From the IMG/VR virus record IMGVR_UViG_3300042922_000225, positions 1-59,393 of that record: a DNA stretch of 59,393 nucleotides. One strand, written 5' to 3'. The notes beneath the pieces were generated by a model. The model was not told the DNA's origin. It ran no database searches and saw nothing but the letters and a program-made list of their open reading frames with translations. Shown here one piece after another: positions 1 to 59,393 of this stretch. This DNA is from a virus. Each line of letters begins with the position of its first letter. Within the stretch, counting starts at the first letter, position 1. A program made the position numbers and the translations under genes.

Positions 1-238
1 TCAGACAGCACGTTGTAGTCGTCGCTCACAGCACCCTCCCTCTCGTGTTGAACCCGGAATCCCGGTTGCCCTCGATCTTACCGCGCCTTTCGAACTCACG
101 CAACCCTCGGCTTACTTCTCTAATCACAGCCGCCTCTCCCGACCCTCCACGTTCGAACGGGGCGTAGTCCGGGAAATGCCGCCGTAGAGTGCGGTGATCG
201 ACTCCCATTGTCCGGCGGATCTCATTCAGCGACACGCC
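1..238. repeat. Left copy of 238-bp terminal repeat / contig overlap
   Basis: Bases 1-238 match 59156-59393 at every position except 111 (c) against 59266 (t). The copy holds the first codons of one leftward gene (start at 29) and most of the HTH gene 26-319. Because the repeat begins and ends inside genes of a continuous leftward operon, it looks more like the overlap of a circular or circularly permuted map than a T7-style packaged terminal repeat. The mismatch changes one residue of the HTH protein (Ser here, Asn in the other copy). Confidence 0.9.
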
Positions 239-319
239 TGCATCAACTAGTTTCCGGAGCTGTTCCCAGCGTTCGGGGTTACGTCGGATGTCCTGGGAGT
301 TAATCTTCTCGTCCGGCAT
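26..319 (-). CDS. Small helix-turn-helix DNA-binding protein
   Basis: This 97-residue protein carries a helix-turn-helix at about residues 22-52 (QLRKLVDAGVSLNEIRRTMG then VDHRTLRRHFP), of the kind found in resolvases and small phage regulators. The C-terminal half is charged and rich in Arg and Glu. A DNA-binding, possibly regulatory role is inferred. Its ATG overlaps the end of the upstream gene by 20 nt, and its TGA overlaps the GTG of the next gene across the map junction (GTGA), so it sits in one continuous leftward operon. A second, truncated copy lies at the right end of the window with one Ser/Asn difference. Confidence 0.7.
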   Translation of the reverse strand: MPDEKINSQDIRRNPERWEQLRKLVDAGVSLNEIRRTMGVDHRTLRRHFPDYAPFERGGSGEAAVIREVSRGLREFERRGKIEGNRDSGFNTRGRVL

Positions 320-482
320 CCACAGCCTCCTGCGTAGCGTCTATCAGCGCCTCACCAATCTCACGGGCGTAGCGGGCGGGGATAACCTGCGCCGCACCCT
401 GGGGTCCGATCCGAAGGTAGACGCCCTGCTCAGTGGTAGATACGTGCCAGTAGTTGTCCTTTGAGCGCTTAATGAAGTTCAC
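300..482 (-). CDS. Hypothetical protein, 60 aa
   Basis: The GTG start at 482 overlaps the TGA of the upstream gene by 4 nt (GTGA). The protein begins VNFIKRSKDNYWHV and contains a beta-rich stretch (GVYLRIGPQGAAQVIPARYAR) followed by an acidic helix. I do not recognise the family. It lies between a 165-aa protein and the HTH gene in the replication operon. Confidence 0.6.
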   Translation of the reverse strand: MNFIKRSKDNYWHVSTTEQGVYLRIGPQGAAQVIPARYAREIGEALIDATQEAVDAGRED

Positions 483-976
483 TCTTCCTCCTCCGCAGGG
501 AAGGAAAGATCCGCACAAGCTCGCATCTCTGAGAGAATGGCCTGAGCGTACGGGCTCTCAGGGTTATTACGAATGAAGTCTAGGACCTTAACGCCAACTC
601 GGGGCTGAAACAGGGCGATATACTCTCCATCCTCCTCCCAGTGGGTGATAATTCCGTTGATCTGACCGTCCGGGAGGTGAGAATCCTTGCGCCAGTTCAC
701 TGAAAACCACGCCGCAGCGGTGAGAAGTTCATCTCGAATGCTTCTCTTGGACTGGCGGAAGGTCTTGCTGAAAGAGTCTCGGCCCAGAAGGTGCTTCAGG
801 TCCAGTGCTCGGCGCAGGCGCTTAGTCCAGTGGTTACGACCGGTGTAATCGGACTCATACCGGATGTGCTTCAGGTCGCCCGTGTCTCGGCTGTAAACCC
901 AGCCCTCCGCGTTGCCCGAGAACTTCGTCGCTACAAACTCCGCCCAATCGAGTATCTTCTTGTCCTTGTCGTCCAC
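479..976 (-). CDS. Hypothetical protein, 165 aa, downstream of prim-pol
   Basis: GTG at 976 is preferred because GAGGA lies about 7 nt upstream. A TTG at 991 that overlaps the stop of the prim-pol gene is the alternative. The sequence is charged and soluble (DDKDKKILDWAEFVATKF, then a basic TKRLRRALDLKHLLGR segment) with no catalytic motif that I recognise. Its position straight after the primase-helicase suggests a replication accessory role, by context only. Confidence 0.65.
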   Translation of the reverse strand: MDDKDKKILDWAEFVATKFSGNAEGWVYSRDTGDLKHIRYESDYTGRNHWTKRLRRALDLKHLLGRDSFSKTFRQSKRSIRDELLTAAAWFSVNWRKDSHLPDGQINGIITHWEEDGEYIALFQPRVGVKVLDFIRNNPESPYAQAILSEMRACADLSFPAEEEE

Positions 977-987
977 GTCAGTTCCTC

Positions 988-3378
988 TCAAACGTTCAGC
1001 TTGTAAACAATGTCCTTGCCTTCACCCGACAGCCGCAACAGGCGTCCGGACTCTTGCAAGTAGCCGATGCGATCATCGATTTCACGCTGGCTCTTGATGA
1101 CCTTACCACGGAAAGCGTGCAGGAGGGAAGCCCTAGTTACTGTTCCGCCCTGTTCAGTTACGAAGCTCTCGATCTCGGCCAGATCCCGGCTGTACGGGCT
1201 CTCGCTGATCGACTCAGATACCTCCATCACGGTTCGAAGCCACTGCCCGCCGTATGAAATCGCCGTCAGCGTATCGTCGTAGGTGAACGTGGTACGGCCC
1301 TCGTACAGCGCAACGAGAGCAGCACACTTCCACAGCGTCTCCATCACAAGGCGGTCCACCGCGGGCTTGATGAAATTCCACCGCGAAGAGGTGCGCCCTG
1401 TAGCGCGGAAGTCATCGGCTGCTTGGTTAAGACGGGCTTGGGCAGAAGCAGTCGCCTTCATGCCGAAGCGCTCGGGGAACTCCGCGGCCCCAATCGACAG
1501 GTCTGCTGCGATCTCGTATGCAGAGTCCGGGACCTCTCGGCGCTGGCCCTCACGGATTTTCAGGTCACTCTTTCGGTTAGGGTCAGGAATCGTCTTGTCC
1601 CACACCCAGTTCACACGCGCCAAATATCCGCTGTCGAACTGCGAGGCATCCATAAGAGCCAGCATCCGGTCGGGAGTTCCCCACATAAGCTGATTAAGCG
1701 AGGTACGGGCCGATTTACCCCGATCATCCTTCAGGGAAATCTTGGAGGAGGGCTCAACGAACCCGTCGTACCATTTGGCGAGCTTGTCGGGAACGGAGGC
1801 CATCCAGTCCTTGATCCGAATATCCCGGAAAAAGTCCGCTGCCTCATCGTTATGGATAATGCTCGACTTTTCGTTTCGGTGAATAAGACCCATGTGCAGG
1901 CCGTCAGGAGAAGAAAGCGCACCCAGGTTGTAGTTCTCGCTCTCGCCGTCCAGGAACATCGCGTTAAGCACCGCCCGGAGGAATCCGTCCTCAGTACCCT
2001 TACCGGTGGTGGACTCACCCAGCACAATGAACCACGTGTTTACTTCCAAGCTTTTCGCGAGGGGAATAAACGCCTTGTACCCGTAGGCCATGCTGAGGAT
2101 GGTCCAGGCGGCAGGAGGTGCGTACGTGAAGTTCGTAAAGCCCTTTTCCTGGGTGGCCTCGGTGTAAACGTCAATGAACGTACGGGTGTTCTTAACCGTC
2201 TTCTCTTCGGTGGCGGTGAGGAACTGTCCGCGCTTGGTATTCTCTTTCTTAGGTTCAGCCTTTACCAGGGAGGGATTTTCCCGCACGGGCTCCGGGCGCT
2301 CTCGGTAATCGGTGACCCGCTCGTGGACGAAAAGCAACCCCCATTCCCGGGAAATGTCCTTCGTACGGGGTGAGTTCCACAGAAGAGAAGTAAGTTCCAG
2401 GTCGTCTGAAATCAGCGGTGCAGCGGTAGCCAAAAGCTCGCGGAACGTGTCCTTGTTGCCGGGTGCTCCGGTCAGCAGGCGGTCAGGGATACCGGCTGGG
2501 ACCCGAGTCAGGTCATAGGCCGGAAGGTTCTTACGGAGGTCAATTGCGGCACCGTGTTTCTGAATGCCTGATGCCAGCCCCTCGGCAAACTCCGCAGGCC
2601 ACTCGTCTTCCTCGCGGGAATGAGCCCCGGTGCGGGACATGAACATCTCTTCGATGCGCTCAAGAAGAGCGGGAACTCCGGGGTTACCTTCGGCCCCCAG
2701 CCGCACAGCACGGTGCTGTAGCTCGATAACGTCACTGTGGCTGAAGTCATCCCCGCGGCTTTCAAACAGCTTCTCAGCGTCCTCGATAGCTCGGCGCACC
2801 AGGAGGTTAGGATCGCCCGTCTCCAGCGTCTCGTACCAGTCCTTGACAGTTCCGGTGTAGGCGTCCACAGAGCGGGCCTGGGATTCCTCGCACAGCCACT
2901 CGGGGGCTTCTGCAAAGGTGGACCGGTCAGGGAGTGTGTCAGCGGTGAACACCACGTAGGACTCACCCGCGCGGCGGTCAACACCAGCCATCTTCCGGTA
3001 TCCGGCCTTGGGCGAGAGGTGCTTGCCCTCGGGGGCGGCGTACATGATGTGCTTGCCGTTACCCGAGATAGAGTCGTACGAAAAGCTCTCCGGGACATCC
3101 ACCCAGGCCCGATCCAGGCTATCGAAGCCGTCAACCAGAACGTTGCCGTCAGCGTCAGTCTTATAGTCAAGGTCAAGAACTACGATGCCTGACATGCCGC
3201 AGTGAATTCCGATGTGGGCCTTGTCGCCGTACTTCTCGAAAACCTCCTGCACGTGGAACGGGTCCAGGGACGCCGACTTCAGACCGTCGCTTGCATACGG
3301 CGTTTTGTCCGCCCGCACAGCGAAAACCGCAAAGCCTGCTTCTGCCAGTGCCTTCGCTCGTTCAGCTACAGATACCAA
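988..3378 (-). CDS. Bifunctional DNA primase-polymerase / D5-like helicase
   Basis: This 796-aa protein has an N-terminal archaeo-eukaryotic primase (prim-pol) domain: VVLDLDYK gives the paired metal-binding Asp at residues 69 and 71, and GNGKHIMY gives the conserved His near residue 110. The C-terminal half holds a P-loop (LGESTTGKGT, about residue 456) and a Walker B-like IIHNDEA (about 505), as in phage helicase/ATPase modules. It probably primes and unwinds phage DNA for the family A polymerase at 57005-58843. The start is TTG at 3378 with AGGAGG six bases upstream. No DnaB- or DnaG-type gene is seen, so this protein may supply both activities. Confidence 0.85.
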   Translation of the reverse strand: MVSVAERAKALAEAGFAVFAVRADKTPYASDGLKSASLDPFHVQEVFEKYGDKAHIGIHCGMSGIVVLDLDYKTDADGNVLVDGFDSLDRAWVDVPESFSYDSISGNGKHIMYAAPEGKHLSPKAGYRKMAGVDRRAGESYVVFTADTLPDRSTFAEAPEWLCEESQARSVDAYTGTVKDWYETLETGDPNLLVRRAIEDAEKLFESRGDDFSHSDVIELQHRAVRLGAEGNPGVPALLERIEEMFMSRTGAHSREEDEWPAEFAEGLASGIQKHGAAIDLRKNLPAYDLTRVPAGIPDRLLTGAPGNKDTFRELLATAAPLISDDLELTSLLWNSPRTKDISREWGLLFVHERVTDYRERPEPVRENPSLVKAEPKKENTKRGQFLTATEEKTVKNTRTFIDVYTEATQEKGFTNFTYAPPAAWTILSMAYGYKAFIPLAKSLEVNTWFIVLGESTTGKGTEDGFLRAVLNAMFLDGESENYNLGALSSPDGLHMGLIHRNEKSSIIHNDEAADFFRDIRIKDWMASVPDKLAKWYDGFVEPSSKISLKDDRGKSARTSLNQLMWGTPDRMLALMDASQFDSGYLARVNWVWDKTIPDPNRKSDLKIREGQRREVPDSAYEIAADLSIGAAEFPERFGMKATASAQARLNQAADDFRATGRTSSRWNFIKPAVDRLVMETLWKCAALVALYEGRTTFTYDDTLTAISYGGQWLRTVMEVSESISESPYSRDLAEIESFVTEQGGTVTRASLLHAFRGKVIKSQREIDDRIGYLQESGRLLRLSGEGKDIVYKLNV

Positions 3379-3457
3379 TTAGCTCCTCCTCCGAGCGTTA
3401 ACACTTAGATCGTTTGTCGTCCCCTGCGTTCCGTATGATCTCGTGCGTTTCGTATAG

Positions 3458-3532
3458 TGGCTGACTACCCTGGACTCGAACCAGGAACCAATCGATTAAC
3501 AGTCGAACGCTCTGCCATTGAGCTAGTAGTCA
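3458..3532 (-). tRNA. tRNA-Asn (GTT)
   Basis: A complete 75-nt cloverleaf reads on the minus strand. The 7-bp acceptor stem is TGACTAC/GTAGTCA, with a G discriminator and encoded CCA. The D arm is AGCTCAATGGCAGAGC, the anticodon arm TTCGA-CTGTTAA-TCGAT gives anticodon GTT, and the T arm is CCTGG-TTCGAGT-CCAGG. It sits alone between the SSB-side genes and the prim-pol gene and is the only tRNA I found. Confidence 0.95.
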
Positions 3533-3574
3533 TTGTGTGCGATTATCCTGACGCACCCCAGGTCTTCTAGCCTA

Positions 3575-3850
3575 TCAGTTGATCCGGAACTCCGTCTTGC
3601 TGACGTAACGCTCCCGAATTTCGGCAGCAGAATTACTCTTCTCTCGCCGATCGCGTTCCGCCCGGATGGTAGCAGATGCAGCTAGCCGGGCTTCCTGGGC
3701 GCTGTCAAAAAATCCGAGCCTGTGGTAGGAAACTACTCCAAGAACGCTGTCGTAATTGATTCGCGCCTCAAACAGTTTACCCTCGATGGGTTCAGGGTAC
3801 TCGGTAATTTCCACTGACAGAGGTCCTTCGAGATCGGCAAAGATCAGCAT
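3575..3850 (-). CDS. Hypothetical protein, 91 aa
   Basis: The protein is soluble with a beta-rich N-terminal half (MLIFADLEGPLSVEITEYPEP) and a helical, strongly charged C-terminal half (ATIRAERDRREKSNSAAEIRERY). The ATG overlaps the last base of the SSB gene. I do not recognise the family; its place beside SSB hints at a replication or recombination accessory role. Confidence 0.65.
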   Translation of the reverse strand: MLIFADLEGPLSVEITEYPEPIEGKLFEARINYDSVLGVVSYHRLGFFDSAQEARLAASATIRAERDRREKSNSAAEIRERYVSKTEFRIN

Positions 3851-4227
3851 TAGAACGGGCTCCCCGAGTCGTCGTTGCCGTCATCCAGGACCGTGACGGT
3901 TCCGAACTTCAGGGTGATGCCCTTCTGAACAGCGCCGTTCTTGTCGGTGTACTCCCGGACCTCCTGCTTGGCGTCCTCTACGCGGATTTTCTGACCCTTC
4001 TTGATGCTTGCAAGGGTCTGAGCCGCGTCGCCACCTGCCTCCACGTCATACCAAGTGGTGCCGGTCTGAACGAACTGGCCGTCCTTCTTGTACCCCTCGT
4101 TGATGGCGATAGGAACCTGCTTCACGCCTCGCGTGCCCTCGCGGTCGTAGGCGGGGTTACGGGCGCCCGACGCCGCGTAGCCGACCAGCGTAACGGTGGC
4201 ACCAAGGTAGTTGTTGGGGTTGCTCAT
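3850..4227 (-). CDS. ssb: Single-stranded DNA-binding protein (OB fold)
   Basis: The 125-aa sequence opens with an SSB-like OB-fold pattern (NNYLGATVTLVGYAASGARNPAYDREG, followed by strands in VPIAINEGY and TWYDVEAGGDAA) and ends in a short acidic tail (DDGNDDSGSPF), which in SSB proteins recruits partners. It would coat ssDNA during replication and recombination. It clusters with a PD-(D/E)XK nuclease and an Erf-like annealing protein, a standard phage recombination module. Its ATG overlaps the upstream stop (ATGA), with the Shine-Dalgarno AAGGAG inside the last codons of that gene. Confidence 0.8.
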   Translation of the reverse strand: MSNPNNYLGATVTLVGYAASGARNPAYDREGTRGVKQVPIAINEGYKKDGQFVQTGTTWYDVEAGGDAAQTLASIKKGQKIRVEDAKQEVREYTDKNGAVQKGITLKFGTVTVLDDGNDDSGSPF

Positions 4228-4427
4228 GCGTTCTCCTTCTGGTTGTTCAGGGTAATTCGTGCGCGGCGGGCAAAGTTGCTATAAGCCTTCTCGACTTCCG
4301 CCAGCTTCTTCTCGGATCGGCTCGCACCCCACCGCGTCAGCGAGAAACGGAACTCCGTCTGAGCGGCGTCCCCCGTCTCCAGCTTCGTCACGTAATGAGC
4401 GAACCCGATCCTCTCTGTCGTAATCAT
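4224..4427 (-). CDS. Hypothetical protein, 67 aa, in recombination module
   Basis: A small basic helical protein (RFSLTRWGASRSEKKLAEVEKAYSNFARRARITL) lying between the nuclease and SSB genes. Its last codons (QKENA) double as the Shine-Dalgarno AGAAGGAG for ssb, and its own start uses the same arrangement from the upstream gene (EKENA). I do not recognise the family. Confidence 0.65.
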   Translation of the reverse strand: MITTERIGFAHYVTKLETGDAAQTEFRFSLTRWGASRSEKKLAEVEKAYSNFARRARITLNNQKENA

Positions 4428-5353
4428 GCGTTCTCCTTCTCTAGCTGTTTCAGTACATCCTTGCGCTTCTTCTGCGCGTGCCGGGCGGTAAGGGCTCCTT
4501 GGAACAGGTCAAACCCGGCTTCAATCAAACCGTAGTCGATCACATGCAGTTTTGCAAACGCGGGGATGAAGTTACCGTTCCGGTCGGAGTCATCGGGCCG
4601 CATCTGGAACACGGCGTACTGACTGAAATCCGGGACGGGCTCCTCCACCCACCACGAGTCTACCTGACCCCCGTGGTGTTTTGCAACACTGGGAACGATC
4701 TTGTAGTAAACAGACCCCGGGGTGCCTTCGGGGACCTCCTTCGCCCACGTGTGACAGGCTCCGAGGGCTGCAAGCTGAGCTTCGTGGCTCTCGTGAACGA
4801 GCCGGGAGGTCTTGTCATCCCCCAGTGTCATCACGTCGTCCACCTCGCCCACCCAGTCCGCCGTACCCGCATAGCCCTGCCCGAAGAACGTACCTTCGGT
4901 CAGGACCGTGCGGAAGGTGTGCTCGGACTCCCAGATGTGGAACGCCTCGATCATCTGCCACAGGTCATTGCGGCCTTCTGCGGGCTCCGGCTCAAACCAA
5001 CCCCGCCGGATCGCCTCGGTGTAGGTGTGCATGAAGGTTCCGGTTTCGGATGTATCGTCAAGCACCCCCATACTGTAGTCGTACACCGTTACCTCGTCCA
5101 TCTTCTCAGGGCTCAGCCGCCGAGAGTAATACTGGAGGTAGCGCATACCTTGTTCTTCGGTACGAGACAGAAGGGAGTCGATATTGGCAACAGCGAAAGC
5201 AGCGGTCTGCTCAATGTGCCAGTTAACGATCCCCTCCTTCTCGATAGCCGAAGTAACAGAAGTCACACCCGGTACGATTTCACCTGTAAACGGGTTCCGA
5301 TAGCCCCGACCTCCGTACCCGCTGGCGGGCACCACTAATTTCGGAACACTCAC
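4424..5353 (-). CDS. PD-(D/E)XK nuclease (RecB/Cas4-like exonuclease)
   Basis: The 309-aa protein matches RecB-like phage nucleases: an early His (TGTFMHTYTEAIRRG, about residue 107), the metal ligands in GTADWVGEVDDVMTLGDDKTSR (Asp, then the D-x-K of DDKTS near residue 178), and a downstream helix HEAQLAALGACHTW equivalent to the QxxxY region. It would resect dsDNA ends for the neighbouring Erf-like annealing protein. The GTG start at 5353 overlaps the stop of that gene (GTGA). Confidence 0.75.
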   Translation of the reverse strand: MSVPKLVVPASGYGGRGYRNPFTGEIVPGVTSVTSAIEKEGIVNWHIEQTAAFAVANIDSLLSRTEEQGMRYLQYYSRRLSPEKMDEVTVYDYSMGVLDDTSETGTFMHTYTEAIRRGWFEPEPAEGRNDLWQMIEAFHIWESEHTFRTVLTEGTFFGQGYAGTADWVGEVDDVMTLGDDKTSRLVHESHEAQLAALGACHTWAKEVPEGTPGSVYYKIVPSVAKHHGGQVDSWWVEEPVPDFSQYAVFQMRPDDSDRNGNFIPAFAKLHVIDYGLIEAGFDLFQGALTARHAQKKRKDVLKQLEKENA

Positions 5354-6027
5354 TCGCTTTCGAGTTCCTTGTACAGCAGTTCGTAGACCTCAGCGCGGTT
5401 CTTACCCGGGTTAGCGGACTCGACCTTCTTAAAGCGTTCCCCCAACGTTTCGGGGGTGAACTTACCCGTGGCGATGTACTCCGTGTTCAGCTTAGTCTTG
5501 TACTCCGAGTTCACCTGACGGCTAGGCGGAGTACCCTTGTTCCGGGCCTGCTCAACCTTCTGCTGTGCGCCGCTCGGAGCTTCGGGCGTTCCTGCCTTGC
5601 CCGCATCTTCCGCAGACTGCTCGGTGATAAGGAAGGTGCGAAGTAGGGCGTTCTTCAGAGCATTGGTGGACCCGATGTTGGATGCTACCGCAGTGCCCGT
5701 TGCCAGGCCGTCTCCGGTACCTGAAACGGTTACGCTAGAGCCGTCCACAGTAGACACGATGGTGTAGGTGCCCTTGATGACAATGGAGACCTGAAGACGG
5801 TTATTGTTCAGCAGGTTCTCGTGCTTAATGACCTCCTCGTTGGGGAGGAAGATCAGTTTGTTAGCCACGAACTGCCGCTTGGTCTCTGCTGCCGCGTCCA
5901 CCGCCGTAATATAGGGCTTTCCACCCATGTTACCCGGGAGAGTTCCATTCTTCTCCACCGAAAGACTCTTCAGTACCTCCGCAAGCGCCGTGTAGACGTG
6001 CGGAACTTCAATCTGTGCCTGGACCAA
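5350..6027 (-). CDS. Erf-family single-strand annealing protein
   Basis: 225 aa. The central part (VTVSGTGDGLATGTAVASN, then STNALKNALLRTFLITEQ) fits the Erf superfamily pattern, in which a Gly-Asp segment precedes a helix that ends in an ALKYALLxxFLI-like stretch. The C-terminal third is a Pro/Gln/Lys-rich linker plus a small helical domain (LGERFKKVESANPGKNRAEVYELLYKEL), typical of these proteins. It would anneal complementary ssDNA together with SSB and the PD-(D/E)XK nuclease. The start is TTG at 6027 with GAGGA upstream. An HNH homing gene has been inserted just upstream and overlaps the start by 20 nt. Confidence 0.75.
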   Translation of the reverse strand: MVQAQIEVPHVYTALAEVLKSLSVEKNGTLPGNMGGKPYITAVDAAAETKRQFVANKLIFLPNEEVIKHENLLNNNRLQVSIVIKGTYTIVSTVDGSSVTVSGTGDGLATGTAVASNIGSTNALKNALLRTFLITEQSAEDAGKAGTPEAPSGAQQKVEQARNKGTPPSRQVNSEYKTKLNTEYIATGKFTPETLGERFKKVESANPGKNRAEVYELLYKELESE

Positions 6028-6607
6028 TGTGGTTCCTCTTCTCTTGTCGATATTTTGTCATCGCGATCTTACACTGCTCGCATTTACATCCAAAATTTGC
6101 ATACGCATTTACACTTCCGTGCCTTGGATCGGATGCAGGCAGACCTTCTCTTTTCCGTTCTTTGGCTTTATCTCGCTTACATACGCGACAATATCTTCGT
6201 CCACCCAGAACATACGTTGAGTTCTCAGTATAGGGGTGCCCTCGGGTACAACTTTTACGTCCCGCAAAATTGTGTCGTCCATGCAGAATTGTATCCCGGT
6301 TGTTGTCGAAACTGTTACCGCGCCGAAGGTTAGAGACTCGGTTGTTAAGCGGGTTGCCATCCCCGTGAAGCACCAATTCTCCTTGACCTGATAGCCTATC
6401 CTCAAAAGCCAAAGCAACCAGTCTGTGCGCCTTACGGGCCAAGGATCCTCCTCTCCCGTCCGATAGCCGGTAGACGGGGTATCCGCCTGTTGACGATCCG
6501 GGACGAAGAACTCGTTTACTTAAGTGGCTATAGACTTCTCCCCCCTCAGAAATTGAATATCGCCCTGAAAAACCAGGGACCTCTCGCCACTCCACGTTCG
6601 GGTTCAC
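6008..6607 (-). CDS. NUMOD4-HNH homing endonuclease
   Basis: The N terminus has a NUMOD4 motif (VEWREVPGFSGRYSISEGGEV), followed by an HNH core (HRLVALAFEDRL, VLHGDGNPLNNRVSNLRRG) and a C-terminal zinc-binding segment (CTRGHPY with YCRVCK, then CKCEQCK). Such proteins cut DNA to spread their own gene. The GTG at 6607 (VNPNVEW) fits the domain start; a GTG at 6634 is possible. It separates the exonuclease and Erf-like genes and is visibly less GC-rich than they are, in keeping with recent arrival. Confidence 0.85.
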   Translation of the reverse strand: MNPNVEWREVPGFSGRYSISEGGEVYSHLSKRVLRPGSSTGGYPVYRLSDGRGGSLARKAHRLVALAFEDRLSGQGELVLHGDGNPLNNRVSNLRRGNSFDNNRDTILHGRHNFAGRKSCTRGHPYTENSTYVLGGRRYCRVCKRDKAKERKREGLPASDPRHGSVNAYANFGCKCEQCKIAMTKYRQEKRNHIGPGTD

Positions 6608-6623
6608 CTCGTCACCCCCTCGA

Positions 6624-7307
6624 TTATTTTTCACGCCGTCTTAGCGGCCAGTCCCGCTCGATCTCAATGGTGTCATCGCCCTTGGCTTCCCGGAGCCAAG
6701 TCTCAAACCCCTCAGCCCAGTCTACATGCATCCGAGCCTGCTCTGCCACGGTGGGGATGCCGTACTTCTCAGCTACGCGAGCAGCAACCTTAGCGGTGAT
6801 TGCCACGTCGTACCCTGCCTTGTGAGCCTCGGACGGGTTGAACGGGACGCCGTAGGCACCTGCCACGTTCTCCAGCTTACGCTTGCCCTTGCGGTACTTA
6901 TCCTTTGCGCGGTCCACGATGAGGGGGTCAAAAAACTCTGCCTCAGACTCGTACTCGTCAAAATCCACGCCTAAGTGTCGCTCATACTCACTTGCCAGCA
7001 ACGAGAAATCGAACGACAGGTTGTACGCAACCCAGATAAGGTCCGTGTTCTCAGCGTAGACATCCAGCGCTTCGTTAAGCGCCCGTCCAGGCGAAGTGCC
7101 GTTTGCCCGCAGATACTCCGTGGTAAACCCGTGAACGGCTGCCGCTTCCTCGGGTACTTCAACACCCGGATCGATGATCCACTCCCACTCTTCCAGCAGG
7201 TTACCGTCCGCGTCTGCGGTTGCGATAACAAGCTGAACGATCCGGTCGTTGAATACATCTACGCCGGTTGTCTCGGTATCGAAGATTAGGTACTTTGCGT
7301 CACTCAC
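6624..7307 (-). CDS. DnaQ-like DEDD 3'-5' exonuclease
   Basis: Residues 5-12 read LIFDTETTG, the classical ExoI motif with the D-x-E metal ligands. ExoII is around WVAYNLSFDFSLLASEY, and the ExoIII His-Asp is around SEAHKAGYDVAITAKVAA. This is the DnaQ/epsilon family, which proofreads or processes 3' ends. The GTG start at 7307 (VSDAKYLIFD) overlaps the upstream stop by 8 nt, and the product is 227 aa. It is one of three exonuclease domains in the genome, with 54088-54864 and the polymerase N terminus. Confidence 0.85.
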   Translation of the reverse strand: MSDAKYLIFDTETTGVDVFNDRIVQLVIATADADGNLLEEWEWIIDPGVEVPEEAAAVHGFTTEYLRANGTSPGRALNEALDVYAENTDLIWVAYNLSFDFSLLASEYERHLGVDFDEYESEAEFFDPLIVDRAKDKYRKGKRKLENVAGAYGVPFNPSEAHKAGYDVAITAKVAARVAEKYGIPTVAEQARMHVDWAEGFETWLREAKGDDTIEIERDWPLRRREK

Positions 7308-7521
7308 CGGGCGTCCACCCCACGCTGCTACTCTCGCCGCGGAACGAAATGACCACAGCCTCTCCGTCCGTTCTAAACTCAAGCGAGTCAGCGTTTCCGT
7401 TATACAGAATGCACGCCCCTGTCATGGTGTCGATCACGTCTCGAAGCTCCTTAATTCCAGATCCGGAGTATACCCGAGCCTCAAACATTTTCTGCTCTGT
7501 CTCCCAGTAGGAGGTCTTCAT
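7300..7521 (-). CDS. Hypothetical protein, 73 aa
   Basis: Starts at ATG 7521 (MKTSYWETEQKMFEARVYSG), overlapping the upstream TGA by one base. It looks like a small beta-rich soluble fold (ACILYNGNADSLEFRTDGEAVVISF). Family unknown. Confidence 0.65.
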   Translation of the reverse strand: MKTSYWETEQKMFEARVYSGSGIKELRDVIDTMTGACILYNGNADSLEFRTDGEAVVISFRGESSSVGWTPGE

Positions 7522-7607
7522 CACTTCCCCTTCTTCAGTCGATCACTAAAGTACACGATAGCCGCCAAAAATCCAAGCAGCGGAATCACAATCCACGGCT
7601 CGGTCAC
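7521..7607 (-). CDS. Single-pass membrane micropeptide, 28 aa
   Basis: GTG at 7607 overlaps the upstream stop (GTGA). The peptide is one transmembrane helix (WIVIPLLGFLAAIVYF) followed by a basic tail (SDRLKKGK), which predicts a cytoplasmic C terminus by the positive-inside rule. Both overlaps and the clean helix support a real gene despite its length. Confidence 0.55.
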   Translation of the reverse strand: MTEPWIVIPLLGFLAAIVYFSDRLKKGK

Positions 7608-7756
7608 TCTTCTAGCTCCCGAACAACAACGTAACGGTAGCTGTTGACGTGGGCCTCCTCCTGAGCAGCGAGCATGGTGGTGAAAGCCCCGATCACTTTA
7701 GCGGGCCACCGAGTAGCGCCTACGACAGGCTCTTCCAGGACGATGTAGATGTCCAC
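7604..7756 (-). CDS. Hypothetical protein, 50 aa
   Basis: GTG at 7756 follows the upstream TGA directly and the gene ends in a GTGA overlap with the membrane micropeptide gene. The product (VDIYIVLEEPVVGATRWPAKVIGAF...) alternates beta and helical stretches and is soluble. Family unknown. Confidence 0.55.
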   Translation of the reverse strand: MDIYIVLEEPVVGATRWPAKVIGAFTTMLAAQEEAHVNSYRYVVVRELEE

Positions 7757-8038
7757 TCACACCTCCAACTTCTTCGGCGGGTAGTCTCCGTAAACACTCT
7801 CTCGGGCAGAAAGACCCCGGTACTCATTCCACTTCTTGAGCGCAAATTGAGCAGTATCTACGATCTTCTTGTGGTCGCCCGTTTCAGCGCGGTACAGAAC
7901 CCCGCTCTCAATCAGAGTCGAGAAAAACTTGTCCGCCCTCCGAATTTCCACGCGGGCATAGGGTGCGATGAACTTCTTAATCCGCCAAAAATACCCCTCG
8001 GGAAGCTCAGGAAGCCCCGTAGTCTCGTCAATGTTCAT
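7757..8038 (-). CDS. Hypothetical protein, 93 aa
   Basis: A soluble charged protein (MNIDETTGLPELPEGYFWRIKKFIAPYARVEIRRADKFF) with a compact alpha/beta look. It overlaps the upstream gene by 11 nt. The opening resembles other small actinophage proteins whose function is unknown. Confidence 0.65.
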   Translation of the reverse strand: MNIDETTGLPELPEGYFWRIKKFIAPYARVEIRRADKFFSTLIESGVLYRAETGDHKKIVDTAQFALKKWNEYRGLSARESVYGDYPPKKLEV

Positions 8039-8216
8039 CCTTCAACTCCTCAATCTCGTTACGCAGGTCTGCCAGTCTAGCGCGTGCCGCCCCCGGGTCA
8101 AACCTCAGACGTTCGCGAGCCTCGTCCAGCTTTGCTCGAATCTCCTCGATGGGCTGAGTACGGATGAACTCAACAACCTCGGCCCAGGTAAGTTCCTGTT
8201 TCCACGGGTCAATCAT
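8028..8216 (-). CDS. Hypothetical helical protein, 62 aa
   Basis: Nearly all helical, with heptad-like repeats of Leu, Arg and Glu (EIRAKLDEARERLRF, ARLADLRNEIEELKDE), so a coiled coil is likely. It lies just downstream of the whiB-like gene and overlaps it by 8 nt. Confidence 0.65.
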   Translation of the reverse strand: MIDPWKQELTWAEVVEFIRTQPIEEIRAKLDEARERLRFDPGAARARLADLRNEIEELKDEH

Positions 8217-8550
8217 CTCTCATGCTCTCCTCAAGCTTACGCCCGTAAACGTGTCCGGAAAAAACTCCCCAGGCCGGACGCGCAACCAGCCGGTAAATCT
8301 CGCACTCGTTCGTGGATTCACAGCCTGCGCACATCACCTGAGCCTGGCGGTCGGTAGGAAGTGTGTCCCCCGAGAACTCATCTTCTCGACCCGCGCAGTT
8401 AGCGCCCTTGGTCATCGCCGCCTTCCACAGATCCATGTTCGCCTTAGAGGCTTCGGGGGACTGCTTCAGGTACTCGATAGAAAGCGTACGCTCGGGCTTG
8501 GGGGACTCTTGGTTGATGCGGTAGCCCGCGATGCTCGGATACTCAGCCAT
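8209..8550 (-). CDS. WhiB-family iron-sulfur transcription regulator
   Basis: Four cysteines at residues 52, 74, 77 and 83 (C-x21-C-x2-C-x5-C) match the WhiB 4Fe-4S signature, and GVFSG (95-99) stands at the place of the family's G[VI]WGG turn before a basic tail. WhiB proteins bind the primary sigma factor of actinobacteria and redirect transcription; phage copies may reprogram host promoters. The gene lies inside the leftward operon with 8-nt overlaps on both sides, so it should be made early. It is a strong sign of an actinobacterial host. Confidence 0.9.
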   Translation of the reverse strand: MAEYPSIAGYRINQESPKPERTLSIEYLKQSPEASKANMDLWKAAMTKGANCAGREDEFSGDTLPTDRQAQVMCAGCESTNECEIYRLVARPAWGVFSGHVYGRKLEESMRDD

Positions 8551-8728
8551 TAACGCCCTTATCTACCTCGGAAATAGTGTTCAAAAAGTCTTCAGCATCC
8601 CTTAGGTCCCACGCGGTGTACGAATGTACGCCGTCAATGTAGACTTTGAACTCTTCCTCCACGGGCCGAATCTCAACGTCCGCCTGTAGGGTCTTGCTCC
8701 AGTAATCCTCTATACGGTCAACGGTCAT
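8543..8728 (-). CDS. Hypothetical protein, 61 aa
   Basis: A small acidic protein (VEIRPVEEEFKVYIDGVHSYTAWDLRDAEDF). Its ATG is set by the sequence GGACTGAAAGATG, nearly the same as the one that starts the next gene upstream, which suggests a duplicated translation-start unit. Family unknown. Confidence 0.6.
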   Translation of the reverse strand: MTVDRIEDYWSKTLQADVEIRPVEEEFKVYIDGVHSYTAWDLRDAEDFLNTISEVDKGVNG

Positions 8729-8909
8729 CTTTCAGTCCCTCCATTCCAAAGTGGTCCCAGACAGTGAAAAACGGCTCGTGGATGATGTAATTCTGAAACT
8801 CCTCCGCACCGTCCCTAACCGTATCAATCCCGACTACCTGTCCATAAAGGATATGGAGTACCTCGCGAACGATTTCACGATCCTGATCGCTGTATTTGTG
8901 CTCAGTCAT
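8718..8909 (-). CDS. Hypothetical protein, 63 aa
   Basis: An acidic helical protein ending FGMEGLKDDR; the upstream gene ends YLEGLKDD. In both, the codons for GLKDD supply the Shine-Dalgarno and overlap the next start. The two small proteins may be distant relatives, but the shared ends could reflect only the shared ribosome-binding arrangement. Confidence 0.6.
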   Translation of the reverse strand: MTEHKYSDQDREIVREVLHILYGQVVGIDTVRDGAEEFQNYIIHEPFFTVWDHFGMEGLKDDR

Positions 8910-9084
8910 CTTTCAGTCCTTCCAAATACCACTCCATCGGGGCGGTGTGACCCCAACGAGTCTCAACATAGCTCACAAAGTCGGCGTAATCCGCCCAGTA
9001 ACCCCGGCACTGATCCCCGCAGCGGCACACGGAGTCATGCATGGCTTGGACGAGTGCTTGCATTTCCACTCGCTTATCGATCAC
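8902..9084 (-). CDS. Hypothetical Cys-containing protein, 60 aa
   Basis: GTG at 9084 overlaps the upstream TGA (GTGA); a TTG further upstream is less likely. The protein contains CRCGDQCRGYW, a cysteine cluster that could bind a metal, followed by an aromatic-rich helix (YADFVSYVETRW). Family unknown. Confidence 0.6.
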   Translation of the reverse strand: MIDKRVEMQALVQAMHDSVCRCGDQCRGYWADYADFVSYVETRWGHTAPMEWYLEGLKDD

Positions 9085-9323
9085 CGAACCACCACCGCAA
9101 TAAGGGCAATGACACTGGTAAGCCAACCCAAACTTGCAAGAGCCCAGAGCCGCTTGACCTGATCTTGTGTGCGGGCAAGAGACTTAGCCACCGTGGAGGC
9201 CAGGTCAAAAGTAGCGCGGTTCCCATCCGCCAGCGCCTCGTTAACTTCTCCCTGAGCCTGCCAGACCGACTTGATTTCGGCACCAGGCATAGGGCGCATA
9301 ATGTCCTCAGGCTTAGTGGTCAT
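9081..9323 (-). CDS. C-terminally anchored membrane protein, 80 aa
   Basis: Starts MTTKPEDIMRPMPGAEIKSVWQAQGEVNEAL. A long helical, coiled-coil-like body (residues 20-58) precedes one C-terminal transmembrane helix (LASLGWLTSVIALIAVVV). This tail-anchored design faces the cytoplasm. It overlaps the upstream gene by 11 nt. Function unknown. Confidence 0.65.
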   Translation of the reverse strand: MTTKPEDIMRPMPGAEIKSVWQAQGEVNEALADGNRATFDLASTVAKSLARTQDQVKRLWALASLGWLTSVIALIAVVVR

Positions 9324-9489
9324 AAGCAGGCCACACTTCCTCTCCATTTACCCAGTTGCGCATCTTGGGGCTGTGCCCCGCAGGCGTCTCAGGGGGTACT
9401 CGATCCATCATGGCTCCAGCATAGTACGGGGCTCGATAGATTGTCAACCCCGCCAAAAAGCCCAGCAGTAGTCCAATTGTGAACCTCAC
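9313..9489 (-). CDS. N-terminally anchored membrane protein, 58 aa
   Basis: GTG at 9489 (VRFTIGLLLGFLAGLTIY) gives an N-terminal transmembrane helix followed by a hydrophilic tail (PPETPAGHSPKMRNWVNGEEVW). It lies 2 nt after the stop of the HNH gene, with a purine-rich stretch upstream. Function unknown. Confidence 0.6.
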   Translation of the reverse strand: MRFTIGLLLGFLAGLTIYRAPYYAGAMMDRVPPETPAGHSPKMRNWVNGEEVWPAYDH

Positions 9490-9491
9490 TT

Positions 9492-10217
9492 CTACCTCTT
9501 CCTCTTCCTGTTTGATCGACATGTCTTACAGTAACGCCGCCCCTTGACGGTACGGCCGGTGTTAGCATCGGTGTACTCATGCCCGTGCACACAGTGGGTC
9601 TTATTTACCTGCCGGTCCGTACCGTCCTTCCGGCGGTCTTTCATGTTTTCCGAGTAAGTACCCCACCTGAGATTGTTAAGCGAGTTGTCGGATACACCCC
9701 TTCGGCCATGGAGTGCAATATGGCCTGGAGGTGGTGGCCCTAAAAATGCAAAGCAAACTAATCGATGTACCGAATGGAATTTCCCGCTTAGGGACACTCG
9801 GGCATAGCCCTGCTTGGTTATGGACGGGGAAAGAATACGACCCTCGTTGACTCGAACCGATCTACCAACGGAGTAATAAAAGGCGAGGCTTCTAACTTCC
9901 CCGTTACGGGAAACCTGATATCGACCTTCGTACCCCGGTATATTTCGCCATATAGGTGTTTCAGGGGGCGTGACGTTATTCTTACGGTCGGCATCTTTTG
10001 AAGCGCAGTCAGGGTCGCAGTAGTCTGTTCGACTACTCGGATGGTGATTAAAAATGCCACCGCAACCTAAACAATTACGCTCGTATGTAACCCTTTTTTG
10101 GTTTTGCGGCGTAATTAGAACCTGACAAGATTTCGAGCATGTTCGAGCTGGGGTATATTTCGAAGTGAAAAAAGACTGCCGGCAGACCTCGCAGTCTTGT
10201 AAAACTTGGTATCTCAT
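9492..10217 (-). CDS. NUMOD4-HNH homing endonuclease with zinc fingers
   Basis: 241 aa from ATG 10217, which overlaps the upstream stop (ATGA). The N terminus has two Cys-rich fingers (CEVCRQSF, CSKSC, CLGCGGIF, CDPDC). NUMOD4 follows (IWRNIPGYEGRYQVSRNGEV), then the HNH core (HRLVCFAFLG, ALHGRRGVSDNSLNNLRWGT) and a final Cys pair (CVHGHEY, YCKTCR). It resembles the HNH at 6008-6607 at its C terminus. The gene is more AT-rich than its neighbours, as expected for a mobile gene. Confidence 0.85.
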   Translation of the reverse strand: MRYQVLQDCEVCRQSFFTSKYTPARTCSKSCQVLITPQNQKRVTYERNCLGCGGIFNHHPSSRTDYCDPDCASKDADRKNNVTPPETPIWRNIPGYEGRYQVSRNGEVRSLAFYYSVGRSVRVNEGRILSPSITKQGYARVSLSGKFHSVHRLVCFAFLGPPPPGHIALHGRRGVSDNSLNNLRWGTYSENMKDRRKDGTDRQVNKTHCVHGHEYTDANTGRTVKGRRYCKTCRSNRKRKR

Positions 10218-10444
10218 CGCCTCTTTTCCTCTCCCTTGTCTCGTCCCTTGTAATAGCTCAGCATCATTCCGTATCCCGCCCACGACAGTCCAACTATCGG
10301 GCCTCCGAACGCAAGATAGGTAAAGCCCGTAAAAACCGTAAGCAGGTACACGACAATAGTAAGGAACGCCGAGATAAAAAGCAAGGCTTCCAGCGTTCGG
10401 TATGCGTCCTCGCGCCACTGCGTGTTATACGGGGGCTTTTTCAT
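10214..10444 (-). CDS. Two-helix membrane protein, 76 aa
   Basis: ATG at 10444 overlaps the upstream TGA by one base. Two hydrophobic segments (EALLFISAFLTIVVYLLTVF and YLAFGGPIVGLSWAGYGMML) are followed by a basic tail (RDKGEEKRR). Function unknown; a small membrane protein like this in an early operon could modify the host envelope. Confidence 0.65.
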   Translation of the reverse strand: MKKPPYNTQWREDAYRTLEALLFISAFLTIVVYLLTVFTGFTYLAFGGPIVGLSWAGYGMMLSYYKGRDKGEEKRR

Positions 10445-10584
10445 CACACTACGTATTTCTCTAGAACCCGAATCGGAATGCGGGCCAGGCGCTGGTGATA
10501 CTCGTCACAGTATTTGCTCTCCCACTCACACGAACACGTACGGTAAGTCACGGTCACCATCTGCTGGTTGGGTGCGTAGGTCAT
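10444..10584 (-). CDS. Small Cys protein, 46 aa
   Basis: ATG at 10584 follows GGAGGAATC and overlaps the stop of the 176-aa gene. The sequence includes TCSCEWESKYCDEYH, four potential metal ligands within 15 residues, so a small zinc-binding fold is plausible. Family unknown. Confidence 0.6.
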   Translation of the reverse strand: MTYAPNQQMVTVTYRTCSCEWESKYCDEYHQRLARIPIRVLEKYVV

Positions 10585-11111
10585 GATTCCTCCGGCCAGA
10601 TTCGACGCGCCGAGAGAATTCCCGGGTCGTTCTTGTAGATAGTGGTGAGGGTCTGCGTTGACTGGAAGAAGTCGCCGTTAACGAACCACGCATGTGAACC
10701 AGCCCTGAAGGTCAACTCCCAGACCTCGCCGGGCTTGGCGTCGTGCCACGGCTTCGGCTCCGGGTGAGCATCGAAGTAGGCCTCCGCGCACGCGGCGAAC
10801 TGCTCGGCATGGTCGTCGATCAGTTCCAACGAGTAGCGGCGAACCTTGCGGATGCGGCCCACGGACTCTCGAAGAACAGTGATGAGGTCGCGGTCATTCG
10901 TCGTGGGGTAGACGACGTACTCGGGGTTCTCAGGCCAGCGCCACCGTCCGAGGCGTTCGTCTTCCTCAGCCTGGAAGAACTCCCGCAGGCCTTCCACGGC
11001 CTCTGAATCCAGATCGTCGGCATATCCTTCGGGTCCGGGCGTTGTGTAATCGATGTAGCCGGAACTGTCAATAAGGACTTGAACGCCATTGCTGGCTGTG
11101 TACTGTTCCAT
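10581..11111 (-). CDS. Hypothetical protein, 176 aa
   Basis: Starts MEQYTASNGVQVLIDSSGYIDYTTPG, with GGAGG just upstream. The C-terminal part (KPGEVWELTFRAGSHAWFVNGDFFQSTQ) looks like a small beta-barrel domain; the middle is helical and acidic. Similar two-part proteins are common in actinophage accessory regions, with no known function. It has its own promoter at 11138-11166. Confidence 0.65.
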   Translation of the reverse strand: MEQYTASNGVQVLIDSSGYIDYTTPGPEGYADDLDSEAVEGLREFFQAEEDERLGRWRWPENPEYVVYPTTNDRDLITVLRESVGRIRKVRRYSLELIDDHAEQFAACAEAYFDAHPEPKPWHDAKPGEVWELTFRAGSHAWFVNGDFFQSTQTLTTIYKNDPGILSARRIWPEES

Positions 11112-11137
11112 GTTCCCTCCTCAGGGTTGTTAGCTCT

Positions 11138-11166
11138 ACTCTAGCGCCTTGCCATCGAGCGCGCAA
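11138..11166 (-). promoter_or_regulatory. Sigma70-like promoter for the 176-aa gene
   Basis: -35 TTGCGC (11161-11166), a 17-nt spacer and -10 TAGAGT (11138-11143), followed by the leader AGCTAACAACCCTGAGGAGG. The element overlaps the last codons of the helicase gene. Confidence 0.55.
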
Positions 11167-12616
11167 CCATGATCTTCTTGAGCAGCAAGTCTTCGGCTCG
11201 TCCCGACTGAACGCCTAGGTCATCCAGGAGAACGTAGCGCTGGACCCTCTGCTTGTTGTCGAGGCGATCCAATCTTGCGGTCACTTGCTCGCGCATGGTC
11301 AGTGAAATGGGCTGCTCAAACAGGATTTCGGTGTGCGAGAGGTGGTTGAGCCCTGCCGTACCCGTGCCGATAGCGGCGATCACACCAACCAGAACCCGGT
11401 AATCCCGCCCGAAGGAGGCAAGGTCTGCCTTGCGGACTCCGCTGTATTCGGCGGCTGTGTAGCCTTCCTGGGTAAGGCGGTGCGTTAGAACCTCTGCGTA
11501 CTGCTGGGACTCTAGGAACACGACCACGTTCTCATCTGCCGGGAGGTTAGAGAGAATATGCAGGGTTTCGTCCAGGAACGGGGAAGGTGCTTCGGGGTTA
11601 AACCGGATACGGGTCTTCTCGATGCTCTCGCCGTCCTTGTTTACGCCCTCGTACGTTTCCACCTCGGCTTCTCCCAAAGTCAACTGACGGATGCGCTGCT
11701 TCTGGGTCAGCGGGATTTCAGCTTCCAGCGGGTGGCCCTCAAGGTACGTCATCATCAGGGTCTCCATCTCCCGAACCGCCTTCTTCTGCTTAGGGCTAAG
11801 CTCGACAGTGCGCTCGATAACCTGGGGCTCTTCGGTGGGTAGAAAGCCGCCCTCGTGCCACTTGCAGCAGGTCTCCCGGCGCTTGTGGAGAATCACCGCA
11901 GGGATCTCAGACAGCAATCGGCCAGGCTCAGATTCGGTGAGGAACTTCTTAACGACCTTCGGCTTTCCATCCCACGTGCGCTGACTGGTGTAGACCTCTT
12001 CGTAGCTCATCCGGTCAAGCTGCCACTGGACGAAGTTCGAAGATGCGATCTCACCGCGCCGGTCCAGGGTATCGCCATAGAGAAAGCGCATGATGCCCCA
12101 GAGGTTAGCGAAGTCCTGGCGCATCGGGGTGCCGGATAGGGCAAGGCGGGCGTCAAAGCGGTGGGCAAGGGGGTGGCCGTCGCTTGCGTGGTAGCCGCCG
12201 AGCTTGCGTTGGAGCTTGGACTTAGCTGTTGAGCCCTGGTGTGCCTCGTCGTGGATAATCATATCGCCTGACCACGCGGAGGTGTCCGCACGGGTGACAA
12301 ACTGCGGGGACGCAAGATACACCCCAGGTGCCCCCAGTTCGAAATCAAACAGAGCCTGACGCTGGGCCTTGTTGGAGTTGCCGATGATCCGGGCTTCTAC
12401 GTCTGCGTTATCTGCCAGGGTGGGAATCCACGCGGTCTTGTGCGTTGACTGCGGGGCAAGAATCAGGGTGGTGCTGGGCTTTGCATCCCGAATAGCCAGG
12501 GTTGCCGTAAGACTCTTACCGCCGCCAGCTTCGATTCCGACAAGGCCGGTATATCCGTTACGATGCAGGGTCTCTTGATCTTCGACCTGGAAGGGGTAGG
12601 GGGTGAGCTTTGCCAT
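11141..12616 (-). CDS. SNF2/DEAD-like helicase
   Basis: 491 aa with superfamily 2 motifs: motif I GIEAGGGKSLTA (about residue 30), motif Ia LILAPQSTHKTAW, motif II IIHDEAHQGS (about 120), motif III ALSGTPMRQDF, and in the C-terminal half a motif V-like GTGTAGLNHLSHTEILFEQP followed by the arginine-finger region QVTARLDRL. It is shorter than chromatin SNF2 proteins, as usual for phage members that remodel protein-DNA complexes or act in replication and recombination. ATG at 12616 lies 7 bases beyond a predicted -10, so its mRNA may be leaderless. Confidence 0.85.
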   Translation of the reverse strand: MAKLTPYPFQVEDQETLHRNGYTGLVGIEAGGGKSLTATLAIRDAKPSTTLILAPQSTHKTAWIPTLADNADVEARIIGNSNKAQRQALFDFELGAPGVYLASPQFVTRADTSAWSGDMIIHDEAHQGSTAKSKLQRKLGGYHASDGHPLAHRFDARLALSGTPMRQDFANLWGIMRFLYGDTLDRRGEIASSNFVQWQLDRMSYEEVYTSQRTWDGKPKVVKKFLTESEPGRLLSEIPAVILHKRRETCCKWHEGGFLPTEEPQVIERTVELSPKQKKAVREMETLMMTYLEGHPLEAEIPLTQKQRIRQLTLGEAEVETYEGVNKDGESIEKTRIRFNPEAPSPFLDETLHILSNLPADENVVVFLESQQYAEVLTHRLTQEGYTAAEYSGVRKADLASFGRDYRVLVGVIAAIGTGTAGLNHLSHTEILFEQPISLTMREQVTARLDRLDNKQRVQRYVLLDDLGVQSGRAEDLLLKKIMVARSMARR

Positions 12617-12620
12617 GCCC

Positions 12621-13064
12621 TCACACTACCTTATAGAGCACATCGCCGTCAACTCGAAAACCGTGGCGGGTCAGGCGCTTGCGATAGACGTGAAAGAGCG
12701 TATCGGTCGAGCCGTACAGGACAATCTCTCGGCGCTGCCTCTTACGCTTGAACAAACGATCTGAGGCGTCCAGGCCCTCAAAGAACAGAGTAGACAGGCG
12801 TCCGAACACTTCTGTGCCGCCGGGGCCGGTAGGACTCCCCTGCTTGCTCCAACGGCTCCACGGGGCTGCAAAGCGGTTAAAGACCACGAGGTGGACGTGG
12901 ATTTCCTCGCACTCGGCAAAGCGGTGGAGGGAGAACGAAAGCCTCATACGCTGGCCGTTAGATAGGGGTACGGTTTTACGTACTTCCCAGCCGCGGTTCA
13001 CGTAGAGGCCTTGCTCGTCAAACCCCACATCAACGTAGGGCCGCTTCATCCAGTTTTTGTTCAT
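12621..13064 (-). CDS. Hypothetical protein, 147 aa
   Basis: The N-terminal half is beta-rich (PYVDVGFDEQGLYVNRGWEVRKTVPL, CEEIHVHLVVFNRFAAPW). The C terminus is basic (LFKRKRQRREIVLYGSTDTLFHVYRKRLTRHGFRV). Family unknown; the basic patch allows nucleic-acid binding, which is only a guess. Confidence 0.65.
   Translation of the reverse strand: MNKNWMKRPYVDVGFDEQGLYVNRGWEVRKTVPLSNGQRMRLSFSLHRFAECEEIHVHLVVFNRFAAPWSRWSKQGSPTGPGGTEVFGRLSTLFFEGLDASDRLFKRKRQRREIVLYGSTDTLFHVYRKRLTRHGFRVDGDVLYKVV
12623..12652 (-). promoter_or_regulatory. Putative leaderless promoter for the helicase
   Basis: TTGACG (12647-12652), an 18-nt spacer and TAGTGT (12623-12628). Transcription starting seven bases downstream would begin at the ATG of the helicase gene (12616). 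Confidence 0.4.
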
Positions 13065-13070
13065 GAGGTG

Positions 13071-13099
13071 AGTCTAGCCGTTACCTCTGTCAATGTCAA
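13071..13099 (-). promoter_or_regulatory. Strong leaderless promoter for the 147-aa gene
   Basis: TTGACA (13094-13099), exactly 17 nt, then TAGACT (13071-13076). The A of the ATG at 13064 is seven bases past the -10, so the transcript would start at or beside the start codon. A second TTGACA lies in the spacer. Confidence 0.65.
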
Positions 13100-13196
13100 C
13101 GTAGTTCGGGCATTCCCGGTCCCACAGGTAGCAGTAACACTCTCGCTGCTGCCAGCATGCGCAGGATGGGTCGTGGTGTGCTCCGTGTTCGATCAC
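13074..13196 (-). CDS. Cys-rich micropeptide, 40 aa
   Basis: GTG at 13196 overlaps the upstream TGA (GTGA). The sequence (HHDPSCACWQQRECYCYLWDRECPN) has five cysteines and two histidines, so a metal-binding or disulfide-rich peptide is likely. Its end overlaps the promoter of the next gene. Confidence 0.55.
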   Translation of the reverse strand: MIEHGAHHDPSCACWQQRECYCYLWDRECPNYVDIDRGNG

Positions 13197-13471
13197 TTCG
13201 TAAACTCCCAGACAGGCTTATCGAATTCGATCCAGTGCGTCACATTGCCGAAAGGCCGGGTGTGTCCTACGTCACTGTTAGCTTCCCACAGTATGCCTTG
13301 AGTCTTCGCGTCCCAGTCGTACAAGGCGTACACATTGATGTCCGGGTTGTTTGGGTTCAGAGGCCAGCCGGAGACAATACAGCCATCAAAGATAAATGCA
13401 ACACGCCCTACGAGAGATTCCATGTCGGGAAGGCCCTCGGTGGCGATCTCGCGGACCTTAAATGTTCTCAC
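13193..13471 (-). CDS. Hypothetical protein, 92 aa
   Basis: GTG at 13471 overlaps the upstream stop. The protein is aromatic-rich and beta-like (VGRVAFIFDGCIVSGWPLNPNNPDINVYALYDWD). The C terminus reads VTHWIEFDKPVWEFTK. Family unknown. Confidence 0.6.
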   Translation of the reverse strand: MRTFKVREIATEGLPDMESLVGRVAFIFDGCIVSGWPLNPNNPDINVYALYDWDAKTQGILWEANSDVGHTRPFGNVTHWIEFDKPVWEFTK

Positions 13472-13605
13472 AGATCCAACTCCCCTATAGCCTCATTTGC
13501 CAACGCACGGCGGGTTTCTAGCGGTACAAAGTTCGAGCGGGTGAGCGCAATGATGTTGGCGATGCGCTGCTGGCGGGCGAGTTCTTGGAGGGCTGCGTCA
13601 CTCAC
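13468..13605 (-). CDS. Hypothetical helical protein, 45 aa
   Basis: Starts at GTG 13605 (VSDAALQELARQQRIANIIALTRS) and is linked on both sides by GTGA overlaps. It is helical and amphipathic. Family unknown. Confidence 0.5.
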   Translation of the reverse strand: MSDAALQELARQQRIANIIALTRSNFVPLETRRALANEAIGELDL

Positions 13606-13763
13606 GATTCCACCTTTCGGTACCCCAGTTCGTAAAGCCGGTCGGCAATGTCATATCGGAAATCCCAAATGTCTCGCTCGGGGGCTTGACTGAACACGGC
13701 GTAAACTACGTCCGCGATCTCGTTAGCCTGGTCGATGCGGTTTACTTCTTCTCGGGCGTTCAT
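13602..13763 (-). CDS. Hypothetical helical protein, 53 aa
   Basis: Starts MNAREEVNRIDQANEIADVVYAVF. The opening NAREEV also appears at the start of the next gene upstream, again with the GTGAACGCCCGAGAAGAAGT DNA pattern, which suggests a partial duplication. Family unknown. Confidence 0.55.
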   Translation of the reverse strand: MNAREEVNRIDQANEIADVVYAVFSQAPERDIWDFRYDIADRLYELGYRKVES

Positions 13764-13766
13764 GGG

Positions 13767-13976
13767 TTAGATCTCTTCAATCGAACGGTACGGGCACTCT
13801 TCCCAGGGCATGTTATGTGCCGAACATGAATAACCCTCAAACTCATACCCAACCTCGGGATACTGGCGCTCGCAGGTCATGCCGAGCATTGAAACCATCC
13901 CTCGCATAAGGGTTTGATTACTCTCTGAACCCAGACCTTTTAAGGCGTTGTGAAACACTTCTTCTCGGGCGTTCAC
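13767..13976 (-). CDS. Hypothetical Cys-containing protein, 69 aa
   Basis: GTG at 13976 (VNAREEVFHNALKGLGSESNQ) overlaps the upstream TGA. The C terminus has CSAHNMPWEECPYRS and an upstream MTCERQYPEVGYEFEGYS; three Cys and one His could bind zinc. It shares its first residues with the 53-aa protein downstream. Confidence 0.6.
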   Translation of the reverse strand: MNAREEVFHNALKGLGSESNQTLMRGMVSMLGMTCERQYPEVGYEFEGYSCSAHNMPWEECPYRSIEEI

Positions 13977-14092
13977 TCCCAAACCATCTTCCAATTAGTG
14001 TCTGACGATGAGAGCGTGAGATTTACCCCTCGGGGATCGGACCAGTATCCGAACTGGACGCTACCGCCATTGACGGGCCAGATAACCCACAT
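13973..14092 (-). CDS. Hypothetical protein, 39 aa
   Basis: ATG at 14092 overlaps the upstream TGA (TGATG). The peptide (MWVIWPVNGGSVQFGYW...) is Trp-rich and beta-like, consistent with a small beta hairpin or sheet. Family unknown. Confidence 0.5.
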   Translation of the reverse strand: MWVIWPVNGGSVQFGYWSDPRGVNLTLSSSDTNWKMVWE

Positions 14093-14208
14093 CAGTCCCA
14101 CTCCTCCGTAAAAGTGCCTACGCCCGTCCCGCGAAGGATCGCCTCGCATTCGATGAGGTCAAGGCCGGTGTAAAAATGCATCGTGATGCTGGGGTCGTGG
14201 TAGTTCAT
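14092..14208 (-). CDS. Hypothetical protein, 38 aa
   Basis: ATG at 14208 overlaps the upstream stop by 4 nt (ATGA). The peptide reads MNYHDPSITMHFYTGLDLIE and ends TFTEEWD. Small acidic peptide of unknown family. Confidence 0.5.
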   Translation of the reverse strand: MNYHDPSITMHFYTGLDLIECEAILRGTGVGTFTEEWD

Positions 14209-14498
14209 TCGGGGTCTCCAACAAAAGCATCCATGATTGCGCGGACAAATACATCCACAGAGTCACCGGTCATCCGGTACTGTGCGGGCCTGTCGGGGTA
14301 GTTCGGATGTCCCTTAGATCCGCCGTTGAACGTGACGCCTACTAGGTCGGTGCTTGCCAGGGTTTCACGCAAGACGCTCTCGATCATGCCGTGACGATAC
14401 CCCTCAGCATACAGGGCATCGGCTTGCTCCGTGGCAGTTGCGTCGTTGACCCACCGCTGTAGGACTTCGATCATCCTTGTTCGTTCGTCGGCGCTCAT
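14205..14498 (-). CDS. Hypothetical protein, 97 aa
   Basis: ATG at 14498 (MSADERTRMIEVLQRWVNDATATEQADAL) overlaps the upstream stop (ATGA). It has two amphipathic helices, then a Gly-rich turn (GVTFNGGSKGHPNYPDRPAQY) and a final helix. Family unknown. Confidence 0.6.
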   Translation of the reverse strand: MSADERTRMIEVLQRWVNDATATEQADALYAEGYRHGMIESVLRETLASTDLVGVTFNGGSKGHPNYPDRPAQYRMTGDSVDVFVRAIMDAFVGDPE

Positions 14499-14725
14499 GC
14501 GAAAACATCCGTCCACTCGATACCCAGGTACTCCAGGGCGTAGACTTCGATGTTCGACCAGTCGCGCTCGCTCCACAGGTCATAGCCGCGTCCGTCCTCG
14601 GCAGAGGCATCACAGGCCCAGTCAATGGCCTTCTCGATGGCCTCAAAGTCGGTAGCAAACGGGGTGCCAAGCAGGCGGTCGTGAAGCTCGTTAGCGCGCT
14701 GGGTGTGAATCGGGATCATGTTCAT
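14495..14725 (-). CDS. Hypothetical acidic protein, 76 aa
   Basis: AAGGAGGAAACC precedes the ATG at 14725. The protein (MNMIPIHTQRANELHDRLLG, later DASAEDGRGYDLWSERDWSNIEVYALEYLG) is helical and acidic. It is the first gene after promoter 14747-14775, so it begins a transcription unit. Confidence 0.65.
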   Translation of the reverse strand: MNMIPIHTQRANELHDRLLGTPFATDFEAIEKAIDWACDASAEDGRGYDLWSERDWSNIEVYALEYLGIEWTDVFA

Positions 14726-14746
14726 GGTTTCCTCCTTGTTGGTATC

Positions 14747-14775
14747 AGTATGGCAGGCTTTAGCCCTAGTGTCAA
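14747..14775 (-). promoter_or_regulatory. Sigma70-like promoter
   Basis: TTGACA (14770-14775), 17 nt, CATACT (14747-14752), then the leader GATACCAACAAGGAGGAAACC. A member of the leftward promoter/leader family. Confidence 0.7.
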
Positions 14776-15033
14776 CTAGACAGGCCGGATCGTCCAGCAG
14801 TCTTCGCCCGCACGACCGCACTCGGTACACGAGAACTCATGCCGGGTCTTCCACGTCTCTCGCTCCATTACGGCCCGTATAGCGTTCCAGCAACACAGTT
14901 GTGTCCACTCACACGTGCGGTGAAGGTGGGTGACTTGGTAAGAGCAAGTTGTGACGACATGATTAACCTCACACTTGCACTCGTCTGCCAGGATCGATTC
15001 GTCCAGGTGGGTAAGTTCGGCGGTGTTGGTCAT
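14776..15033 (-). CDS. Cys-rich putative zinc protein, 85 aa
   Basis: Nine cysteines are spread along the protein (CKCEVNH, TCSYQVTHLHRTCEW, LCCW) and it ends with a zinc-ribbon-like CTECGRAGEDCW. Its ATG overlaps the upstream stop. The role is unknown; such ribbons often bind nucleic acid or protein. Confidence 0.65.
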   Translation of the reverse strand: MTNTAELTHLDESILADECKCEVNHVVTTCSYQVTHLHRTCEWTQLCCWNAIRAVMERETWKTRHEFSCTECGRAGEDCWTIRPV

Positions 15034-15350
15034 GAGAGTGCCGCCAGTCGGGTGAGCACCTTACGGGCGTGTGCTACCGCCGGATTGGGAGCGAACTCCG
15101 AGACCAGATCAAGCCAATCCATCTGTGAGTTAATTGCAACTCTTCCGTGCATCGCCTCGAACATCCGATACTGGACTAGTTGCGGATTCGGCTCGTTGTG
15201 CTGGGCGTGGTCGAACTCGGGGCGGGGGTCGTAGCGGAAGTAGTAATCCGTCCCTGCCTGAGCTGACTGGTAGCGTTTTCGAGTCTCGGTATTGAGGTAC
15301 GGCTTCGGGTCGTGGTTCAGGTCGCGAGGCGTCTTGCTTGAAAAGATCAT
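15030..15350 (-). CDS. Hypothetical protein, 106 aa
   Basis: Starts MIFSSKTPRDLNHDPKPYLNTETRKRYQSAQ, with the ATG overlapping the upstream TGA (ATGA). The N-terminal half is disordered-looking and polar; the C-terminal half is helical (INSQMDWLDLVSEFAPNPAVAHARKVLTRLA). Family unknown. Confidence 0.6.
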   Translation of the reverse strand: MIFSSKTPRDLNHDPKPYLNTETRKRYQSAQAGTDYYFRYDPRPEFDHAQHNEPNPQLVQYRMFEAMHGRVAINSQMDWLDLVSEFAPNPAVAHARKVLTRLAALS

Positions 15351-15505
15351 GGGATAATCCTTTCTCCCACTCGTGCGAAGTAGTCCTCATGTGACGGGGC
15401 AAGGGTCACCTTAGTCATGTGGTGGGGGTTGCCTCGCTCAATCGGAATCCACTCGTTGGCGATGATGCGGTCGTTAGCATCCAGGGTTACGCGGCGGGGG
15501 TTCAC
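15347..15505 (-). CDS. Hypothetical protein, 52 aa
   Basis: GTG at 15505 overlaps the upstream stop (GTGA). It reads VNPRRVTLDANDRIIANEWIP and ends FARVGERIIP; beta-rich. Family unknown. Confidence 0.5.
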   Translation of the reverse strand: MNPRRVTLDANDRIIANEWIPIERGNPHHMTKVTLAPSHEDYFARVGERIIP

Positions 15506-15666
15506 GGAAGCACCCGAACCCGCACCATGGAAACGAATTCATGCCCGCTACCCGTTGAAACCCCGATGTCCTGCACGGCATTTTTCAGTCCGTAACTGGT
15601 CATCGTATATGGGTCGGAGTGGTCGTTAAGAAAAGTCAGGACGTAGATGCCCTTGTCGTGGTTCAC
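15502..15666 (-). CDS. Hypothetical protein, 54 aa
   Basis: GTG at 15666 follows CTAAGGAGGCACC. The product (VNHDKGIYVLTFLNDHSDPY) looks like a small beta-alpha fold. It is the first gene after the promoter/terminator composite at 15703-15747. Confidence 0.55.
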   Translation of the reverse strand: MNHDKGIYVLTFLNDHSDPYTMTSYGLKNAVQDIGVSTGSGHEFVSMVRVRVLP

Positions 15667-15702
15667 GGTGCCTCCTTAGGCGTTGTCGTTGTTGGTACTC
15701 AC

Positions 15703-15731
15703 AGTAAACCACAAAACCCCCGGCTGCGCAA
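15703..15731 (-). promoter_or_regulatory. Promoter overlapping a terminator
   Basis: TTGCGC (15726-15731), 17 nt, TTTACT (15703-15708), then GTGAGTACCAACAACGACAACGCCTAAGGAGG-type leader. The -35 lies in the loop of the terminator hairpin at 15715-15747. Confidence 0.5.
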
Positions 15732-15747
15732 GAGGCAAACGGGGGTT
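15713..15747 (-). terminator. Intrinsic terminator
   Basis: On the minus strand AACCCCCG (15740-15747) pairs with CGGGGGTT (15715-15722) and is followed by a T run. It would end the transcript coming from 16035. Confidence 0.7.
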
Positions 15748-15750
15748 CGT

Positions 15751-15764
15751 GGGGGGGGGGGGGG
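15751..15764. repeat. 14-base G homopolymer
   Basis: An uninterrupted run of 14 G (C on the transcribed strand) lies between the stop of the 85-aa gene and its terminator. Runs of this length are prone to slippage and to sequencing error, so the length is uncertain. Confidence 0.85.
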
Positions 15765-15777
15765 ATTCACCACAGGT

Positions 15778-16035
15778 TCAGGCCGATGCCCGCCCCGTAG
15801 GCTCCCAGGACTCAATTTCAGAAAGCACGCGCGTAACATCCCCCTGCGTCTGCCAGCCAAGCACACCATCTGTGATGGGGGTTTCGTAGGTAATAAGCCA
15901 TTTGTCCCCCGAGAACTTGATAACTCCAATTTCGTAGGGCGCGTTAAGGTCACCGTAACCGTCCGTGATGACCGACGCCCCGAAGCCGTTTTCGAACCTG
16001 TGGACTGTCTGTCGTTCATTCTGCTTGACAATCAT
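15778..16035 (-). CDS. Hypothetical protein, 85 aa
   Basis: AAAGGAGGGACACA precedes the ATG. The protein is mostly beta (VHRFENGFGASVITDGYGDL, IGVIKFSGDKWLITYETPIT), and a small barrel is likely. It is the last gene before the 15713-15747 terminator. Confidence 0.65.
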   Translation of the reverse strand: MIVKQNERQTVHRFENGFGASVITDGYGDLNAPYEIGVIKFSGDKWLITYETPITDGVLGWQTQGDVTRVLSEIESWEPTGRASA

Positions 16036-16047
16036 TGTGTCCCTCCT

Positions 16048-16245
16048 TTAGGCGTTGTCGTTGCTGGTGCGAGTGCGGAGTCGTCGCTTGGTAGCGCGCA
16101 TGTCCAGGATGGCTGCCTGCAACGTGGGGCCGCAGCCCTCCACAGAGGAATCTCCCTGCTGCACATAGAAGAGGTAGCCGGGGCGCAGGCCGAGCTTCTT
16201 CTGGAGTTGGAGGGGTGGTATTTCAAAGACTCGATCTACGTACAT
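16048..16245 (-). CDS. Hypothetical protein, 65 aa
   Basis: ATG at 16245 (MYVDRVFEIPPLQLQKKLG) lies one base after the upstream stop. The last codons (RTRTSNDNA) together with the stop contain the sequence ACCAGCAACGACAACGCCTA AAGGAGG, almost the same as the untranslated leader at 15670-15698. A translated end and an untranslated leader therefore share one repeat. Confidence 0.6.
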   Translation of the reverse strand: MYVDRVFEIPPLQLQKKLGLRPGYLFYVQQGDSSVEGCGPTLQAAILDMRATKRRLRTRTSNDNA

Positions 16246-16246
16246 A

Positions 16247-16345
16247 TCAGAAGTTCCAAACGTTAAGGCCAGTGCCCGCACCATACGCGGCGAGAAGTAG
16301 GAAGGGAGTGTAGAACAGGGTTCGGACGAAAGTGCGCTTAGTCAC
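16247..16345 (-). CDS. Micropeptide, 32 aa
   Basis: GTG at 16345 overlaps the end of the upstream membrane gene. VTKRTFVRTLFYTPFLLLAAYGAGTGLNVWNF has a basic start and one hydrophobic segment, so a membrane-associated peptide is likely. Confidence 0.5.
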   Translation of the reverse strand: MTKRTFVRTLFYTPFLLLAAYGAGTGLNVWNF

Positions 16346-16496
16346 GGTAATCACGCTCCTCGATGTAGAGGCCCCAGTGGATGCCCAGCAAGGAGCCCAA
16401 AATAGCGGTGGCGATGGTGAAGGCCCCGAGGTCGCCCAGGTAGCCGATGAGAAGGCCTACGATGAGGCCTAGGATTGCTCCGGCCAGGCTAGGCAT
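16338..16496 (-). CDS. Two-helix membrane protein, 52 aa
   Basis: ATG at 16496. Two Gly-rich hydrophobic segments (LAGAILGLIVGLLIGYLG and FTIATAILGSLLGIHWGLYI) end in a charged tail (EERDYRD). It resembles small holin-like or pore-forming proteins in shape, but it lies in the early arm. Function unknown. Confidence 0.6.
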   Translation of the reverse strand: MPSLAGAILGLIVGLLIGYLGDLGAFTIATAILGSLLGIHWGLYIEERDYRD

Positions 16497-16713
16497 TGCG
16501 GACCGTCCGGTGGGGGTTCTTGTAGCTGCCTACCTTGCCCGCTCCGTACCCTTCGTCCCACGCCTCAGCCTTAACGCTCGCGAGCCAGCGGTCGAATGCT
16601 TGTCCGTGTTCCCGTAGCGCAGACGTATATGTCACCCCGAGGGGTCGCGTTTCGGCCTTGGCTTTGTATTGTCGTTTAACGAGTTCTGTGTCCGGGGTGT
16701 ACTCGTCAGTCAT
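16489..16713 (-). CDS. Hypothetical protein, 74 aa
   Basis: Starts MTDEYTPDTELVKRQYKAKAETRPLG and contains AWDEGYGAGKVGSYKNPHR, a pattern seen in several small phage proteins here (xGYxxG after an acidic helix). Family unknown. Confidence 0.6.
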   Translation of the reverse strand: MTDEYTPDTELVKRQYKAKAETRPLGVTYTSALREHGQAFDRWLASVKAEAWDEGYGAGKVGSYKNPHRTVRNA

Positions 16714-16858
16714 TGCTCTCTCCTTGTTGTCCTAGGCGGTCGGCTTGACCACGCTTGTAGCCTAGCAGGTACTCTTCGGGTCCGCAAGCAGCGGGTAGGC
16801 CCAATACTCCGGCGTAGTAGCCGTGCAGCCACTGGTCTGGCTCAACAATCGTCGTCAT
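16706..16858 (-). CDS. Hypothetical protein, 50 aa
   Basis: ATG at 16858 (MTTIVEPDQWLHGYYAGVLG) overlaps the end of the upstream gene by 17 nt. It contains two GY(Y/K)xG elements (HGYYAGVLG, LGYKRGQADRLG) similar to the GYGAG of the next gene. Family unknown. Confidence 0.55.
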   Translation of the reverse strand: MTTIVEPDQWLHGYYAGVLGLPAACGPEEYLLGYKRGQADRLGQQGESND

Positions 16859-16988
16859 CGTCAAGCTCAATGTCGTAGTTGGCCCCGAAAAACCCCAAGG
16901 GTACGTCGTCAATTGAATCGTACTCACCTACGGGCAGGTACGAACAGCAACCGCACCCAGGGTCGATAATGTATACGTTAACGCTCAT
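16842..16988 (-). CDS. Acidic Cys-containing protein, 48 aa
   Basis: MSVNVYIIDPGCGCCSYLPVGEYDSIDD has a CxCC cluster and ends in a strongly acidic tail (ELDDDDDC). The cluster and acidic tail suggest metal binding or a nucleic-acid mimic; neither is shown. Confidence 0.55.
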   Translation of the reverse strand: MSVNVYIIDPGCGCCSYLPVGEYDSIDDVPLGFFGANYDIELDDDDDC

Positions 16989-17184
16989 AGCGGCTCTCCT
17001 GCTGCCAGTACCCGTCGCGGGGCGAGAACTCCAGGCGCTTGCCGTTGAGGGTGCCGGGGTAAGCGTGGCGGGAGCCGTATTCGCCTACGTACGGGAATGG
17101 GTCAAGCACGATATAACGTCCGGTGAGAGCATCGCGCGGAACGCCGGTTACCCGGTACGTGTTATCGTCGATGGGTTGGAACAT
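16978..17184 (-). CDS. Hypothetical protein, 68 aa
   Basis: AAAGGGGAAAG precedes the ATG. The protein is beta-rich (NTYRVTGVPRDALTGRYIVLDPF) with a basic tail (QQESRYER). Family unknown. Confidence 0.6.
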   Translation of the reverse strand: MFQPIDDNTYRVTGVPRDALTGRYIVLDPFPYVGEYGSRHAYPGTLNGKRLEFSPRDGYWQQESRYER

Positions 17185-17215
17185 GAAACTTTCCCCTTTC
17201 TTAACTGCGACTAGC

Positions 17216-17326
17216 CTAAATGTCTTGCGGAATAGAGAAGAATCGCGTTTCTTTCGCGCGGGTAGAAGCGGGGCGATAACGGCGGGCGTTTGCCCAACGC
17301 AGCTTATTAAGTAGGCGGCGGATCAT
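17216..17326 (-). CDS. Basic micropeptide, 36 aa
   Basis: ATG at 17326 overlaps the upstream TGA (ATGA). MIRRLLNKLRWANARRYRPA is strongly basic (11 Arg/Lys in 36), so nucleic-acid or membrane contact is possible. No family recognised. Confidence 0.5.
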   Translation of the reverse strand: MIRRLLNKLRWANARRYRPASTRAKETRFFSIPQDI

Positions 17327-17532
17327 TTTGCGACCTTCTTAGGCCATTCGTTCTTTTTCATGTTAGATCCCCAACCTACATATGTAAAGTGGTTCCCTCG
17401 GTGGAACGCCTCAGCCTCACAAAACCACGCTTTTTCGGGGTGCTTGGACTTGCATTCGTTGTTCATTTGCCGGGTGAGTTCCTTTCTGAACTCGTCTTCC
17501 TCCAAAGGCTGAAATTGAACCTCCCCCGTCAC
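17323..17532 (-). CDS. Hypothetical protein, 69 aa
   Basis: GTG at 17532 (VTGEVQFQPLEEDEFRKELTRQM) overlaps the upstream stop. The second half has C-x10-C and H-x3-H elements (NNECKSKHPEKAWFCEAEAFHRGNH), which may bind zinc. Family unknown. Confidence 0.6.
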   Translation of the reverse strand: MTGEVQFQPLEEDEFRKELTRQMNNECKSKHPEKAWFCEAEAFHRGNHFTYVGWGSNMKKNEWPKKVAK

Positions 17533-17660
17533 ACTGCCCCCTGTCGCATCGCCCGAAGCTGTCGGGCCTCCCAATTGTCCTTTGCACTAGAGCCGAGGTC
17601 CTCCCAGTTGAGGGGCCTGCGGCGGATCAGTTCGGCGCGTTCTTCGGGGGTGGTGTTCAT
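17529..17660 (-). CDS. Hypothetical protein, 43 aa
   Basis: ATG at 17660 overlaps the upstream TGA. MNTTPEERAELIRRRPLNW is helical and charged, later AKDNWEARQLRAMRQGAV. Family unknown. Confidence 0.5.
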   Translation of the reverse strand: MNTTPEERAELIRRRPLNWEDLGSSAKDNWEARQLRAMRQGAV

Positions 17661-17917
17661 TTTCCGTCCTTCCAAGAGACACCATAGACAAAACCGGCGT
17701 CAATCCAGAAGGGCTCGGGCTCTCCCGACAACTCGTAAGCGTCCACGTCCACGGGCGTAACGTCCGCTATGAGAAGAACTCCACCTTCCTGGCTGGATGC
17801 CAATACGGCGCAGATTCCTAGATTAGGTGCCTCTTCAACTCGTACGAACTGAAACGGAAACCTCTTGGAGGGGGGTGCTGAGGAAATGCGGTCGGGCCTC
17901 ATGTCAAACGTCTTCAT
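17657..17917 (-). CDS. Hypothetical protein, 86 aa
   Basis: Starts MKTFDMRPDRISSAPPSKRFPFQFV. The body is beta-rich (LGICAVLASSQEGGVLLIADVTP) and it ends FWIDAGFVYGVSWKDGK. The GGAGAGAGA upstream is rather far from the ATG (about 14 nt). Family unknown. Confidence 0.6.
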   Translation of the reverse strand: MKTFDMRPDRISSAPPSKRFPFQFVRVEEAPNLGICAVLASSQEGGVLLIADVTPVDVDAYELSGEPEPFWIDAGFVYGVSWKDGK

Positions 17918-17940
17918 GCTTGCAGTTCATTCTCTCTCCT

Positions 17941-18060
17941 TCAAATCTGTCGTAGTTTCCCGCACTTCAGGCACCAATACTCTACCCGGCCTCGCTGCCA
18001 AGTTCCCAGGTAATGAGGCGTCCAGGTATGAACGGTTCGGCATAGCCAACGCGGCATCAT
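17941..18060 (-). CDS. Small Trp/Cys protein, 39 aa
   Basis: ATG at 18060 overlaps the upstream TGA (ATGA). The end (RVEYWCLKCGKLRQI) is a zinc-knuckle half-site of the kind seen in small actinophage proteins. MMPRWLCRTVHTWTPHYLGTW precedes it. Confidence 0.55.
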   Translation of the reverse strand: MMPRWLCRTVHTWTPHYLGTWQRGRVEYWCLKCGKLRQI

Positions 18061-18242
18061 TGCTTGAAAGTGACGCGGACCTTCTGGCCCTCGGGCTCGT
18101 TTGCCCGGCGATATCCCTTATCGAAGAGCACCTGTGCAATCTCTCGGTGCCACGCCAGCTTGTGCGCGAAAGAGGTGCGGGCGTGCTCTTCTCGGTAGAG
18201 GATTTCAGCCAGAACTTCTACGTCTCGTGCGTTCGTAGTCAT
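18057..18242 (-). CDS. Hypothetical helical protein, 61 aa
   Basis: ATG at 18242 (MTTNARDVEVLAEILYREEHAR). Helical, with a HREIAQVLFDKGYRR segment common in small phage proteins that may pack as a helix pair. Family unknown. Confidence 0.6.
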   Translation of the reverse strand: MTTNARDVEVLAEILYREEHARTSFAHKLAWHREIAQVLFDKGYRRANEPEGQKVRVTFKQ

Positions 18243-18277
18243 TGTAAGTGCCTTTCCCGTAGATATGCTTGTGCGTC

Positions 18278-18493
18278 TCAGCCACGGTTTGCCCGTGCAT
18301 AAGGCCACCACGGCCCCGCTACACGACGCTTAACAATGTGGTCGGTCGCATCCCAGAAGTCCGGGTCGTTGCCATCAAGCGCTCTCTCGCACTCTTCGAA
18401 GGTCGTCCCTGCCGGGGTCTCCTCGAACCCTATAAAGGGCCATAGGTGAGTGCCTTCTTTGGAGTGAATAGCGTACTCCCATTCTTCGTTCAC
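18278..18493 (-). CDS. Hypothetical protein, 71 aa
   Basis: GTG at 18493 follows TTAAGGAGGAACC. The protein (EWEYAIHSKEGTHLWPFIGFEETPAGTTFEECERAL) has an aromatic-rich N-terminal half and a basic C terminus. Its leader (ACAACAGCCTTAAGGAGG) belongs to the shared leader family. Confidence 0.65.
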   Translation of the reverse strand: MNEEWEYAIHSKEGTHLWPFIGFEETPAGTTFEECERALDGNDPDFWDATDHIVKRRVAGPWWPYARANRG

Positions 18494-18528
18494 GGTTCCT
18501 CCTTAAGGCTGTTGTATGGGTAGGTACG

Positions 18529-18681
18529 TCAGTAAGAAGGTGCAAACGGATACCCGAAAGTGCAGACATGGGCCTCGACCCCGATAGCTTCAAGCCGCTC
18601 CCTAGTCACTTCAGCGTCTTCCTCGGTCTCGTAGATCCAGGCGCTTTTGACTTTGACATCGGGGGTGTAAACGTAGAACAT
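18529..18681 (-). CDS. Hypothetical protein, 50 aa
   Basis: CTGAGGAGGCAGCA precedes the ATG at 18681. MFYVYTPDVKVKSAWIYETEEDAEVTRERL looks like a small beta-beta-alpha unit. It has its own promoter at 18713-18741. Confidence 0.6.
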   Translation of the reverse strand: MFYVYTPDVKVKSAWIYETEEDAEVTRERLEAIGVEAHVCTFGYPFAPSY

Positions 18682-18712
18682 TGCTGCCTCCTCAGGCTGT
18701 TGTGTTGGTACG

Positions 18713-18741
18713 AGTCTAGCGGCTCACTGCGGATTAGTCAA
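18713..18741 (-). promoter_or_regulatory. Sigma70-like promoter
   Basis: TTGACT (18736-18741), 17 nt, TAGACT (18713-18718), then CGTACCAACACAACAGCCTGAGGAGG as leader. The -35 includes the stop codon of the upstream gene. Confidence 0.7.
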
Positions 18742-19006
18742 CGGCAAACGGCGTGAACTTTCCTGCGGATGCTCCGGCCTGGGGGTAGTCGGCGGAGGGG
18801 GTGAACCGGAAGGAGACGACGCCGTAATCGGTAACGTGAACGTCTACGGGGGTGCCCGAGTCGATCAGGTCGCGGTTTTCCACGTACGCATGGCGCTTCA
18901 CGACGTGCTCGGAGTAGCGGTAGCCGGTGGGAAGGTCCGTAGCGAGTGTGCCGGGCAGAGAACGCAGCGGGGGCATTGTGGTGTAGACGGTGCGGGGGGT
19001 TGACAT
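18734..19006 (-). CDS. Hypothetical protein, 90 aa
   Basis: AAGGAGAACTAAACC precedes the ATG. The C-terminal half is beta-like (DVHVTDYGVVSFRFTPSADY). The N-terminal half has a short basic HVVKRHAYVENRD segment. Family unknown. Confidence 0.6.
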   Translation of the reverse strand: MSTPRTVYTTMPPLRSLPGTLATDLPTGYRYSEHVVKRHAYVENRDLIDSGTPVDVHVTDYGVVSFRFTPSADYPQAGASAGKFTPFAVD

Positions 19007-19056
19007 GGTTTAGTTCTCCTTGTTTGTTAGCGGTCATCGTAATGTGCGGCAGTTCT

Positions 19057-19266
19057 TTAGTAGTTGGCGACCATATCCAATCCGAAGTATAGTTCGGCGT
19101 CCCTCATCGGCTCGTAGGACTCACAAGCAATCGACAGGCACGTATCCCACTCATTAGTTTTGTCGGGTGGTACCCCGGGACAAACGCTGAAATCGTCACC
19201 GCAACTATCACATCGGTGCAATGAAACTTCCGTACCGTACTCGTTTACTCCTAGTCCACGGTACAT
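19057..19266 (-). CDS. Zinc-ribbon-like protein, 69 aa
   Basis: HRCDSCGDDFSVCPG at residues 17-31 gives a CxxC plus a third Cys, and CLSIACESYEP a second pair. This pattern fits a small treble-clef or zinc-ribbon domain. It overlaps nothing downstream (2-nt gap). Function unknown. Confidence 0.65.
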   Translation of the reverse strand: MYRGLGVNEYGTEVSLHRCDSCGDDFSVCPGVPPDKTNEWDTCLSIACESYEPMRDAELYFGLDMVANY

Positions 19267-19268
19267 CT

Positions 19269-19397
19269 TTAATCCCTAAAAGCCAACTGTTGCCAGCGTT
19301 CAAACGCTTCGCGATAAGCGGGATCCTCGGGATTATTACCATTAGTGTCTAGAATTTGGTTCACTTCTTCAAATGCTTGATCGAGCTCTTTATTCAT
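19269..19397 (-). CDS. Hypothetical acidic protein, 42 aa
   Basis: AGAGGAAAAACGAG precedes the ATG at 19397. MNKELDQAFEEVNQILDTNG is helical and acidic, and it ends ERWQQLAFRD. The gene is more AT-rich than its neighbours. Confidence 0.55.
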   Translation of the reverse strand: MNKELDQAFEEVNQILDTNGNNPEDPAYREAFERWQQLAFRD

Positions 19398-19410
19398 CTC
19401 GTTTTTCCTC

Positions 19411-20010
19411 TCAAGAGTTCTTGTTCTTCTTGGCCCGCTGTAGGGCGTCGTACTCGGAAATGATCTCGGGAATCTCCCCGGCTTCAAACGCTCTCTTGAC
19501 CTCGGCGTTAACGTAACGCTGGAAGGCGAGGAAGCCGCCGAACTCGGGGTAGTCTCCTCGGGGCACTTCGGCGAAGAAGTCCTCCTTGCCCTGCCAGTCC
19601 TTCGGTGTTGCTGCCTCTACCTTAGCCAAAACGGGGGTGACCGTCAAGCCGGTAGCGTCCTTTACTACGTCGAACGTGTACGGGTCGGTGGTGTCGTGCC
19701 AGAGGAAGTGCGAATCGGCTACCCGCTTCTCCGCCTTAATGTCGGTGGCCGTGGGGATGTCGCCCAGCCGGACCCATTCCTTGTACGTGTTCCAGTCCTT
19801 CGTACCTAGCACCTTCTGAATGACGTACCGGGGCATACCCGCTTCGACGTACCGGCGGAACTCCTTGGCTAGGGCGACTTTCACATCGTCCTGACGGGAC
19901 TTCGTGCGTCGCTTGGCTTCCTCCTTTTCCTGCTCCGCAATCTCTCGCAGCGTGGGCGCTAGGCCCTTGTAAGCCGCCCTGAGCAGTTCGTATTCGGCTT
20001 CCCAGTTCAC
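19411..20010 (-). CDS. Hypothetical protein, 199 aa, possible DNA-binding
   Basis: GTG at 20010 overlaps the upstream stop (GTGA). Residues 45-80 (AKEFRRYVEAGMPRYVIQKVLGTKDWNTYKEWVRL) read like a helix-turn-helix in which a helix after MPRYVIQ would contact DNA. A beta-rich middle and a helical C terminus follow. It and the next gene lie beside the largest non-coding region of the arm. Confidence 0.65.
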   Translation of the reverse strand: MNWEAEYELLRAAYKGLAPTLREIAEQEKEEAKRRTKSRQDDVKVALAKEFRRYVEAGMPRYVIQKVLGTKDWNTYKEWVRLGDIPTATDIKAEKRVADSHFLWHDTTDPYTFDVVKDATGLTVTPVLAKVEAATPKDWQGKEDFFAEVPRGDYPEFGGFLAFQRYVNAEVKRAFEAGEIPEIISEYDALQRAKKNKNS

Positions 20011-20267
20011 AGCATATCCATTTCCATGATGTCACTTTTCAGACGGTCTGCCTCCTCGGCCAGGAACCGAATCAGGGGGATTACCCCGCCATCTCGTTCG
20101 ACCCACTTACTCCCGGTCTGGGTCCGGTCCATGATCTGCCGGGCAAGGTCGCCAATGTGCTCGGCGCGATGGTTTACGTAGATAGATGTGCTGCGAAACA
20201 CGTACGTCACAGCGTCGGGGTCAAAAACCATCTTTCCTGCGATGGCCTTGCTGTCGATTTTGGGCAT
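20007..20267 (-). CDS. Hypothetical protein, 86 aa
   Basis: GAGAGGAAAAC precedes the ATG at 20267. The start is MPKIDSKAIAGKMVFDPDAVTYVFR, followed by an amphipathic helix (EHIGDLARQIMDRTQ) and a final helix (IRFLAEEADRLKSDIMEMDML). Family unknown. It is the first gene after the non-coding block 20268-20747. Confidence 0.65.
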   Translation of the reverse strand: MPKIDSKAIAGKMVFDPDAVTYVFRSTSIYVNHRAEHIGDLARQIMDRTQTGSKWVERDGGVIPLIRFLAEEADRLKSDIMEMDML

Positions 20268-20747
20268 GTTTTCCTCTCTTCGGATGCCTTCTCTTTTGAG
20301 CCTAGCACCTAACTCCCCCCTTTAGGTTAAGAGTTGAGATTTCCCAGCTAACTCTCAGACCTAGGGCCTCGGGGCGAATTGAGCAGGTGTCATGTAACTA
20401 GCTGGGGTGCCCGAGTAGGTCATGTATTTGTAACTAGATTCGGGGTTGACGTTAGGTATCCGAGGGGTCGAAACGGGGTCCATCCGGTGGGTTTGGGGCT
20501 GTTGTGTGGTCTGACCACTAGATGAAACCCTTGATTTTTCGTGGTTTTGAGGGTCTGAGTTGTTCCTATACGTATATCTCATACTAACTCTTAGCCTGTA
20601 GTTAAGAATTATCGTACTAATTGGAGGGGAGGGAGAAAAGTTCGGGACCGTCGTAAGTTAGGGTTGCCTAACCGGGAGGTGGAACTTTAGAGCCCCGACC
20701 CCCTGGGAGGATCAACACCAGGAAGCTGGGGCGGGGAGATTGAGGGG
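20268..20747. other. 480-bp non-coding block; candidate origin or control region
   Basis: No convincing gene. It holds several short repeats: GTAACTAG twice (near 20394 and 20430), TAACTCT-type elements in both orientations (near 20290, 20332, 20350 and 20585), an inverted repeat GTTAG-GGTTGC-CTAAC (near 20658), and an AT-rich patch at about 20568-20625 inside otherwise GC-rich DNA. A minus-strand frame of 73 codons at 20361-20582 lacks a ribosome-binding site and I doubt it is coding. A replication origin or regulatory hub is inferred, not shown. Confidence 0.45.
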
Positions 20748-20876
20748 TTAGCGGGATAGGACCAGCAGGAGCATCGATCCGTCGTCCTGAACGATGACCT
20801 CGTAACCTTTGAAGCCGATGACGGTTCGGCCCTGGTTGTCGGTGGTCCGGTAGATTTCGGTTCGGTTAGACATCAT
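20748..20876 (-). CDS. Hypothetical protein, 41-42 aa
   Basis: Tandem ATGs at 20876 and 20873 follow CCAAGGAGAC. MSNRTEIYRTTDNQGRTVIGF then YEVIVQDDGSMLLLVLSR reads as a four-stranded small sheet. It has a strong promoter at 20902-20930. Confidence 0.6.
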   Translation of the reverse strand: MMSNRTEIYRTTDNQGRTVIGFKGYEVIVQDDGSMLLLVLSR

Positions 20877-20901
20877 GTCTCCTTGGTTGGGATGTGTCTC
20901 T

Positions 20902-20930
20902 AGTATGCCGTTTGGTTGACCCGATGTCAA
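20902..20930 (-). promoter_or_regulatory. Sigma70-like promoter
   Basis: TTGACA (20925-20930), 17 nt, CATACT (20902-20907), then a leader ending CCAACCAAGGAG. Confidence 0.75.
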
Positions 20931-21151
20931 GTGTTTTTGTGATCGGGGGTCAGAGGGAAACGATCTAAGTCCTCGGGGTGAGGTCAGGACACCCAGCCGG
21001 GTAGTTCCGTCGTTGAGGCCCTGCGTAGAGTGTAGGGAAATGGGTAAAACGGGGCTGTGAGGCTTTGGGGTGCTCAGAATAGGTATGGGGTGCCTGGGGC
21101 GATTCTAGGCCGCTGACGGTGCCTTGTAGGGCCGCTCAGAGGTGGTTGCGT
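20931..21151. other. Non-coding gap of about 220 bp
   Basis: I see no gene or clear hairpin terminator. The plus strand is G-rich and the transcribed strand pyrimidine-rich, with C-runs spaced by CAGCCCC, CACCCC and CCCCAGG-like blocks. It separates the 48-aa membrane gene from promoter 20902-20930. Confidence 0.4.
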
Positions 21152-21298
21152 CTACAGGGAGCTAAGAAACAAACCAACGGCCATTGCGACAGCACCCGTA
21201 ACCCACCCAACTGCGAGGCACGTCCACCCGTACTGCTCGCGCTGGATTCGTTCAAGACGGCGGGCAGCTTGTGCCACCCGATATTCGAGTTCGCCCAT
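21152..21298 (-). CDS. Membrane protein with N-terminal helix, 48 aa
   Basis: GGGAAGGCATC precedes the ATG at 21298. MGELEYRVAQAARRLERIQREQ forms a charged helix, followed by one transmembrane helix (TCLAVGWVTGAVAMAVGLFL). Tail-anchored layout. It starts a transcription unit (promoter 21327-21355). Confidence 0.6.
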   Translation of the reverse strand: MGELEYRVAQAARRLERIQREQYGWTCLAVGWVTGAVAMAVGLFLSSL

Positions 21299-21326
21299 GA
21301 TGCCTTCCCAGGCTGTTGTTACTTAC

Positions 21327-21355
21327 AGTATGCGGGACTTAACGCTTCTTGTCAA
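21327..21355 (-). promoter_or_regulatory. Sigma70-like promoter
   Basis: TTGACA (21350-21355), 17 nt, CATACT (21327-21332), then GTAAGTAACAACAGCCTGGGAAGG as leader. Confidence 0.75.
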
Positions 21356-21393
21356 GCCCTAAATGTTCGTTTCGTGGAACAGTTGTGCACGCG

Positions 21394-21468
21394 TCAGCGC
21401 TTCAACCCGACTTCCACAGTCACCACGCCCGCAATGCACACCACCGCCAGGCCCACGAGCGCGATCAC
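21394..21468 (-). CDS. Single-helix membrane micropeptide, 24 aa
   Basis: GTG at 21468 overlaps the TGA of the DUF7455 gene. VIALVGLAVVCIAGVVTVEVGLKR is one hydrophobic helix with a basic end. The overlap and the clean helix support it, but it is very short. Confidence 0.4.
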   Translation of the reverse strand: MIALVGLAVVCIAGVVTVEVGLKR

Positions 21469-21644
21469 GACGCCCCCACCAGATGAGTCATGTCCACAAC
21501 GTACGCGCCTTGCTCGATGAGGCTAGCCCGGTACTTCCGCCCGTGGTGAGCGCAGTAGGAAAGCTCTAACCCGCTAGGCAGGCTGGCGAACACGTAGGAC
21601 CGGTGTGCGCAGGCGTCGCAGGGGGTGTAGGCGAGATCACTCAT
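21465..21644 (-). CDS. DUF7455-like zinc-binding protein, 59 aa
   Basis: ATG at 21644 (MSDLAYTPCDACAHRSYVFASL) overlaps the upstream stop. CDAC near the N terminus and YCAHHGRKYRASL in the middle match the pattern of small actinobacterial proteins of the DUF7455 kind (CxxC, then CxHH). The function of the family is unknown. Confidence 0.75.
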   Translation of the reverse strand: MSDLAYTPCDACAHRSYVFASLPSGLELSYCAHHGRKYRASLIEQGAYVVDMTHLVGAS

Positions 21645-21934
21645 CAGCAAAACCTCTCCCCACGCTGAGTCTGGCGGTACTTGTTGAACGGTCGAAACAC
21701 AACCATCAGCCAAGCCGGGATCTGCTTCCAGTCCTGACCGTGCCACGCACGTCCGACACGGAACATCGGAGTGCTCACGGGCTTACCCGTCGGGTACTTG
21801 GCCCGGAAGTGCCGGTCCGCCCGCCAGCTGCCGTAGAACATGCTCAGCGGGTAGGTGCTCATAAAGCCTGACGGGCGTCGCAGGGCCAACCTGCCGGACA
21901 ATAGGCGGTTCAAGATTCCATGCCGGTACGTCAT
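21644..21934 (-). CDS. Hypothetical protein, 96 aa
   Basis: GAAGGAGAGATC precedes the ATG. The protein is basic and aromatic (MTYRHGILNRLLSGRLALRR, FYGSWRADRHFRAKYP). The C-terminal WLMVVFRPFNKYRQ could touch the membrane. Family unknown. Confidence 0.6.
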   Translation of the reverse strand: MTYRHGILNRLLSGRLALRRPSGFMSTYPLSMFYGSWRADRHFRAKYPTGKPVSTPMFRVGRAWHGQDWKQIPAWLMVVFRPFNKYRQTQRGERFC

Positions 21935-21974
21935 GATCTCTCCTTCTTGTCGATTCCGAAAGATTTGCGATTCT

Positions 21975-22145
21975 TTACGCGGTCAGTCGCGAAAGAACTT
22001 TTCGTGCGATGCGGTGATCTTCCTCTGTCCACGGGTCGAGAGGTATCCCCGATCCGAGCCACCGCAAGTAAGTCTGATAGGCGCGGAGGGGTTCAGACCC
22101 GTCGTGAATCATCCCCCGTACCTCGGACAGAATCGGGTTGCTCAT
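21975..22145 (-). CDS. Hypothetical protein, 56 aa
   Basis: ATG at 22145 overlaps the upstream stop (ATGA). MSNPILSEVRGMIHDGSEPL, then YLRWLGSGIPLDPWTEEDHRIARKVLSRL, looks like a small three-helix fold. Family unknown. Confidence 0.55.
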   Translation of the reverse strand: MSNPILSEVRGMIHDGSEPLRAYQTYLRWLGSGIPLDPWTEEDHRIARKVLSRLTA

Positions 22146-22372
22146 GCGCGAATCACGTGCGAGATACGGCCTGCGCGGGTCAGGGCGAACGTGTGGGGCT
22201 GGTCGCGGAACTCGCCGTTCTCGATCTGGTATGCGAGCGAGGCGTTGTCGCTGATGCGGAAGACACCAGAGCCAGGACGGTTTCCCTCGATGTGAACAAT
22301 CTTGATGGGGTTGCCGTAAACGGTGTGGCCCTTGCGCTCGACGCGGGAGACGGTGCCGGTGATCGTGTTCAT
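22142..22372 (-). CDS. Hypothetical beta-rich protein, 76 aa
   Basis: CCAAGGAGGACACA precedes the ATG. The sequence (NTITGTVSRVERKGHTVYGNPIKIVHIEG) suggests an OB- or SH3-like small barrel. The C terminus is FALTRAGRISHVIRA. It is first in its transcription unit (promoter 22398-22426). Confidence 0.65.
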   Translation of the reverse strand: MNTITGTVSRVERKGHTVYGNPIKIVHIEGNRPGSGVFRISDNASLAYQIENGEFRDQPHTFALTRAGRISHVIRA

Positions 22373-22397
22373 TGTGTCCTCCTTGGTTGGTACTTAC

Positions 22398-22426
22398 AGT
22401 CTCCCACCTTTGGGGTACTGTGTCAA
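22398..22426 (-). promoter_or_regulatory. Sigma70-like promoter
   Basis: TTGACA (22421-22426), 17 nt, GAGACT (22398-22403), then GTAAGTACCAACCAAGGAGG as leader. Confidence 0.7.
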
Positions 22427-22456
22427 GCGGCGATTCTAGTTGGGAATGATTCTCAC

Positions 22457-22558
22457 CTACACGCGATCCAACATTGCGACGATCGACGCGGCGTGCGAGT
22501 AGCCCACGGGCTCATCCCAGCGGGGGTGGTTGGGGTCGGCGGTCCAGTGGTCAGTCAA
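22457..22558 (-). CDS. Micropeptide, 33 aa, TTG start
   Basis: TTG at 22558 overlaps the end of the Cys protein gene. LTDHWTADPNHPRWDEPVGYSHAASIVAMLDRV is followed closely by promoter 22398-22426. No family recognised; the non-ATG start makes it uncertain. Confidence 0.4.
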   Translation of the reverse strand: MTDHWTADPNHPRWDEPVGYSHAASIVAMLDRV

Positions 22559-22721
22559 AGATCCACTCCTGTAGGTTAGGCGAGGCGTAAGTGGGCCGAC
22601 ACTCCATGTATCCGTCCCGGTGTACCCACTGGGTGCCGCCACGCCCGTAGAACGTTTCCGTGACGACTTCCTTCAGGCAGTGTACGCACTTGACGGGATC
22701 GTTTGAATTGCGCTGTCGCAT
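22551..22721 (-). CDS. Putative zinc protein, 56 aa
   Basis: Starts MRQRNSNDPVKCVHCLKEVVTE; CVHC with later VHRDGYMEC supplies four possible metal ligands. Small zinc-finger-like protein of unknown role. Confidence 0.55.
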   Translation of the reverse strand: MRQRNSNDPVKCVHCLKEVVTETFYGRGGTQWVHRDGYMECRPTYASPNLQEWIFD

Positions 22722-22724
22722 TGG

Positions 22725-22814
22725 TCAATCCTTCGTCGGGTTAGCGAGCGGGCGGTGGGTCGGTGCGCCAGGCCGCGTGTAGGGACGCGGGGGGAGGCTG
22801 GGGATGGTGCTCAT
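22725..22814 (-). CDS. Pro-rich micropeptide, 29 aa, leaderless
   Basis: The ATG at 22814 is seven bases past a near-consensus -10, so the mRNA would start at the codon itself. The product is proline-rich (MSTIPSLPPRPYTRPGAPTH). It may act as a leader peptide for the zinc protein downstream (stop and next ATG 3 nt apart). Confidence 0.45.
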   Translation of the reverse strand: MSTIPSLPPRPYTRPGAPTHRPLANPTKD

Positions 22815-22820
22815 GATGAG

Positions 22821-22849
22821 AGTCTACCTACGCGAGGGGCTTACGTCAA
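22821..22849 (-). promoter_or_regulatory. Leaderless sigma70-like promoter
   Basis: TTGACG (22844-22849), 17 nt, TAGACT (22821-22826); the predicted start coincides with the ATG at 22814. Confidence 0.7.
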
Positions 22850-23214
22850 CCCGCAAAACGGATCGAGTTGTCAACCTCGGCAAGCTCAATCAGGTAGGGC
22901 AGCAGGTCATCGCCACGCTCACCCGCATCACGCAGCGCCTTGACGGCAGTACCGTATGCGGTTACGTCGGCGTCGTCACGCAGGTAGTAGGCGTTTCCGT
23001 TTGCGTCCACGTAGAAGGACTCACCCTGACCGTTGCCCTGCTTATCAGCAGCCCAGAAGCACGCGGTGTCATCCTCGGTGGCGCACATGGCGACCGTGGG
23101 GGTGGGGGCCACGTAGGCGGGGGGTGCAGTGAGGGCGGTGAATGCCAGGGTGCCAGCGATACCCACGGCGAGCGCGGATACGGCGGTGATTGCTACTGCG
23201 GTGCGAGTGTTCAT
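22846..23214 (-). CDS. Secreted or anchored protein, 122 aa
   Basis: The N terminus (MNTRTAVAITAVSALAVGIAGTLAFTALTAPPAY) is a signal peptide or membrane anchor, followed by a Pro/Thr linker and a domain with one Cys pair (CATEDDTACFW) and FYVDANGNAYYLRDDADVT. It is the first gene of the leftward arm and so probably among the earliest expressed. A role at the cell surface, for example superinfection exclusion, is possible but unproven. Confidence 0.65.
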   Translation of the reverse strand: MNTRTAVAITAVSALAVGIAGTLAFTALTAPPAYVAPTPTVAMCATEDDTACFWAADKQGNGQGESFYVDANGNAYYLRDDADVTAYGTAVKALRDAGERGDDLLPYLIELAEVDNSIRFAG

Positions 23215-23238
23215 GATTGCTCCCTTGTTTGTAGTTAC

Positions 23239-23267
23239 AGTTTGCCACGTTTAGGGTTGCGTGTCAA
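23239..23267 (-). promoter_or_regulatory. First leftward early promoter
   Basis: TTGACA (23262-23267), 17 nt, CAAACT (23239-23244), then GTAACTACAAACAAGGGAGC. It starts the whole leftward arm from the divergent region. Confidence 0.75.
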
Positions 23268-23592
23268 GCCGATTGGGGATGAGTTTGGTAACGAATGTAT
23301 AACGTACATAGGGCTCATGCATATGCACGTAGCGGCATACAGTGGGGCGCAGCGGAGGGTGGGAGGGGGTATGTCGTATGCGGCATAAGAGGTCTCGGAT
23401 TGTATGCGGATAGGGGCATGTTTTGGGGCGGGGAGGCACCGCATCCACGATCTTTCCCCTAGATTTCCTCACCCCAACAAAAGGTCCCTCACAGCACTTT
23501 CCCAGCTACACGGCCAGCCCTCCAAAAATTCTCTGATACGGTAGAAGTACAGAAGGTGGGAACAGCCCACCACCGCAACAGGAGGAGCAGGC
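23268..23592. other. Divergent control region
   Basis: About 325 bp with no gene, between the leftward and rightward arms. It carries repeated GTATGCGGCATA-like words (GCGGCATAC near 23332, GTATGCGGCATA near 23377, GTATGCGGATA near 23403) and GTATAACGTAC near 23295, which may be operators. TGATACGGT at 23534-23542 resembles an extended -10 for the rightward genes. A CAACAGGAGGAGCAGG ribosome-binding site precedes 23593. Confidence 0.5.
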
Positions 23593-23841
23593 ATGGACGA
23601 CGAGTACGACATCACCCGGGACATCGCGGAGTTCATGGCCCCGTACGTGGAGTGGTCCACCGAGCCCGCCCCCAGTGGCGAGTGGGAGCCGATCACCGAG
23701 GAGCAGGCCCAGGCCAACTTCCTGGAGTTCGTAGACCGAATCTCGGCTGTCGCGTGGGAACGGGGCTACGCTACCGGGCGGTTCGATTCTTCTGGCGGGT
23801 TCACCCACCCAGCACACAACCCCTACGAGGAGCAAGCATGA
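23593..23841 (+). CDS. Hypothetical acidic protein, 82 aa
   Basis: First rightward gene; AGGAGGAGCAGG precedes its ATG. MDDEYDITRDIAEFMAPYVE is acidic and helical, and the C-terminal WERGYATGRFDSSGGFTHP repeats the xxGYxxG pattern seen in leftward small proteins. Family unknown. Confidence 0.65.
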   Translation: MDDEYDITRDIAEFMAPYVEWSTEPAPSGEWEPITEEQAQANFLEFVDRISAVAWERGYATGRFDSSGGFTHPAHNPYEEQA

Positions 23842-24008
23842 CATTTTACGGCAAGGTGCAGTACTGGTCGAAGACCGGGAACCTCCTGAGCGCGTATCTC
23901 GACGAACCGGAGGACGGCTCGGAGGTCTACACCGGTACAGAGCAACATTCGGATACCCCGGTCAGGGTCGTATGGTCGGACCTGGCGAATGAATGGATCG
24001 AGATTTGA
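23838..24008 (+). CDS. Hypothetical protein, 56 aa
   Basis: ATG overlaps the upstream stop (ATGA) after GAGGAGCAAGC. MTFYGKVQYWSKTGNLLSAYLD is beta-rich and the end is VRVVWSDLANEWIEI. Family unknown. Confidence 0.6.
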   Translation: MTFYGKVQYWSKTGNLLSAYLDEPEDGSEVYTGTEQHSDTPVRVVWSDLANEWIEI

Positions 24009-24010
24009 AC

Positions 24011-24157
24011 ATGCCGCACCACATCTCATGGAGTGAGACTCTGTCAGCCGGGCAGATTGAAGTCACGGTTTGCTATGAGGACGGAACCGTGTACGATGCT
24101 AATCAGGGTTGCGGGGTTTGCTCCCTACGATCCTGGCTAGAGGACATTGACCGGTGA
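24011..24157 (+). CDS. Hypothetical protein, 48 aa
   Basis: MPHHISWSETLSAGQIEVTV, then a Cys pair (CGVCSLRSWLEDIDR). Its stop overlaps a GTG of the next frame. Weak ribosome-binding site. Family unknown. Confidence 0.5.
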   Translation: MPHHISWSETLSAGQIEVTVCYEDGTVYDANQGCGVCSLRSWLEDIDR

Positions 24158-24186
24158 ACGAAACAACTACAACAGGAGGAGCAAGC

Positions 24187-24366
24187 ATGACAGTTGGGGA
24201 AGTCGAAATCAAAACTCGCAAACTACCCGCCGGAGGTTACCGAGCCACTGTAACCGTCAGGGGAGACTTTTACGCCTCCGCAGACGCCTCCACCCGTGAA
24301 GCCGCCATAGCCGAGGCCAACCACTACGCAGCGCAGATCGAGTTTGACGAGTTTGGAAACTGGTGA
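24187..24366 (+). CDS. Small dsRBD-like protein, 59 aa
   Basis: The ATG at 24187 follows CAACAGGAGGAGCAAGC, nearly identical to the site before 23593; a GTG at 24154 is less likely. The fold pattern beta-beta-beta-alpha (VEIKTRKLPAGGYRATVTVRGDF then STREAAIAEANHYAAQIEF) resembles small antitoxin or dsRNA-binding-like proteins. No firm assignment. Confidence 0.6.
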   Translation: MTVGEVEIKTRKLPAGGYRATVTVRGDFYASADASTREAAIAEANHYAAQIEFDEFGNW

Positions 24367-24368
24367 GC

Positions 24369-24503
24369 ATGGCGGGCAAGAAGACTAGCATCAAGAGCAA
24401 GCTGCTGGCGAAGCTGGGGAACGAACTCAACCGGGACGGAAAGCGCTCCAAGCGTAAGTCCAAGGGATCGTCAGACAATTATTACGAGCGAAAGGGGCAG
24501 TGA
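24369..24503 (+). CDS. Basic protein, 44 aa
   Basis: MAGKKTSIKSKLLAKLGNELN continues KRSKRKSKGSSDNYYERKGQ; about a third of the residues are Lys or Arg. Nucleic-acid binding is likely on charge alone. Confidence 0.55.
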   Translation: MAGKKTSIKSKLLAKLGNELNRDGKRSKRKSKGSSDNYYERKGQ

Positions 24504-24901
24504 GCGTGGACATCCGAAAGACAGACTCCAAGGGGCGCATAAACATTGGAGTAGCCGAAACTCACTATCAGGTCAAGCGGATTAACGAAACCGACATTCT
24601 CTTGGAAGCCGTGTACGACGTAGTGGATAAGATTCCGCTCCCCGCACCGAAAGAGGCCCTGGACTACCTTTCGTCCTTCGGCCTTGACCCCCTCAAAATT
24701 GCCCGGCAAAACGCCAATGAGCACGGCTACAATGAGTTTGTGCATGATGAGGCGGGACACCGCAGCTTCGAGTACGGAGCATTCCGATACGAGCGTAAAC
24801 CCTGGCCGGAAGGCTTCAACTGGGACGAGTTTGTCGCGATTGCAACAAGGGGGGATCGCTTGAAGAAGTTGGGTGCGGATTGGCCCGTCAAGGAGGCGTG
24901 A
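24500..24901 (+). CDS. Protein with AbrB/MazE-like N terminus, 133 aa
   Basis: GTG at 24500 overlaps the upstream stop (GTGA). VDIRKTDSKGRINIG followed by VKRINETDILLEAV matches the swapped-hairpin pattern of AbrB/MazE DNA-binding domains. The C-terminal half (NWDEFVAIATRGDRLKKLGADWPV) is unrelated to known toxins. A DNA-binding regulator is a reasonable guess; the C-terminal half is unassigned. Confidence 0.55.
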   Translation: MSVDIRKTDSKGRINIGVAETHYQVKRINETDILLEAVYDVVDKIPLPAPKEALDYLSSFGLDPLKIARQNANEHGYNEFVHDEAGHRSFEYGAFRYERKPWPEGFNWDEFVAIATRGDRLKKLGADWPVKEA

Positions 24902-24951
24902 TAGGCTGGTAGTTGCGAGTTACGGGTTCACATGTTGGAACCACTCACTAG

Positions 24952-24978
24952 GCCCCTGGCAAACACCGGGGGCTTTAG
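24952..24978 (+). terminator. Intrinsic terminator
   Basis: GCCCCTGG (24952-24959) pairs with CCGGGGGC (24966-24973) around CAAACA, followed by TTTAG. It separates the first rightward genes from nrdH. Confidence 0.75.
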
Positions 24979-24996
24979 TGTTTTCACAGGCAAACG

Positions 24997-25010
24997 TAGT
25001 AGGCTAGATA
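24997..25010 (+). promoter_or_regulatory. Divergent copy of the late/extended -10 motif
   Basis: TAGTAGGCTAGATAG just before the nrdH ATG (25015) matches TAAACTGGATAG at 9 of 12 positions. TTCACA lies at 24983-24988. The mRNA would be almost leaderless. Confidence 0.4.
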
Positions 25011-25014
25011 GACA

Positions 25015-25260
25015 ATGACTAATGCAAATCTCAAGGTACTCACCAAGCCAGATTGCCAGCAATGCCGGGCCACCTACCGCGCCCTTGACGCCCGGAAAAT
25101 CCCGTACGAAATCGTGGACATGAGCGTTGATGCGGAGGCGCTAGAGAAGGCCAAGGCGCTCGGGTACCTTCAGGCGCCCGTGGTTATCACCGCAGAGGGC
25201 GATCACTGGTCGGGGTTCCGCCCGGACAAGATTGACGAAGTGGCCCAGCAGCTAGCGTAA
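25015..25260 (+). CDS. nrdH: NrdH-like glutaredoxin
   Basis: 81 aa with the redox motif CQQC at residues 14-17 after LTKPD, and the NrdH signature near the C terminus (APVVITAEGDHWSGFRPDKI). NrdH supplies electrons to class Ib ribonucleotide reductase using thioredoxin reductase. No reductase gene is present, so it presumably serves the host enzyme to raise dNTP supply. The ATG lies five bases after a -10-like TAGATA. Confidence 0.9.
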   Translation: MTNANLKVLTKPDCQQCRATYRALDARKIPYEIVDMSVDAEALEKAKALGYLQAPVVITAEGDHWSGFRPDKIDEVAQQLA

Positions 25261-25270
25261 ACTGGATAGT
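25258..25270 (+). promoter_or_regulatory. Late promoter motif copy
   Basis: TAAACTGGATAG directly after the nrdH stop, followed 40 nt on by a second, better copy. No gene starts directly after it. Confidence 0.4.
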
Positions 25271-25297
25271 TACCCGCAATTCGGACTGAGCGGTTCC

Positions 25298-25312
25298 TGA
25301 TAAACTGGATAG
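25298..25312 (+). promoter_or_regulatory. Late promoter motif copy
   Basis: TGATAAACTGGATAG, ending five bases before the ATG of the 145-aa membrane protein (25317). Confidence 0.65.
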
Positions 25313-25316
25313 TGAT

Positions 25317-25754
25317 ATGAAAACGCGACTTCACAACTGGGCATCGGCCATCTTGGTCATCCCGCGGTGGCTCCTCACCGTTAAGTACGCGCTTTTCGCC
25401 CTGTACGGGGTTGTTACCGCTATTGCAGGCGTTCCCACCATTGCCGAGTCCGTAGATACCGTTTACGCCTTCATCTGGTCTGTCGTTTTCACTGTTGTCG
25501 CGGCTCTTGCGGCTTTCGGGTCGATCTCTGAGAAGTACGAGTGCCTGGAAAAGTGGGCGGCGGTGTCTATGGTGGCGCTTCTTTCGTCTCTGCTGGTCGG
25601 CGCAATTGAGCTTGTGGGCCTTGGGGACCTTAACCGGGCGGGCTTTACGATTCTAGTGCTGATCGTGACCCTTCTCCCCGGGGCTCGGGGCGCAGCACTT
25701 ATCGTTGCAACAACGTCTCGTACGCGCAGTTGGTTTACGAGGAAGCGGTCTTAA
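25317..25754 (+). CDS. Four-helix membrane protein, 145 aa
   Basis: Hydrophobic segments near residues 20-40, 47-66, 80-98 and 108-128 (YALFALYGVVTAIAGVP, VYAFIWSVVFTVVAALAAF, AAVSMVALLSSLLVGAIEL, GFTILVLIVTLLPGA) give four transmembrane helices with a basic C terminus. Membrane proteins just ahead of terminase genes occur in many actinophages. The function is unknown; a lysis or exclusion role is possible. Confidence 0.7.
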   Translation: MKTRLHNWASAILVIPRWLLTVKYALFALYGVVTAIAGVPTIAESVDTVYAFIWSVVFTVVAALAAFGSISEKYECLEKWAAVSMVALLSSLLVGAIELVGLGDLNRAGFTILVLIVTLLPGARGAALIVATTSRTRSWFTRKRS

Positions 25755-25755
25755 C

Positions 25756-26103
25756 GTGGAGAGTTTTGCAGCGTGGATGCCCGCTATTGTCGGCATTATT
25801 GCCCTGGGTGGAACAGTTATCGTCCGGTTCCTGCCCAACAAGGACCGCCGGGAGGGATCGTGGCAGGAAGTAGTGACTGAGAACCGAAGCCTTCGAAGCG
25901 ATCTCGAAGAACTCCGCGAGAGGTTCGAGAAGTTCGAGCAGAAAACTAACGTTCGAGTTGGGGCGCTGTCGAACATGCTCCACCAAGCCGCCGATACCTG
26001 GCCTCAGGATTCCCCGGGACCCTACTTCGACCGCCGGGACCTGGATGCGCTGGAGATCACCGACATTCCGTACGTCTGGCGGGGCCGGTACCGTTCGAAC
26101 TAA
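25756..26103 (+). CDS. Membrane-anchored coiled-coil protein, 115 aa
   Basis: GTG at 25756, directly after the upstream stop. One N-terminal transmembrane helix (WMPAIVGIIALGGTVIVRFL) precedes a coiled coil (ENRSLRSDLEELRERFEKFEQ) and a soluble tail. The shape resembles holin-associated or spanin-like proteins, but it stands far from the lysin. Probably works with the four-helix protein upstream. Confidence 0.65.
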   Translation: MESFAAWMPAIVGIIALGGTVIVRFLPNKDRREGSWQEVVTENRSLRSDLEELRERFEKFEQKTNVRVGALSNMLHQAADTWPQDSPGPYFDRRDLDALEITDIPYVWRGRYRSN

Positions 26104-26120
26104 TCTGAGAGTTTCCTGAG

Positions 26121-26153
26121 AACCCTTCCGTTTGGAGGGGTTTTCGTGTTTTT
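26121..26153 (+). terminator. Intrinsic terminator
   Basis: AACCCTTCC (26121-26129) pairs with GGAGGGGTT (26134-26142) across a GTTT loop, followed by TTCGTGTTTTT. Confidence 0.8.
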
Positions 26154-26187
26154 ACGGCTAGGGTAGGAGAAGAGAGAAGGAGGGGCT

Positions 26188-26583
26188 ATGCCCAAGAAGG
26201 CTAAGAAGTACGAGGACAAGCCCCTGTTTGCCCCAGGCCAGCGGGTGGCGATTCTTACCAAAGACGACTACGCTGGAATGACGGGCGAGGTGGCGGGTTT
26301 TACCGGGGATGAGTATGTCGTTCTTGTTGACGGAACGGGCGAGGATCTACTCTTCAAGGAGGACAAACTCATGGTAACCCCTGCCGAGTACCCCGCCGTA
26401 GACCCCGCCCACTACTCCTACCCCGGGGGCGCACAGGTCATCGACATCACCCGCCACATGGGGTTCCTAGAGGGCAACGTCGTGAAGTACGTCGCTCGTG
26501 CGGGCCGGAAGGGCGATAAGCTGGAGGATCTTCTGAAGGCGAAGAAGTATCTGGAATGGGCCATTGAGGATGCGCAGTCATGA
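26188..26583 (+). CDS. DUF3310-family protein with N-terminal KOW/SH3-like domain
   Basis: 131 aa. The C-terminal half (DPAHYSYPGGAQVIDITRHMG, LEGNVVKYVARAGRKGDKLEDLLKAKKYLEWAIED) fits DUF3310, a phage family seen with nucleotide metabolism genes. The N-terminal half (FAPGQRVAILTKDDYAGMTGEV) looks like a KOW or SH3 barrel. GAAGGAGG precedes the ATG. Confidence 0.75.
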   Translation: MPKKAKKYEDKPLFAPGQRVAILTKDDYAGMTGEVAGFTGDEYVVLVDGTGEDLLFKEDKLMVTPAEYPAVDPAHYSYPGGAQVIDITRHMGFLEGNVVKYVARAGRKGDKLEDLLKAKKYLEWAIEDAQS

Positions 26584-26825
26584 GTGACCTGGGAAAGATC
26601 AAGGACGGTTCACCTCGGGCCTTCCGGGACAAGATTTTCGGACAGCGAGGGGTTGTTACTCAACTCAGCCCCTCTCAGAGCGTAGACGGCAAGATTCGTT
26701 ACGTTTTTCACCCGGACGACATCACTGACACCGAGCTTTCCTTCTTCATTCGGGTTTTGGAGGTTCGAGAAGGCGCGGAAGCCGATATGGAGATGATCTA
26801 CAAGAAGGTAGCTGAAAGTCGATGA
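26580..26825 (+). CDS. Hypothetical protein, 81 aa
   Basis: ATG overlaps the upstream stop (ATGA). The first half (AFRDKIFGQRGVVTQLSPSQ) may be another small barrel; the end is helical (EGAEADMEMIYKKVAESR). Family unknown. Confidence 0.6.
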   Translation: MSDLGKIKDGSPRAFRDKIFGQRGVVTQLSPSQSVDGKIRYVFHPDDITDTELSFFIRVLEVREGAEADMEMIYKKVAESR

Positions 26826-26965
26826 CCCGCACAACCGAGCACGAATACCACCCCGACCGTCCACTAATCCACTTCGGGTCTCCCGTAGGCGCTAAGTATT
26901 GGCGCGAGAGGGTCCGGCCCATTTACCGTGAAGACAAGCCCGAGAGGCGCAAGCGTGAGCACTGA
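26822..26965 (+). CDS. Hypothetical basic protein, 47 aa
   Basis: ATG overlaps the upstream stop (ATGA). MTRTTEHEYHPDRPLIHFGS, then KYWRERVRPIYREDKPERRKREH, is basic and aromatic. Family unknown. Confidence 0.55.
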   Translation: MTRTTEHEYHPDRPLIHFGSPVGAKYWRERVRPIYREDKPERRKREH

Positions 26966-27128
26966 AGTAGGCGCAATACACATTTCCTACTACCTGGACG
27001 AGGAAGGTGAACTCGTCTCTGGGGTTTCCGTAGAGGGTGACATGCCGATGGTGGTCGTTATCGGACTCCTGGAAATGGCAAAAGACACGGTACTTGCAAC
27101 ATCTTACGAAGAGGACGAAAATGACTGA
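26955..27128 (+). CDS. Hypothetical acidic protein, 57 aa
   Basis: GTG at 26955 overlaps the upstream gene by 11 nt. VSTEVGAIHISYYLDEEGEL, then MVVVIGLLEMAKDTVLATSYEEDEND, is a small beta-alpha acidic protein. Family unknown. Confidence 0.55.
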   Translation: MSTEVGAIHISYYLDEEGELVSGVSVEGDMPMVVVIGLLEMAKDTVLATSYEEDEND

Positions 27129-27279
27129 CTGGTTGGCGCTTAACGAAGTAGAAGAGCGAATCCACTCGATCTACATGTGGTGGAGTATCACTGCCCCGGG
27201 CGTGTACCCCAAGGAAGAGGGCGAGCTTGCAGCGCTGTGGGCGATCTTTGACCGGGCAGTTGCGGAGGGTAAGGCGTGA
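27121..27279 (+). CDS. Hypothetical protein, 52 aa
   Basis: ATG at 27121 overlaps the upstream gene by 8 nt. MTDWLALNEVEERIHSIYMWW is helical with a Trp-rich patch. It ends in AVAEGKA with a GTGA overlap to the next gene. Confidence 0.55.
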   Translation: MTDWLALNEVEERIHSIYMWWSITAPGVYPKEEGELAALWAIFDRAVAEGKA

Positions 27280-27515
27280 AGGCCCTTTGGAGCGGCATTA
27301 ATTACATCTCCGAGGGAAATCCGTGGATTACGGGTCTTTGCCTAGTTTGGCTGGGGTGCATCGGTTTCTTGCTTCTAGGTCTTTTGGTCATCCCCGTTGT
27401 TGCCGCGTTTCACGGAGAGCCGAGCGTTCTTTGGTTCTATGCACCGATAGCGTTGTTCTCGTTTGTTATGTGGCGCGCTGTGAAGTGGGATTCTAAGAAG
27501 GAGGGCCGTCGATGA
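27276..27515 (+). CDS. Two-helix membrane protein, 79 aa
   Basis: GTG at 27276 overlaps the upstream stop. Two transmembrane helices (WITGLCLVWLGCIGFLLLGLL and VLWFYAPIALFSFVMWRAV) are followed by a basic end (KWDSKKEGRR). Function unknown. Confidence 0.6.
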   Translation: MKALWSGINYISEGNPWITGLCLVWLGCIGFLLLGLLVIPVVAAFHGEPSVLWFYAPIALFSFVMWRAVKWDSKKEGRR

Positions 27516-27706
27516 ACGAAGAAATCATCGCACGATGGGTTGCCGCTGAGATGGTCGCAGAGGGCGTCGTTACCCGCAAGGACGGCGTGCTGATTGTGAG
27601 CGCGTCTGGGCGGGACTTCATGATCGAGGTTAAGGCTTTTGAGATTACCGAGCCTAAGACCGCGGTGAAGATTTTGACGGAGGTTGAAGGTGGTCGAACC
27701 GATTGA
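27512..27706 (+). CDS. Hypothetical protein, 64 aa
   Basis: ATG overlaps the upstream stop. MNEEIIARWVAAEMVAEGVV, followed by a strand-rich part (KDGVLIVSASGRDFMIEVKAFEI). Could be a small winged fold. Family unknown. Confidence 0.6.
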   Translation: MNEEIIARWVAAEMVAEGVVTRKDGVLIVSASGRDFMIEVKAFEITEPKTAVKILTEVEGGRTD

Positions 27707-27851
27707 GCCCGATTCTTGCCGGTACTGCGATACGCCTAAAACCCGGCACGCCATCCAATGGGTTGACGGTTTAGGCTACCACAACTGGATTACCCCAACA
27801 GACGAACAGAGATTGTCCCGGATGAGGAATCGCAGGGCAGGGTCCGAATAG
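27690..27851 (+). CDS. Putative zinc protein, 53 aa
   Basis: GTG at 27690 after GACGGAGG. CRYCDTPKTRH gives a CxxC plus His; it ends basic (RLSRMRNRRAGSE). Last gene before the 27891 terminator. Role unknown. Confidence 0.55.
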   Translation: MVEPIEPDSCRYCDTPKTRHAIQWVDGLGYHNWITPTDEQRLSRMRNRRAGSE

Positions 27852-27890
27852 CCTGCTGCACTGGAAAGTAACCTCCTCTGTTGTTGACGG

Positions 27891-27928
27891 CCCCCTTCTC
27901 GCTAACCCGCGGGGAGGGGGTCTTCTTT
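27891..27928 (+). terminator. Strong intrinsic terminator
   Basis: CCCCCTTCTCG (27891-27901) pairs over 11 positions with CGGGGAGGGGG (27910-27920), followed by TCTTCTTT. It isolates the structural operon. Confidence 0.85.
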
Positions 27929-27944
27929 CGTATAAGGAGTGCGC

Positions 27945-27957
27945 TGATAAACTGGCT
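27945..27957 (+). promoter_or_regulatory. Late promoter motif copy ahead of terminase
   Basis: TGATAAACTGGC, just after the terminator and before GGAGG and the terminase small subunit gene. First late promoter of the structural region. Confidence 0.65.
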
Positions 27958-27974
27958 TTAGGAGGAAATGGCTT

Positions 27975-28499
27975 ATGAGTGATGAAGTGGCGATCCCAGA
28001 CCCGAACCGGGTGACCAAGTACATCTGGCGTAACATTGGCAAACGCAGCGCCCGGGAGATGGCCCAGGAACTCGGAGTCAGCCCCGAGGAGATCCTGCGG
28101 GCTAAGCGTGAGCTTGTCGAGGGCGTGGACGAGCTTACGATTCAGCTTCAAAAGGCTAAGCTGATGGAGTCCCTTCAAGAGATCGCGGATGACGCCAAGG
28201 AAGCGGCCATGAACGCCTCCGACGAGCGCAATAAGGCGGGTCTTTATAACGCCGCCGCCGGTTCCATTGACAAACTTCTCAAGGAATTCAACCGGACCTC
28301 CAAGAACGAATCCGAAGCCCTCAACGCCCTTAACCGAGCCCGAATTCAGGAGCTTGTGGAGCTTGTCCAGGAAACCGTTGACGAATCGGTGATCGAACTT
28401 TCCACCCGGTACGAAATTCCCGAACAGGACATCTACGACGTGTTCAACACCCACCTGGGGCGGGCCGCAGAGCGCCGGGACGCGGAGCTTAAGCGTTGA
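27975..28499 (+). CDS. Terminase small subunit
   Basis: 174 aa, helical and charged. The N terminus has an HTH-like segment (SAREMAQELGVSPEEILRAKREL) that would bind packaging DNA; long central helices (LQKAKLMESLQEIADDAKEAAMN) would form the oligomer. Its stop overlaps the TTG of the large subunit gene, as usual for terS-terL pairs. GGAGG precedes the ATG. Confidence 0.8.
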   Translation: MSDEVAIPDPNRVTKYIWRNIGKRSAREMAQELGVSPEEILRAKRELVEGVDELTIQLQKAKLMESLQEIADDAKEAAMNASDERNKAGLYNAAAGSIDKLLKEFNRTSKNESEALNALNRARIQELVELVQETVDESVIELSTRYEIPEQDIYDVFNTHLGRAAERRDAELKR

Positions 28500-30118
28500 A
28501 TCTGACAGATGTTGCCCGGGGCGCACAGGTAGAACTTCTCGTCAAAGCCCGTAAGCGTCAATACTTCAATGACCCCGTGCTGTGGGCAAAGGATTATCTG
28601 GGGATCGTTCCTTGGTCCGCCCAAGCCGATGTCGCAATGAGCCTGGTCGATAATAAGAACGTTGTTGTTAAGGCCGGTCACGAAGTCGGTAAGTCTTGGC
28701 TTGCCGGTCTTCTGATCTGTTGGTGGGTCGACACCCGCTGGGACCTCCCCGGCGGTTGCTTCGTGGTCTCTACTGCCCCCTCCACGCGTCAGATCAACGC
28801 TATCGTCTGGCGAGAAGTTCGCAAGTTCTACAACGTCGCAAAGAAGCGATACGCAGAGGGCAAGATCGACCACCCCCTCCCCGGCTACATCACCTCCGAT
28901 GCTCACTGGAGACTGCCGGACGGAATTGAACTCGGATACGGCGCTAAGCCCCCCGAGGGCGCGGACAAGGATTCCGGTAACGACTCGATGTCGGGTATCC
29001 ACGCGAGATACGTGCTAGCCGTGGGTGATGAGGCAGTCGGTCTAACGAAGGGCCTTATTGGCGACCTCGCGAACATCACATCCAACGCCACTTCACGCCG
29101 GTTCCTGATTTGTAACCCCACGAACCCGCTTGCTTACGTCGCATCGATCTTCAAGCGCGACCTCCAGGGCTGGTCCAAGCACACGATCAGCGTCTTCGAC
29201 AGCCCGAACTTCCACGGTCGAGGCGTGTGTGACCCCGAGAAGTGCAAGAAGTACGAAGAGCATCAATCGATGGAGCCCTACGAGGGATTCCCACGAGAAG
29301 TGCTTGAAACGCTCGTTGACCAAAGCTACGTTGACGACATTATCGAAGAGCACGGGTTTGGATCGCCCACCTACATCTCCCGCGTTACCGGCGAGTTTGC
29401 ATGGGACATGGGGTTCACCCTCATCCGGCCCGAGGACATCGCCAAGGGCATGGACGTGCTCATTATTCCGAGTGAAGATTCTTCCCCCGTCCTCGGCGTT
29501 GACGTGTCCCGATCTAAGTCCGGCGATAAGAACACCGTCTACCGGTACCACGATGGCAAACTTCGGTTTGTCGATGACTGGAACGATCCCAACGCCGTCA
29601 ACACCGCCGCTCGAATCCACCGACTGGCGATGGAGAACGGGGTAAGCGAAGTTCGCATTGACGGTGCGGGTCTGGGTGGCCCCATTGCCGACCTTGTACG
29701 AGAGCACGCTCAGGACCGATATCTTGTCATCGAAATCCTGGGTAACGACCCCTCGCCAGACAAGCACCGCTGGCAGAACCACCGTGCGTGGTCGTGGTGG
29801 TCTTTCCAGGATCGACTCTCTAAGGGCGAGATTGACCTGGATGGCGAAGACGAGAAACTCCAAGAGCAGCTACTTGGTGTCGAGATCAAGAAGCGCACCT
29901 CGGGTAACAACAGCCTCCTCCTGGAAAGCAAGCAGGAGATGGCAAAGCGCGGCATTCACTCCCCGGACCATGCCGACGCCGCGGTGTACGCTGCAACTGA
30001 CCTTTCTTGGTGGCTGAACCGGGAGCCAGCGGGGAGCGTCCACGCAATGGACCGCGCCGAAATCCCCGACATGGGCTTCTCGCAGTACCTCAACCGGCCC
30101 GGCATGCCGTGGCTTTAA
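28496..30118 (+). CDS. Terminase large subunit (ATPase and nuclease)
   Basis: 540 aa from TTG 28496. Walker A is KAGHEVGKSWLAG (about residue 65) and Walker B LAVGDEAVG (about 182). The C-terminal nuclease has its metal ligands in LGVDVSRSKSGDKN (about 340), RIDGAGLGG (about 387) and HADAAVYA near the end. It pumps DNA into the procapsid and cuts it. Packaging style (cos or headful) cannot be told from the sequence alone. Confidence 0.95.
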   Translation: MNLTDVARGAQVELLVKARKRQYFNDPVLWAKDYLGIVPWSAQADVAMSLVDNKNVVVKAGHEVGKSWLAGLLICWWVDTRWDLPGGCFVVSTAPSTRQINAIVWREVRKFYNVAKKRYAEGKIDHPLPGYITSDAHWRLPDGIELGYGAKPPEGADKDSGNDSMSGIHARYVLAVGDEAVGLTKGLIGDLANITSNATSRRFLICNPTNPLAYVASIFKRDLQGWSKHTISVFDSPNFHGRGVCDPEKCKKYEEHQSMEPYEGFPREVLETLVDQSYVDDIIEEHGFGSPTYISRVTGEFAWDMGFTLIRPEDIAKGMDVLIIPSEDSSPVLGVDVSRSKSGDKNTVYRYHDGKLRFVDDWNDPNAVNTAARIHRLAMENGVSEVRIDGAGLGGPIADLVREHAQDRYLVIEILGNDPSPDKHRWQNHRAWSWWSFQDRLSKGEIDLDGEDEKLQEQLLGVEIKKRTSGNNSLLLESKQEMAKRGIHSPDHADAAVYAATDLSWWLNREPAGSVHAMDRAEIPDMGFSQYLNRPGMPWL

Positions 30119-30125
30119 GGCTCAC

Positions 30126-30138
30126 TGATAAACTGGAA
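30126..30138 (+). promoter_or_regulatory. Late promoter motif copy ahead of portal
   Basis: TGATAAACTGGAAG ends five to six bases before the portal ATG (30144). Confidence 0.65.
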
Positions 30139-30143
30139 GTACG

Positions 30144-31673
30144 ATGAGCCACGATATTGACCCTATTACCGTTCTTTCGGAGCAGTTTAGCCGCATTAAC
30201 GCCGAAAACGCTGAACTCCGCGAGAGCATGGCCGACGTTCGTGCTCAATTGGCGTACGAAGATCAGGGTTGGAAGTTGATCGGGGACTGGGTTTCAGGCG
30301 ATCACCTGGAGGGCCTGGACCTGGAGGAAGTCCAGACTATCGCGGAGCGCATTGCGCCTCGCGTGGTGGCCGGTGCCCTGCCTCGTCGCGCCGTGGATTT
30401 GCATTCTGGCTTCGTATGGGGTCGCGGTTGCTGGATCGAAGGCACCGAAAAGCCCAAGGGGCAGGGCCGTCCGACCGACATCCGTAAGTTCTACGTGGAC
30501 CCCGTGAACCAGGCGAGCCTGTTCTCTGACTCCGCTCGGGAATCCCTCCAGAAAGCCCGCTTCATTGACGGCAACGTTCTGGCGGCGGTGAACACGAAGA
30601 CCAAGCGTGTCAACCTCATCCCGTTCAATCAGGTGACCGGCCTTCGCGTGGACCCAGACTTCCCTGAGAACGTGCTGATGTACAAGCGCACGTGGGACCG
30701 CAAGGACAACAGCACCAACAGCACCGTATCTCGTTGGTATGTGACGACGCGGTTTACGGGCACCCGCCCCCCATCCATCGGTAAGGACGAGCAGGCAGTC
30801 CCCGTCGATCAGGACATCACGATTGTGGACCTGCGTGCTAACCGGCAGGTAGGACATGTCCTAGGCGTCCCGGACGGGCTGGCGGGTCTTCACTGGAGCG
30901 AGGCTTATGCCCAGGCGATGAAGTGGGGCATGATTGTCTCGGAGTCGCTGGCTAAGATCCTGTTCCGGGTCACTAATAAGACCAGCAAGGGCGTCCAAAA
31001 CTCGGCGGTTAAGATCGCAGGTTTCGGCGGTCACGGCGGCACTGCTTCTATGGCCGAAGGCCAGGAACTCTCGGCTGTTTCCACTGCTGGACGAGGCTAC
31101 GATTTCGGGTCTAACCGGGCACTCGCTGCAATGGCGGCGGCTGCCTGGAATGTGTCGAACTCTGACCTGCTCAACGATGCCAGCGCGAACGGGTCCAGCT
31201 ACGGGTCGGCTCAGTCCCTTGTCGCCGGTAACCGCAACGCTATGCTTCTTATGCAGCGCGAGTGGGCGGACTTCTACAAGGATATCTTCGAGGTTCTGAA
31301 GTTCCAGCGCCCCTCGGTCATCTTTCAGCCGTTCGAGGCCCCGGATAAGTACCGCGAGCTTCAGGCGATCACCCTGGGGGCTCCCGCGCTTAACGACGAA
31401 GAGTACCGGATGGCGGTCCTTGATGGCCTGGACATTGTGGGCGATGCTACCGAGATCCCGGACACGCTGAAGAACCGTGGGATCGACACGTCGGCTGCCG
31501 CTCAGCAAGCGGCTCCAGATCAAGGGCGTGCCAACGGAGCGGGCGGAGGCCAGGGCGCAAACGACCAGCGAAGCGACACGATCTCGTCTGAAAACCTGCG
31601 TCACGAGATGGCGATGACCGAAATTGCGGACCGGATTGAGGCTGCGGTCAGGAAACTCGAAGCTACTGACTAA
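30144..31673 (+). CDS. Portal protein
   Basis: 509 aa. Size, place between terL and protease, and segments such as LPRRAVDLHSGFVWGRGCWIEG and WNVSNSDLLNDASANGSSYGSAQSLVAGNRNAMLLMQREWADF, typical of the wing and stem parts of actinophage portals, support the call. The C-terminal end is low-complexity (Ala/Gly/Gln) before a final helix. It forms the dodecameric DNA gate at one capsid vertex. Confidence 0.85.
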   Translation: MSHDIDPITVLSEQFSRINAENAELRESMADVRAQLAYEDQGWKLIGDWVSGDHLEGLDLEEVQTIAERIAPRVVAGALPRRAVDLHSGFVWGRGCWIEGTEKPKGQGRPTDIRKFYVDPVNQASLFSDSARESLQKARFIDGNVLAAVNTKTKRVNLIPFNQVTGLRVDPDFPENVLMYKRTWDRKDNSTNSTVSRWYVTTRFTGTRPPSIGKDEQAVPVDQDITIVDLRANRQVGHVLGVPDGLAGLHWSEAYAQAMKWGMIVSESLAKILFRVTNKTSKGVQNSAVKIAGFGGHGGTASMAEGQELSAVSTAGRGYDFGSNRALAAMAAAAWNVSNSDLLNDASANGSSYGSAQSLVAGNRNAMLLMQREWADFYKDIFEVLKFQRPSVIFQPFEAPDKYRELQAITLGAPALNDEEYRMAVLDGLDIVGDATEIPDTLKNRGIDTSAAAQQAAPDQGRANGAGGGQGANDQRSDTISSENLRHEMAMTEIADRIEAAVRKLEATD

Positions 31674-31677
31674 TCTC

Positions 31678-31690
31678 TGATAAACTTGTA
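31678..31690 (+). promoter_or_regulatory. Late promoter motif copy ahead of protease/scaffold
   Basis: TGATAAACTTGTAAAG ends just before the ATG at 31696; a variant with T in place of G after TAAACT. Confidence 0.6.
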
Positions 31691-31695
31691 AAGAG

Positions 31696-32598
31696 ATGAG
31701 CGCTAAACTTCTTTCTGAATCGACTGCGGTTCCCACCAAGGCTGGGAATGGCCGCTGGAAGTCTGTTCTCATTACCCCGGGGCAGGGTTCGAGTGGGTTT
31801 TATTCGGAGGATGTCCTCCGGGAATACGGCCCTATTGCCCTCCGGAAGGGCGCTAAGTCGTTCGTTACTCACAACCGCACCGAGAATGGCGAGCCGGACC
31901 CGTTCGCGATGTGGGGCTTCCTCGCGGAGGATTCGTACTACGAGGAGGGTGTGGGCCTTGTCGGAATCATCGAAGTCCTCCCCTCGTGGCGCGATAAGGT
32001 TGAGGAAGTGGCCCCCCACGTTGCACTTTCCGTCTACGTCTCCGGAGAAGCTGACGAAAGCGGAAACGTCACTAAGTTTGTAGAAGATGTCCAGAACGGG
32101 GTCGATATGGTTTCGTACCCCGGAAGGCCAGGAAGCTCGCTAGTTGAGCAGATGGTCGAAAGCGCGGCGAAGATGGCGCGTGAATCTGGTGAGCCAACAG
32201 TCACCTCGGCTGTGGAGAAGGAAAAGGAAATCAAGATGGAAAAGGACGTTGAGGAGCGCTTTGCCGCTCTTGAGGCGCTTCTGACCAGCCTGGTGACCAA
32301 GGAGCAGGCCGCACAGGCGGAGGCCGCGCAGGCCGAGGCTGACGAGAAGGCTGTCGAAGAGGCTCTTGCCTCCTATGACGCCGCGGTTGACGCTATTGAG
32401 GCTGCGGAGCTTCCGGCAGATGCCGCGAAGGCCCTCCGTGCTGAGGCGCGCAAGGGTAAGGACGTTACCCCGCTCATTGAGTTTGCCAAGGTTGTCAAGG
32501 CTGCCGCACCCGTCGCTGACAAGCCTGCTGAGCTTGGACGCGAGGCCGGTACTCGTAAGTTCGAGTCCGCTGTTGACCTTGGAAAGGTGTTTGGCTAA
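31696..32598 (+). CDS. Capsid maturation protease fused to scaffold
   Basis: 300 aa. The N-terminal 150 residues (GRWKSVLITPGQGSSGFYSEDVL, KSFVTHNRTENGEPDPFAMWGFL, HVALSVYVSGEAD) fit a Ser-type prohead protease of the S78/gpO-like type. The C-terminal half is a long acidic, Ala/Glu-rich coiled coil (EERFAALEALLTSLVTKEQAAQAEAAQAEADEKA), as in scaffolds. An internal ATG at 32236 after AAGGAAAAGGAAA could make the scaffold alone, as in lambda C/Nu3. Confidence 0.8.
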   Translation: MSAKLLSESTAVPTKAGNGRWKSVLITPGQGSSGFYSEDVLREYGPIALRKGAKSFVTHNRTENGEPDPFAMWGFLAEDSYYEEGVGLVGIIEVLPSWRDKVEEVAPHVALSVYVSGEADESGNVTKFVEDVQNGVDMVSYPGRPGSSLVEQMVESAAKMARESGEPTVTSAVEKEKEIKMEKDVEERFAALEALLTSLVTKEQAAQAEAAQAEADEKAVEEALASYDAAVDAIEAAELPADAAKALRAEARKGKDVTPLIEFAKVVKAAAPVADKPAELGREAGTRKFESAVDLGKVFG

Positions 32599-33056
32599 TG
32601 GCAACGAACGTTTACCGCAAGTACGCCGGTTTCCGTAACGAGGAGTGGGAAGTCCCCGCTGGTACTCGTGCGGGCCAGGTCGTTATCAACGGCACGGATG
32701 GTCGTGTGGGCCTCGCCCTCACTTCGCGCGGCGATGTTACGGCGGCTTACACCCTTCCGAACGGTCTGACGATCAGCAACAACCCCGTTGGTGGCACCGG
32801 CAACAAGCCCGACTGCGCCACCGTGGGTGTTGAGGGTTACGACGCTCTCCTGACCGTTACCGGCGTCACTGCCGGTGAGACCGTGGGCACCGGCCAGACC
32901 GGCACGGCCCAGGGCACCCCCGTTTACGGTGTGGTCTCGGGCGGCGCAATCACGTCGTACACGACCAGCGCTTCGGGCAACACTAAGATTGGCGTTATCG
33001 CTGACGGCAACATTGTCGGCGGCGTCGCCCCGGTTTCGATTGGAGTTGACCTCTAA
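32598..33056 (+). CDS. Head decoration protein
   Basis: 152 aa, starting one base inside the upstream stop. Beta-rich and Gly/Thr-rich (GQVVINGTDGRVGLALTSRGDV, GDGNIVGGVAPVSIGVDL), it resembles capsid-cementing proteins that sit between protease and major capsid genes. Its stop overlaps the major capsid ATG. Confidence 0.7.
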   Translation: MATNVYRKYAGFRNEEWEVPAGTRAGQVVINGTDGRVGLALTSRGDVTAAYTLPNGLTISNNPVGGTGNKPDCATVGVEGYDALLTVTGVTAGETVGTGQTGTAQGTPVYGVVSGGAITSYTTSASGNTKIGVIADGNIVGGVAPVSIGVDL

Positions 33057-34201
33057 TGGCACTCGACCTTACTTGCGGCGGTCGCCTTAACGTCAGCCCG
33101 ATGGTGACTGAGCGTAGCGTTCAGCGCATGGCTCAGATTGTTGAGGGTATCAAGCTCGGTGGATACGCTGGTGAGCGTGCCCGCACGGACTTCAAGGAGA
33201 CCCTGACCACCTCTGACGCCCCCTACTCGTTCGCACAGCTTCTGAACATCCGGAACCTGCCGCTCTACGATGAGGCTCCCGTCCAGTGGAACCAGATCGC
33301 CAGCACCGAGAGCGTCCCGGACTTCCGTCCCACGTCGTTCTACTCGCTGCGTTCGAACTTCGCTACTCTGGGTCACGGCAACGGCACGGGAGGCAACCTG
33401 GTTGCTCCCAAGGTCCCGGAGCTGGGCTCGTATGTCGAGGCTTACGGTTACTCGGAGGAGGCCGTTCAGGTCGCCGTTGAGAAGCGAGGCTTCGCGTGGG
33501 GTATCTCGCTGGAGCGAGTCGTTAACGACCCGACCCGCGCGTACTCGCAGGTCCCTAACGACATGCTGAACGTCGGCACCAAGACGGATGAGTACGTTGT
33601 CTTCAGCGCCCTCGTTGACGGTGCCACCGCCGCGTCGCAGGTTGAGGGTGGAGTTGACCTGGTTACGGGCGACACCGTTCCGGCTAACCCCGTCATCTCG
33701 CCCGCCGCTATCCGCGTCGCCCTCCGGAACATCTCGGCCCGCACGGACGACCAGGGTAACAAGATCCCGCTCGCCCCGCGCTACCGCGTTGTGGTTTCCC
33801 TTGGCGAGGGTGACACGGTTGAGTGGATGCTCCAGGAGGCGGGCAACATCATCCGCGTCCAGGATGGCAACATCACCTACGGTGCCCCCGGTGCTGGTGG
33901 TCTGAACCGTATCGCTGGCGTCATCGAGTCGGAGTTCATCCCGGAGGGCTCGTGGTACCTGGTCCCGGACGCTGGCAGCACGGTTCGCCCGTCGCTGGTT
34001 CGTGTTCAGCTCCAGGGCTACACCGCGCCGGAAGTTTACGTCGAGGGTACGCCCGTGCCTGTTCTCGGCGGCGCTTCGAACGACCCGTTCCGCGCGTTCT
34101 CGTGGCACGACGACTCGGCCCGCTTCAAGTTCCGCATGTTCACCAACGCGGCGTTGATTACTCAGGATCAGCTCTCCTGGAGTGATGGCTCTGAGGCATA
34201 G
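33056..34201 (+). CDS. Major capsid protein (HK97 fold expected)
   Basis: 381 aa. Position after scaffold and decoration genes, size, and low-complexity-free alpha/beta composition support the call. It has a long N-terminal helical arm ([33 protein letters not shown]) and an A-domain region ([32 protein letters not shown]). Codons are strongly biased to C-ending forms, as in highly expressed genes. Confidence 0.85.
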
Positions 34202-34205
34202 AGTC

Positions 34206-34220
34206 TGCTAAACTAGAAGT
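34206..34220 (+). promoter_or_regulatory. Late promoter motif copy after the capsid gene
   Basis: TGCTAAACTAGAAGTAG lies before a terminator and the HNH gene. A similar copy follows the HNH gene (34787), so the endonuclease is bracketed. Confidence 0.5.
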
Positions 34221-34225
34221 AGCAG

Positions 34226-34263
34226 GCGAGCCCCCGTGGGAAACTGCGGGGGTTTCGCCTTTT
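34226..34263 (+). terminator. Intrinsic terminator of the capsid operon
   Basis: GCGA-G-CCCCCG pairs with CGGGGG-TT-TCGC around TGGGAAACTG, followed by CTTTT. Confidence 0.8.
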
Positions 34264-34278
34264 CTAGAAGGAGATTGT

Positions 34279-34797
34279 GTGTGTAGCGTCGAGGGCTGCG
34301 AACGAAAAATGAAGTGCAAGGGCATGTGTTCAATGCACTACGACCGACTTCGTTTACGCGGAACGGTGGAACTAACGCGTCCATCCACCGAGGGGGAATG
34401 CCAGCTACTCGGGTGCGATAACCGAATAGCGTCAAAGGGTTACTGCAAGTTGCATTACGAGCGCATACGCCGAAATGGCACTCCCGGGATCGTAGGTACC
34501 GGCAGGCGTCCCAGAGGGGCGGGAGCCGATCACGGTGGGTACGTCCGAGTGCGCGTTATGCGGGGAGGGGTGGAGACAAAGATATTTGAGCACCGATATG
34601 TGATGGAGCAACATCTGGGCCGGGAACTGGAACCCCATGAGAACGTCCACCACATTAACGGGGTCCGAGACGACAACCGGATCGAGAACCTGGAGTTGTG
34701 GAGCACATCCCAGCCTAAGGGCCAACGAATTGAGGATAAGACCGCTTGGGCAATTGAGTGGTTGAAGGCCTACGCGCCCGACAGGCTGGTAAACTAG
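34279..34797 (+). CDS. HNH homing endonuclease with CxxxC fingers
   Basis: 172 aa from GTG 34279 (AGAAGGAG upstream). Two N-terminal fingers ([24 protein letters not shown] and [24 protein letters not shown]) have the repeated pattern C-x4-C...GxCxxHY. The nuclease core is [13 protein letters not shown], then [21 protein letters not shown]. It interrupts the capsid region and is bracketed by late motif copies. The fingers match those of the endonuclease at 39419-40138. Confidence 0.85.
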
Positions 34798-34799
34798 TA
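34787..34799 (+). promoter_or_regulatory. Late promoter motif copy
   Basis: TGGTAAACTAGTAAG, overlapping the stop of the HNH gene and preceding the 76-aa virion gene (34820). Confidence 0.5.
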
Positions 34800-34819
34800 A
34801 GAGAACCGAAAGGAACCCA

Positions 34820-35050
34820 ATGGCTTTTGACCCCAAGCCCATCAAGCTGACCTCGGTGGACGAAGAAGACTACACCAGCACCTACGAGCCCGAGGAGTAC
34901 GCGGTCGTCGGCGGTCTCCCCGTTTCCGAGGCAGTCCAGGCCATCGCCACCGTTGGCACCGCAGACGCGACCGACGAGGCTACCGCAATTGCCCTGGCTA
35001 ACGCGCTGAAGGCCCGTCTGAACCAGCTGATCACTGCGCTCAAGTCGTAA
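34820..35050 (+). CDS. Probable capsid fibre subunit, 76 aa
   Basis: MAFDPKPIKLTSVDEEDYTS, then EATAIALANALKARLNQLITALKS: a polar N terminus followed by a long helix that could trimerise. Position after the capsid gene and before the 450-aa fibre-like gene suggests a capsid surface or fibre base protein. Followed by a strong terminator. Confidence 0.55.
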   Translation: MAFDPKPIKLTSVDEEDYTSTYEPEEYAVVGGLPVSEAVQAIATVGTADATDEATAIALANALKARLNQLITALKS

Positions 35051-35068
35051 CCCACAATCTCACACTTC

Positions 35069-35103
35069 AGGGGCTCTCACTTCGGTGGGGGCCTCTTCTT
35101 TTT
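35069..35103 (+). terminator. Terminator with cUUCGg-type loop
   Basis: AGGGGCTCTCAC (35069-35080) and GTGGGGGCCTCT (35085-35096) pair at all 12 positions around TTCG, followed by TCTTTTTG. Confidence 0.85.
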
Positions 35104-35123
35104 GACATGAGAAAGGTCTAATC

Positions 35124-36476
35124 ATGCCCCGTCAGCCCGACAGGACCCTCCGATCCGGCACCGCAGACTACACCGTCTTGGTGGACGAGAAGGGCGTGCC
35201 TTACAAAGCCGGAGTGACCATCCAGCAAGTCGAGGGCGGCTTCGACCCCACAGGACTTGCTACCGATGCCAAGCAGGATGAGATCGTTACGGCCCTGGGC
35301 GCTGTGGCGGACGCAGTTTCCACGGAGAGTGCTGTCACTATCCTGGACGACGAGCTTCCGCCCGTGCAGGGCCAGGCCACCTCCAACAAGCAGGACGCCA
35401 TTATTTCGGCACTGAACACCCTGGCTAGCCGGATGGACATGCCCCTGGACGTGGAGGTCGGTAACGATTCGATTACGGTCTCCATTCCCTCGCTTCCGCT
35501 GGCTGACGGCGCTGCTACCTCTGCCAAGCAGGATCAGGCTTTGGAGGTATTGGGTGTCCTTCGGGACATCTTTCAAAACGGAACCCTGGGAGTTACCGGG
35601 GAACTAGGGCTTAAGCCCGCTGACATTGCCGCGCTGAAAACCGTCACCCTAGACAACCCCAGCATCGCCATTACTTCGTCTTCGCCTCTTTCGGTAAACC
35701 TGCCGGGAGTATCCACAGCGGACAAGCAGGACGCAATCCTGGCTCGCCTCCAGACGCTTATCGACAACTCCCTGGCACCCCGGCCTATCACCGATAACAG
35801 CGGGTCTATCACCGTGGACGGCGCTGTGGGTATCTCCGGCCCGGTCCAGGTCGAAGACAACGGCAAGTCTCTCACCGTGGATGGCATGGTAGCGGCCACT
35901 CAGTCCGGCCCCTGGAATGTTACGGTTACAGACGGATCAGGACCCCTTACGGTAGACGGCTCAGTCGCGGTCACAGACGCCACAGGAAACGGCCTGACAA
36001 GCGCTACAGCAGCGCCCGGAACCTCCGACCGGGGTCTTGTCGTCCGGAACATTCCTTCCGGCACTCAGGCGGTCTCAGGAACGGTTGCGGCCACGCAGTC
36101 CGGCACCTGGACCATGAATGTCAACTCCGCCCCTTCTGCCACCGCCCCAGCGCTCACCCCGTTCCGCACCACGTCCCTTACTGCCACGCCCCAGCAGATT
36201 AAGGCTTCCGCAGGGCGGGTCTACCAGTATAGTTTCCACAACCCCAACAACGCACCTGTTTACGTGCACTTCTGGGGTCTGCTGGCGGCTAACGTCACGC
36301 CCGGAACTACGGTGCCCGCCGTGACTCTCGGCGTTCCCGCGGGCTCGGTACTGGACGGTTACTGGACGGTCTCCCCGGCGGCTTTTGCGAGTGGCATTAC
36401 GGTCTCGGCCTCCACATCGTCTGCGGGGACAGGTGCGCCCAACACGGGACTTCTGGCCCAGGTCGGCTACGTCTGA
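35124..36476 (+). CDS. Virion fibre-like protein with KQD repeats
   Basis: 450 aa. Four copies of a motif of the form [AT]x(A/N/D)KQDxIxxxL occur near residues 50, 89, 135 and 201 (TDAKQDEIVTAL, TSNKQDAIISAL, TSAKQDQALEVL, TADKQDAILARL). Beta-repeat segments follow (VAATQSGPWNVTV, VAATQSGTWTMNV). The C-terminal 110 residues look like a beta-sandwich (YQYSFHNPNNAPVYVHFW). Placed between capsid and connector genes, it is probably a capsid-attached fibre. GAAAGG lies upstream of the ATG. Confidence 0.65.
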   Translation: MPRQPDRTLRSGTADYTVLVDEKGVPYKAGVTIQQVEGGFDPTGLATDAKQDEIVTALGAVADAVSTESAVTILDDELPPVQGQATSNKQDAIISALNTLASRMDMPLDVEVGNDSITVSIPSLPLADGAATSAKQDQALEVLGVLRDIFQNGTLGVTGELGLKPADIAALKTVTLDNPSIAITSSSPLSVNLPGVSTADKQDAILARLQTLIDNSLAPRPITDNSGSITVDGAVGISGPVQVEDNGKSLTVDGMVAATQSGPWNVTVTDGSGPLTVDGSVAVTDATGNGLTSATAAPGTSDRGLVVRNIPSGTQAVSGTVAATQSGTWTMNVNSAPSATAPALTPFRTTSLTATPQQIKASAGRVYQYSFHNPNNAPVYVHFWGLLAANVTPGTTVPAVTLGVPAGSVLDGYWTVSPAAFASGITVSASTSSAGTGAPNTGLLAQVGYV

Positions 36477-36727
36477 TGCCGGAGCTTAAGCCTACGGGCA
36501 AGATCATCGCACGAGGTCAGTCAGGGTTCTCAGTGCTCAGTACGGGTGTTGACATCGCGTTTGACCGTCCTATGCCGGAAGGTTCCACCTACAAGGTCTT
36601 CTACCGCCAGATATCAGGTGTGAACGTTGGACTCCCGTCAACCTCGAACCAAACCCCTACTGGATTCCGGGCTTCAGTTGGCATAGGCGTTGCCGCACAG
36701 TTTGAGTGGCTGGTGATTGAGGACTGA
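36476..36727 (+). CDS. Small beta-rich virion protein, 83 aa
   Basis: Starts in the stop of the fibre-like gene. MPELKPTGKIIARGQSGFSVLSTGVDIAFDRP and VGIGVAAQFEWLVIED read as a beta-sandwich, like bacteriophage receptor or H-type fibre ends. Likely works with the 450-aa protein. Confidence 0.6.
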   Translation: MPELKPTGKIIARGQSGFSVLSTGVDIAFDRPMPEGSTYKVFYRQISGVNVGLPSTSNQTPTGFRASVGIGVAAQFEWLVIED

Positions 36728-36740
36728 TAAGATTGAATTA
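36725..36740 (+). promoter_or_regulatory. Degenerate late motif copy left of moron 1
   Basis: TGATAAGATTGAATTAGACG matches the copy right of the moron (TGATAAACTGGATTATAGACG at 37434) closely, so the moron lies between related sequences. Confidence 0.4.
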
Positions 36741-36794
36741 GACGGGTGCCCCTCCCGTTGGCTGCTAGTTACCCTCCTCTCTCGCTAGCGCCAG

Positions 36795-36837
36795 GCCCCT
36801 CGGTTGAGCGTCCCACTTCCGCTCCCGAGGGGCTTAA
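36795..36837 (+). terminator. Intrinsic terminator
   Basis: GCCCCTCGG (36795-36803) pairs with CCGAGGGGC (36825-36833), followed by TTAAAC. Confidence 0.75.
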
Positions 36838-36850
36838 ACTTTCCCAGCGT

Positions 36851-36909
36851 CTTCCCAGGTTGTGGGTGGCGGTTTGGGGTTGAGGGGTGGTAGTGTCGAG
36901 GTAGACAAC
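36851..36909 (+). promoter_or_regulatory. Moron promoter repeat, copy A
   Basis: 59 bp with 53 positions identical to 41678-41736. The core GGTGGCGGTTTGGGGTT and TGGTAGTGTCGAGGTAGACA includes a -10-like TAGACA about 16 nt after TTGAGG. Each copy precedes a small membrane-protein gene. Confidence 0.65.
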
Positions 36910-36924
36910 GCTTGAGGAGGCGAA

Positions 36925-37380
36925 GTGATCGAATCTATCTTCTTTAACCCCTGGATCTGGATCGGGACCACCCTATGCACGATCCTGGTGGCGGTACTGA
37001 TTTTCGCAGTAGTGAGGGCTATTAGGGGCTCTGACGGGTATCTGGAGGACTGGCCCTGGATTACGGCTATCATCTCGGGCATCCTCGCCCTAGTTTTGGT
37101 GCCGACCCACTTCGGGTTTGTGCTCCCGCCCTACGACGCTTCGTTCTATCAGACCTACCGAATTACCGGGGAAGTGACGAGCATCGAGGCAGCGTTTAAC
37201 GGCGAGGAGGGGACCATGAGTCAGGTATTTGTCGCGGAGGTCGAGGGTGTAGACCTATTCATCCGTTCCGACGATCAGCGGTTCCGCACCGTCGATACGG
37301 GCGATGACGTGAACCTCGTTTGCACAAAGCAGTTCCGGTACTTCCAGCAGCCTTGGTACGATTGCAGCTTCGGAGGCTGA
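36925..37380 (+). CDS. Moron 1: membrane protein with external domain, 151 aa
   Basis: GTG at 36925 with GAGGAGG upstream. Two transmembrane helices (WIWIGTTLCTILVAVLIFAVV and WITAIISGILALVLVPTHF) precede a soluble beta-rich domain (YRITGEVTSIEAAFNGEEGTMSQVF, DDVNLVCTKQFRYFQQPWYDCSF) with two Cys. It has its own promoter and terminators on both sides, the layout of a moron expressed apart from late genes. Superinfection exclusion or host modification is a plausible role. Confidence 0.7.
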   Translation: MIESIFFNPWIWIGTTLCTILVAVLIFAVVRAIRGSDGYLEDWPWITAIISGILALVLVPTHFGFVLPPYDASFYQTYRITGEVTSIEAAFNGEEGTMSQVFVAEVEGVDLFIRSDDQRFRTVDTGDDVNLVCTKQFRYFQQPWYDCSFGG

Positions 37381-37394
37381 TCGTACCCCGCAAG

Positions 37395-37424
37395 CCCCTT
37401 GTTCTTCGGAGCAGGGGGTTTTTG
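37395..37424 (+). terminator. Terminator with cUUCGg loop
   Basis: CCCCTTGTTC (37395-37404) pairs with GAGCAGGGGG (37409-37418) around TTCG, followed by TTTTTG. It ends the moron transcript. Confidence 0.85.
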
Positions 37425-37433
37425 CGTGCCGCC

Positions 37434-37446
37434 TGATAAACTGGAT
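37434..37446 (+). promoter_or_regulatory. Late promoter motif copy ahead of connectors
   Basis: TGATAAACTGGATTATAG, 22 nt before the adaptor gene (37469), directly after the moron terminator. Confidence 0.65.
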
Positions 37447-37468
37447 TATAGACGTTTGGAGAGAGTTT

Positions 37469-37936
37469 ATGCCCGTTTCCTACCCGCAGGGTCACCCCGG
37501 AGTTTACCCGGTGGACGGCACCACCGATGTTGGCGCATTCCGCATCCTGTATGGGGACGTTAACTCCACCCCTTACGAGCCTGTGGAGCCGGGCTACCAG
37601 TCGTACGACGAGCTTTCGGACGCAGAGATCGAAGCGTTCCTGGCTCAAGGCGGCGGCTCGGTAACGCGCTCAATTGCGTACCTGTACCTCTCTCTTGCGG
37701 GCGATGCGGCCAAGCAGTCCATGTCAATCCAGGACCATGATCTCCGGGTAGACCTCTCCAAGCGCGCCGCGGATCTCCGGGCTCTGGCTGAGTTTTGGTT
37801 TGGGCGCGAGGACGCTGACGGTGCCGTAGAGGACGCTTTCCAGATCGTACCTACCGGTACAGGACACGGAGACTTCATTCCCGAGGCCGCAAGCCCTGTG
37901 TGGGGCCGCGCATACACGTGGGCACGGTGGCGTTAA
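37469..37936 (+). CDS. Head-tail adaptor
   Basis: 155 aa, first of five connector genes. The helical core (SDAEIEAFLAQGGGSVTRSIAYLYLSLAGDAAKQ) and C-terminal charged tail fit gp6-like adaptors that bind the portal. GGAGAG precedes the ATG. Confidence 0.7.
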   Translation: MPVSYPQGHPGVYPVDGTTDVGAFRILYGDVNSTPYEPVEPGYQSYDELSDAEIEAFLAQGGGSVTRSIAYLYLSLAGDAAKQSMSIQDHDLRVDLSKRAADLRALAEFWFGREDADGAVEDAFQIVPTGTGHGDFIPEAASPVWGRAYTWARWR

Positions 37937-38392
37937 GTGCCGCGTTTGGGCGGCGGTAACTGGGCGGACGCTATTGCCGAGGTTTCGGAGCGTCCCGAGT
38001 TCCAGCGCGCCTCTATCCGCATTGCACAGCCCGCAGACCCGGTAGACCCCGACGAGGACTACTACAACCCCGAGACGGGTGAGTTCGAGTACCCCGAGGA
38101 CGTTGACCTGTACACGGGCCGTGCTCGGATCATGCCTATCCGCGAGTCCTCAGACGACATGGGCGGCATTAACCGGACTACGGTCATTGGTATTCGCGTG
38201 CAGATTCCCCGTGCTGAGGCTAACTTCCGTATCCGGCGGGGCATTCGCATCTTCGTTGATGCCTCCCCCGATAACCCGAGCCTTGTAGGCCGCATTTTCA
38301 CGGTGGCCGATGATTACCAGGGCTCTAGTGCCGCGTCCCGGACAATCATGGCGTATGCGGACGTGGACGATGAGGTGTCAAGTGGCGAATAA
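37937..38392 (+). CDS. Head-tail stopper
   Basis: 151 aa from GTG 37937, immediately after the adaptor stop. A beta-rich body (FQRASIRIAQPADP, RTTVIGIRVQIPRAEANFRIRRGIRIFVD, FTVADDYQGSSAASR) is typical of stopper (SPP1 gp16-like) proteins. Confidence 0.65.
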   Translation: MPRLGGGNWADAIAEVSERPEFQRASIRIAQPADPVDPDEDYYNPETGEFEYPEDVDLYTGRARIMPIRESSDDMGGINRTTVIGIRVQIPRAEANFRIRRGIRIFVDASPDNPSLVGRIFTVADDYQGSSAASRTIMAYADVDDEVSSGE

Positions 38393-38768
38393 CGGCAACT
38401 TCGGGGAGGCAGTCCTTGCGTTCTTCCGCGAGAAAGTGGACAACCTGGAAAACGGGACGCGGGATGCGGCGATCAACGCGGGAGAAGAAATCGCAAACCT
38501 CACCCGCCACCACATCGAGACCCGAGGAATCTCAAAGCCGGGACGTATAGAAACCGGGCGGATGTTGGATTCGGTGGATAGCCGGGTCACCGAGAACACC
38601 GCGGACCACGTTCAGGTTAAGGCGGGATTCCACGATGCGCCTTCGTATACGGTCTTCCAGGAGCTAGGTACCCGGTCGATTGAGCCGATGTGGGCACTCA
38701 CCGATGCCGCAGAAGAAGTCCTCCCCAAACTCAAGCGCGATATTGACGGGGTGATCCGCCGAGCATGA
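38382..38768 (+). CDS. HK97 gp10-like tail completion protein
   Basis: 128 aa from GTG 38382, overlapping the upstream gene by 11 nt. The order AAINAGEEIANLTRHHIETRG, RMLDSVDSRVTEN, VKAGFHDAPSYTVFQELGTRSIEPMWALTDA matches the HK97-gp10 family, in which YxxFxExGTxxMxAxPF-like text is conserved. Confidence 0.8.
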   Translation: MANNGNFGEAVLAFFREKVDNLENGTRDAAINAGEEIANLTRHHIETRGISKPGRIETGRMLDSVDSRVTENTADHVQVKAGFHDAPSYTVFQELGTRSIEPMWALTDAAEEVLPKLKRDIDGVIRRA

Positions 38769-39193
38769 CAAGCGAAGAATCGGTCCAAGAGGCCATTATC
38801 GAGGACCTGAAAGCTGCCCTTGTCGAAGAGGTTTACGAGTCCCGCTACGTGGAGGCCCAGCACCTTAAGAAGACTAGCCGGGGAGACCTCATCCCGTTCT
38901 ACATTGTGGACTTCGGGGACCTCGGTCAAAACGGCGCGCGGAGCTTTGTAGGGCCTCGCGGAGATGACTATGAAATCCCGATTTACACGCAGGCGGTTGC
39001 GGGTAACCCCCGCCGGGCGCGCCTTCTCGCCAACAAGCTGAACGACATTTTGCTGGGGAACGGCTACGACTGGTCAGGCCAAGTCCGTAAGCGCATGGGG
39101 GGCGGCGGTTCTTTGCCGGTGAACGTCTCAAGCGATGCCACCGAAGGATACGCTACTCCCCGAACGTTCGCTGTGACAATCCAGTTCAACTGA
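38765..39193 (+). CDS. Tail terminator
   Basis: 142 aa overlapping the upstream stop (ATGA). Alpha/beta pattern with EESVQEAIIEDLKAALVEEVYESRYVEAQ, then IVDFGDLGQNGARSFVGPRGDDYEIPIYTQAVAGN. Size and order match lambda gpU-like terminators that cap the tail tube. Confidence 0.65.
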   Translation: MTSEESVQEAIIEDLKAALVEEVYESRYVEAQHLKKTSRGDLIPFYIVDFGDLGQNGARSFVGPRGDDYEIPIYTQAVAGNPRRARLLANKLNDILLGNGYDWSGQVRKRMGGGGSLPVNVSSDATEGYATPRTFAVTIQFN

Positions 39194-39204
39194 TAGAATG
39201 GAAT
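39191..39204 (+). promoter_or_regulatory. Late promoter motif copy
   Basis: TGATAGAATGGAATAG, ending 4 bases before the ATG at 39209; the stop codon of the terminator gene is inside it. Confidence 0.55.
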
Positions 39205-39208
39205 AGAT

Positions 39209-39415
39209 ATGGAACTCGTGGAAGTGCTTAACAAGGAAACCGGTGAGCGCGGCGTTATTCGTCGTGACTGGTTCGAGAACCCCGCGATCAACGCAGGCAT
39301 TCTTGAAGAGGTTGAGTCCGACCAGAAGCCCTATGTCCGTGAGCTTTTCCGTAGCCGCATGGAGCCGACGCACACGCCCGGTCCCGAGATTGAGGAAGAC
39401 CCCGCGGGGGACTAA
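39209..39415 (+). CDS. Small late protein, 68 aa
   Basis: MELVEVLNKETGERGVIRRDW, ending PGPEIEEDPAGD. Acidic. Similar small genes between the tail terminator and tail tube occur in actinophages. It starts very close after a late motif, so the mRNA would be nearly leaderless. Function unknown. Confidence 0.6.
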   Translation: MELVEVLNKETGERGVIRRDWFENPAINAGILEEVESDQKPYVRELFRSRMEPTHTPGPEIEEDPAGD

Positions 39416-39418
39416 ACC

Positions 39419-40138
39419 CTAATCCCGCTTGAACATGGGTGGTCGGCTAATAACGTCGGCCACCTTTCTCATTCTCTCGGCGTCGTCTCGACACATTCCC
39501 GCCGCCGTGTTGCAACCGCTGCAAAGATAAGCCACAACGCACTTCCCGCAGGAACGGCCTGCTTGCGGACAACATGAGTGATCGTGGTGGATGTGAAGGT
39601 CCTTGCCCTCCCCGTCAAACCCGCAAGCCTCGCATGTTCCGTTACGCATCAGGTAAGCCAACTCATCCCAGGTCAAGCCAAACCGCTGGGCGCGACCCGA
39701 GTGCTTATTACACATTCCGTTCTGCCCCGTCCGTTCGCACCTAAAAACGCGGCAGGGGTATGTCCTGTCCTCCGTCCAGGGTGCCGCCCCGGAATCCCGC
39801 ACCGATTTGTAATGACGCTCGCAGTAGCCCCGCACGTCTACAGCCCGGTTGCACCCGTCGAACTTACAATGTGTCCCCGATCCCGGGCCATAGGTTTCCC
39901 CCGTCCTGAGCCACTTCATGTAGTGAGACTTGCACCACCCCCGGGTGCGCGCGTAGGCTTGACAACCCTCGTGGCCGCACAGCGGGCGTGGGCCGTTCAC
40001 CCCTCGGGATTGAATGGGTCTAAGGGTCCCGCCCTTTCGATACTGGATCTGATGTGATTGGCACAGACCAGTGTCCCGGAAGTTCAACCGGTTCCAGCAT
40101 CCATCGAAGGCACATGGGGTTGTATCGTTTTTAATCAT
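39419..40138 (-). CDS. Endonuclease VII-like homing nuclease, antisense
   Basis: 239 aa on the strand opposite to its late neighbours. Four fingers of the type Cx3-4Cx...GxCxxHY (for example CAFDGCWNRLNFRDTGLCQSH and CKFDGCNRAVDVRGYCERHY) precede the nuclease core typical of recombination endonuclease VII (CEACGFDGE, LHIHHDHSC, CGKCVVAYLCSGCN). It lies between two late motif copies and three bases after the 68-aa gene. Its finger type is shared with 34279-34797. Confidence 0.85.
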   Translation of the reverse strand: MIKNDTTPCAFDGCWNRLNFRDTGLCQSHQIQYRKGGTLRPIQSRGVNGPRPLCGHEGCQAYARTRGWCKSHYMKWLRTGETYGPGSGTHCKFDGCNRAVDVRGYCERHYKSVRDSGAAPWTEDRTYPCRVFRCERTGQNGMCNKHSGRAQRFGLTWDELAYLMRNGTCEACGFDGEGKDLHIHHDHSCCPQAGRSCGKCVVAYLCSGCNTAAGMCRDDAERMRKVADVISRPPMFKRD

Positions 40139-40182
40139 CGCTCAATCGTACCACACTTATCTCAGGCCATTCTACCGTCGAA

Positions 40183-40197
40183 TGATAGACTAGAGTA
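40183..40197 (+). promoter_or_regulatory. Late promoter motif copy
   Basis: TGATAGACTAGAGTAG, between the antisense endonuclease and the first tail tube gene. Confidence 0.55.
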
Positions 40198-40222
40198 GAG
40201 AACTTCTTTGAAAGGACAACCT

Positions 40223-40789
40223 GTGTCGCTTGCTAGACTAGAACGGGATCAGGTCTACCGCTTCCTGTTGGCCTCCCCCCTCGCCTTCGCGGATTGGACG
40301 CAGCCGACCGTTGCGGAACTCAACGCTAACCCCACGAACGACCCGAACGGGCTGATCTTCAACCTGACGTGTGCATTGTCGACCGACGGCACGACATTTG
40401 ATCTGGGTGAGCCCGAGCTTGACGACAGCCTTTCGTTCTGCCAGAAGGCGGGCGACACGGAGCGCATGGCGGAGAACGCTGAGATCGTCTTCGAGGTGTT
40501 CCGCTCTCGTGCCCGGTGGACCAACGCCGCTTCCACCGCAGCAGTCGATGGCTTCAACTCGGCCAACCTGGCATTCTCGCTTCTGGCATGGCGCGGTGTG
40601 GAGTACTTCGCGATCCTCTCCATTGGTAAGGACGAGGACGCGCCTTTTGAGGTTGACGACCGGATCAAAATGGCCCGCGTTGCAACTGACCACGGTGTAG
40701 ATGTTATGGGTTCGGGCGAGAACGTGCGCCTGTCCAACGACTTCGCTAACCGTTCCGACATCAACTGGAATTACCGCCTCACGGCGTAA
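40223..40789 (+). CDS. Tail tube-like protein, 188 aa
   Basis: GTG at 40223 follows AAAGGAC; an in-frame upstream codon at 40208 lacks a good site. The C terminus (DDRIKMARVATDHGVDVMGSGENVRLSNDFANRSDINWNYRLTA) and an internal beta-rich part with WRGVEYFAILSIG resemble tail tube proteins. It and the next gene may form a two-component tube or tube/terminator pair. Confidence 0.55.
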   Translation: MSLARLERDQVYRFLLASPLAFADWTQPTVAELNANPTNDPNGLIFNLTCALSTDGTTFDLGEPELDDSLSFCQKAGDTERMAENAEIVFEVFRSRARWTNAASTAAVDGFNSANLAFSLLAWRGVEYFAILSIGKDEDAPFEVDDRIKMARVATDHGVDVMGSGENVRLSNDFANRSDINWNYRLTA

Positions 40790-40800
40790 GGAGTAGAACA

Positions 40801-41616
40801 GTGCCCGTGGATTACGAACGGCTCCGGAGCAACGCGCGACAGTCCGTCGTTGACGTTCGAATCGGACCCTCCGGCGGTACCACTCTTGGTATCACGGACC
40901 TGGCTGTGCCCCTTGCCACCGAGCTTAACAACACTGGCGGAACCTCGGGTATGCAGAAGGCATCGCAGAGCATCAGTTGGAACGACTGGAGCTTCGGCCT
41001 TGAGGCTTCCGAGACCAACAACGAGCCGTCGCTTGCTGACGCGGCTTCCTACGAGGAGTTCGGTCAGTCCAACTACGGCGGCGATGTTTCGTTCTACATG
41101 CCTGCCACTTACGATGACAATAGCAACGCGCATAGCGTCATCTACGACCTGACCGACCAGCCGGGTACGATCAACGACATCTCGATCCGCATTGACGGGG
41201 ACAAGGCCGTTGGTTCGGACTTCGTGGACGGCGACTACGTTTCGGCATTCCGCGCGGAGATCGGTGGAGAGGCCAACCCCTTCACCCCGGGCGAGTCCAA
41301 GCGCCGGACGGTTTCGTACAACCAGAAGGGCGACTTCTCGCATTACACGGTTGTCGGCACCCACACCATCGTTCCGATCCCCGCCCCCACCGACCCGTGG
41401 GATGCAGGCCGGAAGGCACGCCTTCGCGCGTCGGTCCAGGGCCGCGAGTACACCAACGCTCTTGAGTTCCGCTCCTCGGACGCGACGGTTGTGGACATCT
41501 ACAAGGGCGGCTTCTATGAGGTCACCGGTACCGCGGGCGACACGGCCACGATCACCATTGAGGACGTTGAGGCCGGTACGTCGGTTGATGTCGAGGTGAC
41601 GGTTACCGCGCCGTAA
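40801..41616 (+). CDS. Major tail protein with C-terminal Ig-like domain
   Basis: 271 aa. The N-terminal 190 residues form a beta-rich tube fold (VRIGPSGGTTLGITDLAVPLATELNN, FSHYTVVGTHTIVPIP). The last 75 (RLRASVQGREYTNALEFRSSDATVVDIYKGGFYEVTGTAGDTATITI) fit a bacterial Ig-like domain (Big_2 type), common as tail decoration. Its last 16 bases are duplicated beyond moron 2 (42035-42050). AAGGAG precedes the GTG. Confidence 0.8.
   Translation: MPVDYERLRSNARQSVVDVRIGPSGGTTLGITDLAVPLATELNNTGGTSGMQKASQSISWNDWSFGLEASETNNEPSLADAASYEEFGQSNYGGDVSFYMPATYDDNSNAHSVIYDLTDQPGTINDISIRIDGDKAVGSDFVDGDYVSAFRAEIGGEANPFTPGESKRRTVSYNQKGDFSHYTVVGTHTIVPIPAPTDPWDAGRKARLRASVQGREYTNALEFRSSDATVVDIYKGGFYEVTGTAGDTATITIEDVEAGTSVDVEVTVTAP
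41601..41616 (+). repeat. 16-bp direct repeat, left copy
   Basis: GGTTACCGCGCCGTAA, the last 16 bases of the major tail gene including its stop, is repeated exactly at 42035-42050. The two copies bound the moron. Confidence 0.85.
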
Positions 41617-41620
41617 GCAA

Positions 41621-41630
41621 CCCCCCCCCC
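41621..41630. repeat. 10-base C homopolymer
   Basis: Ten C in a row directly after the major tail gene, at the left edge of the inserted moron; prone to slippage. Confidence 0.8.
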
Positions 41631-41635
41631 ACACG

Positions 41636-41665
41636 ACCCCTCTTGCTTAGGTAGGAGGGGTTTCG
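41636..41665 (+). terminator. Intrinsic terminator
   Basis: ACCCCTC (41636-41642) pairs with GAGGGGT (41655-41661), followed by TTCGTGTT. Confidence 0.65.
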
Positions 41666-41677
41666 TGTTCCCAGGAA

Positions 41678-41736
41678 CTTTTCAGGTTGAGGGTGGCGGT
41701 TTGGGGTTCGGGGATGGTAGTGTCGAGGTAGACAAC
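41678..41736 (+). promoter_or_regulatory. Moron promoter repeat, copy B
   Basis: 59 bp matching 36851-36909 at 53 positions, including GGTGGCGGTTTGGGGTT and TGGTAGTGTCGAGGTAGACAAC. It precedes the second membrane moron. Confidence 0.65.
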
Positions 41737-41762
41737 ATACTTCGACTTTGGAGCAAAGATTC

Positions 41763-42032
41763 GTGACTTATACCCGCCCCGTATACATGACCAACCCCGC
41801 GTACACTTCGGGGTGGAAGATAGTAACGCTTAGTTTACTTGCTGGCGTTCTCTCCACCGCTGGGTTTTTTGGCGTTGGGTGGGGCCTGGCGAATCTAGCT
41901 TATAACTTGTTCGGTGTGCCCCTGTCGATGATCGGGTTTATGGGTCTGGTCACGGGGTATGTCGGATGTGCGGTGGGGAGGGCGTCAGGTTGGGTGACAT
42001 ATCACTCGATCTCGCAGACGAGGCGGGCATAA
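41763..42032 (+). CDS. Moron 2: two-helix membrane protein, 89 aa
   Basis: GTG at 41763 with TTGGAG upstream; an in-frame TTG at 41748 is possible. Two transmembrane helices (IVTLSLLAGVLSTAGFFGVGWGLANL and LSMIGFMGLVTGYVGCAVG) end in a basic tail (HSISQTRRA). It stands inside the late tail genes with its own promoter and is bounded by a 16-bp direct repeat, so it was probably inserted recently. Function unknown; exclusion is possible. Confidence 0.7.
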   Translation: MTYTRPVYMTNPAYTSGWKIVTLSLLAGVLSTAGFFGVGWGLANLAYNLFGVPLSMIGFMGLVTGYVGCAVGRASGWVTYHSISQTRRA

Positions 42033-42034
42033 GC

Positions 42035-42050
42035 GGTTACCGCGCCGTAA
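42035..42050 (+). repeat. 16-bp direct repeat, right copy
   Basis: Exact copy of 41601-41616. Here it is outside any gene, just before a late motif, as expected if the moron arrived with duplication of the junction. Confidence 0.85.
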
Positions 42051-42054
42051 CTCC

Positions 42055-42069
42055 TGCTAAACTGGGATA
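42055..42069 (+). promoter_or_regulatory. Late promoter motif copy ahead of chaperones
   Basis: TGCTAAACTGGGATAG, followed by a hairpin-rich leader of about 80 nt before the tail assembly chaperone gene. Confidence 0.6.
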
Positions 42070-42153
42070 GAGCACAAATAGCGTGCAAGCCCCCGGTCTT
42101 TCGGCTTCTAGGCTGGAGGGTCGGGGGTCACGCTTTTGATTGAGAGGGAGAAC

Positions 42154-42741
42154 ATGACTGACGTTACGCCTAACCCGAAGACGCTTGACCTGGGAGCGAT
42201 TCTTGCCGGGATTTCTTACCCCAAGGACACTGTAGAGGTCTGGCTCGATGAGGCAACGGCCTACGAGATCAGCAAGGCGGATGCCGCTATCAAGCGCGCT
42301 GAGCTTATGGGGGACGCCGAACTGGTGTCTAAGCTGGAAACCGAGCGCGAAAAGCTGGTGGAGCTTGGGGCTTCCTCCCGGCTGGTTTTCCACCTGACTG
42401 GCGTTTCCCGAAAGGTCAAGGACGACATTATCACCAAGACCGATGAGAAGTTTAAGCCCGAGTATAGCTTCATGGGAACACGCGTGCCAAACCGGGAGGC
42501 GGACGACTACCACGCTAACTTGCGCTGGGCAGTCCACATTGAAAAGTTCGTGGCCGCTGACGGCTCCGAGCTTGTAGCCCCGGGGCCTGAAAGCATCGAG
42601 AAGTTCCGGGATCTAGCCCCCGCACCCGCAACCGAGGCTATCGAAAAGGCGATCACCAATCTTTCCGAGGGTGCCAAGAGCGGGTTTGAGTCCCTTGCCC
42701 AGGAGCACGCTTTTTTGTCACAGCCCTCACCCGGGGCGTAA
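42154..42741 (+). CDS. Tail assembly chaperone (gpG-like)
   Basis: 195 aa from ATG 42154 with GAGAGGGAG upstream. Acidic and helical (YEISKADAAIKRAELMGDAELVSKLETEREKLVEL), located between the tail tube and tape measure as in lambda G. A slippery site T TTT TTG at 42711-42717 lies eight codons before the stop, allowing a -1 shift into the next frame. Confidence 0.8.
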   Translation: MTDVTPNPKTLDLGAILAGISYPKDTVEVWLDEATAYEISKADAAIKRAELMGDAELVSKLETEREKLVELGASSRLVFHLTGVSRKVKDDIITKTDEKFKPEYSFMGTRVPNREADDYHANLRWAVHIEKFVAADGSELVAPGPESIEKFRDLAPAPATEAIEKAITNLSEGAKSGFESLAQEHAFLSQPSPGA

Positions 42742-43163
42742 GCAGACGATACCTGCCGACGATTAGAGCCGCCCGGGACTGGAAAAAGCGGCCCACCACG
42801 GTCATCATGCGTGACGACTGGTACGGTCACCGGGACCCGATCACGTTCTCACCCACAGGGGACAAGGACGAATGGCTCGACTGGGACCATGCGCTGATTG
42901 ATGCACTTCAGACCATCGAAGATTACTCCGACCAGTACGGGCTCCTCAAGTGGGAGTTGGATGACCCCCATGTAGAAGTCGATGCGGTGAAGAAGATTCA
43001 CCCGTTCGAAAAAGCCCGGGATGTCCAGACCAAGGGCGCGAAGAACAAGCCGTATACCCCTGAGCCCGGGGAATACTTTGTACCGGACATCTGGACCCGC
43101 GATAAGAAGGGCCTCCAAACGTATCAGGAGTGGCTTGAGAAACAGATAGCCGAAGAAGACTAA
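42717..43163 (+). CDS. Tail assembly chaperone extension (gpT-like), -1 frame
   Basis: After the -1 shift at 42711-42717, reading continues VTALTRGVSRRYLPTIRAARDW and on through MRDDWYGHRDPITF to the stop at 43163. The fusion is about 336 aa (188 + 148). An ATG at 42807 lacks a ribosome-binding site, so expression by frameshift is more likely. The gpG/gpGT pair helps the tape measure guide tube assembly. Confidence 0.75.
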   Translation, partial: VTALTRGVSRRYLPTIRAARDWKKRPTTVIMRDDWYGHRDPITFSPTGDKDEWLDWDHALIDALQTIEDYSDQYGLLKWELDDPHVEVDAVKKIHPFEKARDVQTKGAKNKPYTPEPGEYFVPDIWTRDKKGLQTYQEWLEKQIAEED

Positions 43164-43164
43164 A

Positions 43165-43205
43165 GCACAGCCCCGTTTACCCCGGTAGGCGGGGTTTTGC
43201 TGTGC
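43165..43205 (+). terminator. Intrinsic terminator / long hairpin
   Basis: GCACAGC with CCCCG pairs with CGGGG-TTTT-GCTGTGC across the region; the T-rich bulge follows the inner stem. Ends the chaperone unit. Confidence 0.7.
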
Positions 43206-43207
43206 CC

Positions 43208-43221
43208 TGATAAAATGGATA
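43208..43221 (+). promoter_or_regulatory. Late promoter motif copy ahead of tape measure
   Basis: TGATAAAATGGATAAG, 28 nt before the tape measure ATG. Confidence 0.6.
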
Positions 43222-43249
43222 AGAGGCGCTTTTATCGACGGGACATTGC

Positions 43250-46200
43250 ATGGCTGACAGCTTTAACTGGTCCGTACTGGTCGATATCGCCACCAAGGGC
43301 GCAAAGGGCACCGAAGCGGAAATTCGCTCCGTCGCTAACGCCGTTGACCAGCTTTCCCGAGAGAACAAGCTGGGAGAAAAGGACACCGAGCGTCACACCC
43401 GCACCCTCGACCGGATGGGTAAGCAGGCCACATCCACGAGCGGTAACGTTGATCGGCTGGCGAACTCAACTAACTCCCTCCGGTACGCGAACTACGATCT
43501 TGCTTCTACCCTGCTTGGGGTATCGGCGGGGCTGACGGCTGTCGGGGCGGCAACGGTTACAGCTTTTGCGTCCCAGGAATCGGCGTTTACGACTGTAGAG
43601 CGCATTACCACCGGCTCTGCCGCCTCCATTTCCGAGCTTCGTGACGAGCTTCAGGCTCTGTCCACTGAACTACCCGTTTCCTTCCAGGGGCTCTCCGAAA
43701 TCGCATCGCTCGGTGCGGCCCTCGATATCCCAGCCGAATCACTGGCTAAGTTCACCGAAACGGTGGCAAAGTTCTCCGCCACCACGGGAGTTACTACGGA
43801 AGCCGCCGCTGCGGGGTTTGGTCGCCTTGCCGCTTACCTGGAAATCCCGCAGGAGCAGTTTGACGCTCTAGGGTCTGCGATCCTCAAGGCGGGTAACATC
43901 TCCGTTGCCACCGAGGAGCAGGTTCTTAAGTTCGCTCAGGCCCTCGCCCTCCCCGGTGCCCGCGCGGGAATCTCCGCGGAGCAGGTGGTGGGCCTTGGCG
44001 CTACGATTGCGTCCTTCGGTAACATTAACGTTGAAGGTGCGGGCTCAGCAGTCACCCGAATTTTCACGGGTATCGACCGGGCGGTTCGGGATGGCGAAGA
44101 GTCTCTGAACAACTTTGCCGCTGCTGCGGGGTATTCGGCCCAGCAATTCGGTATCGCCTGGGAGCAGGACGCCGGGGCGGTGCTCAACCGCGTGCTGGCC
44201 GGGTTGAACTCTGACGTTGGGAACCTTGCGACAAACCTTGACACCCTGGGTTTCCGTAACGTCCGAGACCGCCGGGTTCTTGAGGCTCTGGTTCTCCAGT
44301 ACGACAAGTACCGCTCCATCCTGGGTGAGACCACCTCGGCATGGCGCGAAGGCACGTACATGAACGAGGCTTACGGCCTGGTGCTGGATGACATTGCTTC
44401 GAAGTTCCAGATATTCCTGAACGCGGTCACTAACGCAGCTGCGGCTATCGGGTCGGCTCTGGCTCCCGCTATCGGGGCTCTGCTGGACGGTACGACCGAC
44501 CTGCTTGTTAACCTCGCCGCATTCGCTAGCTCCCCACTGGGGCAGTTTTTTACCCGGATGGCAGTGGGCATTCTTGCCGCTGTGGCGGCTTGGGCGGCTC
44601 TTCGCGGAGGCATTGCTTTGGCTACCGCGGCTACTTTCGCCTTCAACACGGCAACTTCTCTCATGGGCGGCAAGGGCATTATCGCGGGTATCCGGGGTCT
44701 CGCCACCGCCCTGGGAATTTACACCGCCGCAACGGGGACGGCAACCCGAGGGACTATCAACTTCGCCACCGCGTTCAAGGTTCTGGGGCGGGCCACTGTC
44801 GTCATCGGCATCCTCTCACTACTCGGCCAATTGTTTTTGGACCTGGGTGGGACTGTGCAGTGGGCTGGGGAGCAGATTTCCCGGTTCGGGTCTTTCCTGC
44901 GGAGCCTGAATTGGGGTGGAGCCTTTAACGAAGGTGCCGAACAGATTCGAGACTTCGGTAACAGTGTCCAGGAGTGGAGCAAGCATATCCCCCGGGCAAG
45001 CACCGCCACGGAGGACTTCGAGCGCTCTGGCGGTAACCTCAACGATGTTCTGGCTCAGATGGATGACGAGTTCGGTAACGTCGAAGACTCTGCTGCCGCT
45101 ATGGCCGATCAGGTCCGCACGCTGGTGGATTACGCCAACGACCTGTCTTCGGTGTGGAGCCGAGCGTTCGAGATTCGCTTTACCCCCCAGCAGACCCTTG
45201 ACGCGATCACGACTTCGTTCCAGGGAATCCGAGATGCATCCGAAGCTGCCCGCCGGAACATTCGTGGCCTTCAGGCTGAGATCTCCGGCCTTAACTCCGA
45301 CATCAACATTCAGCAGCAGTTCCTTGGTATCGCACAGCAGTACGGTGACACCACCCGTGCTCAGGCTATCCAGGCGAACCTTTCCAAGCTTCAGGCGGAC
45401 CTTGCGGAGAAGACCGCTTCGCTTGCGGAAGAGCGCGAGAAAGACAACAAGACCCTCGTCGGTAACTCCAAGGCGGCCATCCAAAACCGCACAACGCTCA
45501 CGGGTCTCGTACAGCAGTACCAGGCGCACATTCAGTCCCTCGCGAACTCCGGGCTCTCCACTGAAGAACTCCAGCGTCAGACCGAGCAACTGCGCCAGGA
45601 CTTCATCACCCAGGCTACCCAGCTTGGCTTTAACCGGGGGGAGCTTGGGCTTTACGAGCAGTCCTTCCGGGACGTTACCGTTGCGATCCAGAACGTTCCT
45701 CGCGACATTACGGTGAACTTCAACGCCGACCCCGCCTTGCAGGCCATGAATGAGTTTGTGGCGCGCTCTCAGCAGGCAGGCCAAAACGCCGGGCAGAGCT
45801 TCGCTTCCGGGTTCAATACGGGCGTTGACGACATGCGCATGGCGATGGAGAAGGCCACCTCGATTATTCAGTTGGTCAAGGACACCTGGGGCGGCGGGTC
45901 TAGCGGTCGTTCGCGTTCTGGCGGCGGGTCGTGGGGCGGTCTTGGCAACCCGATTGCCGACTGGGCCTACGACATTGGCCGGAACATCCGGGGCTACGCA
46001 GACGGCGGCTACACCGGACGGGGCGGCAAGTACGAGGCGGCGGGCGTTGTCCATCGCGGCGAGTACGTGATCCCGGCCAAGCATGTTAACCAGGCCACGG
46101 GACTTCCGAACGCCGATGCGATGGGTCGTCTTCAGCGGGGAGCCCCAACCCGGCAGGGTTACGCCAACGGCGGCTTCGTGCGCGGTGGCGGTATGGGCGG

Positions 46201-46336
46201 TCAGGTCACGCTTTCTCCAACGTCCATTCAGCAGCTTGCAATGGTCATGGACAAGATCATTTCCCTCGATGGCCGGGTGGTCGGAGAAACCGCATCACGT
46301 TCGTACCAGACCGGAACTACGGTCGGAAAATACTAG
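43250..46336 (+). CDS. Tape measure protein
   Basis: 1028 aa, the longest gene, placed after the chaperones. The N-terminal third carries the TP901/phage tape measure pattern (SELRDELQALSTELPVSFQGLSEIASLGAALDIP, AAAGFGRLAAYLEIPQEQFDALGSAIL). A hydrophobic region near residues 385-530 (LGQFFTRMAVGILAAVAAWAALRGGIAL) may insert into the membrane. It ends with a Gly-rich part (GGGSSGRSRSGGGSWGG) and GEYVIPAKHVNQATG, typical of this family. It sets tail length. The Gly-rich part may be flexible. Confidence 0.95.
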   Translation: MADSFNWSVLVDIATKGAKGTEAEIRSVANAVDQLSRENKLGEKDTERHTRTLDRMGKQATSTSGNVDRLANSTNSLRYANYDLASTLLGVSAGLTAVGAATVTAFASQESAFTTVERITTGSAASISELRDELQALSTELPVSFQGLSEIASLGAALDIPAESLAKFTETVAKFSATTGVTTEAAAAGFGRLAAYLEIPQEQFDALGSAILKAGNISVATEEQVLKFAQALALPGARAGISAEQVVGLGATIASFGNINVEGAGSAVTRIFTGIDRAVRDGEESLNNFAAAAGYSAQQFGIAWEQDAGAVLNRVLAGLNSDVGNLATNLDTLGFRNVRDRRVLEALVLQYDKYRSILGETTSAWREGTYMNEAYGLVLDDIASKFQIFLNAVTNAAAAIGSALAPAIGALLDGTTDLLVNLAAFASSPLGQFFTRMAVGILAAVAAWAALRGGIALATAATFAFNTATSLMGGKGIIAGIRGLATALGIYTAATGTATRGTINFATAFKVLGRATVVIGILSLLGQLFLDLGGTVQWAGEQISRFGSFLRSLNWGGAFNEGAEQIRDFGNSVQEWSKHIPRASTATEDFERSGGNLNDVLAQMDDEFGNVEDSAAAMADQVRTLVDYANDLSSVWSRAFEIRFTPQQTLDAITTSFQGIRDASEAARRNIRGLQAEISGLNSDINIQQQFLGIAQQYGDTTRAQAIQANLSKLQADLAEKTASLAEEREKDNKTLVGNSKAAIQNRTTLTGLVQQYQAHIQSLANSGLSTEELQRQTEQLRQDFITQATQLGFNRGELGLYEQSFRDVTVAIQNVPRDITVNFNADPALQAMNEFVARSQQAGQNAGQSFASGFNTGVDDMRMAMEKATSIIQLVKDTWGGGSSGRSRSGGGSWGGLGNPIADWAYDIGRNIRGYADGGYTGRGGKYEAAGVVHRGEYVIPAKHVNQATGLPNADAMGRLQRGAPTRQGYANGGFVRGGGMGGQVTLSPTSIQQLAMVMDKIISLDGRVVGETASRSYQTGTTVGKY

Positions 46337-46338
46337 CC

Positions 46339-46353
46339 TGATAAACTGGTTAG
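46339..46353 (+). promoter_or_regulatory. Late promoter motif copy
   Basis: TGATAAACTGGTTAG, three bases after the tape measure stop and 20 nt before the SGNH hydrolase gene. Confidence 0.65.
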
Positions 46354-46372
46354 AGAGACTTTTAGGAGCCTA

Positions 46373-48187
46373 ATGCCCGATCTTGATCTGCCCATCCCGG
46401 GCGTTACACCCGGCCCTGAGTGGGCGACAAAGAACAACGCGGCCCTTAACGCGCTTAATGAAGTTATGGAGACGGGGCGACTCTCGCAGGAGGGCCTTGA
46501 AGCGGAACTAGTTTCTACCGCGGCCGACCTCAATCCGGAGGCACTGTCAGACTCTTTCATCGCCCAGCAAATTGCCACTCCCGGGAGTCAGACGGCTACT
46601 GAATTGTCAGGGGCGGTTGAGGGTGAGGTCGCAACTAAAATTGCCACTTCTCCCGATATAGTGGCGCGGCCCGATAAGCTACGGCGAACCCGGGTGGGGC
46701 TGGCCAATACTCCTACGCGCCGGTCAACCATTTTCGCAATCGGTGATTCAGTAACTGAGGGGGACGCGGCTACAGCCCGGGATCGCCGCTGGGTTGATGT
46801 CCTTCGCGCGGTGTTGCAGCGTACCTTTCCCTCTATTAACGGGGAGGAGGCAGTCGGGTTCATCCCGGCTAACTACTTTACCACTTCATTCCCCCAGGTC
46901 TTCTCATTCACCGGTACGACCTCCCAGTACAACTATTTCGGACCTGGGGGCCGGTCCCGCCGTATGGAGCCGTCCTCGGAAGCCACAGCGACTATCCAGG
47001 GCGCGTCGAGCATTGATGTGATGTACGCCAAGGCGACCTTCACTGGCCGAATGGAAATCCTCATCGATGGCGTCTCACAAGGTACAACTCAGACCTCTGC
47101 CGCATCCAGCCTGGACGGGTTCGCGGTTCGTGTCGTAATGCCCGACACGGGTCCTCACGAGGTTAAGGTTAGACCCTTCGAAGCGTTCCCGATTATGTTC
47201 GAGGGAGTGATCGTCAATAACGGCAATGAGGCTTCCGGGGTTCGCGTCATCGACGCCGGGCACTGGGGGTGGACCACCAGCCATTTCCTCACGGGTGGGG
47301 GTCCCTCCAGTCTGGGCCAACTGGCCTCCTACCTCGATCCCGACCTCGTGACTATCGCGCTGACCGCGAATGATTACTCCGGCCAGGTACCAATTGCCAC
47401 GTACAAAGCGAACATCGTCGCGCTGATCGCAGCCGTTCGGGCCAGTGGGGCGACCCCCGATATAATGCTGATTGCGTACCCGGAACGAAGCAACGTAATT
47501 TCCCCTGCGATCCCATACTCCGCGTATGTGGACGCACTTGCTGAGGTGGCGGCGGCGGACATGAGTGTGACACTCCTGGATCTTCGCCGATACATGGATA
47601 AAGTCGCGGAGGACACCCTCTCGCTGTGGGCCGACAACGTGCACCCAAACGACCGGGGGGGAAGAACCATCGGTCAGTACATTGCTGCGTTCCTCTCCGC
47701 GGGCGTTACACCCCAACCGAAGCCCCGAGACCGGGAGTCGGTGTTCATCCCCGCTTCCGCCTTCACCCCCTCCGCTGGCTCCCCCGCGATGGCTGTGGGG
47801 TCTGGGGCTTACACGGGCCTAGCCTACGATGCCAGCGCCCAAGAGGCGGCAGTTACTTGGACTCGGCTGCCCGTTGGATGGACAAAGGTTAATGTCGAGT
47901 TGTACTGGTTGCACTACAACAGCACACCCAGTGGCGATGTAATCTGGCGTATAAATCTCCGGCAGCAACCCATCGGAGCCGTAACTGACGCCAACTTGGC
48001 CGATGTTACAAAGCAAGTTACCGCTCCAGCACAGTTTGTCAGTCAACGCCTGGCGCTTGTTTCGGGTCAAGCCATTTCCCCGGATAAACTCACAGGTATT
48101 TCGGTCATTCGGATGGCGGCGGGTGCGGGGGACACATTCGCGGCGGACTCTATTCTCGTGGGCGTCCGTCTGGTTCGGGTAGAGTAG
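46373..48187 (+). CDS. Tail protein with SGNH/GDSL hydrolase domain
   Basis: 604 aa. Block I FAIGDSVTEGD holds the nucleophile Ser (about residue 127), block III LTANDYS the Asn, and block V DNVHPNDRGG the Asp-His pair (about 420), so a full SGNH active site is present. The N terminus (PDLDLPIPGVTPGPEWATKNNAALNALNEVM) looks like a virion-attachment segment, and the C-terminal 150 residues form a beta-rich domain. It may deacetylate or de-esterify cell-wall or surface polymers during adsorption. GC content is a little lower than in neighbouring tail genes. Confidence 0.8.
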   Translation: MPDLDLPIPGVTPGPEWATKNNAALNALNEVMETGRLSQEGLEAELVSTAADLNPEALSDSFIAQQIATPGSQTATELSGAVEGEVATKIATSPDIVARPDKLRRTRVGLANTPTRRSTIFAIGDSVTEGDAATARDRRWVDVLRAVLQRTFPSINGEEAVGFIPANYFTTSFPQVFSFTGTTSQYNYFGPGGRSRRMEPSSEATATIQGASSIDVMYAKATFTGRMEILIDGVSQGTTQTSAASSLDGFAVRVVMPDTGPHEVKVRPFEAFPIMFEGVIVNNGNEASGVRVIDAGHWGWTTSHFLTGGGPSSLGQLASYLDPDLVTIALTANDYSGQVPIATYKANIVALIAAVRASGATPDIMLIAYPERSNVISPAIPYSAYVDALAEVAAADMSVTLLDLRRYMDKVAEDTLSLWADNVHPNDRGGRTIGQYIAAFLSAGVTPQPKPRDRESVFIPASAFTPSAGSPAMAVGSGAYTGLAYDASAQEAAVTWTRLPVGWTKVNVELYWLHYNSTPSGDVIWRINLRQQPIGAVTDANLADVTKQVTAPAQFVSQRLALVSGQAISPDKLTGISVIRMAAGAGDTFAADSILVGVRLVRVE

Positions 48188-48200
48188 TTTACACCCCTCC

Positions 48201-48215
48201 TGATAAACTAGATAG
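48201..48215 (+). promoter_or_regulatory. Late promoter motif copy
   Basis: TGATAAACTAGATAGG, 30 nt before the distal tail gene. Confidence 0.65.
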
Positions 48216-48244
48216 GAGAGATTCGCTTCCCGAAGGGACCTGCC

Positions 48245-49228
48245 TTGGCATATTCAAACCGTAACCGTTTTTGGTTCGGGACAATGGCAGGTAACTCCGA
48301 ATGGTTCCCCACCCCTGTCCGAGGTGCAGAAATGAACCCGGAAGGGTGGAGCGCAGGCGGCACTCTTCTTAACGGTGGCGGATACCAGTTTAACTCGTTC
48401 GGGTCTCACAAGACCTACACGTTCGAATGGCGCGATTCTTCGGCAATTGAGGCCGCTGCGAGGATGAAAGCGTACTCGGACGGAACCTACGGACGTGGCC
48501 TGATCCAATTTGTTGACCCGTTGATCTACGATAAGAACACCGCGCCTGCTCAGCTTGCAGACCCCTCCATTGCCATTGGATACGAGGGCGTGTCGATGGT
48601 GTACGGGGTTGAGCCGACCGGTACCCCCACCCCGAATCGCCGTAAGAACGCACTGCCGGTAACTTCCGCCGTCTACAGCCTGGGAATCGTGGACGCCGGT
48701 TTCCGGGGTACGGAGGGCGCGGTGTTCCTTCCTATCCCGGAGGGTCACGTACTGGCTCTGGGTGCGGTCTACTCGGCCACGGGTTCAGGCGGCGTGTTCG
48801 TGTCGTGGCAGGACAGCGACGGCGTTATTCACGAGGCTCAGCGCTTGACTGAAGTTGACCCCGAGGCAGACACTCTCCTCCCGGACATCGTAATCCAGGG
48901 CGAAGGCGTATGGGTGTGGGTAGGCAAGGAGTCAGCGGGCTCGGCGTCCGTTACGTTCTCGGCGTTCATTTCCCGCCTAGTTCGGAAGCGTGATGTGGCG
49001 GAGTTCGGCCTGTACGGCGACGGTTTCTACGGCCAGTTCACGTACGGAGAAGCATTCCCGCGCGTTCTCGTTCAGCGCCTCATTACGGGTCCGTGGATGG
49101 CGGGCCTGGGTCACTCGGGGTGCCGGTTCATCGGTAAGCCCACGTACGTTGCCAACGGGCCGTTTAACGGCGGTCAAGCCGGGTTTGCGGCGAGCTTCAG
49201 AGAAGTAGGCCAATGGGTGGTGGCTTGA
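48245..49228 (+). CDS. Distal tail protein (minor tail)
   Basis: 327 aa from TTG 48245 (GAAGGGACC upstream). N-terminal beta-rich part (NRFWFGTMAGNSEWFPTP, NSFGSHKTYTFEWRDSSAIEAAARM) matches actinophage minor tail proteins that follow the tape measure and act as distal tail (Dit) proteins. A galectin-like C-terminal part (VFVSWQDSDGVIHEAQRL, VWVWVGKESAGSASVTFSAF) may bind carbohydrate. Confidence 0.7.
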   Translation: MAYSNRNRFWFGTMAGNSEWFPTPVRGAEMNPEGWSAGGTLLNGGGYQFNSFGSHKTYTFEWRDSSAIEAAARMKAYSDGTYGRGLIQFVDPLIYDKNTAPAQLADPSIAIGYEGVSMVYGVEPTGTPTPNRRKNALPVTSAVYSLGIVDAGFRGTEGAVFLPIPEGHVLALGAVYSATGSGGVFVSWQDSDGVIHEAQRLTEVDPEADTLLPDIVIQGEGVWVWVGKESAGSASVTFSAFISRLVRKRDVAEFGLYGDGFYGQFTYGEAFPRVLVQRLITGPWMAGLGHSGCRFIGKPTYVANGPFNGGQAGFAASFREVGQWVVA

Positions 49229-49229
49229 C

Positions 49230-50759
49230 ATGGGCTACAACCTTTCAATCGACGGCTATGACTACAAGTTCCACCCCGCAGGCTACACTGTCCAAGAAGA
49301 CGCCACCCCGCTTCCTGCGAACGACTCTTTCGGCTCTGTCGGCACCATCGACATCACGCTTCCGATGCCCGATGAGTACGCAGGCGGTCGCACGAACCCG
49401 CTGGTGCGCTTTGGCCCCGAATGGCTGATCGATAAGACCTTCGTGTTCACCGATACTGAGCGCGGATCTATTCCCGGCACGTTCCTCTCGGCTAACGTGA
49501 GCCTTGCAGACGGCACAATCCGAGTCTCCGGGCTCCCCCGTACGGGCATCCTGAACGTGTATAACGTCAACGCGCAGCCTTTCGTGGGTACCCTTGGCAA
49601 TGCGATTGCCTACTACCTCTCCCTTGCGAACGTAACCACGGGCTACAACGTGGACTCGACCCTAGCCGCCCGGTACGTAACCTTCCCGGGTTGGACAGGT
49701 GAGCTTTGGTACCACCTGAAGCAGATGGCGTCCGTCCACAATATCGACATTTCCCTGGTCAACGGGATTATCTACTTCCGCCCTATTCGCCGCCGCACCA
49801 TTGAGCGCGGTGTGGACATCTCCAAGAACCGCGACCTGAACCTGCCTACCCTGGCGCAGGCGGTAGAAGTCTACAACTACAAGAACCGGGCTATCACCAA
49901 CGAACTCGTTTACCCGCCCAAGGGTTGGACCCCAGAGGTGGAAGTCTACAACGTTAACGCCGGGGAGACGGCGGAATACACTCTGGAGCTTTCTTCGTCG
50001 GTGTCCTCTATTCAGACCCCCGTCATGCAGACGAGCGTGACTCCGGGATACGCTGCATCATCGGTATATACGGTTGTGGCAAACGACGGACTTCCCATCC
50101 CCCCGCAGCAGTGGATCAACCACGGCGGACGGTTTGAACTTACGATAAACCCGGACACGGTAACCCTTAACCTCAAGTTGACGGGACCTACGGGAATCCC
50201 GACTGCTTACGGAACGGTAGCTACCAACTTCTCACTTGCTCTCGCTTCGGACTCTACGGGCAACCGCTATTCGACCCTGCGTGTCGTAGGTACGGGTGTT
50301 ATGTTCGATAAAGGCGACCCGCTTAGAATCCGAACAGGAGTCCCCGCGACCAAAGCCCCGACTGAGGTGGGTGTGACGGTCGATAACCCGTTTGTATCCG
50401 ACCTGGACGACTGCTACCGGATCGGTACTCGTGCGGCTCGTGAGTTCGCGTATCCCGCCCCGGACATCTCGGCGGACATTGTTCGGGCTATTCCGCTGGA
50501 CGACGACGAGTGGCTGGGTTCCACCTTCGGTAACGTGGCAGGCGCTCGCGTGTGGGATGCATCTTCTAAGCGCTTCTACCGTGTCCGGGAATCCCGTTTC
50601 AGCGAAGGCTCGATCAGCTACTCCGCGGACGATGACCTGACCTACGGCGACGTGGAAGAACACTTCGACGGCTACACTTACGGCGATATCGAGGACTTGT
50701 ACGACGGGTTCAACTACCTCCAGGTAGAGCGCCGGGGGCTGGTGAACTTTGGAGACTGA
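49230..50759 (+). CDS. Minor tail protein (Tal/baseplate hub-like)
   Basis: 509 aa, starting just after the distal tail gene. Sections such as LWYHLKQMASVHNIDISLVNGIIYFRPI and AVEVYNYKNRAITNELVYPPKGW are typical of phage tail hub proteins (gp27-like folds). It would close the tail tip and hold the downstream tail proteins. Its end overlaps the next start by 11 nt. Confidence 0.7.
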   Translation: MGYNLSIDGYDYKFHPAGYTVQEDATPLPANDSFGSVGTIDITLPMPDEYAGGRTNPLVRFGPEWLIDKTFVFTDTERGSIPGTFLSANVSLADGTIRVSGLPRTGILNVYNVNAQPFVGTLGNAIAYYLSLANVTTGYNVDSTLAARYVTFPGWTGELWYHLKQMASVHNIDISLVNGIIYFRPIRRRTIERGVDISKNRDLNLPTLAQAVEVYNYKNRAITNELVYPPKGWTPEVEVYNVNAGETAEYTLELSSSVSSIQTPVMQTSVTPGYAASSVYTVVANDGLPIPPQQWINHGGRFELTINPDTVTLNLKLTGPTGIPTAYGTVATNFSLALASDSTGNRYSTLRVVGTGVMFDKGDPLRIRTGVPATKAPTEVGVTVDNPFVSDLDDCYRIGTRAAREFAYPAPDISADIVRAIPLDDDEWLGSTFGNVAGARVWDASSKRFYRVRESRFSEGSISYSADDDLTYGDVEEHFDGYTYGDIEDLYDGFNYLQVERRGLVNFGD

Positions 50760-51801
50760 TGTTTTTCCCCGTCGGAACCTCGGTAAGGCTGAGCAATGGG
50801 GCCGGGAGGTAGAGCGCCGGACCCGCTTGATCGACCGCACGGTGGGTATCCGCGACCAGTCATTCTCCGGGGCAGACCGCTACATTTCGTCTTCGGCTAA
50901 GGCCATCGCAGATCAGGCCACTGCTACCCTTGCCGCTTACAAGCTCATCCCCATCCCCGTAAATCTCTCCGCCCACACAAACTCGGTGGCAGTGGGGCCC
51001 GCATGGTCTACGGTTGCAACCCTTACCGTGGCGCTTAACGAGGATATGTCTTTTGCGGATCTCGTGGTGATTGGGGATGCTCAGTTCGATGAAGTACGTC
51101 AAGGCGGTGGCGGAGGTCCTGCGCAGTTCGTGTGGCCCTATCCTCTGGACTACACAACCGACGAGTACGGACCGAGACCGGGAATTGGCGACGGCTTCCA
51201 CAAGGGCCTCGACTTTGCAGGAGGTCCCGCCTCCTCGGGTAACCCGATTCCCGCCACAGCCAACGGCACCGTGATCGCACGGGCTTATCAAGAAGAGCGC
51301 GGTAACTACGTTATCCTCGACCACGGCATGCGGGACGGTAACAATCTCCAGACGTGGTACTACCACATGAACGCTCCTGCTCCGGTGTCAGTGGGTCAAT
51401 CCGTAACTCAGGGTCAGACAATCGGCTACATCGGAAATACGGGTTTGTCGATGGGCGCTCACCTCCACTATGAAACCCGCATCAACGGGGAGCACTTGAA
51501 CCCCCGGGCGTTCATGGACCTCTACGGCGGGGCATCCAGCACCGAGCCCGGCCCCGTTCAGGACATCTACGGGCGTCTGATTATCGGCGGGACGGTGAGT
51601 CAGGAGGAGCGCTACCCCGCAATGGTGGGGGGGACGCCCCTTACCGGTCGGCAATGGACTAAGGTCGTGGCGGGCGGGTCCTTTCCCATTACCGCGTCCA
51701 CAATCTCCGTCCAGTTGCAACTTAAGTCTTCACTCCAACCCGTAGTCATCACCAACACACCTTTCGCATCGATTACAGTTCTAGGGGCAATTAGAGCATG
51801 A
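50749..51801 (+). CDS. Minor tail protein with M23 peptidase domain
   Basis: 350 aa from TTG 50749. The N-terminal 60 residues (TDVFPRRNLGKAEQWGREVERR) are homologous to the start of the next protein and probably attach both to the tail tip. The middle is an M23 metallopeptidase: HKGLDFAGGPA (His and Asp ligands, about residue 150) and HLHYETR (about 238). M23 enzymes cut peptidoglycan cross-bridges, so it likely opens the wall at infection. Confidence 0.85.
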   Translation: METDVFPRRNLGKAEQWGREVERRTRLIDRTVGIRDQSFSGADRYISSSAKAIADQATATLAAYKLIPIPVNLSAHTNSVAVGPAWSTVATLTVALNEDMSFADLVVIGDAQFDEVRQGGGGGPAQFVWPYPLDYTTDEYGPRPGIGDGFHKGLDFAGGPASSGNPIPATANGTVIARAYQEERGNYVILDHGMRDGNNLQTWYYHMNAPAPVSVGQSVTQGQTIGYIGNTGLSMGAHLHYETRINGEHLNPRAFMDLYGGASSTEPGPVQDIYGRLIIGGTVSQEERYPAMVGGTPLTGRQWTKVVAGGSFPITASTISVQLQLKSSLQPVVITNTPFASITVLGAIRA

Positions 51802-52394
51802 GCACTGACGTATTTCCCCGCCGCAATCTTCCCGATAAGGCCGAAGACTGGGGCCGGAAGGTCGAAGAGCGCATTGTGGCCCTCGAAGGCGTCGGTCAAA
51901 TCCTGGGAGGAAAGGCCCAGGGCGTTAACCGTACCCAAGCCTCTTCCCTACAGGACCTCGCGCAGCAACTCGCCCGTCTTGACGCACTTCAGCGATCCAT
52001 CCCACGGTCGGCTGCGATCACCACATCCAACTACAACTTTGGGCTTGGAACTACCGGCTGGAATACCATCGCCGAAACTACACTTTCGGGTTCGGGTTCG
52101 GGCGGCTCGGTAACAGCAGTCACGTCGGGAACCCTGATTTCGGGTGCTGCGGAAACCCTCATCGGAACCCGTTTTAGGTTGGTGCTGAACAACACGAACG
52201 CGTCCCCCGAATTCCCCGGAATGTACACCCCGCAGGGAGCTTTCTACGTTCCTGTCATACCGTCCTACTCGTGGAATTTCACAGGCACTTCCGCAAACGT
52301 CAAACTCCAATGCGCCCCCGAAGCGACCCAGCCCTGGCCGGGCGGAACAGGAAGCCACGTAGCACTCGCCCTTTATGGGTCTTTCTACGGCTGA
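51798..52394 (+). CDS. Minor tail protein, paralogous N terminus
   Basis: 198 aa, ATG overlapping the upstream stop (ATGA). It begins STDVFPRRNLPDKAEDWGRKVEER, like the M23 tail protein, and has a different beta-rich C terminus (YNFGLGTTGWNTIAETTLSGSGSG, ALALYGSFYG). Probably a receptor-binding or decoration part using a shared docking module. Confidence 0.75.
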   Translation: MSTDVFPRRNLPDKAEDWGRKVEERIVALEGVGQILGGKAQGVNRTQASSLQDLAQQLARLDALQRSIPRSAAITTSNYNFGLGTTGWNTIAETTLSGSGSGGSVTAVTSGTLISGAAETLIGTRFRLVLNNTNASPEFPGMYTPQGAFYVPVIPSYSWNFTGTSANVKLQCAPEATQPWPGGTGSHVALALYGSFYG

Positions 52395-52406
52395 TAAACT
52401 TGATAG
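52392..52406 (+). promoter_or_regulatory. Late promoter motif copy
   Basis: TGATAAACTTGATAGGGAGG; here the motif runs directly into a GGGAGG ribosome-binding site before ATG 52416. The upstream stop codon is part of it. Confidence 0.65.
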
Positions 52407-52415
52407 GGAGGACTA

Positions 52416-52934
52416 ATGCTTACATCACCTGACAATCTCTGGTCGCCCGACGAGGGCACCGAGTATAAGCCTGCTATCGATCAGGGCGCGTCGATGCAAT
52501 CGGTTCAGGATGCACTCTCCTCCCTCCGCGCGTCTTCGGTCACCCCGGGCGCGGTTTCTTTTAGCCCCACGTGGATCAACCTCACCCCCGGTAGTACGGG
52601 CGGCAGTATATCGGCCAAGTACCAGTTGATCCGAGGTCGATGCGTGGGGGAGATCGACGTGGTTCTCGGTTCGGGTTTCGCCCTCAACACCGGGGCTGTT
52701 GCCTTCCAGCCCCCCGTTCCTATGACCGCATCCCTCTACCACCCGGTTGGTACGGGTGTGTACGTGGACAGCGGAACGGGTTGGAGAAGCGGCCCCCTGC
52801 TTAACTTCGACGGAAACATTCGCCTTTTTGTTGTCGGGGGCGGCTACATGGTAAACGTGAACGCTACGGGAGACCCCTTCGGATGGGCTCAGGGCGACCG
52901 TATTCACCTGGCGTTCGACTACCCAACTTACTAA
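52416..52934 (+). CDS. Minor tail or receptor-binding protein, 172 aa
   Basis: N-terminal MLTSPDNLWSPDEGTEYKPAIDQGASMQSVQDALSSL, then a beta-sandwich-like domain (WINLTPGSTGGSISAKYQLIRGRCVGEIDVVLGSGFAL, DGNIRLFVVGGGYMVNVN). The C-terminal type is common in small fibre ends. Location before the lysin fits a tail fibre or receptor-binding subunit. Confidence 0.6.
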   Translation: MLTSPDNLWSPDEGTEYKPAIDQGASMQSVQDALSSLRASSVTPGAVSFSPTWINLTPGSTGGSISAKYQLIRGRCVGEIDVVLGSGFALNTGAVAFQPPVPMTASLYHPVGTGVYVDSGTGWRSGPLLNFDGNIRLFVVGGGYMVNVNATGDPFGWAQGDRIHLAFDYPTY

Positions 52935-52944
52935 GGGGATTCCT

Positions 52945-53643
52945 ATGCAACGAGATTGGCCTAACGGGGGTACTACACCCCCCTCCAAACCCGGGATGAA
53001 CTCCCAGTACAACCCGTTCCGGTCCACAAACGAATTCGGTACCGATCACTCCCTCACGGGGTGGCACCGAGGTATCGACCTGATCGGCTTCAGCAACATT
53101 AGGGCTGCGGCGGACGGTCGTGTGGTCTTTTCCGGGTCGAATGGGACTGCGGGCTACGAGGTAAAGATCCGTCACACTGATCTGACCGCCACTAGGTACC
53201 TACACATGAAGGCGGGATCTCTCCGGGTCCGGACGGGCGACACCGTTAAGCGCGGGGATATCATTGGGGTTATGGGCGCTACCGGGTACGCTGACGGCCC
53301 CCACCTACACTTCGAGTGCCTTGATGTCGATGACAACCGGCGAATCAACCCACGACTTTATATTGGTGCCGGTACTGCCGCTGGAAGTGGCGGTGTACCT
53401 TTTGACCCGAACGGAGATGACGAATTGAACCAGGACGAGAAAGACAAGCTGGACGCGATCTACGGTGCCCTCGTTGCACCCAGCGCGAATGGCCCGTACT
53501 ACAAGACCGATGCACTTATGAACCTTATTCGCACAGAGGTCCAGAAGTCTCTTGCCGATATTCAGGCCGGTAAGATCAACTACCCGAACCAGGATTACAA
53601 CGCCTTTACCGCGATTGTAAACGAGGTTCGAGGACAGAACTAA
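52945..53643 (+). CDS. Endolysin, M23 family peptidase
   Basis: 232 aa. The M23 domain spans about residues 25-135: GWHRGIDLIG (first metal ligands, about 41-45) and GPHLHFEC (about 117-122), with RTGDTVKRGDIIGVMGATG between. The C-terminal 90 residues (LNQDEKDKLDAIYGALVAPSANGPYYKTDALMNLIRTEVQKSL) may bind the wall. It lies directly ahead of the holin, so it probably works at lysis rather than at entry, unlike 50749-51801. Confidence 0.8.
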   Translation: MQRDWPNGGTTPPSKPGMNSQYNPFRSTNEFGTDHSLTGWHRGIDLIGFSNIRAAADGRVVFSGSNGTAGYEVKIRHTDLTATRYLHMKAGSLRVRTGDTVKRGDIIGVMGATGYADGPHLHFECLDVDDNRRINPRLYIGAGTAAGSGGVPFDPNGDDELNQDEKDKLDAIYGALVAPSANGPYYKTDALMNLIRTEVQKSLADIQAGKINYPNQDYNAFTAIVNEVRGQN

Positions 53644-53654
53644 GGAGAAGCACA

Positions 53655-53870
53655 ATGTCCGCATACGCAAAGGCTATCTACGCAGCTATCGTGGGTTTCG
53701 TGATCGCGTTCCTCACGGCAATTCTCCCCTACCTTCAGAATGGGGAGACTCTGGGCGAGGTCAACACCCTTGGTTGGGTGACTGCCCTCCTCGCCGGTCT
53801 GGTTTCGCTAGGTGTTACGGGCGGTGGCGTCTATGCCATCTCCAACAAGCCCGCGGTTACCAGCATCTAA
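53655..53870 (+). CDS. Holin
   Basis: 71 aa with two transmembrane helices (AAIVGFVIAFLTAILPYL and WVTALLAGLVSLGVTGGGVYAI) and short polar ends. Size, topology and place after the lysin match class II holins, which form membrane holes for lysin release. AAGGAG precedes the ATG. Confidence 0.8.
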   Translation: MSAYAKAIYAAIVGFVIAFLTAILPYLQNGETLGEVNTLGWVTALLAGLVSLGVTGGGVYAISNKPAVTSI

Positions 53871-53872
53871 GT

Positions 53873-54046
53873 TTCCGGTAAGGAAAACAAGGGCGACTCG
53901 CTACCGCCTTGGATGGAATGGGCTTAGGCCCGGCACGAGAAAGGAGCTTCCGGCTGTGACCCACGTAAGTGTCTGATCGGAGGTGACTCGCATCTCGGCT
54001 ACGCCCTACTGCTTCGGTGGTGGGGCGTTAGTCGTTGGGTACGACA
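53873..54046 (+). ncRNA. Candidate structured RNA after the holin gene
   Basis: No ORF fits. On the plus strand several hairpins can form: GTTTCC/GGAAAAC (53872-53890), GGGC-TTAG-GCCC (near 53918-53932), a 12-bp stem ACGCCCTACTGC/GTGGTGGGGCGT closed by TTCG (54001-54028), and GTCGT/ACGAC (54031-54045). The G-U pairs in the 12-bp stem mean it is stable only as plus-strand RNA. It could be a stable RNA or an mRNA 3' end; no known family recognised. Confidence 0.4.
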
Positions 54047-54047
54047 A

Positions 54048-54075
54048 AACCCCCGCCTGTGTAAGCACGGGGGTT
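54048..54075 (-). terminator. Terminator between converging operons
   Basis: AACCCCCG (54048-54055) pairs with CGGGGGTT (54068-54075). A TTTTG tract follows on the minus strand, so it ends the leftward genes; it may also stop rightward transcripts. Confidence 0.8.
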
Positions 54076-54087
54076 GTGTACGGTGTG

Positions 54088-54864
54088 TCAGATAGCGCGA
54101 ATCTCTGACGACGCCACTCGCTTTGTCTCCCGGAACCACGAGCCGCAGTCCAGGCACACAAGGCGTTGGTAATGGCCGGTGAGGGTCTTAGCCGTCCCGC
54201 GCTTCTGGAGGCTTGTAGAGCCGCAAGAGTGGCACGAGAACGGGTTGGACGGGTCCGCTGGATGGGGCATCTTGATGAAGGATTTCATCTCGTCAAACAA
54301 AGGCAGAAGGAGCTTGGTGTCCTTGATGCTGTACCGGCGCATCTTGTTCCACGCCCGCGTGCGGATTGCCTCATCCTCTGAGTTGCATTCAAGGGCCAAC
54401 TGCATCGTGTTGACATCGATCTTGCGATCCTCAAGCAACAGGGCTGAGACGTAATCGAGTTTCCGGGACAAGAACCGCGAGTGCTGCTTAGCCACCTGGA
54501 ACATGTCGATGTGCTTCACAGGCGGCGGTGCGCTCCATCCCTCCAGCAGGAAGGAGCCCTCGATCCACGGCCAGTCAAATCGCTTTGAGTTCCAGCCCAT
54601 GATGACATCGGCCTCAGAGACCAGATCGTATAGACCCTTGAGCATCCCGAGGTAGTCGCCCTCGTTGTGGTGCTCGCTGTCGAACAGGGTCTTCTTGGTT
54701 CCCACCCACTGCGCGCTGTAACACATGATCCGGCTGGGTGAAATGATCTGCCGGTGCCCAATGATCGGCTGCCACAAATCGTACGTCCACACGGCGGCGG
54801 GCATAATCTCAATATCCAGCGCCAGGATTTTCAGCTTCGAATGAGCTTCTACTGTATCACTCAC
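54088..54864 (-). CDS. DEDD 3'-5' exonuclease with C-terminal zinc ribbon
   Basis: 258 aa. LALDIEIMP holds the D-x-E ligands (about residues 16-18), IMGWNSKRFDWPWIEG the second Asp (about 97), and YSIKDTKLLLPLF the final Tyr-Asp (about 180). This matches RNase H-fold exonucleases of the PolB-exo type. CHSCGSTSLQKR and CLDCGSWF (about 210-245) make a zinc ribbon. It probably edits or processes DNA beside the family A polymerase. Last gene of the leftward arm on the circular map. Confidence 0.8.
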   Translation of the reverse strand: MSDTVEAHSKLKILALDIEIMPAAVWTYDLWQPIIGHRQIISPSRIMCYSAQWVGTKKTLFDSEHHNEGDYLGMLKGLYDLVSEADVIMGWNSKRFDWPWIEGSFLLEGWSAPPPVKHIDMFQVAKQHSRFLSRKLDYVSALLLEDRKIDVNTMQLALECNSEDEAIRTRAWNKMRRYSIKDTKLLLPLFDEMKSFIKMPHPADPSNPFSCHSCGSTSLQKRGTAKTLTGHYQRLVCLDCGSWFRETKRVASSEIRAI

Positions 54865-54891
54865 TTTGTCCCCTCTCCTCGTTCAAGTCTA

Positions 54892-55071
54892 CTAAACCTC
54901 TCTCCAGATGATGTTGAAGCTGTGAAGGCCCTGAGACTCCTCGATCCGCCGGTACACCTCGTGCTCCAGCCGGGGCTTGGACGACTCGTGAACGAAGTCA
55001 TCGAGCGTTGTCACATAGGCCGTCCACTCGTTGCGCCGAACGTGCGTGATATCGACCGGGATGTAGTTCAC
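54892..55071 (-). CDS. Hypothetical protein, 59 aa
   Basis: GTG at 55071 (VNYIPVDITHVRRNEWTAYVTTLDDFV) overlaps the upstream TGA (GTGA). Beta then helix, acidic. Family unknown. Confidence 0.6.
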   Translation of the reverse strand: MNYIPVDITHVRRNEWTAYVTTLDDFVHESSKPRLEHEVYRRIEESQGLHSFNIIWREV

Positions 55072-55250
55072 AGCAGCCCCTCCTTTATTGCCCACTTGAT
55101 GCACGCCACGGGGTCTCCACTGCCGAAGCGCTGCCCGTCAAGAAACTCAATCACTCTATCCACTCCTTCTTTGTACCCCATCGTCTGATAGACCGTGATT
55201 CGGTCCCAGCTTTCACCGAAGTCTTCGTCGTTGAAGTCGGCGTATCTCAC
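55068..55250 (-). CDS. Hypothetical protein, 60 aa
   Basis: GTG at 55250 overlaps the stop of the 19-codon frame upstream. MRYADFNDEDFGESWDRITV, then GVDRVIEFLDGQRFGSGDPVACIKWAIKEGLL. A small alpha/beta protein of unknown family. Confidence 0.6.
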   Translation of the reverse strand: MRYADFNDEDFGESWDRITVYQTMGYKEGVDRVIEFLDGQRFGSGDPVACIKWAIKEGLL

Positions 55251-55306
55251 TTTGCCAGCCCCAGCCTCTCTTCCAGTCTTGCAAGAATCTCGTCGTAGTC
55301 AGTCAT
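55247..55306 (-). CDS. Micropeptide, 19 aa
   Basis: ATG at 55306 overlaps the thyX stop, and its TGA overlaps the next GTG. MTDYDEILARLEERLGLAK is one charged helix. The two overlaps suggest translation even if only to couple thyX with the next gene. Confidence 0.4.
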   Translation of the reverse strand: MTDYDEILARLEERLGLAK

Positions 55307-55985
55307 TGATCGCCTTCCAAGCACCATAGCTGATCGGGAACAGTGTTGCAATCCCCGCTTCGATCTTCTGAGCTACCTCCACGATTTCAAGCTGTGGGTG
55401 CCCGTGTGAGCCGTTACGGAGCTTCAGCACATCGAACCATGCCCGGAGGTTTCCTGAGACGTAGAAGGACGTGTAGAGGCCCTGTGGGAGCACCGCGCGG
55501 GCTACTTCCTTGGCGACGCCGTTCTTCAACATCAGGTTATACTGCTCGACGGCCTTGGCGGATGCAATCTCGATCCGGGTAACGGTGTTGGCGTTGAGGT
55601 TAAACCAGTCAGGGTCCTCGGGATCAAGGTGACCCATCTCAGGCCGAGCAGACGTACCCTTGTTCACCAAAGGGCGGTCAGCATCGGGAACCCAGAACAC
55701 GGGGTCTGGCTCGGTGTACCGTCCGGACTGCACGGAGAACGACAGGTGGCGGTGGCGAGTAATCTGCGCCAGCACGAACAGCGGTGCTTCTACCCGGAAG
55801 GTGGCCCCCAGGTGCTCAAACGGTGCAAAATGCCCTTCAGAAATCAGGTACTTAATCAGCCCGTTAAGGCGCTCAAGGCTTACGGTCTGCCCGCCGGTAG
55901 AAACCCGTGCAGCAGAGGCCGCGTCCTCATCGGAGCCCCAGTGCTGGAGGACATCTACCGTCATGTCACTTCGGAATTCAGTCAT
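55299..55985 (-). CDS. thyX: Flavin-dependent thymidylate synthase
   Basis: 228 aa from ATG 55985, which overlaps the upstream stop. The ThyX signature RHRHLSFSVQSGRY (RHRx7S pattern) is at about residues 82-95, with HFAPFEH upstream and the C-terminal LPQGLYTSFYVSGNLRAWFDVLKLR region that binds dUMP and flavin. ThyX makes dTMP from dUMP using FAD and methylene-tetrahydrofolate. With NrdH it suggests the phage boosts thymidine supply. Confidence 0.95.
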   Translation of the reverse strand: MTEFRSDMTVDVLQHWGSDEDAASAARVSTGGQTVSLERLNGLIKYLISEGHFAPFEHLGATFRVEAPLFVLAQITRHRHLSFSVQSGRYTEPDPVFWVPDADRPLVNKGTSARPEMGHLDPEDPDWFNLNANTVTRIEIASAKAVEQYNLMLKNGVAKEVARAVLPQGLYTSFYVSGNLRAWFDVLKLRNGSHGHPQLEIVEVAQKIEAGIATLFPISYGAWKAIND

Positions 55986-56146
55986 CGCTTCTCCCACCAC
56001 TCCCCGAACGCCGCACGTCCAGCGCTCTCTGCCGCCACTTCACTAGTGTAGTTGTCGTCCATGAAGATCAGATCCCCGTTGACTACGGTCGTCACGTCGT
56101 AAAGCTCGTGCTCATTCTTGTCGATGTCAATTTGCAGCTTAGCCAT
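55982..56146 (-). CDS. Hypothetical acidic protein, 54 aa
   Basis: GGTGGAGGACA precedes the ATG at 56146. MAKLQIDIDKNEHELYDVTTVVNGDLIFMDDN is beta-rich and acidic and ends AAFGEWWEKR. Family unknown. Confidence 0.6.
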   Translation of the reverse strand: MAKLQIDIDKNEHELYDVTTVVNGDLIFMDDNYTSEVAAESAGRAAFGEWWEKR

Positions 56147-56717
56147 TGTCCTCCACCCATTCTGTCAGCAATGTAAAAGTCGGCTTGTGTTTCATCTCTC
56201 GCGCCAGGTAAGCAATACCGTGAGCAACCGAAGAGCGTGCGTCGTTATAATCCTTCAAAGTCTCTCCGATCTCCTTCCGGCCAACATAGTATCCTGAGTC
56301 CTCTAGGAACTGATCCCGGCGCTTTTTCTTGTCCGCAAGACTGTCACCCCCGACCAGATATTGGAACTTCGGGTCACGATACCGCTTGCGGTCATTCCTG
56401 TCAACCAACCCACGATCAATCAGGACACCGATTACGGGAAGGGCTTCAAGCGATACCGTCGTATAGTTGAAATTCTTGGTGTTTCGGGCGGTGAAGGCTT
56501 CACAAATCACGTCTTCAGGCTCGATCCAGGCCGCATCAACTCGAAACCCGATATGCGGCTCAACCTGCCGGGAGGAGAACCAATCGCTCATGCCTTCCGC
56601 ACCGCCCCGGAACTGAGTGGCGTACTCCAGCACCGGCAAGGTCTCTTCGGTGTACGAGAGAACCGAGATTCCCGACTCTAGGCCCGGGTCGATGGACAGG
56701 ATGTAGTTGTCAGTCAT
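56139..56717 (-). CDS. RuvC-like Holliday junction resolvase
   Basis: 192 aa. LSIDPGLESGISVLSY supplies the first Asp of the RNase H-fold (residue 10), EDVICEAFTARN the Glu (about 72), and LKDYNDARSSVAHGIAYLAR the C-terminal Asp pair. This fits phage RuvC-like resolvases that trim branched DNA before packaging. It overlaps the upstream gene by 8 nt. Confidence 0.8.
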   Translation of the reverse strand: MTDNYILSIDPGLESGISVLSYTEETLPVLEYATQFRGGAEGMSDWFSSRQVEPHIGFRVDAAWIEPEDVICEAFTARNTKNFNYTTVSLEALPVIGVLIDRGLVDRNDRKRYRDPKFQYLVGGDSLADKKKRRDQFLEDSGYYVGRKEIGETLKDYNDARSSVAHGIAYLAREMKHKPTFTLLTEWVEDNG

Positions 56718-56877
56718 CTGTGGGCTCTGCCTGCCGCGGGAAAATCTTCAGCGTTCGGTTATCGTCCTGGAGGTGCAGTTCAATGCCTCCGCTCCACGCC
56801 CCGTACCGCTCAAAAACGGTCCCGTCTTCTAGAATCACCGTGATCCGGGTGACGTTCTTCAGATCGTCGTACTTCAC
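56710..56877 (-). CDS. Hypothetical protein, 55 aa
   Basis: GTG at 56877 (VKYDDLKNVTRITVILEDGTVFERYGAW) overlaps the upstream TGA. Nearly all beta, a likely small barrel. Family unknown. Confidence 0.6.
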   Translation of the reverse strand: MKYDDLKNVTRITVILEDGTVFERYGAWSGGIELHLQDDNRTLKIFPRQAEPTDD

Positions 56878-57005
56878 TTCTTCTCCTCGGTGTGACACTC
56901 GCAGGCGCACGGCCTGGTAACGAAACGATAGCACATCTCATGGCTTCCTGGCGACACCCACGTGCAAAAACCGCTCCTGTCCATGCCGCTCTTGTGGTCA
57001 GACAT
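56874..57005 (-). CDS. Cys-rich putative zinc protein, 43 aa
   Basis: ATG at 57005 overlaps the polymerase stop by one base. FCTWVSPGSHEMCYRF and CACECHTEE give five cysteines and two histidines, typical of a small zinc fold. Role unknown. Confidence 0.6.
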   Translation of the reverse strand: MSDHKSGMDRSGFCTWVSPGSHEMCYRFVTRPCACECHTEEKK

Positions 57006-58843
57006 CAGTGCCCCGCACCAAACCAGTCTTCAGCATCCAGCGGACCCACGGACATCGGGAACTCAATCGGCTGGCTAACATTGCTACCTGGGTCGAACGT
57101 GTACGTCATGGTCTCCAGAATGTACGGCACTGCGGTCTCCACTTCGTTCTTAGGGATACACCACACGATAGCATCATGAACTGTCATCCGCAACCAGCGC
57201 ATCATTTCGATGTTTTCGCGGGCAATACGGATCAGACCTTCGAACAAAATTTCTCTTGTCGTGGACTGGCCTGCAAGCGCGGAGGACTGGGTGAAGCTGC
57301 GGTCGGGGTCAACCACCATGCGCCGACCCCACCAGTTGGTGACAAATCCCGATTCGCCCTCCCGGGTGATCTGGTCCTGCCAGCGAGCAACGTAAGGGTA
57401 TGTCGTCCGGTAGTTATCCAGGAACCCCAGCGCTTCGGGAACGGTCACATCCAGGGTAGCCGCGAGCTTCTTAGCGCCCACCCGGTATGACATTCCGTGC
57501 GTACCGGGCTTGGTCTTGTTCCGGTAATACTTCGGGTCATCGTCGTACTTGTCAGGAAAGAAGATCCGCCCCGTGATCTCATGAGCGTCAGCGCCAGGTG
57601 CAAAACGCTCAGCGTACGCCTCATCTCCCGACAACGCCGCAACGGCACGCGCATCGGCGGCAGAGAAGTCCATCTCGACCATGACCATATCCGGGTCTGC
57701 GATGAAGTAGCGCTTTTCTACCGCCCCCGGTCCCCGCGCAGTCCACACGGTAAGCCCCGGGCGCTGAACGGAGGTACGCCCCGAGCGCTGAAGGCAGGCA
57801 ATCTCCGGGTGAATGCGCCCATCCTCGTAAGTGGAGTCAAGGGCGAGTTGCGCAAGGGAGCGCTGACCCTGGAGAGTTGCAAGGGCACGGCCCAACTTCT
57901 CAGCCTCGGTGCCTTCGGAAATAGCAACCATCGTCTCGCCGCTAAAGGAGGGTGCGCCAGATGCGGTGCGAGTCCAGGTGTCGTTTTTCTCCGGGACAAT
58001 GCCGAAAGACTCAAACGCCTTGATAATCGAGCCTTTACCGGCGTTGGACTTCCACGGCATTTTAGAGTCCGTTGGCATATCGAAATCTCGAACCAGCCAG
58101 TCCATGATCTCTTCACGCTCTTTGGCAAGTTCATCCACGCGGGCCTGAGCCTCGGCGGTGTTAACCAGCACGCCATTGCGGGTGATCTGTGCGTTGATGC
58201 TCCACACGATCATCTCGCGCCAGATGTAATCGCCCCGGTAGTTCTGAGACTTAATCATCGACAGAAGCTGCCGGTAAATGTGCCGAACAGCCACCACGTC
58301 CTGAATCATGTAGGCGTAGAAGTCCAGGTCATCAAGGGGGATAAGGGAGAAGTCTAGGTCACGCACCGCAGTCTTGGGCGGGTTGTACTTCTTGGCAAGC
58401 TCTTTCAGGTCACCCATCTTGCCCGGAACGCCAAGCTGATGTGCCTGCTCATCGAGCGAGAGCCACTTCTTCGCCCGCTCGGGCTTTGCCCCGTCGAACA
58501 CGGTACGCCCGTCCTTGTTCACGTAGCTGTAGGGGGCGGGGTTCACAAGCGAGGCCAAAACGTACGAATCAATGACCCGGCCTTCAAGAGCAAGCTCCAG
58601 GGGCCGCATACTGTCCTTGCCGTAAAGCACTGACAGGTCGTAAGAAACTGAATTATGAGCGACGTTGAACCGGGCAGACTCGATAAGCGAAATCATCTCG
58701 TCGTAATCGGTCGTAACCTGAACCTCGCCATCGTCCCAAGCGAATTGCATCGTACGCACGAACTCCTGGGGGCTCATGCCGTACTGCTTTCCAGCCGAAT
58801 GAGTCTCCGTATCCCAAAACAGGAAGCGTCCCGCGGGCGTCAC
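57005..58843 (-). CDS. Family A DNA polymerase with 3'-5' exonuclease domain
   Basis: 612 aa from GTG 58843, overlapping the upstream stop. N-terminal DEDD exonuclease: FWDTETHSAG (about residue 10), AHNSVSYDLSVLYG (about 60) and VIDSYVLASL (about 90). Polymerase motif A is VEMDFSAADARAVAALSGDE (about 393), motif B RNKTKPGTHGMSYRVGAKKL (about 448) and motif C MTVHDAIVW (about 560). Motif C reads HDA where family A enzymes usually have HDE, an oddity worth checking. It is the main replicative polymerase candidate, working with the prim-pol/helicase. Confidence 0.95.
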   Translation of the reverse strand: MTPAGRFLFWDTETHSAGKQYGMSPQEFVRTMQFAWDDGEVQVTTDYDEMISLIESARFNVAHNSVSYDLSVLYGKDSMRPLELALEGRVIDSYVLASLVNPAPYSYVNKDGRTVFDGAKPERAKKWLSLDEQAHQLGVPGKMGDLKELAKKYNPPKTAVRDLDFSLIPLDDLDFYAYMIQDVVAVRHIYRQLLSMIKSQNYRGDYIWREMIVWSINAQITRNGVLVNTAEAQARVDELAKEREEIMDWLVRDFDMPTDSKMPWKSNAGKGSIIKAFESFGIVPEKNDTWTRTASGAPSFSGETMVAISEGTEAEKLGRALATLQGQRSLAQLALDSTYEDGRIHPEIACLQRSGRTSVQRPGLTVWTARGPGAVEKRYFIADPDMVMVEMDFSAADARAVAALSGDEAYAERFAPGADAHEITGRIFFPDKYDDDPKYYRNKTKPGTHGMSYRVGAKKLAATLDVTVPEALGFLDNYRTTYPYVARWQDQITREGESGFVTNWWGRRMVVDPDRSFTQSSALAGQSTTREILFEGLIRIARENIEMMRWLRMTVHDAIVWCIPKNEVETAVPYILETMTYTFDPGSNVSQPIEFPMSVGPLDAEDWFGAGH

Positions 58844-59184
58844 AGGTTCTCACGCTCCAAGATAGCAAGTACATCTTTCGCACCGCCGTAGGGGTCCTCG
58901 TTACCATACTCGATCGCCCAAGACTTCTGATGCTGAATAGCCCGTTTCAATTCGTCCCGAAGACCCGTGAGCGCCGCACGGAGGGTCTTGTACTCCTTCG
59001 ACACACGCTTGTAAACGTAGCCGTCGTGCCAGACCGTGAAACGAGGCCCATCGCCGTAGCTGTAGGTCGTCTCGATGCTCCAGTGGCAATCCTTGTCCTT
59101 GGGGTGATCCACGTTGACAAGCTCGTACCAGATACCGCTCAACCGAACGATCTCATCAGACAGCACGTTGTAGTCGTCGCTCAC
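58840..59184 (-). CDS. Hypothetical protein, 114 aa
   Basis: GTG at 59184 overlaps the stop of the HTH gene on the circular map (GTGA). N-terminal beta part (SIETTYSYGDGPRFTVWHDGYVYKRV) and a charged helix (TLRAALTGLRDELKRAIQHQKSW). The first codons are repeated at positions 1-29 of the window. Family unknown; sits just upstream of polA in the operon. Confidence 0.65.
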   Translation of the reverse strand: MSDDYNVLSDEIVRLSGIWYELVNVDHPKDKDCHWSIETTYSYGDGPRFTVWHDGYVYKRVSKEYKTLRAALTGLRDELKRAIQHQKSWAIEYGNEDPYGGAKDVLAILERENL

Positions 59185-59393
59185 AGCACCCTCCCTCTCG
59201 TGTTGAACCCGGAATCCCGGTTGCCCTCGATCTTACCGCGCCTTTCGAACTCACGCAACCCTCGGTTTACTTCTCTAATCACAGCCGCCTCTCCCGACCC
59301 TCCACGTTCGAACGGGGCGTAGTCCGGGAAATGCCGCCGTAGAGTGCGGTGATCGACTCCCATTGTCCGGCGGATCTCATTCAGCGACACGCC
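59156..59393. repeat. Right copy of 238-bp terminal repeat / contig overlap
   Basis: Matches 1-238 with one mismatch (t at 59266, c at 111). It shows that the window ends join, so genes at both edges are one operon. Whether the repeat is a real packaged terminal repeat or an assembly overlap from a circular or permuted genome cannot be decided from the sequence. Confidence 0.9.
59181..59393 (-). CDS. Partial second copy of the HTH gene
   Basis: The C-terminal part of the helix-turn-helix protein (complete at 26-319), cut by the window end. It differs by Asn for Ser in REVNRGLREF. It is the same gene seen twice because of the terminal overlap, not a separate locus. Confidence 0.75.
   Translation of the reverse strand, partial: GVSLNEIRRTMGVDHRTLRRHFPDYAPFERGGSGEAAVIREVNRGLREFERRGKIEGNRDSGFNTRGRVL

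Follow-up and report, generated by a model that had tools for sequence, protein, structure and literature searches.

What kind of signal is the short element that recurs before the rightward late genes of this virus, and what reads it? An earlier note had described it as a phage-specific late promoter for near-leaderless messages, with 17 plus-strand copies. In the window, that is, the whole analysed stretch of 59,393 nucleotides, an approximate search with CTGATAAACTGGATAG (at most three mismatches) yields eight matches, all on the plus strand at 25297-52406, against 0.24 expected. The pattern TGATAAACT with at most one mismatch was found 17 times against 5.9 expected, and no shuffled sequence attained 17, so that the recurrence stands. 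A weight matrix scan gave 15 plus-strand sites of at least 15.9 bits, every one at a position listed in the note, and a single minus-strand site at 3577, upstream of a tRNA; the matrix was trained on the listed sites and is not an independent test. Fifteen of the 17 claimed copies are solid. The other two, 24997 (TAGTAGGCT, 10.2 bits) and 25258 (GCGTAAACTGGATAG, 9.0 bits, best register 25255), are weak and have no TG; the former (24996..25011, + strand) is 9 nt upstream of an NrdH-like gene at 25015. A weaker element at 24899 (24898..24913, + strand, TGATAGGCT, 12.1 bits) had been overlooked.

The unbiased tests are de novo discovery (in WaterT, and in the window with G001-G003), selection of sites by TGNTANNNT alone, and comparison with permuted patterns. 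Of the 26 late-region occurrences of TGNTANNNT, 15 are 12-80 nt upstream of a start, where chance would place 10% (p = 2e-9). The element is enriched before starts: it was counted 13 times there, whereas its reverse complement was counted once in the same regions and a set of 19 permuted patterns averaged 1.0. Judged from its sequence, this is a genuine, non-random repeat of promoter-like form. The Rfam search matched only the tRNA, and a search of the available literature retrieved no description of the element in cluster GB phages. The exact-motif scan of IMG/VR gave 117 stretches with one match each, by estimate about the chance number; two were on one 59-kb relative.

The genes downstream of the element are structural and lysis-region genes. 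The copies at 25297..25312 (CTGATAAACTGGATAG), 30125..30140, 31677..31692 and 39190..39205 (TGATAGAAT), all on the plus strand like those below, have their hexamers 10, 9, 9 and 9 nt from the starts of gene 25317, the portal gene 30144, the capsid protease gene 31696 and gene 39209, exactly as the note had measured, and would yield near-leaderless messages. The portal copy is conserved in WaterT and L004-L008, the protease copy in WaterT, L004, L006, L007 and L011, and the copy at 39190, which overlaps the upstream stop codon, in WaterT and L011. Leadered genes follow the copies at 27944..27959 (downstream of the terminator 27889-27922; gene 27975 with AGGAGG), 34786..34801 (gene 34820 with GAAAGGA), 40182..40197 (gene at about 40223; a convergent endonuclease VII gene precedes the copy) and 52391..52406 (gene 52416 with a GGAGG leader; the copy overlaps the upstream stop codon and is conserved in WaterT). 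The copy TGCTAAACT at 34205..34220 lies just past the major capsid gene and is followed by a terminator-like hairpin (34228-34255) and the HNH gene 34279, and TGATAAGAT at 36724..36739 overlaps the stop codon of gene 36476-36727. The copy at 37433..37448 precedes the connector gene 37469 and is conserved in WaterT, L007 and L011; upstream of it, a hairpin with a T-run looks terminator-like by eye and is absent from the terminator scan list. The copy at 42054..42069 is between the major tail protein and tail assembly chaperone genes; in WaterT and L011 a hairpin follows. The remaining copies are at 43207..43222 (past the terminator 43179-43195 and before the tape measure gene 43250; conserved in WaterT), 46338..46353 (tail protein gene 46373) and 48200..48215 (minor tail gene 48245 or 48332). 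The element is upstream of the first gene in most late transcription units, that is, of roughly 15 of the 43 late genes, and the statement that it precedes most late genes was too strong. The tRNA genes on the early strand are also preceded by it.

Column statistics of 54 aligned sites show conservation of TGnTAnnnT and of a G two bases past the hexamer; the sites were partly selected by the window-derived matrix, a choice that accounts for part of the invariance of T3, A4 and T8. The extended -10 form proposed in the note, TGN-TANNNT, is borne out, and the 54 sites have no conserved -35, again as proposed. De novo discovery in the related phages recovered the same motif before late genes of WaterT, Cassita and three IMG/VR relatives, mostly at orthologous junctions; the results for WaterT, for the window, G001, G002 and G003, and for Cassita are above random-position controls. 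The element tends to occupy the same junctions in the window and in WaterT (9/4/1/10, p = 0.0045). A search for relatives with the major tail protein as a query added one new relative only.

The leftward early genes have a different signal in place of the late element, TTGACA-N17-YARACT (pooled counts 50 versus 4 and 2 versus 27, p ~2e-15), and this signal is almost absent from the late strand, with 0-1 occurrences per genome upstream of genes. The first-pass EM on early genes returned mostly Shine-Dalgarno signals, and TTGAC emerged only from the -35/-10 scan and from EM on gapped genes. Candidate early promoters on the minus strand are TTGACA-N17-TAGACT (13071..13099), TTGACA-N17-CAAACT (23239..23267, upstream of gene 22846-23214), TTGACT-N17-TAGACT (18713..18741) and three copies of TTGACA-N17-CATACT (14747..14775, 20902..20930 and 21327..21355). 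The early -10 box is the same as the late one and is preceded, at 17 nt, by a strong TTGACA; hence the difference between early and late amounts to a -35 box exchanged for TG and a fixed discriminator.

The distance from the element to the start codon varies from 6 to more than 50 nt. For 51 late sites, some with starts from a home-made gene caller, the distance from the hexamer is bimodal: 13 sites are at 8-10 nt, none at 11-14 nt, and 38 at 15 nt or more. A Shine-Dalgarno match of at least four bases is absent in 11 of the 13 near sites and present in the other two, whereas 35 of the 38 distant sites have a match. This fits a mixture of near-leaderless and leadered mRNAs. The ruler would be the phage's own early leaderless genes, where the start codon is 6 nt past the hexamer, as in the promoter at 13071..13099 and the ATG of gene 12621-13064. 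Measured against it, transcription from the late sites at 8-10 nt would start some 2-4 nt ahead of the AUG, leaving an almost leaderless mRNA to be translated, and the other copies would produce ordinary leaders with Shine-Dalgarno boxes. About one third of the late copies of this virus are so near the start codon that their messages would be nearly leaderless; the note's prediction is thus supported for a subset. A leaderless mRNA has its start codon at the 5' end or no more than 5 nt from it, and no Shine-Dalgarno box. Such mRNAs account for nearly a quarter in mycobacteria (PMC4633059).

The likely explanation, in our opinion, is that the element forms the core of an extended -10 late promoter, present in multiple copies, which the host polymerase uses with the primary sigma factor to open short units, a subset of them near-leaderless. 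Promoters of this class have TG at -15/-14, TANNNT at -12 to -7 and no -35, and the element has all three features. They start transcription about 6-9 nt past the hexamer; the corresponding observation here is the bimodal spacing of the start codons. In the consensus C-TG-A-TARAMT-nGA, TG would be the extended -10, TARAMT the -10 hexamer of the actinobacterial TANNNT type, and the invariant G two bases past the hexamer the discriminator base contacted by sigma region 1.2. The host RNA polymerase with the primary (sigmaA-type) sigma probably reads the element without a -35 contact, and each copy may open a short late transcription unit, often directly after a terminator. The mycobacterial RNA polymerase recognizes TANNNT, often without a -35, and makes extended -10 and discriminator contacts (PMC12288462); the discriminator optimum is GGG, and TG bypasses the -35 (PMC4598750). 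The host of the virus is an actinobacterium. The conservation, position, strand and spacing of the element and the absence of a -35 are observed directly; transcription from it, the sigma factor used, the timing and the transcript start sites we infer. A plain host promoter leaves the late timing unexplained.

One explanation of the timing, possible if doubtful, is sigma remodelling, in which an early phage protein, perhaps WhiB-like, would bind region 4 of sigmaA, closing the -35-dependent early and host promoters and leaving the extended -10 late ones active, in the manner of T4 AsiA and Thermus gp39. Early promoters with a -35 and later ones of the extended -10 type, the pattern of systems that remodel sigma region 4, are found here, and extended -10 promoters, among them the middle and late ones of P23-45, escape repressors that act on sigma region 4 (PMC7403470). 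WhiB7 binds SigA region 4 (PMC3905903), and the early region of every carrier of the tight motif contains a WhiB-like gene. In the window this is the gene at 8209..8550 (- strand), the WhiB gene of the note, whose product is probably a divergent member with four Cys and a WGVFSG turn, scoring 21.7-22.3 bits against Pfam PF02467 (cut-off 23.6) and matching phrog_472 at 6e-5, with a homologue annotated as WhiB in cluster GB. However, the Microbacterium sister phages Roman, Jacko, Tandem and Fork, one of which shares the host strain of WaterT, Microbacterium paraoxydans NRRL B-14843, have no WhiB match, yet the looser TGnTAnnnT is enriched before their late genes, and thus WhiB is unnecessary for the layout. 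In Amigo, WhiB is present but the tight consensus is not, and phylogeny alone could explain the co-occurrence of WhiB and the tight motif. WhiB, a candidate in the note, was rejected as a necessary reader on this comparison of phages with and without it; it is a candidate but non-required factor. We would still entertain, as rather unlikely, an actinophage sigma-4 switch in which a small early protein (WhiB-like or other) disables -35 recognition by sigmaA, shifts transcription from TTGACA early to extended -10 late promoters, and is coupled to near-leaderless translation of head-gene mRNAs. If true, this would be the first mechanistic role known for a WhiB-like protein in the late transcription of phages.

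It is quite improbable that a dedicated phage late factor or an unrecognised sigma-like protein reads the entire CTGATARAMTrGA, making it phage-specific. The consensus is tight and clade-specific and does not occur in this form in Fork, Roman, Jacko and Tandem; it is narrower than TGnTAnnnT requires, which could mean an additional reader. However, the conserved bases are those contacted by the primary sigma, the variable A/G and C/A (hexamer positions 3 and 5) are those that TANNNT tolerates, and the early-strand tRNA genes have the element too. Searches found no recognisable Sigma70_r2 domain in the window; in those motif-bearing relatives that were searched, no recognisable Sigma70_r4 came up either. 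As far as the sequences tell, only the tight consensus is clade-specific, the looser TGnTAnnnT being wider, and the label "phage-specific" finds no support.

A translation signal with no role in transcription, either GGATAG as a Shine-Dalgarno box, as the note had suggested, or TGATAA as a tandem stop, is highly improbable. Copies do lie close to starts, and those at 36725, 39191 and 52392 overlap upstream stop codons, but the conservation is centred on TGnTAnnnT, the start distance is variable, the near sites mostly have no Shine-Dalgarno match and the distant ones have a separate one of their own; the bimodal spacing with this split argues against a translation signal. Both variants were rejected on spacing and on site 40183, which has no upstream plus-strand gene to stop because a convergent gene precedes it. 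Chance or an AT-rich intergenic bias is hardly credible: the gaps between genes are generally richer in AT than the genes themselves and the column statistics show just a mild AT excess, but the element is strand-specific, outnumbers its permuted patterns and is conserved at orthologous junctions.

Little is known of the late promoters of actinobacteriophages, and in these phages several recurrent "start-associated" motifs are unexplained. One of these repeats would now belong to a known class of promoter and have an early counterpart in the same genomes, both readable straight from sequence. Start sites can be predicted exactly for about 50 late promoters in five phages, and the predictions point to annotated starts that may be wrong. 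The system could also serve to test what separates early from late transcription when no phage polymerase or sigma factor can be recognised, and how near-leaderless head-gene mRNAs are translated.

The start-associated sequences (SAS) of cluster K mycobacteriophages (GGGATAGGAGCCC) and cluster EF Microbacterium phages (GGGAAAGGACCCC) are also short asymmetric repeats near starts with GGATAG-like bases. These 13-bp sequences sit at a fixed position at the ribosome-binding site and in cluster K precede only non-structural genes, half of them with inverted repeats (PMC3203893, PMC7302621), whereas the element considered here is -10-like, differs in consensus, lies at variable distances and precedes structural and lysis-region genes. 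The 18-bp repeat TAGaCTATaGGTgTaAgC of cluster EC Microbacterium phages is similarly oriented, intergenic and 21-30 bp before starts, and it begins with TAGACT, a possible -10; however, its sequence is different, it precedes mainly non-structural genes, and EC phages encode a sigma factor (PMC7302621). Cluster O mycobacteriophages have predicted sigmaA promoters, some leaderless, but only 8-9 per genome, from a two-hexamer search, and the available part of that description reports no split into early and late promoter classes (PMC4351075).

The layout with -10/-35 early and extended -10 late promoters may work like the programme of Thermus phages. In phiYS40, early promoters reportedly have -10 and -35 boxes, whereas the only element common to the middle and late ones resembles a -10, and their mRNAs are mostly leaderless. 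The middle and late promoters of P23-45 are of the extended -10 type and are spared by gp39 (PMC7403470). On the other hand, these phages are unrelated and infect another phylum, no gp39 relative was identified here, the near-leaderless messages would form only a part of the late set, and the timing is deduced from gene content. The closest counterpart is provided by primary-sigma extended -10 promoters of the actinobacterial sigmaA type: here one narrow version, known from sequence, is repeated at most late units, but both have TG one base before TANNNT, no -35 and a discriminator G.

The closest named relatives of the window, a single virus record of 59,393 bases, are the cluster GB (PMC12776033) Microbacterium phages WaterT, Lifes, LeeroyJenkins, Cassita and BarnCat (79% terminase identity). 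Its two ends carry leftward genes for replication and for early-type functions without known role, and 23.6-53.9 kb is occupied by rightward genes for packaging, capsid, tail and lysis; we infer the labels early and late from this gene content. An HNH gene (34279-34797, plus strand) and an endonuclease VII gene (39419-40138, minus strand) sit within the late array, and late promoters at 34787 and 40183 follow them, ahead of the next structural gene. By sequence, the repeated element of the late region is a conserved family of candidate sigmaA-like extended -10 late promoters, a subset of whose genes would be near-leaderless; we also infer their timing, polymerase and start sites.

The existence of the element does not depend on our own weight matrix. 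The motif search over the genome and related phages proposed in the earlier note recovers the same motif de novo in the window, WaterT, Cassita (cTGaTAgAAT.GAa) and three IMG/VR records of 57-63 kb, G001-G003. The upstream regions of the annotated late genes of WaterT yielded CTGATAgAaTaG, whose 15-column form has log-likelihood 115 versus 49-61 at random positions. A second search, with gene starts from our own gene caller in five phages, yielded CTGATAaACTgGat in the window, CTGATAgAaTaGaa in WaterT, and taACTGaTaAactt, CTGATAaACTgGaa and cTGaTAGAATaGaa in G001, G002 and G003, respectively, always on the late strand only.

The 54 aligned sites keep T0, G1, T3, A4, T8 and G10 and prefer C at -1, A/G at 5, A at 6 and A/C at 7, part of this invariance being due to site choice by the matrix. 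Choosing sites by TGNTANNNT alone still leaves the flanking C and column-6 A strongly enriched, and column-10 G moderately. In promoter numbering, TG stands at -15/-14, the hexamer (TARAMT) spans -12 to -7, and the conserved G is at -5. No -35 was found in any alignment column from -55 to -12 (motif frame), which bears out the claim that a constant -35 is absent. Mycobacterial sigmaA recognizes TANNNT, often with no -35, helped by the extended -10 and discriminator contacts (PMC12288462); a GGG discriminator is optimal, and the -35 can be replaced by TG (PMC4598750).

The 16-base consensus with at most three mismatches matches the window eight times, always on the plus strand (0.24 expected), and the 9-base core with one mismatch allowed 17 times (5.9 expected). 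In the regions before late genes, TGnTAnnnT occurs 13 times in the window and 14 times in WaterT, versus a mean of 1.0 and 0.5, respectively, for all its letter permutations; it is likewise far ahead of its reverse complement there. Fifteen of the 17 copies originally listed are strong; the other two, 24997 and 25258, lack TG and are weak, and 24899 is an additional weak copy. The gene of an NrdH-like glutaredoxin occupies different places in the window (25015-25260) and WaterT (33281-33520), but each time it follows a late-type element, a weak one in the case of the window.

Early-type promoters of the leftward genes consist of TTGACA or TTGACT, 17 bases, and TAGACT, CATACT, CAGACT or TAGAAT; their position -5 has no fixed base (G in 17/39). 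Upstream of genes in five phages, the late strand has 50 extended -10 sites and 2 -35/-10 sites, the early strand 4 and 27, respectively. The two predicted classes have the -10 in common, the late one swapping the -35 for TG and a fixed G. Strong extended -10 sites also lie on the otherwise early strand upstream of tRNA-Asn (3458-3532; site 3577, minus strand) in the window and tRNA-Leu (42136-42211; site 42408, minus strand) in WaterT, suggesting that phage tRNAs may be expressed together with the late set.

The spacing between hexamer and start codon at 51 late sites is bimodal: 8-10 nt in 13, at least 15 nt in 38, and 11-14 nt in none. A Shine-Dalgarno match of at least 4 is missing in 11 of the 13 close sites and present in 35 of the 38 distant ones. 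Early leaderless genes start 6 nt from the hexamer in four phages (one gene at 7), which suggests where host polymerase transcripts begin; by this ruler the leaders of the close late genes would measure about 2-4 nt. Thus the proposal of near-leaderless mRNAs likely holds for the close subset, and GGATAG, once suggested as a Shine-Dalgarno box, is probably not the ribosome-binding site of the close genes. Close genes of the window are 25317, 30144 (portal), 31696 (protease) and 39209, all on the plus strand, and probably 25015. On the minus strand, an early gene (12621-13064, promoter 13071-13099) and the helicase gene (11141-12616, promoter 12623-12652) have ATG exactly 6 nt past the -10 and by position would be fully leaderless; near-leaderless late genes lie about 3 nt farther. 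WaterT gene 37 (region 19165-19232) is annotated to start at 19232; the ATG at 19183, 9 nt past a late -10, agrees with the annotation of Lifes and Cassita, and the WaterT start is a probable misannotation.

Among 24 orthologous late gene starts of the window and WaterT, the element precedes both in 9, neither in 10, only that of the window in 4 and only that of WaterT in 1 (p = 0.0045). Up to seven phages keep it upstream of their portal and protease genes, with varying start distance and surrounding sequence. Between the major tail protein and tail assembly chaperone genes the promoter precedes a hairpin (window 42055-42140; WaterT 20800-20850; phage record L011 15592-15640), terminator-like in WaterT and L011. 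A transcript from this promoter would therefore begin with the hairpin, possibly an attenuator reducing chaperone expression. The order is comparable past the major capsid gene of the window (34206-34255).

No sigma region 2 was found in the window and no sigma region 4 in motif-bearing relatives; the sole sub-threshold region 4 match is in G006, a phage without the tight motif. Among the early genes is one for a divergent WhiB-like protein, which has four cysteines and a WGVFSG turn; this gene is present in all carriers of the tight motif. A switch acting through sigma region 4 is attractive, as WhiB7 binds region 4 of sigmaA (PMC3905903) and extended -10 promoters escape phage proteins that disable this region (PMC7403470). 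However, no WhiB match was found in the sister phages Roman, Jacko, Tandem and Fork, where TGnTAnnnT still precedes late genes (6, 6, 4 and 8 sites; 0.4-0.7 expected), with genes again divided between a 6-10 nt spacing and leaders carrying a Shine-Dalgarno, and with some early promoters of TTGACA type; Jacko and WaterT have a common host strain. The layout thus appears independent of the WhiB protein and is probably older, which argues against WhiB as a necessary reader of the motif. Most simply, the element would be an extended -10 promoter of host type that acquired its tight consensus in the GB-like lineage. Pan2 (L173, ON968453), with the cyanobacterium Pseudanabaena as recorded host, resembles these actinophages in gene order, has extended -10 late sites and is weakly matched by the WhiB-like protein in tblastn; its recorded host is open to question.

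The closest functional parallel to the late promoters of the window is in Thermus phages. In phiYS40, early promoters reportedly have -10 and -35 boxes, and middle and late ones only a -10-like element, with mostly leaderless mRNAs; every class is said to be read by the host polymerase in vitro, timing having another cause, which cautions against inferring a switch here. Phage P23-45 has extended -10 middle and late promoters (PMC7403470). The element is unlike the Start-Associated Sequences known from clusters K and EF, which have another sequence and position and accompany a different set of genes (PMC3203893, PMC7302621), and the literature searched contained no account of the motif of cluster GB. 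The cluster EC repeat TAGaCTATaGGTgTaAgC, located 21-30 bp ahead of gene starts, has TAGACT as its first bases (PMC7302621), and thus may also be a -10-based promoter.

Follow-up and report, generated by a model that had tools for sequence, protein, structure and literature searches.

A cassette with a small predicted membrane-protein gene between two 17-bp copies of a tail gene end in a phage late operon

Extra genes between direct repeats in phage genomes

Morons are promoter-ORF-terminator units located between phage genes. In mycobacteriophage LRRHood, the insertion of genes 43-46 is flanked by 29-bp direct repeats, one of them at a gene's 3′ end, and its authors leaned towards gain, although they were unable to rule out that the relatives had lost the genes (PMC3029335). 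In Island3, a gene-end repeat of about 50 bp lies around an extra gene, gene 68 (PMC3029335).

The locus described here resembles the LRRHood insertion, in that extra sequence lies between direct repeats, with one copy closing a gene at its 3′ end and the second in front of the gene that follows, and relatives without the insert keep a single gene end; however, the LRRHood insertion measures 1.35 kb, holds four genes including a repressor and has repeats of 29 bp. Island3 gene 68 is a small orphan gene whose end resembles that of the upstream gene and which is absent in a relative, like the gene between the repeats at 4224 and 4424 of our sequence, but its repeat is about 50 bp long and its second copy is coding. 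As in morons, a small orphan gene with a promoter-like element of its own stands between two structural genes where relatives have none, although the hairpin here stands before the ORF, with none directly after it, and a junction repeat is present. The cassette is also similar to the MPME ultra-small mobile elements in length and in its single small ORF, but differs in having no terminal inverted repeats, no second copy, no near-identical copies in other phages, and a 17-bp duplication. Therefore, this type of footprint, clean but not unprecedented, is already published for LRRHood and Island3, and what is new is a polarised gain within a late operon of structural genes together with a suggestive excess of gene-end duplications in the same genome.

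The cassette and its flanking repeat

The window, that is, the whole stretch of DNA analysed, is a virus record of 59,393 bases, which bears a 238-bp exact direct repeat at both ends (1-238 and 59156-59393). Its order of tail, chaperone and tape-measure genes is that of the Microbacterium phages Cassita, Lifes, LeeroyJenkins, BarnCat and WaterT, and its major tail protein (MTP) is 64% identical to theirs and 71% identical to that of an IMG/VR contig, L001. An HNH/endonuclease VII gene (39419-40138, minus strand), which L001 lacks, sits inside the tail operon. The features around the cassette are as follows.

36841-36909, plus strand: other copy of the 69-bp promoter-like element, 87% identical, preceding a small ORF (36925-37380)
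40801-41616, plus strand: MTP gene, major tail (tube) protein (Pfam PF25595 tail tube protein, E=1e-22; phrog_2491 major tail protein)
41600-41616, plus strand: repeat copy 1, CGGTTACCGCGCCGTAA, coding, the last 17 bp of the MTP gene, terminating at its stop codon
41621-41630, plus strand: C10 homopolymer, one of only two G/C homopolymers of at least 8 in the window
41631-41668, plus strand: strong hairpin, terminator-like (-25.2 kcal/mol, z -4.4)
41668-41736, plus strand: 69-bp promoter-like element, with an extended -10-like TGGTAGTGT at 41715-41723
41763-42032, plus strand: moron ORF of 89 aa, GTG start with GGAG nearby, two predicted helices
42034-42050, plus strand: repeat copy 2, CGGTTACCGCGCCGTAA, non-coding, immediately ahead of the chaperone gene's late motif
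42053-42065, plus strand: late motif CCTGCTAAACTGG, native partner of the MTP end, with extended -10-like TGNTAAACT; same position after the MTP gene in relatives
42075-42138, plus strand: leader hairpin before the chaperone gene (-39.5 kcal/mol, z -3.3)
42154-42741, plus strand: tail assembly chaperone gene (PHROG 15960)

A preliminary description of this DNA had claimed an exact 16-bp direct repeat, one copy ending the major tail gene and the other outside any gene, just before the late motif. The exactness and both placements were borne out, as ORF 40801-41616 matches both tail families and 42034-42050 is non-coding with the late motif at 42053, but the length had to be corrected to 17 bp, the C at 41600 and 42034 matching too. 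Sequences flanking the two copies are unrelated on either side. In 60 order-3 simulated windows, searched for exact repeats within 1 kb, none of at least 17 bp and only two in total of at least 16 bp occurred, which rules out a chance origin; in IMG/VR the 16-mer occurs at four loci, by estimate no more than a database of that size would give by chance. Copy 1 spells out VTAP, the last residues of the MTP, and its stop codon, and the MTPs of relatives end in similar VTVT, VTVTA or TAP-like tails (VTV(T/A)-type), so the copy at 41600-41616 is taken as native and that at 42034-42050 as derived.

Between the copies lie, in order, GCAA, the C10 run, the hairpin, the 69-bp element and the ORF. All the parts named earlier (C10 run, terminator, promoter repeat and two-helix gene) were thus located, with the terminator and promoter roles to be read more cautiously. 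The hairpin is termed only terminator-like because a consensus terminator scan did not list it; the native leader hairpin comes after the late motif. The 69-bp element, which another small ORF shares and which holds an extended -10-like sequence, is a putative promoter and has no exact match in IMG/VR. The ORF, with 56% GC vs 62% in the MTP gene, is a predicted two-helix, small membrane-protein gene, for which AlphaFold without alignment gave two long helices (residues 12-50 and 54-86, pLDDT 74). No relatives of it were found by a peptide-pattern scan of IMG/VR and GTDB genomes, by tblastn on phages and plasmids, or in PHROG and Pfam, and a Foldseek search of the single-sequence model against viral models returned nothing significant. 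A further cassette that contains this 69-bp element (36720-37455) lies between two late motifs, both of which L001 has, with no ORF there; no exact gene-end repeat flanks this cassette (36841-37400).

The late motif, as CCTGNTAAACTGG, has 17 sites with at most 2 mismatches vs 3.6 expected, and the TGNTAAACT-type extended -10-like motif precedes late genes at 16 sites between 25297 and 52391, with no conserved -35 region; for that reason, retention of a -35 box by the repeat was rejected. At 42053-42153 a strong hairpin comes immediately after the late motif, ahead of the chaperone gene, and close relatives have a similar order; in more distant relatives the junction holds a terminator and then a promoter, and no gene.

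The same junction in related phages

Among nine relatives at 58-71% MTP identity, eight (L001, Cassita, Lifes, BarnCat, WaterT, L020, L021 and L022) have an empty site, in which the late motif adjoins or overlaps the MTP stop, and the ninth, LeeroyJenkins, carries an unrelated HNH gene. The junction of L001 reads GTCACGTAA followed directly by TCCTGATAGACTAG, and that of Lifes, BarnCat, WaterT and Cassita reads ACTGCCTAA followed by TCTGATAAACTAG, with L020, L021 and L022 likewise and the MTP gene of L021 and L022 additionally ending GCGCCGTAG. In none of the eight is the last stretch of at least 13 bp of the MTP gene repeated downstream. The empty site had been predicted as one 16-mer running straight into CTCCTGCTAAACTGG; a single gene end abutting or overlapping the late motif is what the relatives have, homologous but not letter-identical at 58-71% identity, and the exact sequence was not seen, the closest relative standing at 71% MTP identity. 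Relatives without the moron that still had both repeat copies, named beforehand as the case against an insertion, were not encountered within that identity range.

Since eight relatives have an empty site and a single gene end, the cassette is most simply read, from sequence comparison, as a gain rather than a loss. The gain is probably recent, because the non-coding copy still agrees at 17/17 positions, although the MTP gene and its L001 counterpart share only about 70% identity. The HNH gene of LeeroyJenkins lies on the opposite strand exactly at the moron site, replaces the late motif and has no direct repeat, so the MTP-chaperone junction evidently tolerates insertions, and repeats are not required there.

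Proposed origin of the cassette and alternative explanations

Based on the exact repeat, its unrelated flanks and the empty homologous sites with a single gene end, we consider it likely that this accessory cassette was gained at the MTP end when an illegitimate exchange out of register, or a template switch, took place between two phages and left a gene-end scar. The cassette, comprising 417 bp of new sequence with the hairpin, a putative promoter of its own and the two-helix ORF, would have entered between the MTP gene and the chaperone late motif, with the left junction exactly after the MTP stop codon and the native sequence resuming, at the right junction, 17 bp upstream of the left junction point. 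Such a re-entry would give the MTP end twice, as the coding copy and as a non-coding scar that preserves the native run-in to the late motif. The event may have been selected because the MTP stays intact and the chaperone promoter stays in place, and the hairpin would be expected to protect the moron against read-through from the tail gene, its putative promoter allowing expression separate from that of the tail operon. Thus, of the earlier proposal that recombination inserted the cassette and duplicated the junction, the gain and the duplicated gene end are upheld by the empty relatives, and how the duplication arose is what we infer. The expectation that the locus could reveal how morons enter late operons is satisfied in so far as the footprint limits the mechanism, but no donor was found in searches of IMG/VR, GTDB genomes, and phage and plasmid sequences. 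This counts against our reading, as do the HNH insertion and the second cassette with the 69-bp element, the former having no direct repeat and the latter no exact gene-end repeat.

The main rival, which we regard as unlikely, is a short-homology crossover, in which a donor with the same MTP end plus the cassette, or a circle with one 17-mer, was integrated via the 17 bp by a phage or host annealing protein and would be excised likewise. It would yield the same repeats as the off-register join. In its favour, the match between the copies is perfect and goes no further than the stop codon, which is where tail genes would cease to be homologous; acquisition by recombination is also what the LRRHood authors favour (PMC3029335). 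ERF annealing proteins occur in 8/10 related genomes searched, and a window protein (5350-6027, minus strand) is encoded at the position of the relatives' ERF protein, but the window itself gave no ERF match, this protein having none in Pfam and a predicted structure of low confidence. At sites of small-gene presence or absence in five close relatives, gene-junction repeats of 4-16 bp are shared in several cases and none in others, gain and loss being indistinguishable there. Against such a crossover stand the missing donor and the pairing length, since 17 bp is shorter than the efficient minimum of 23-27 bp for Red-beta and 31-34 bp for RecA (PMC3945230), for entry and loss alike. For the same reason, loss of the cassette between the repeats would be rare or would proceed by replication slippage.

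The remaining readings carry far less weight. It is very improbable that the second copy is a retained regulator site or an upstream part of the late promoter instead of a scar; the 17-mer does hold a near-palindrome, TTACcGCGCcGTAA, and spans the late motif's -35/spacer region, but sequences upstream of the 16 late motifs are not conserved and a third full copy is absent from the window. Somewhat harder still to credit is an extra tandem MTP copy of which only the final 17 bp survived replacement or deletion, with the moron in its place, for although two neighbouring window genes both match tail family phrog_2491, this pair occurs in the empty-site relatives too, without a third copy, and no other MTP remnant is left within the cassette. 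The least probable is an ultra-small mobile unit with the 17 bp as target-site duplication: the 434 bp is close to the 439 bp of MPME1 (PMC3029335), but an MPME insertion is accompanied by 6 extra bp at one end, not by a 17-bp duplication (PMC3029335). Transposition and site-specific integration are both disfavoured because the cassette ends carry no inverted repeats, the window has no integrase or resolvase (profiles PF00589 and PF00239, whose controls matched), and no further cassette copy was found in the window or in phage records.

The entry of extra genes into phage late operons usually stays invisible because the junctions decay. In this phage the scar has kept its exact match, the relatives set the direction as gain, and the joint lies exactly at the stop codon, which makes this cassette a defined test case for illegitimate vs short-homology gene acquisition.

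Other gene-end repeats in the window

Five exact direct repeats of at least 16 bp within 1 kb occur in the window, all at gene junctions. ORF ends repeated exactly over at least 15 bp up to 1 kb downstream number 4/408 in the window vs 2/3,356 in 42 other phage loci (Fisher p=0.0017), an excess that is suggestive only, since the ORF set includes many that are not genuine genes, related loci do not count as independent and two of the window's four are overlaps of stop, RBS and start. With a threshold of at least 13 bp within 1 kb downstream, no repeated ORF ends were found in five 50-kb relatives. The four ends, those of the MTP gene and of the ORFs at 16048, 4424 and 23841, each form a pair that encloses small genes, and in two (MTP and 16048) the downstream copy is non-coding and the cassette also has a long C run and a hairpin. 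The second of these has two landmarks.

16048-16063, minus strand: original gene end, CAACGACAACGCCTAA, of ORF 16048-16284
15676-15691, minus strand: non-coding copy of that gene end

Its anatomy is that of the moron, namely a non-coding gene-end copy, a small gene (15778-16035), a C14 run and a hairpin; no relatives of the genes at 15502-16284 were found in eleven related records. A recurrent process in the lineage of this phage, adding small genes and copying the end of the gene upstream, is a tentative and rather doubtful extension.

At 4224-4240 and 4424-4440 (minus strand), a 17-bp repeat, AGAAGGAGAACGCATGA, stands at both ends of a 67-aa gene and contains an exonuclease gene end, an RBS and an ATGA start. 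Further exact or near-exact repeats of 17-20 bp lie at 13744-13762/13957-13975, 23827-23843/24176-24192 and 8724-8743/8905-8924, and in these, gene starts or RBS-start regions are repeated on either side of a single small gene or a pair of them.
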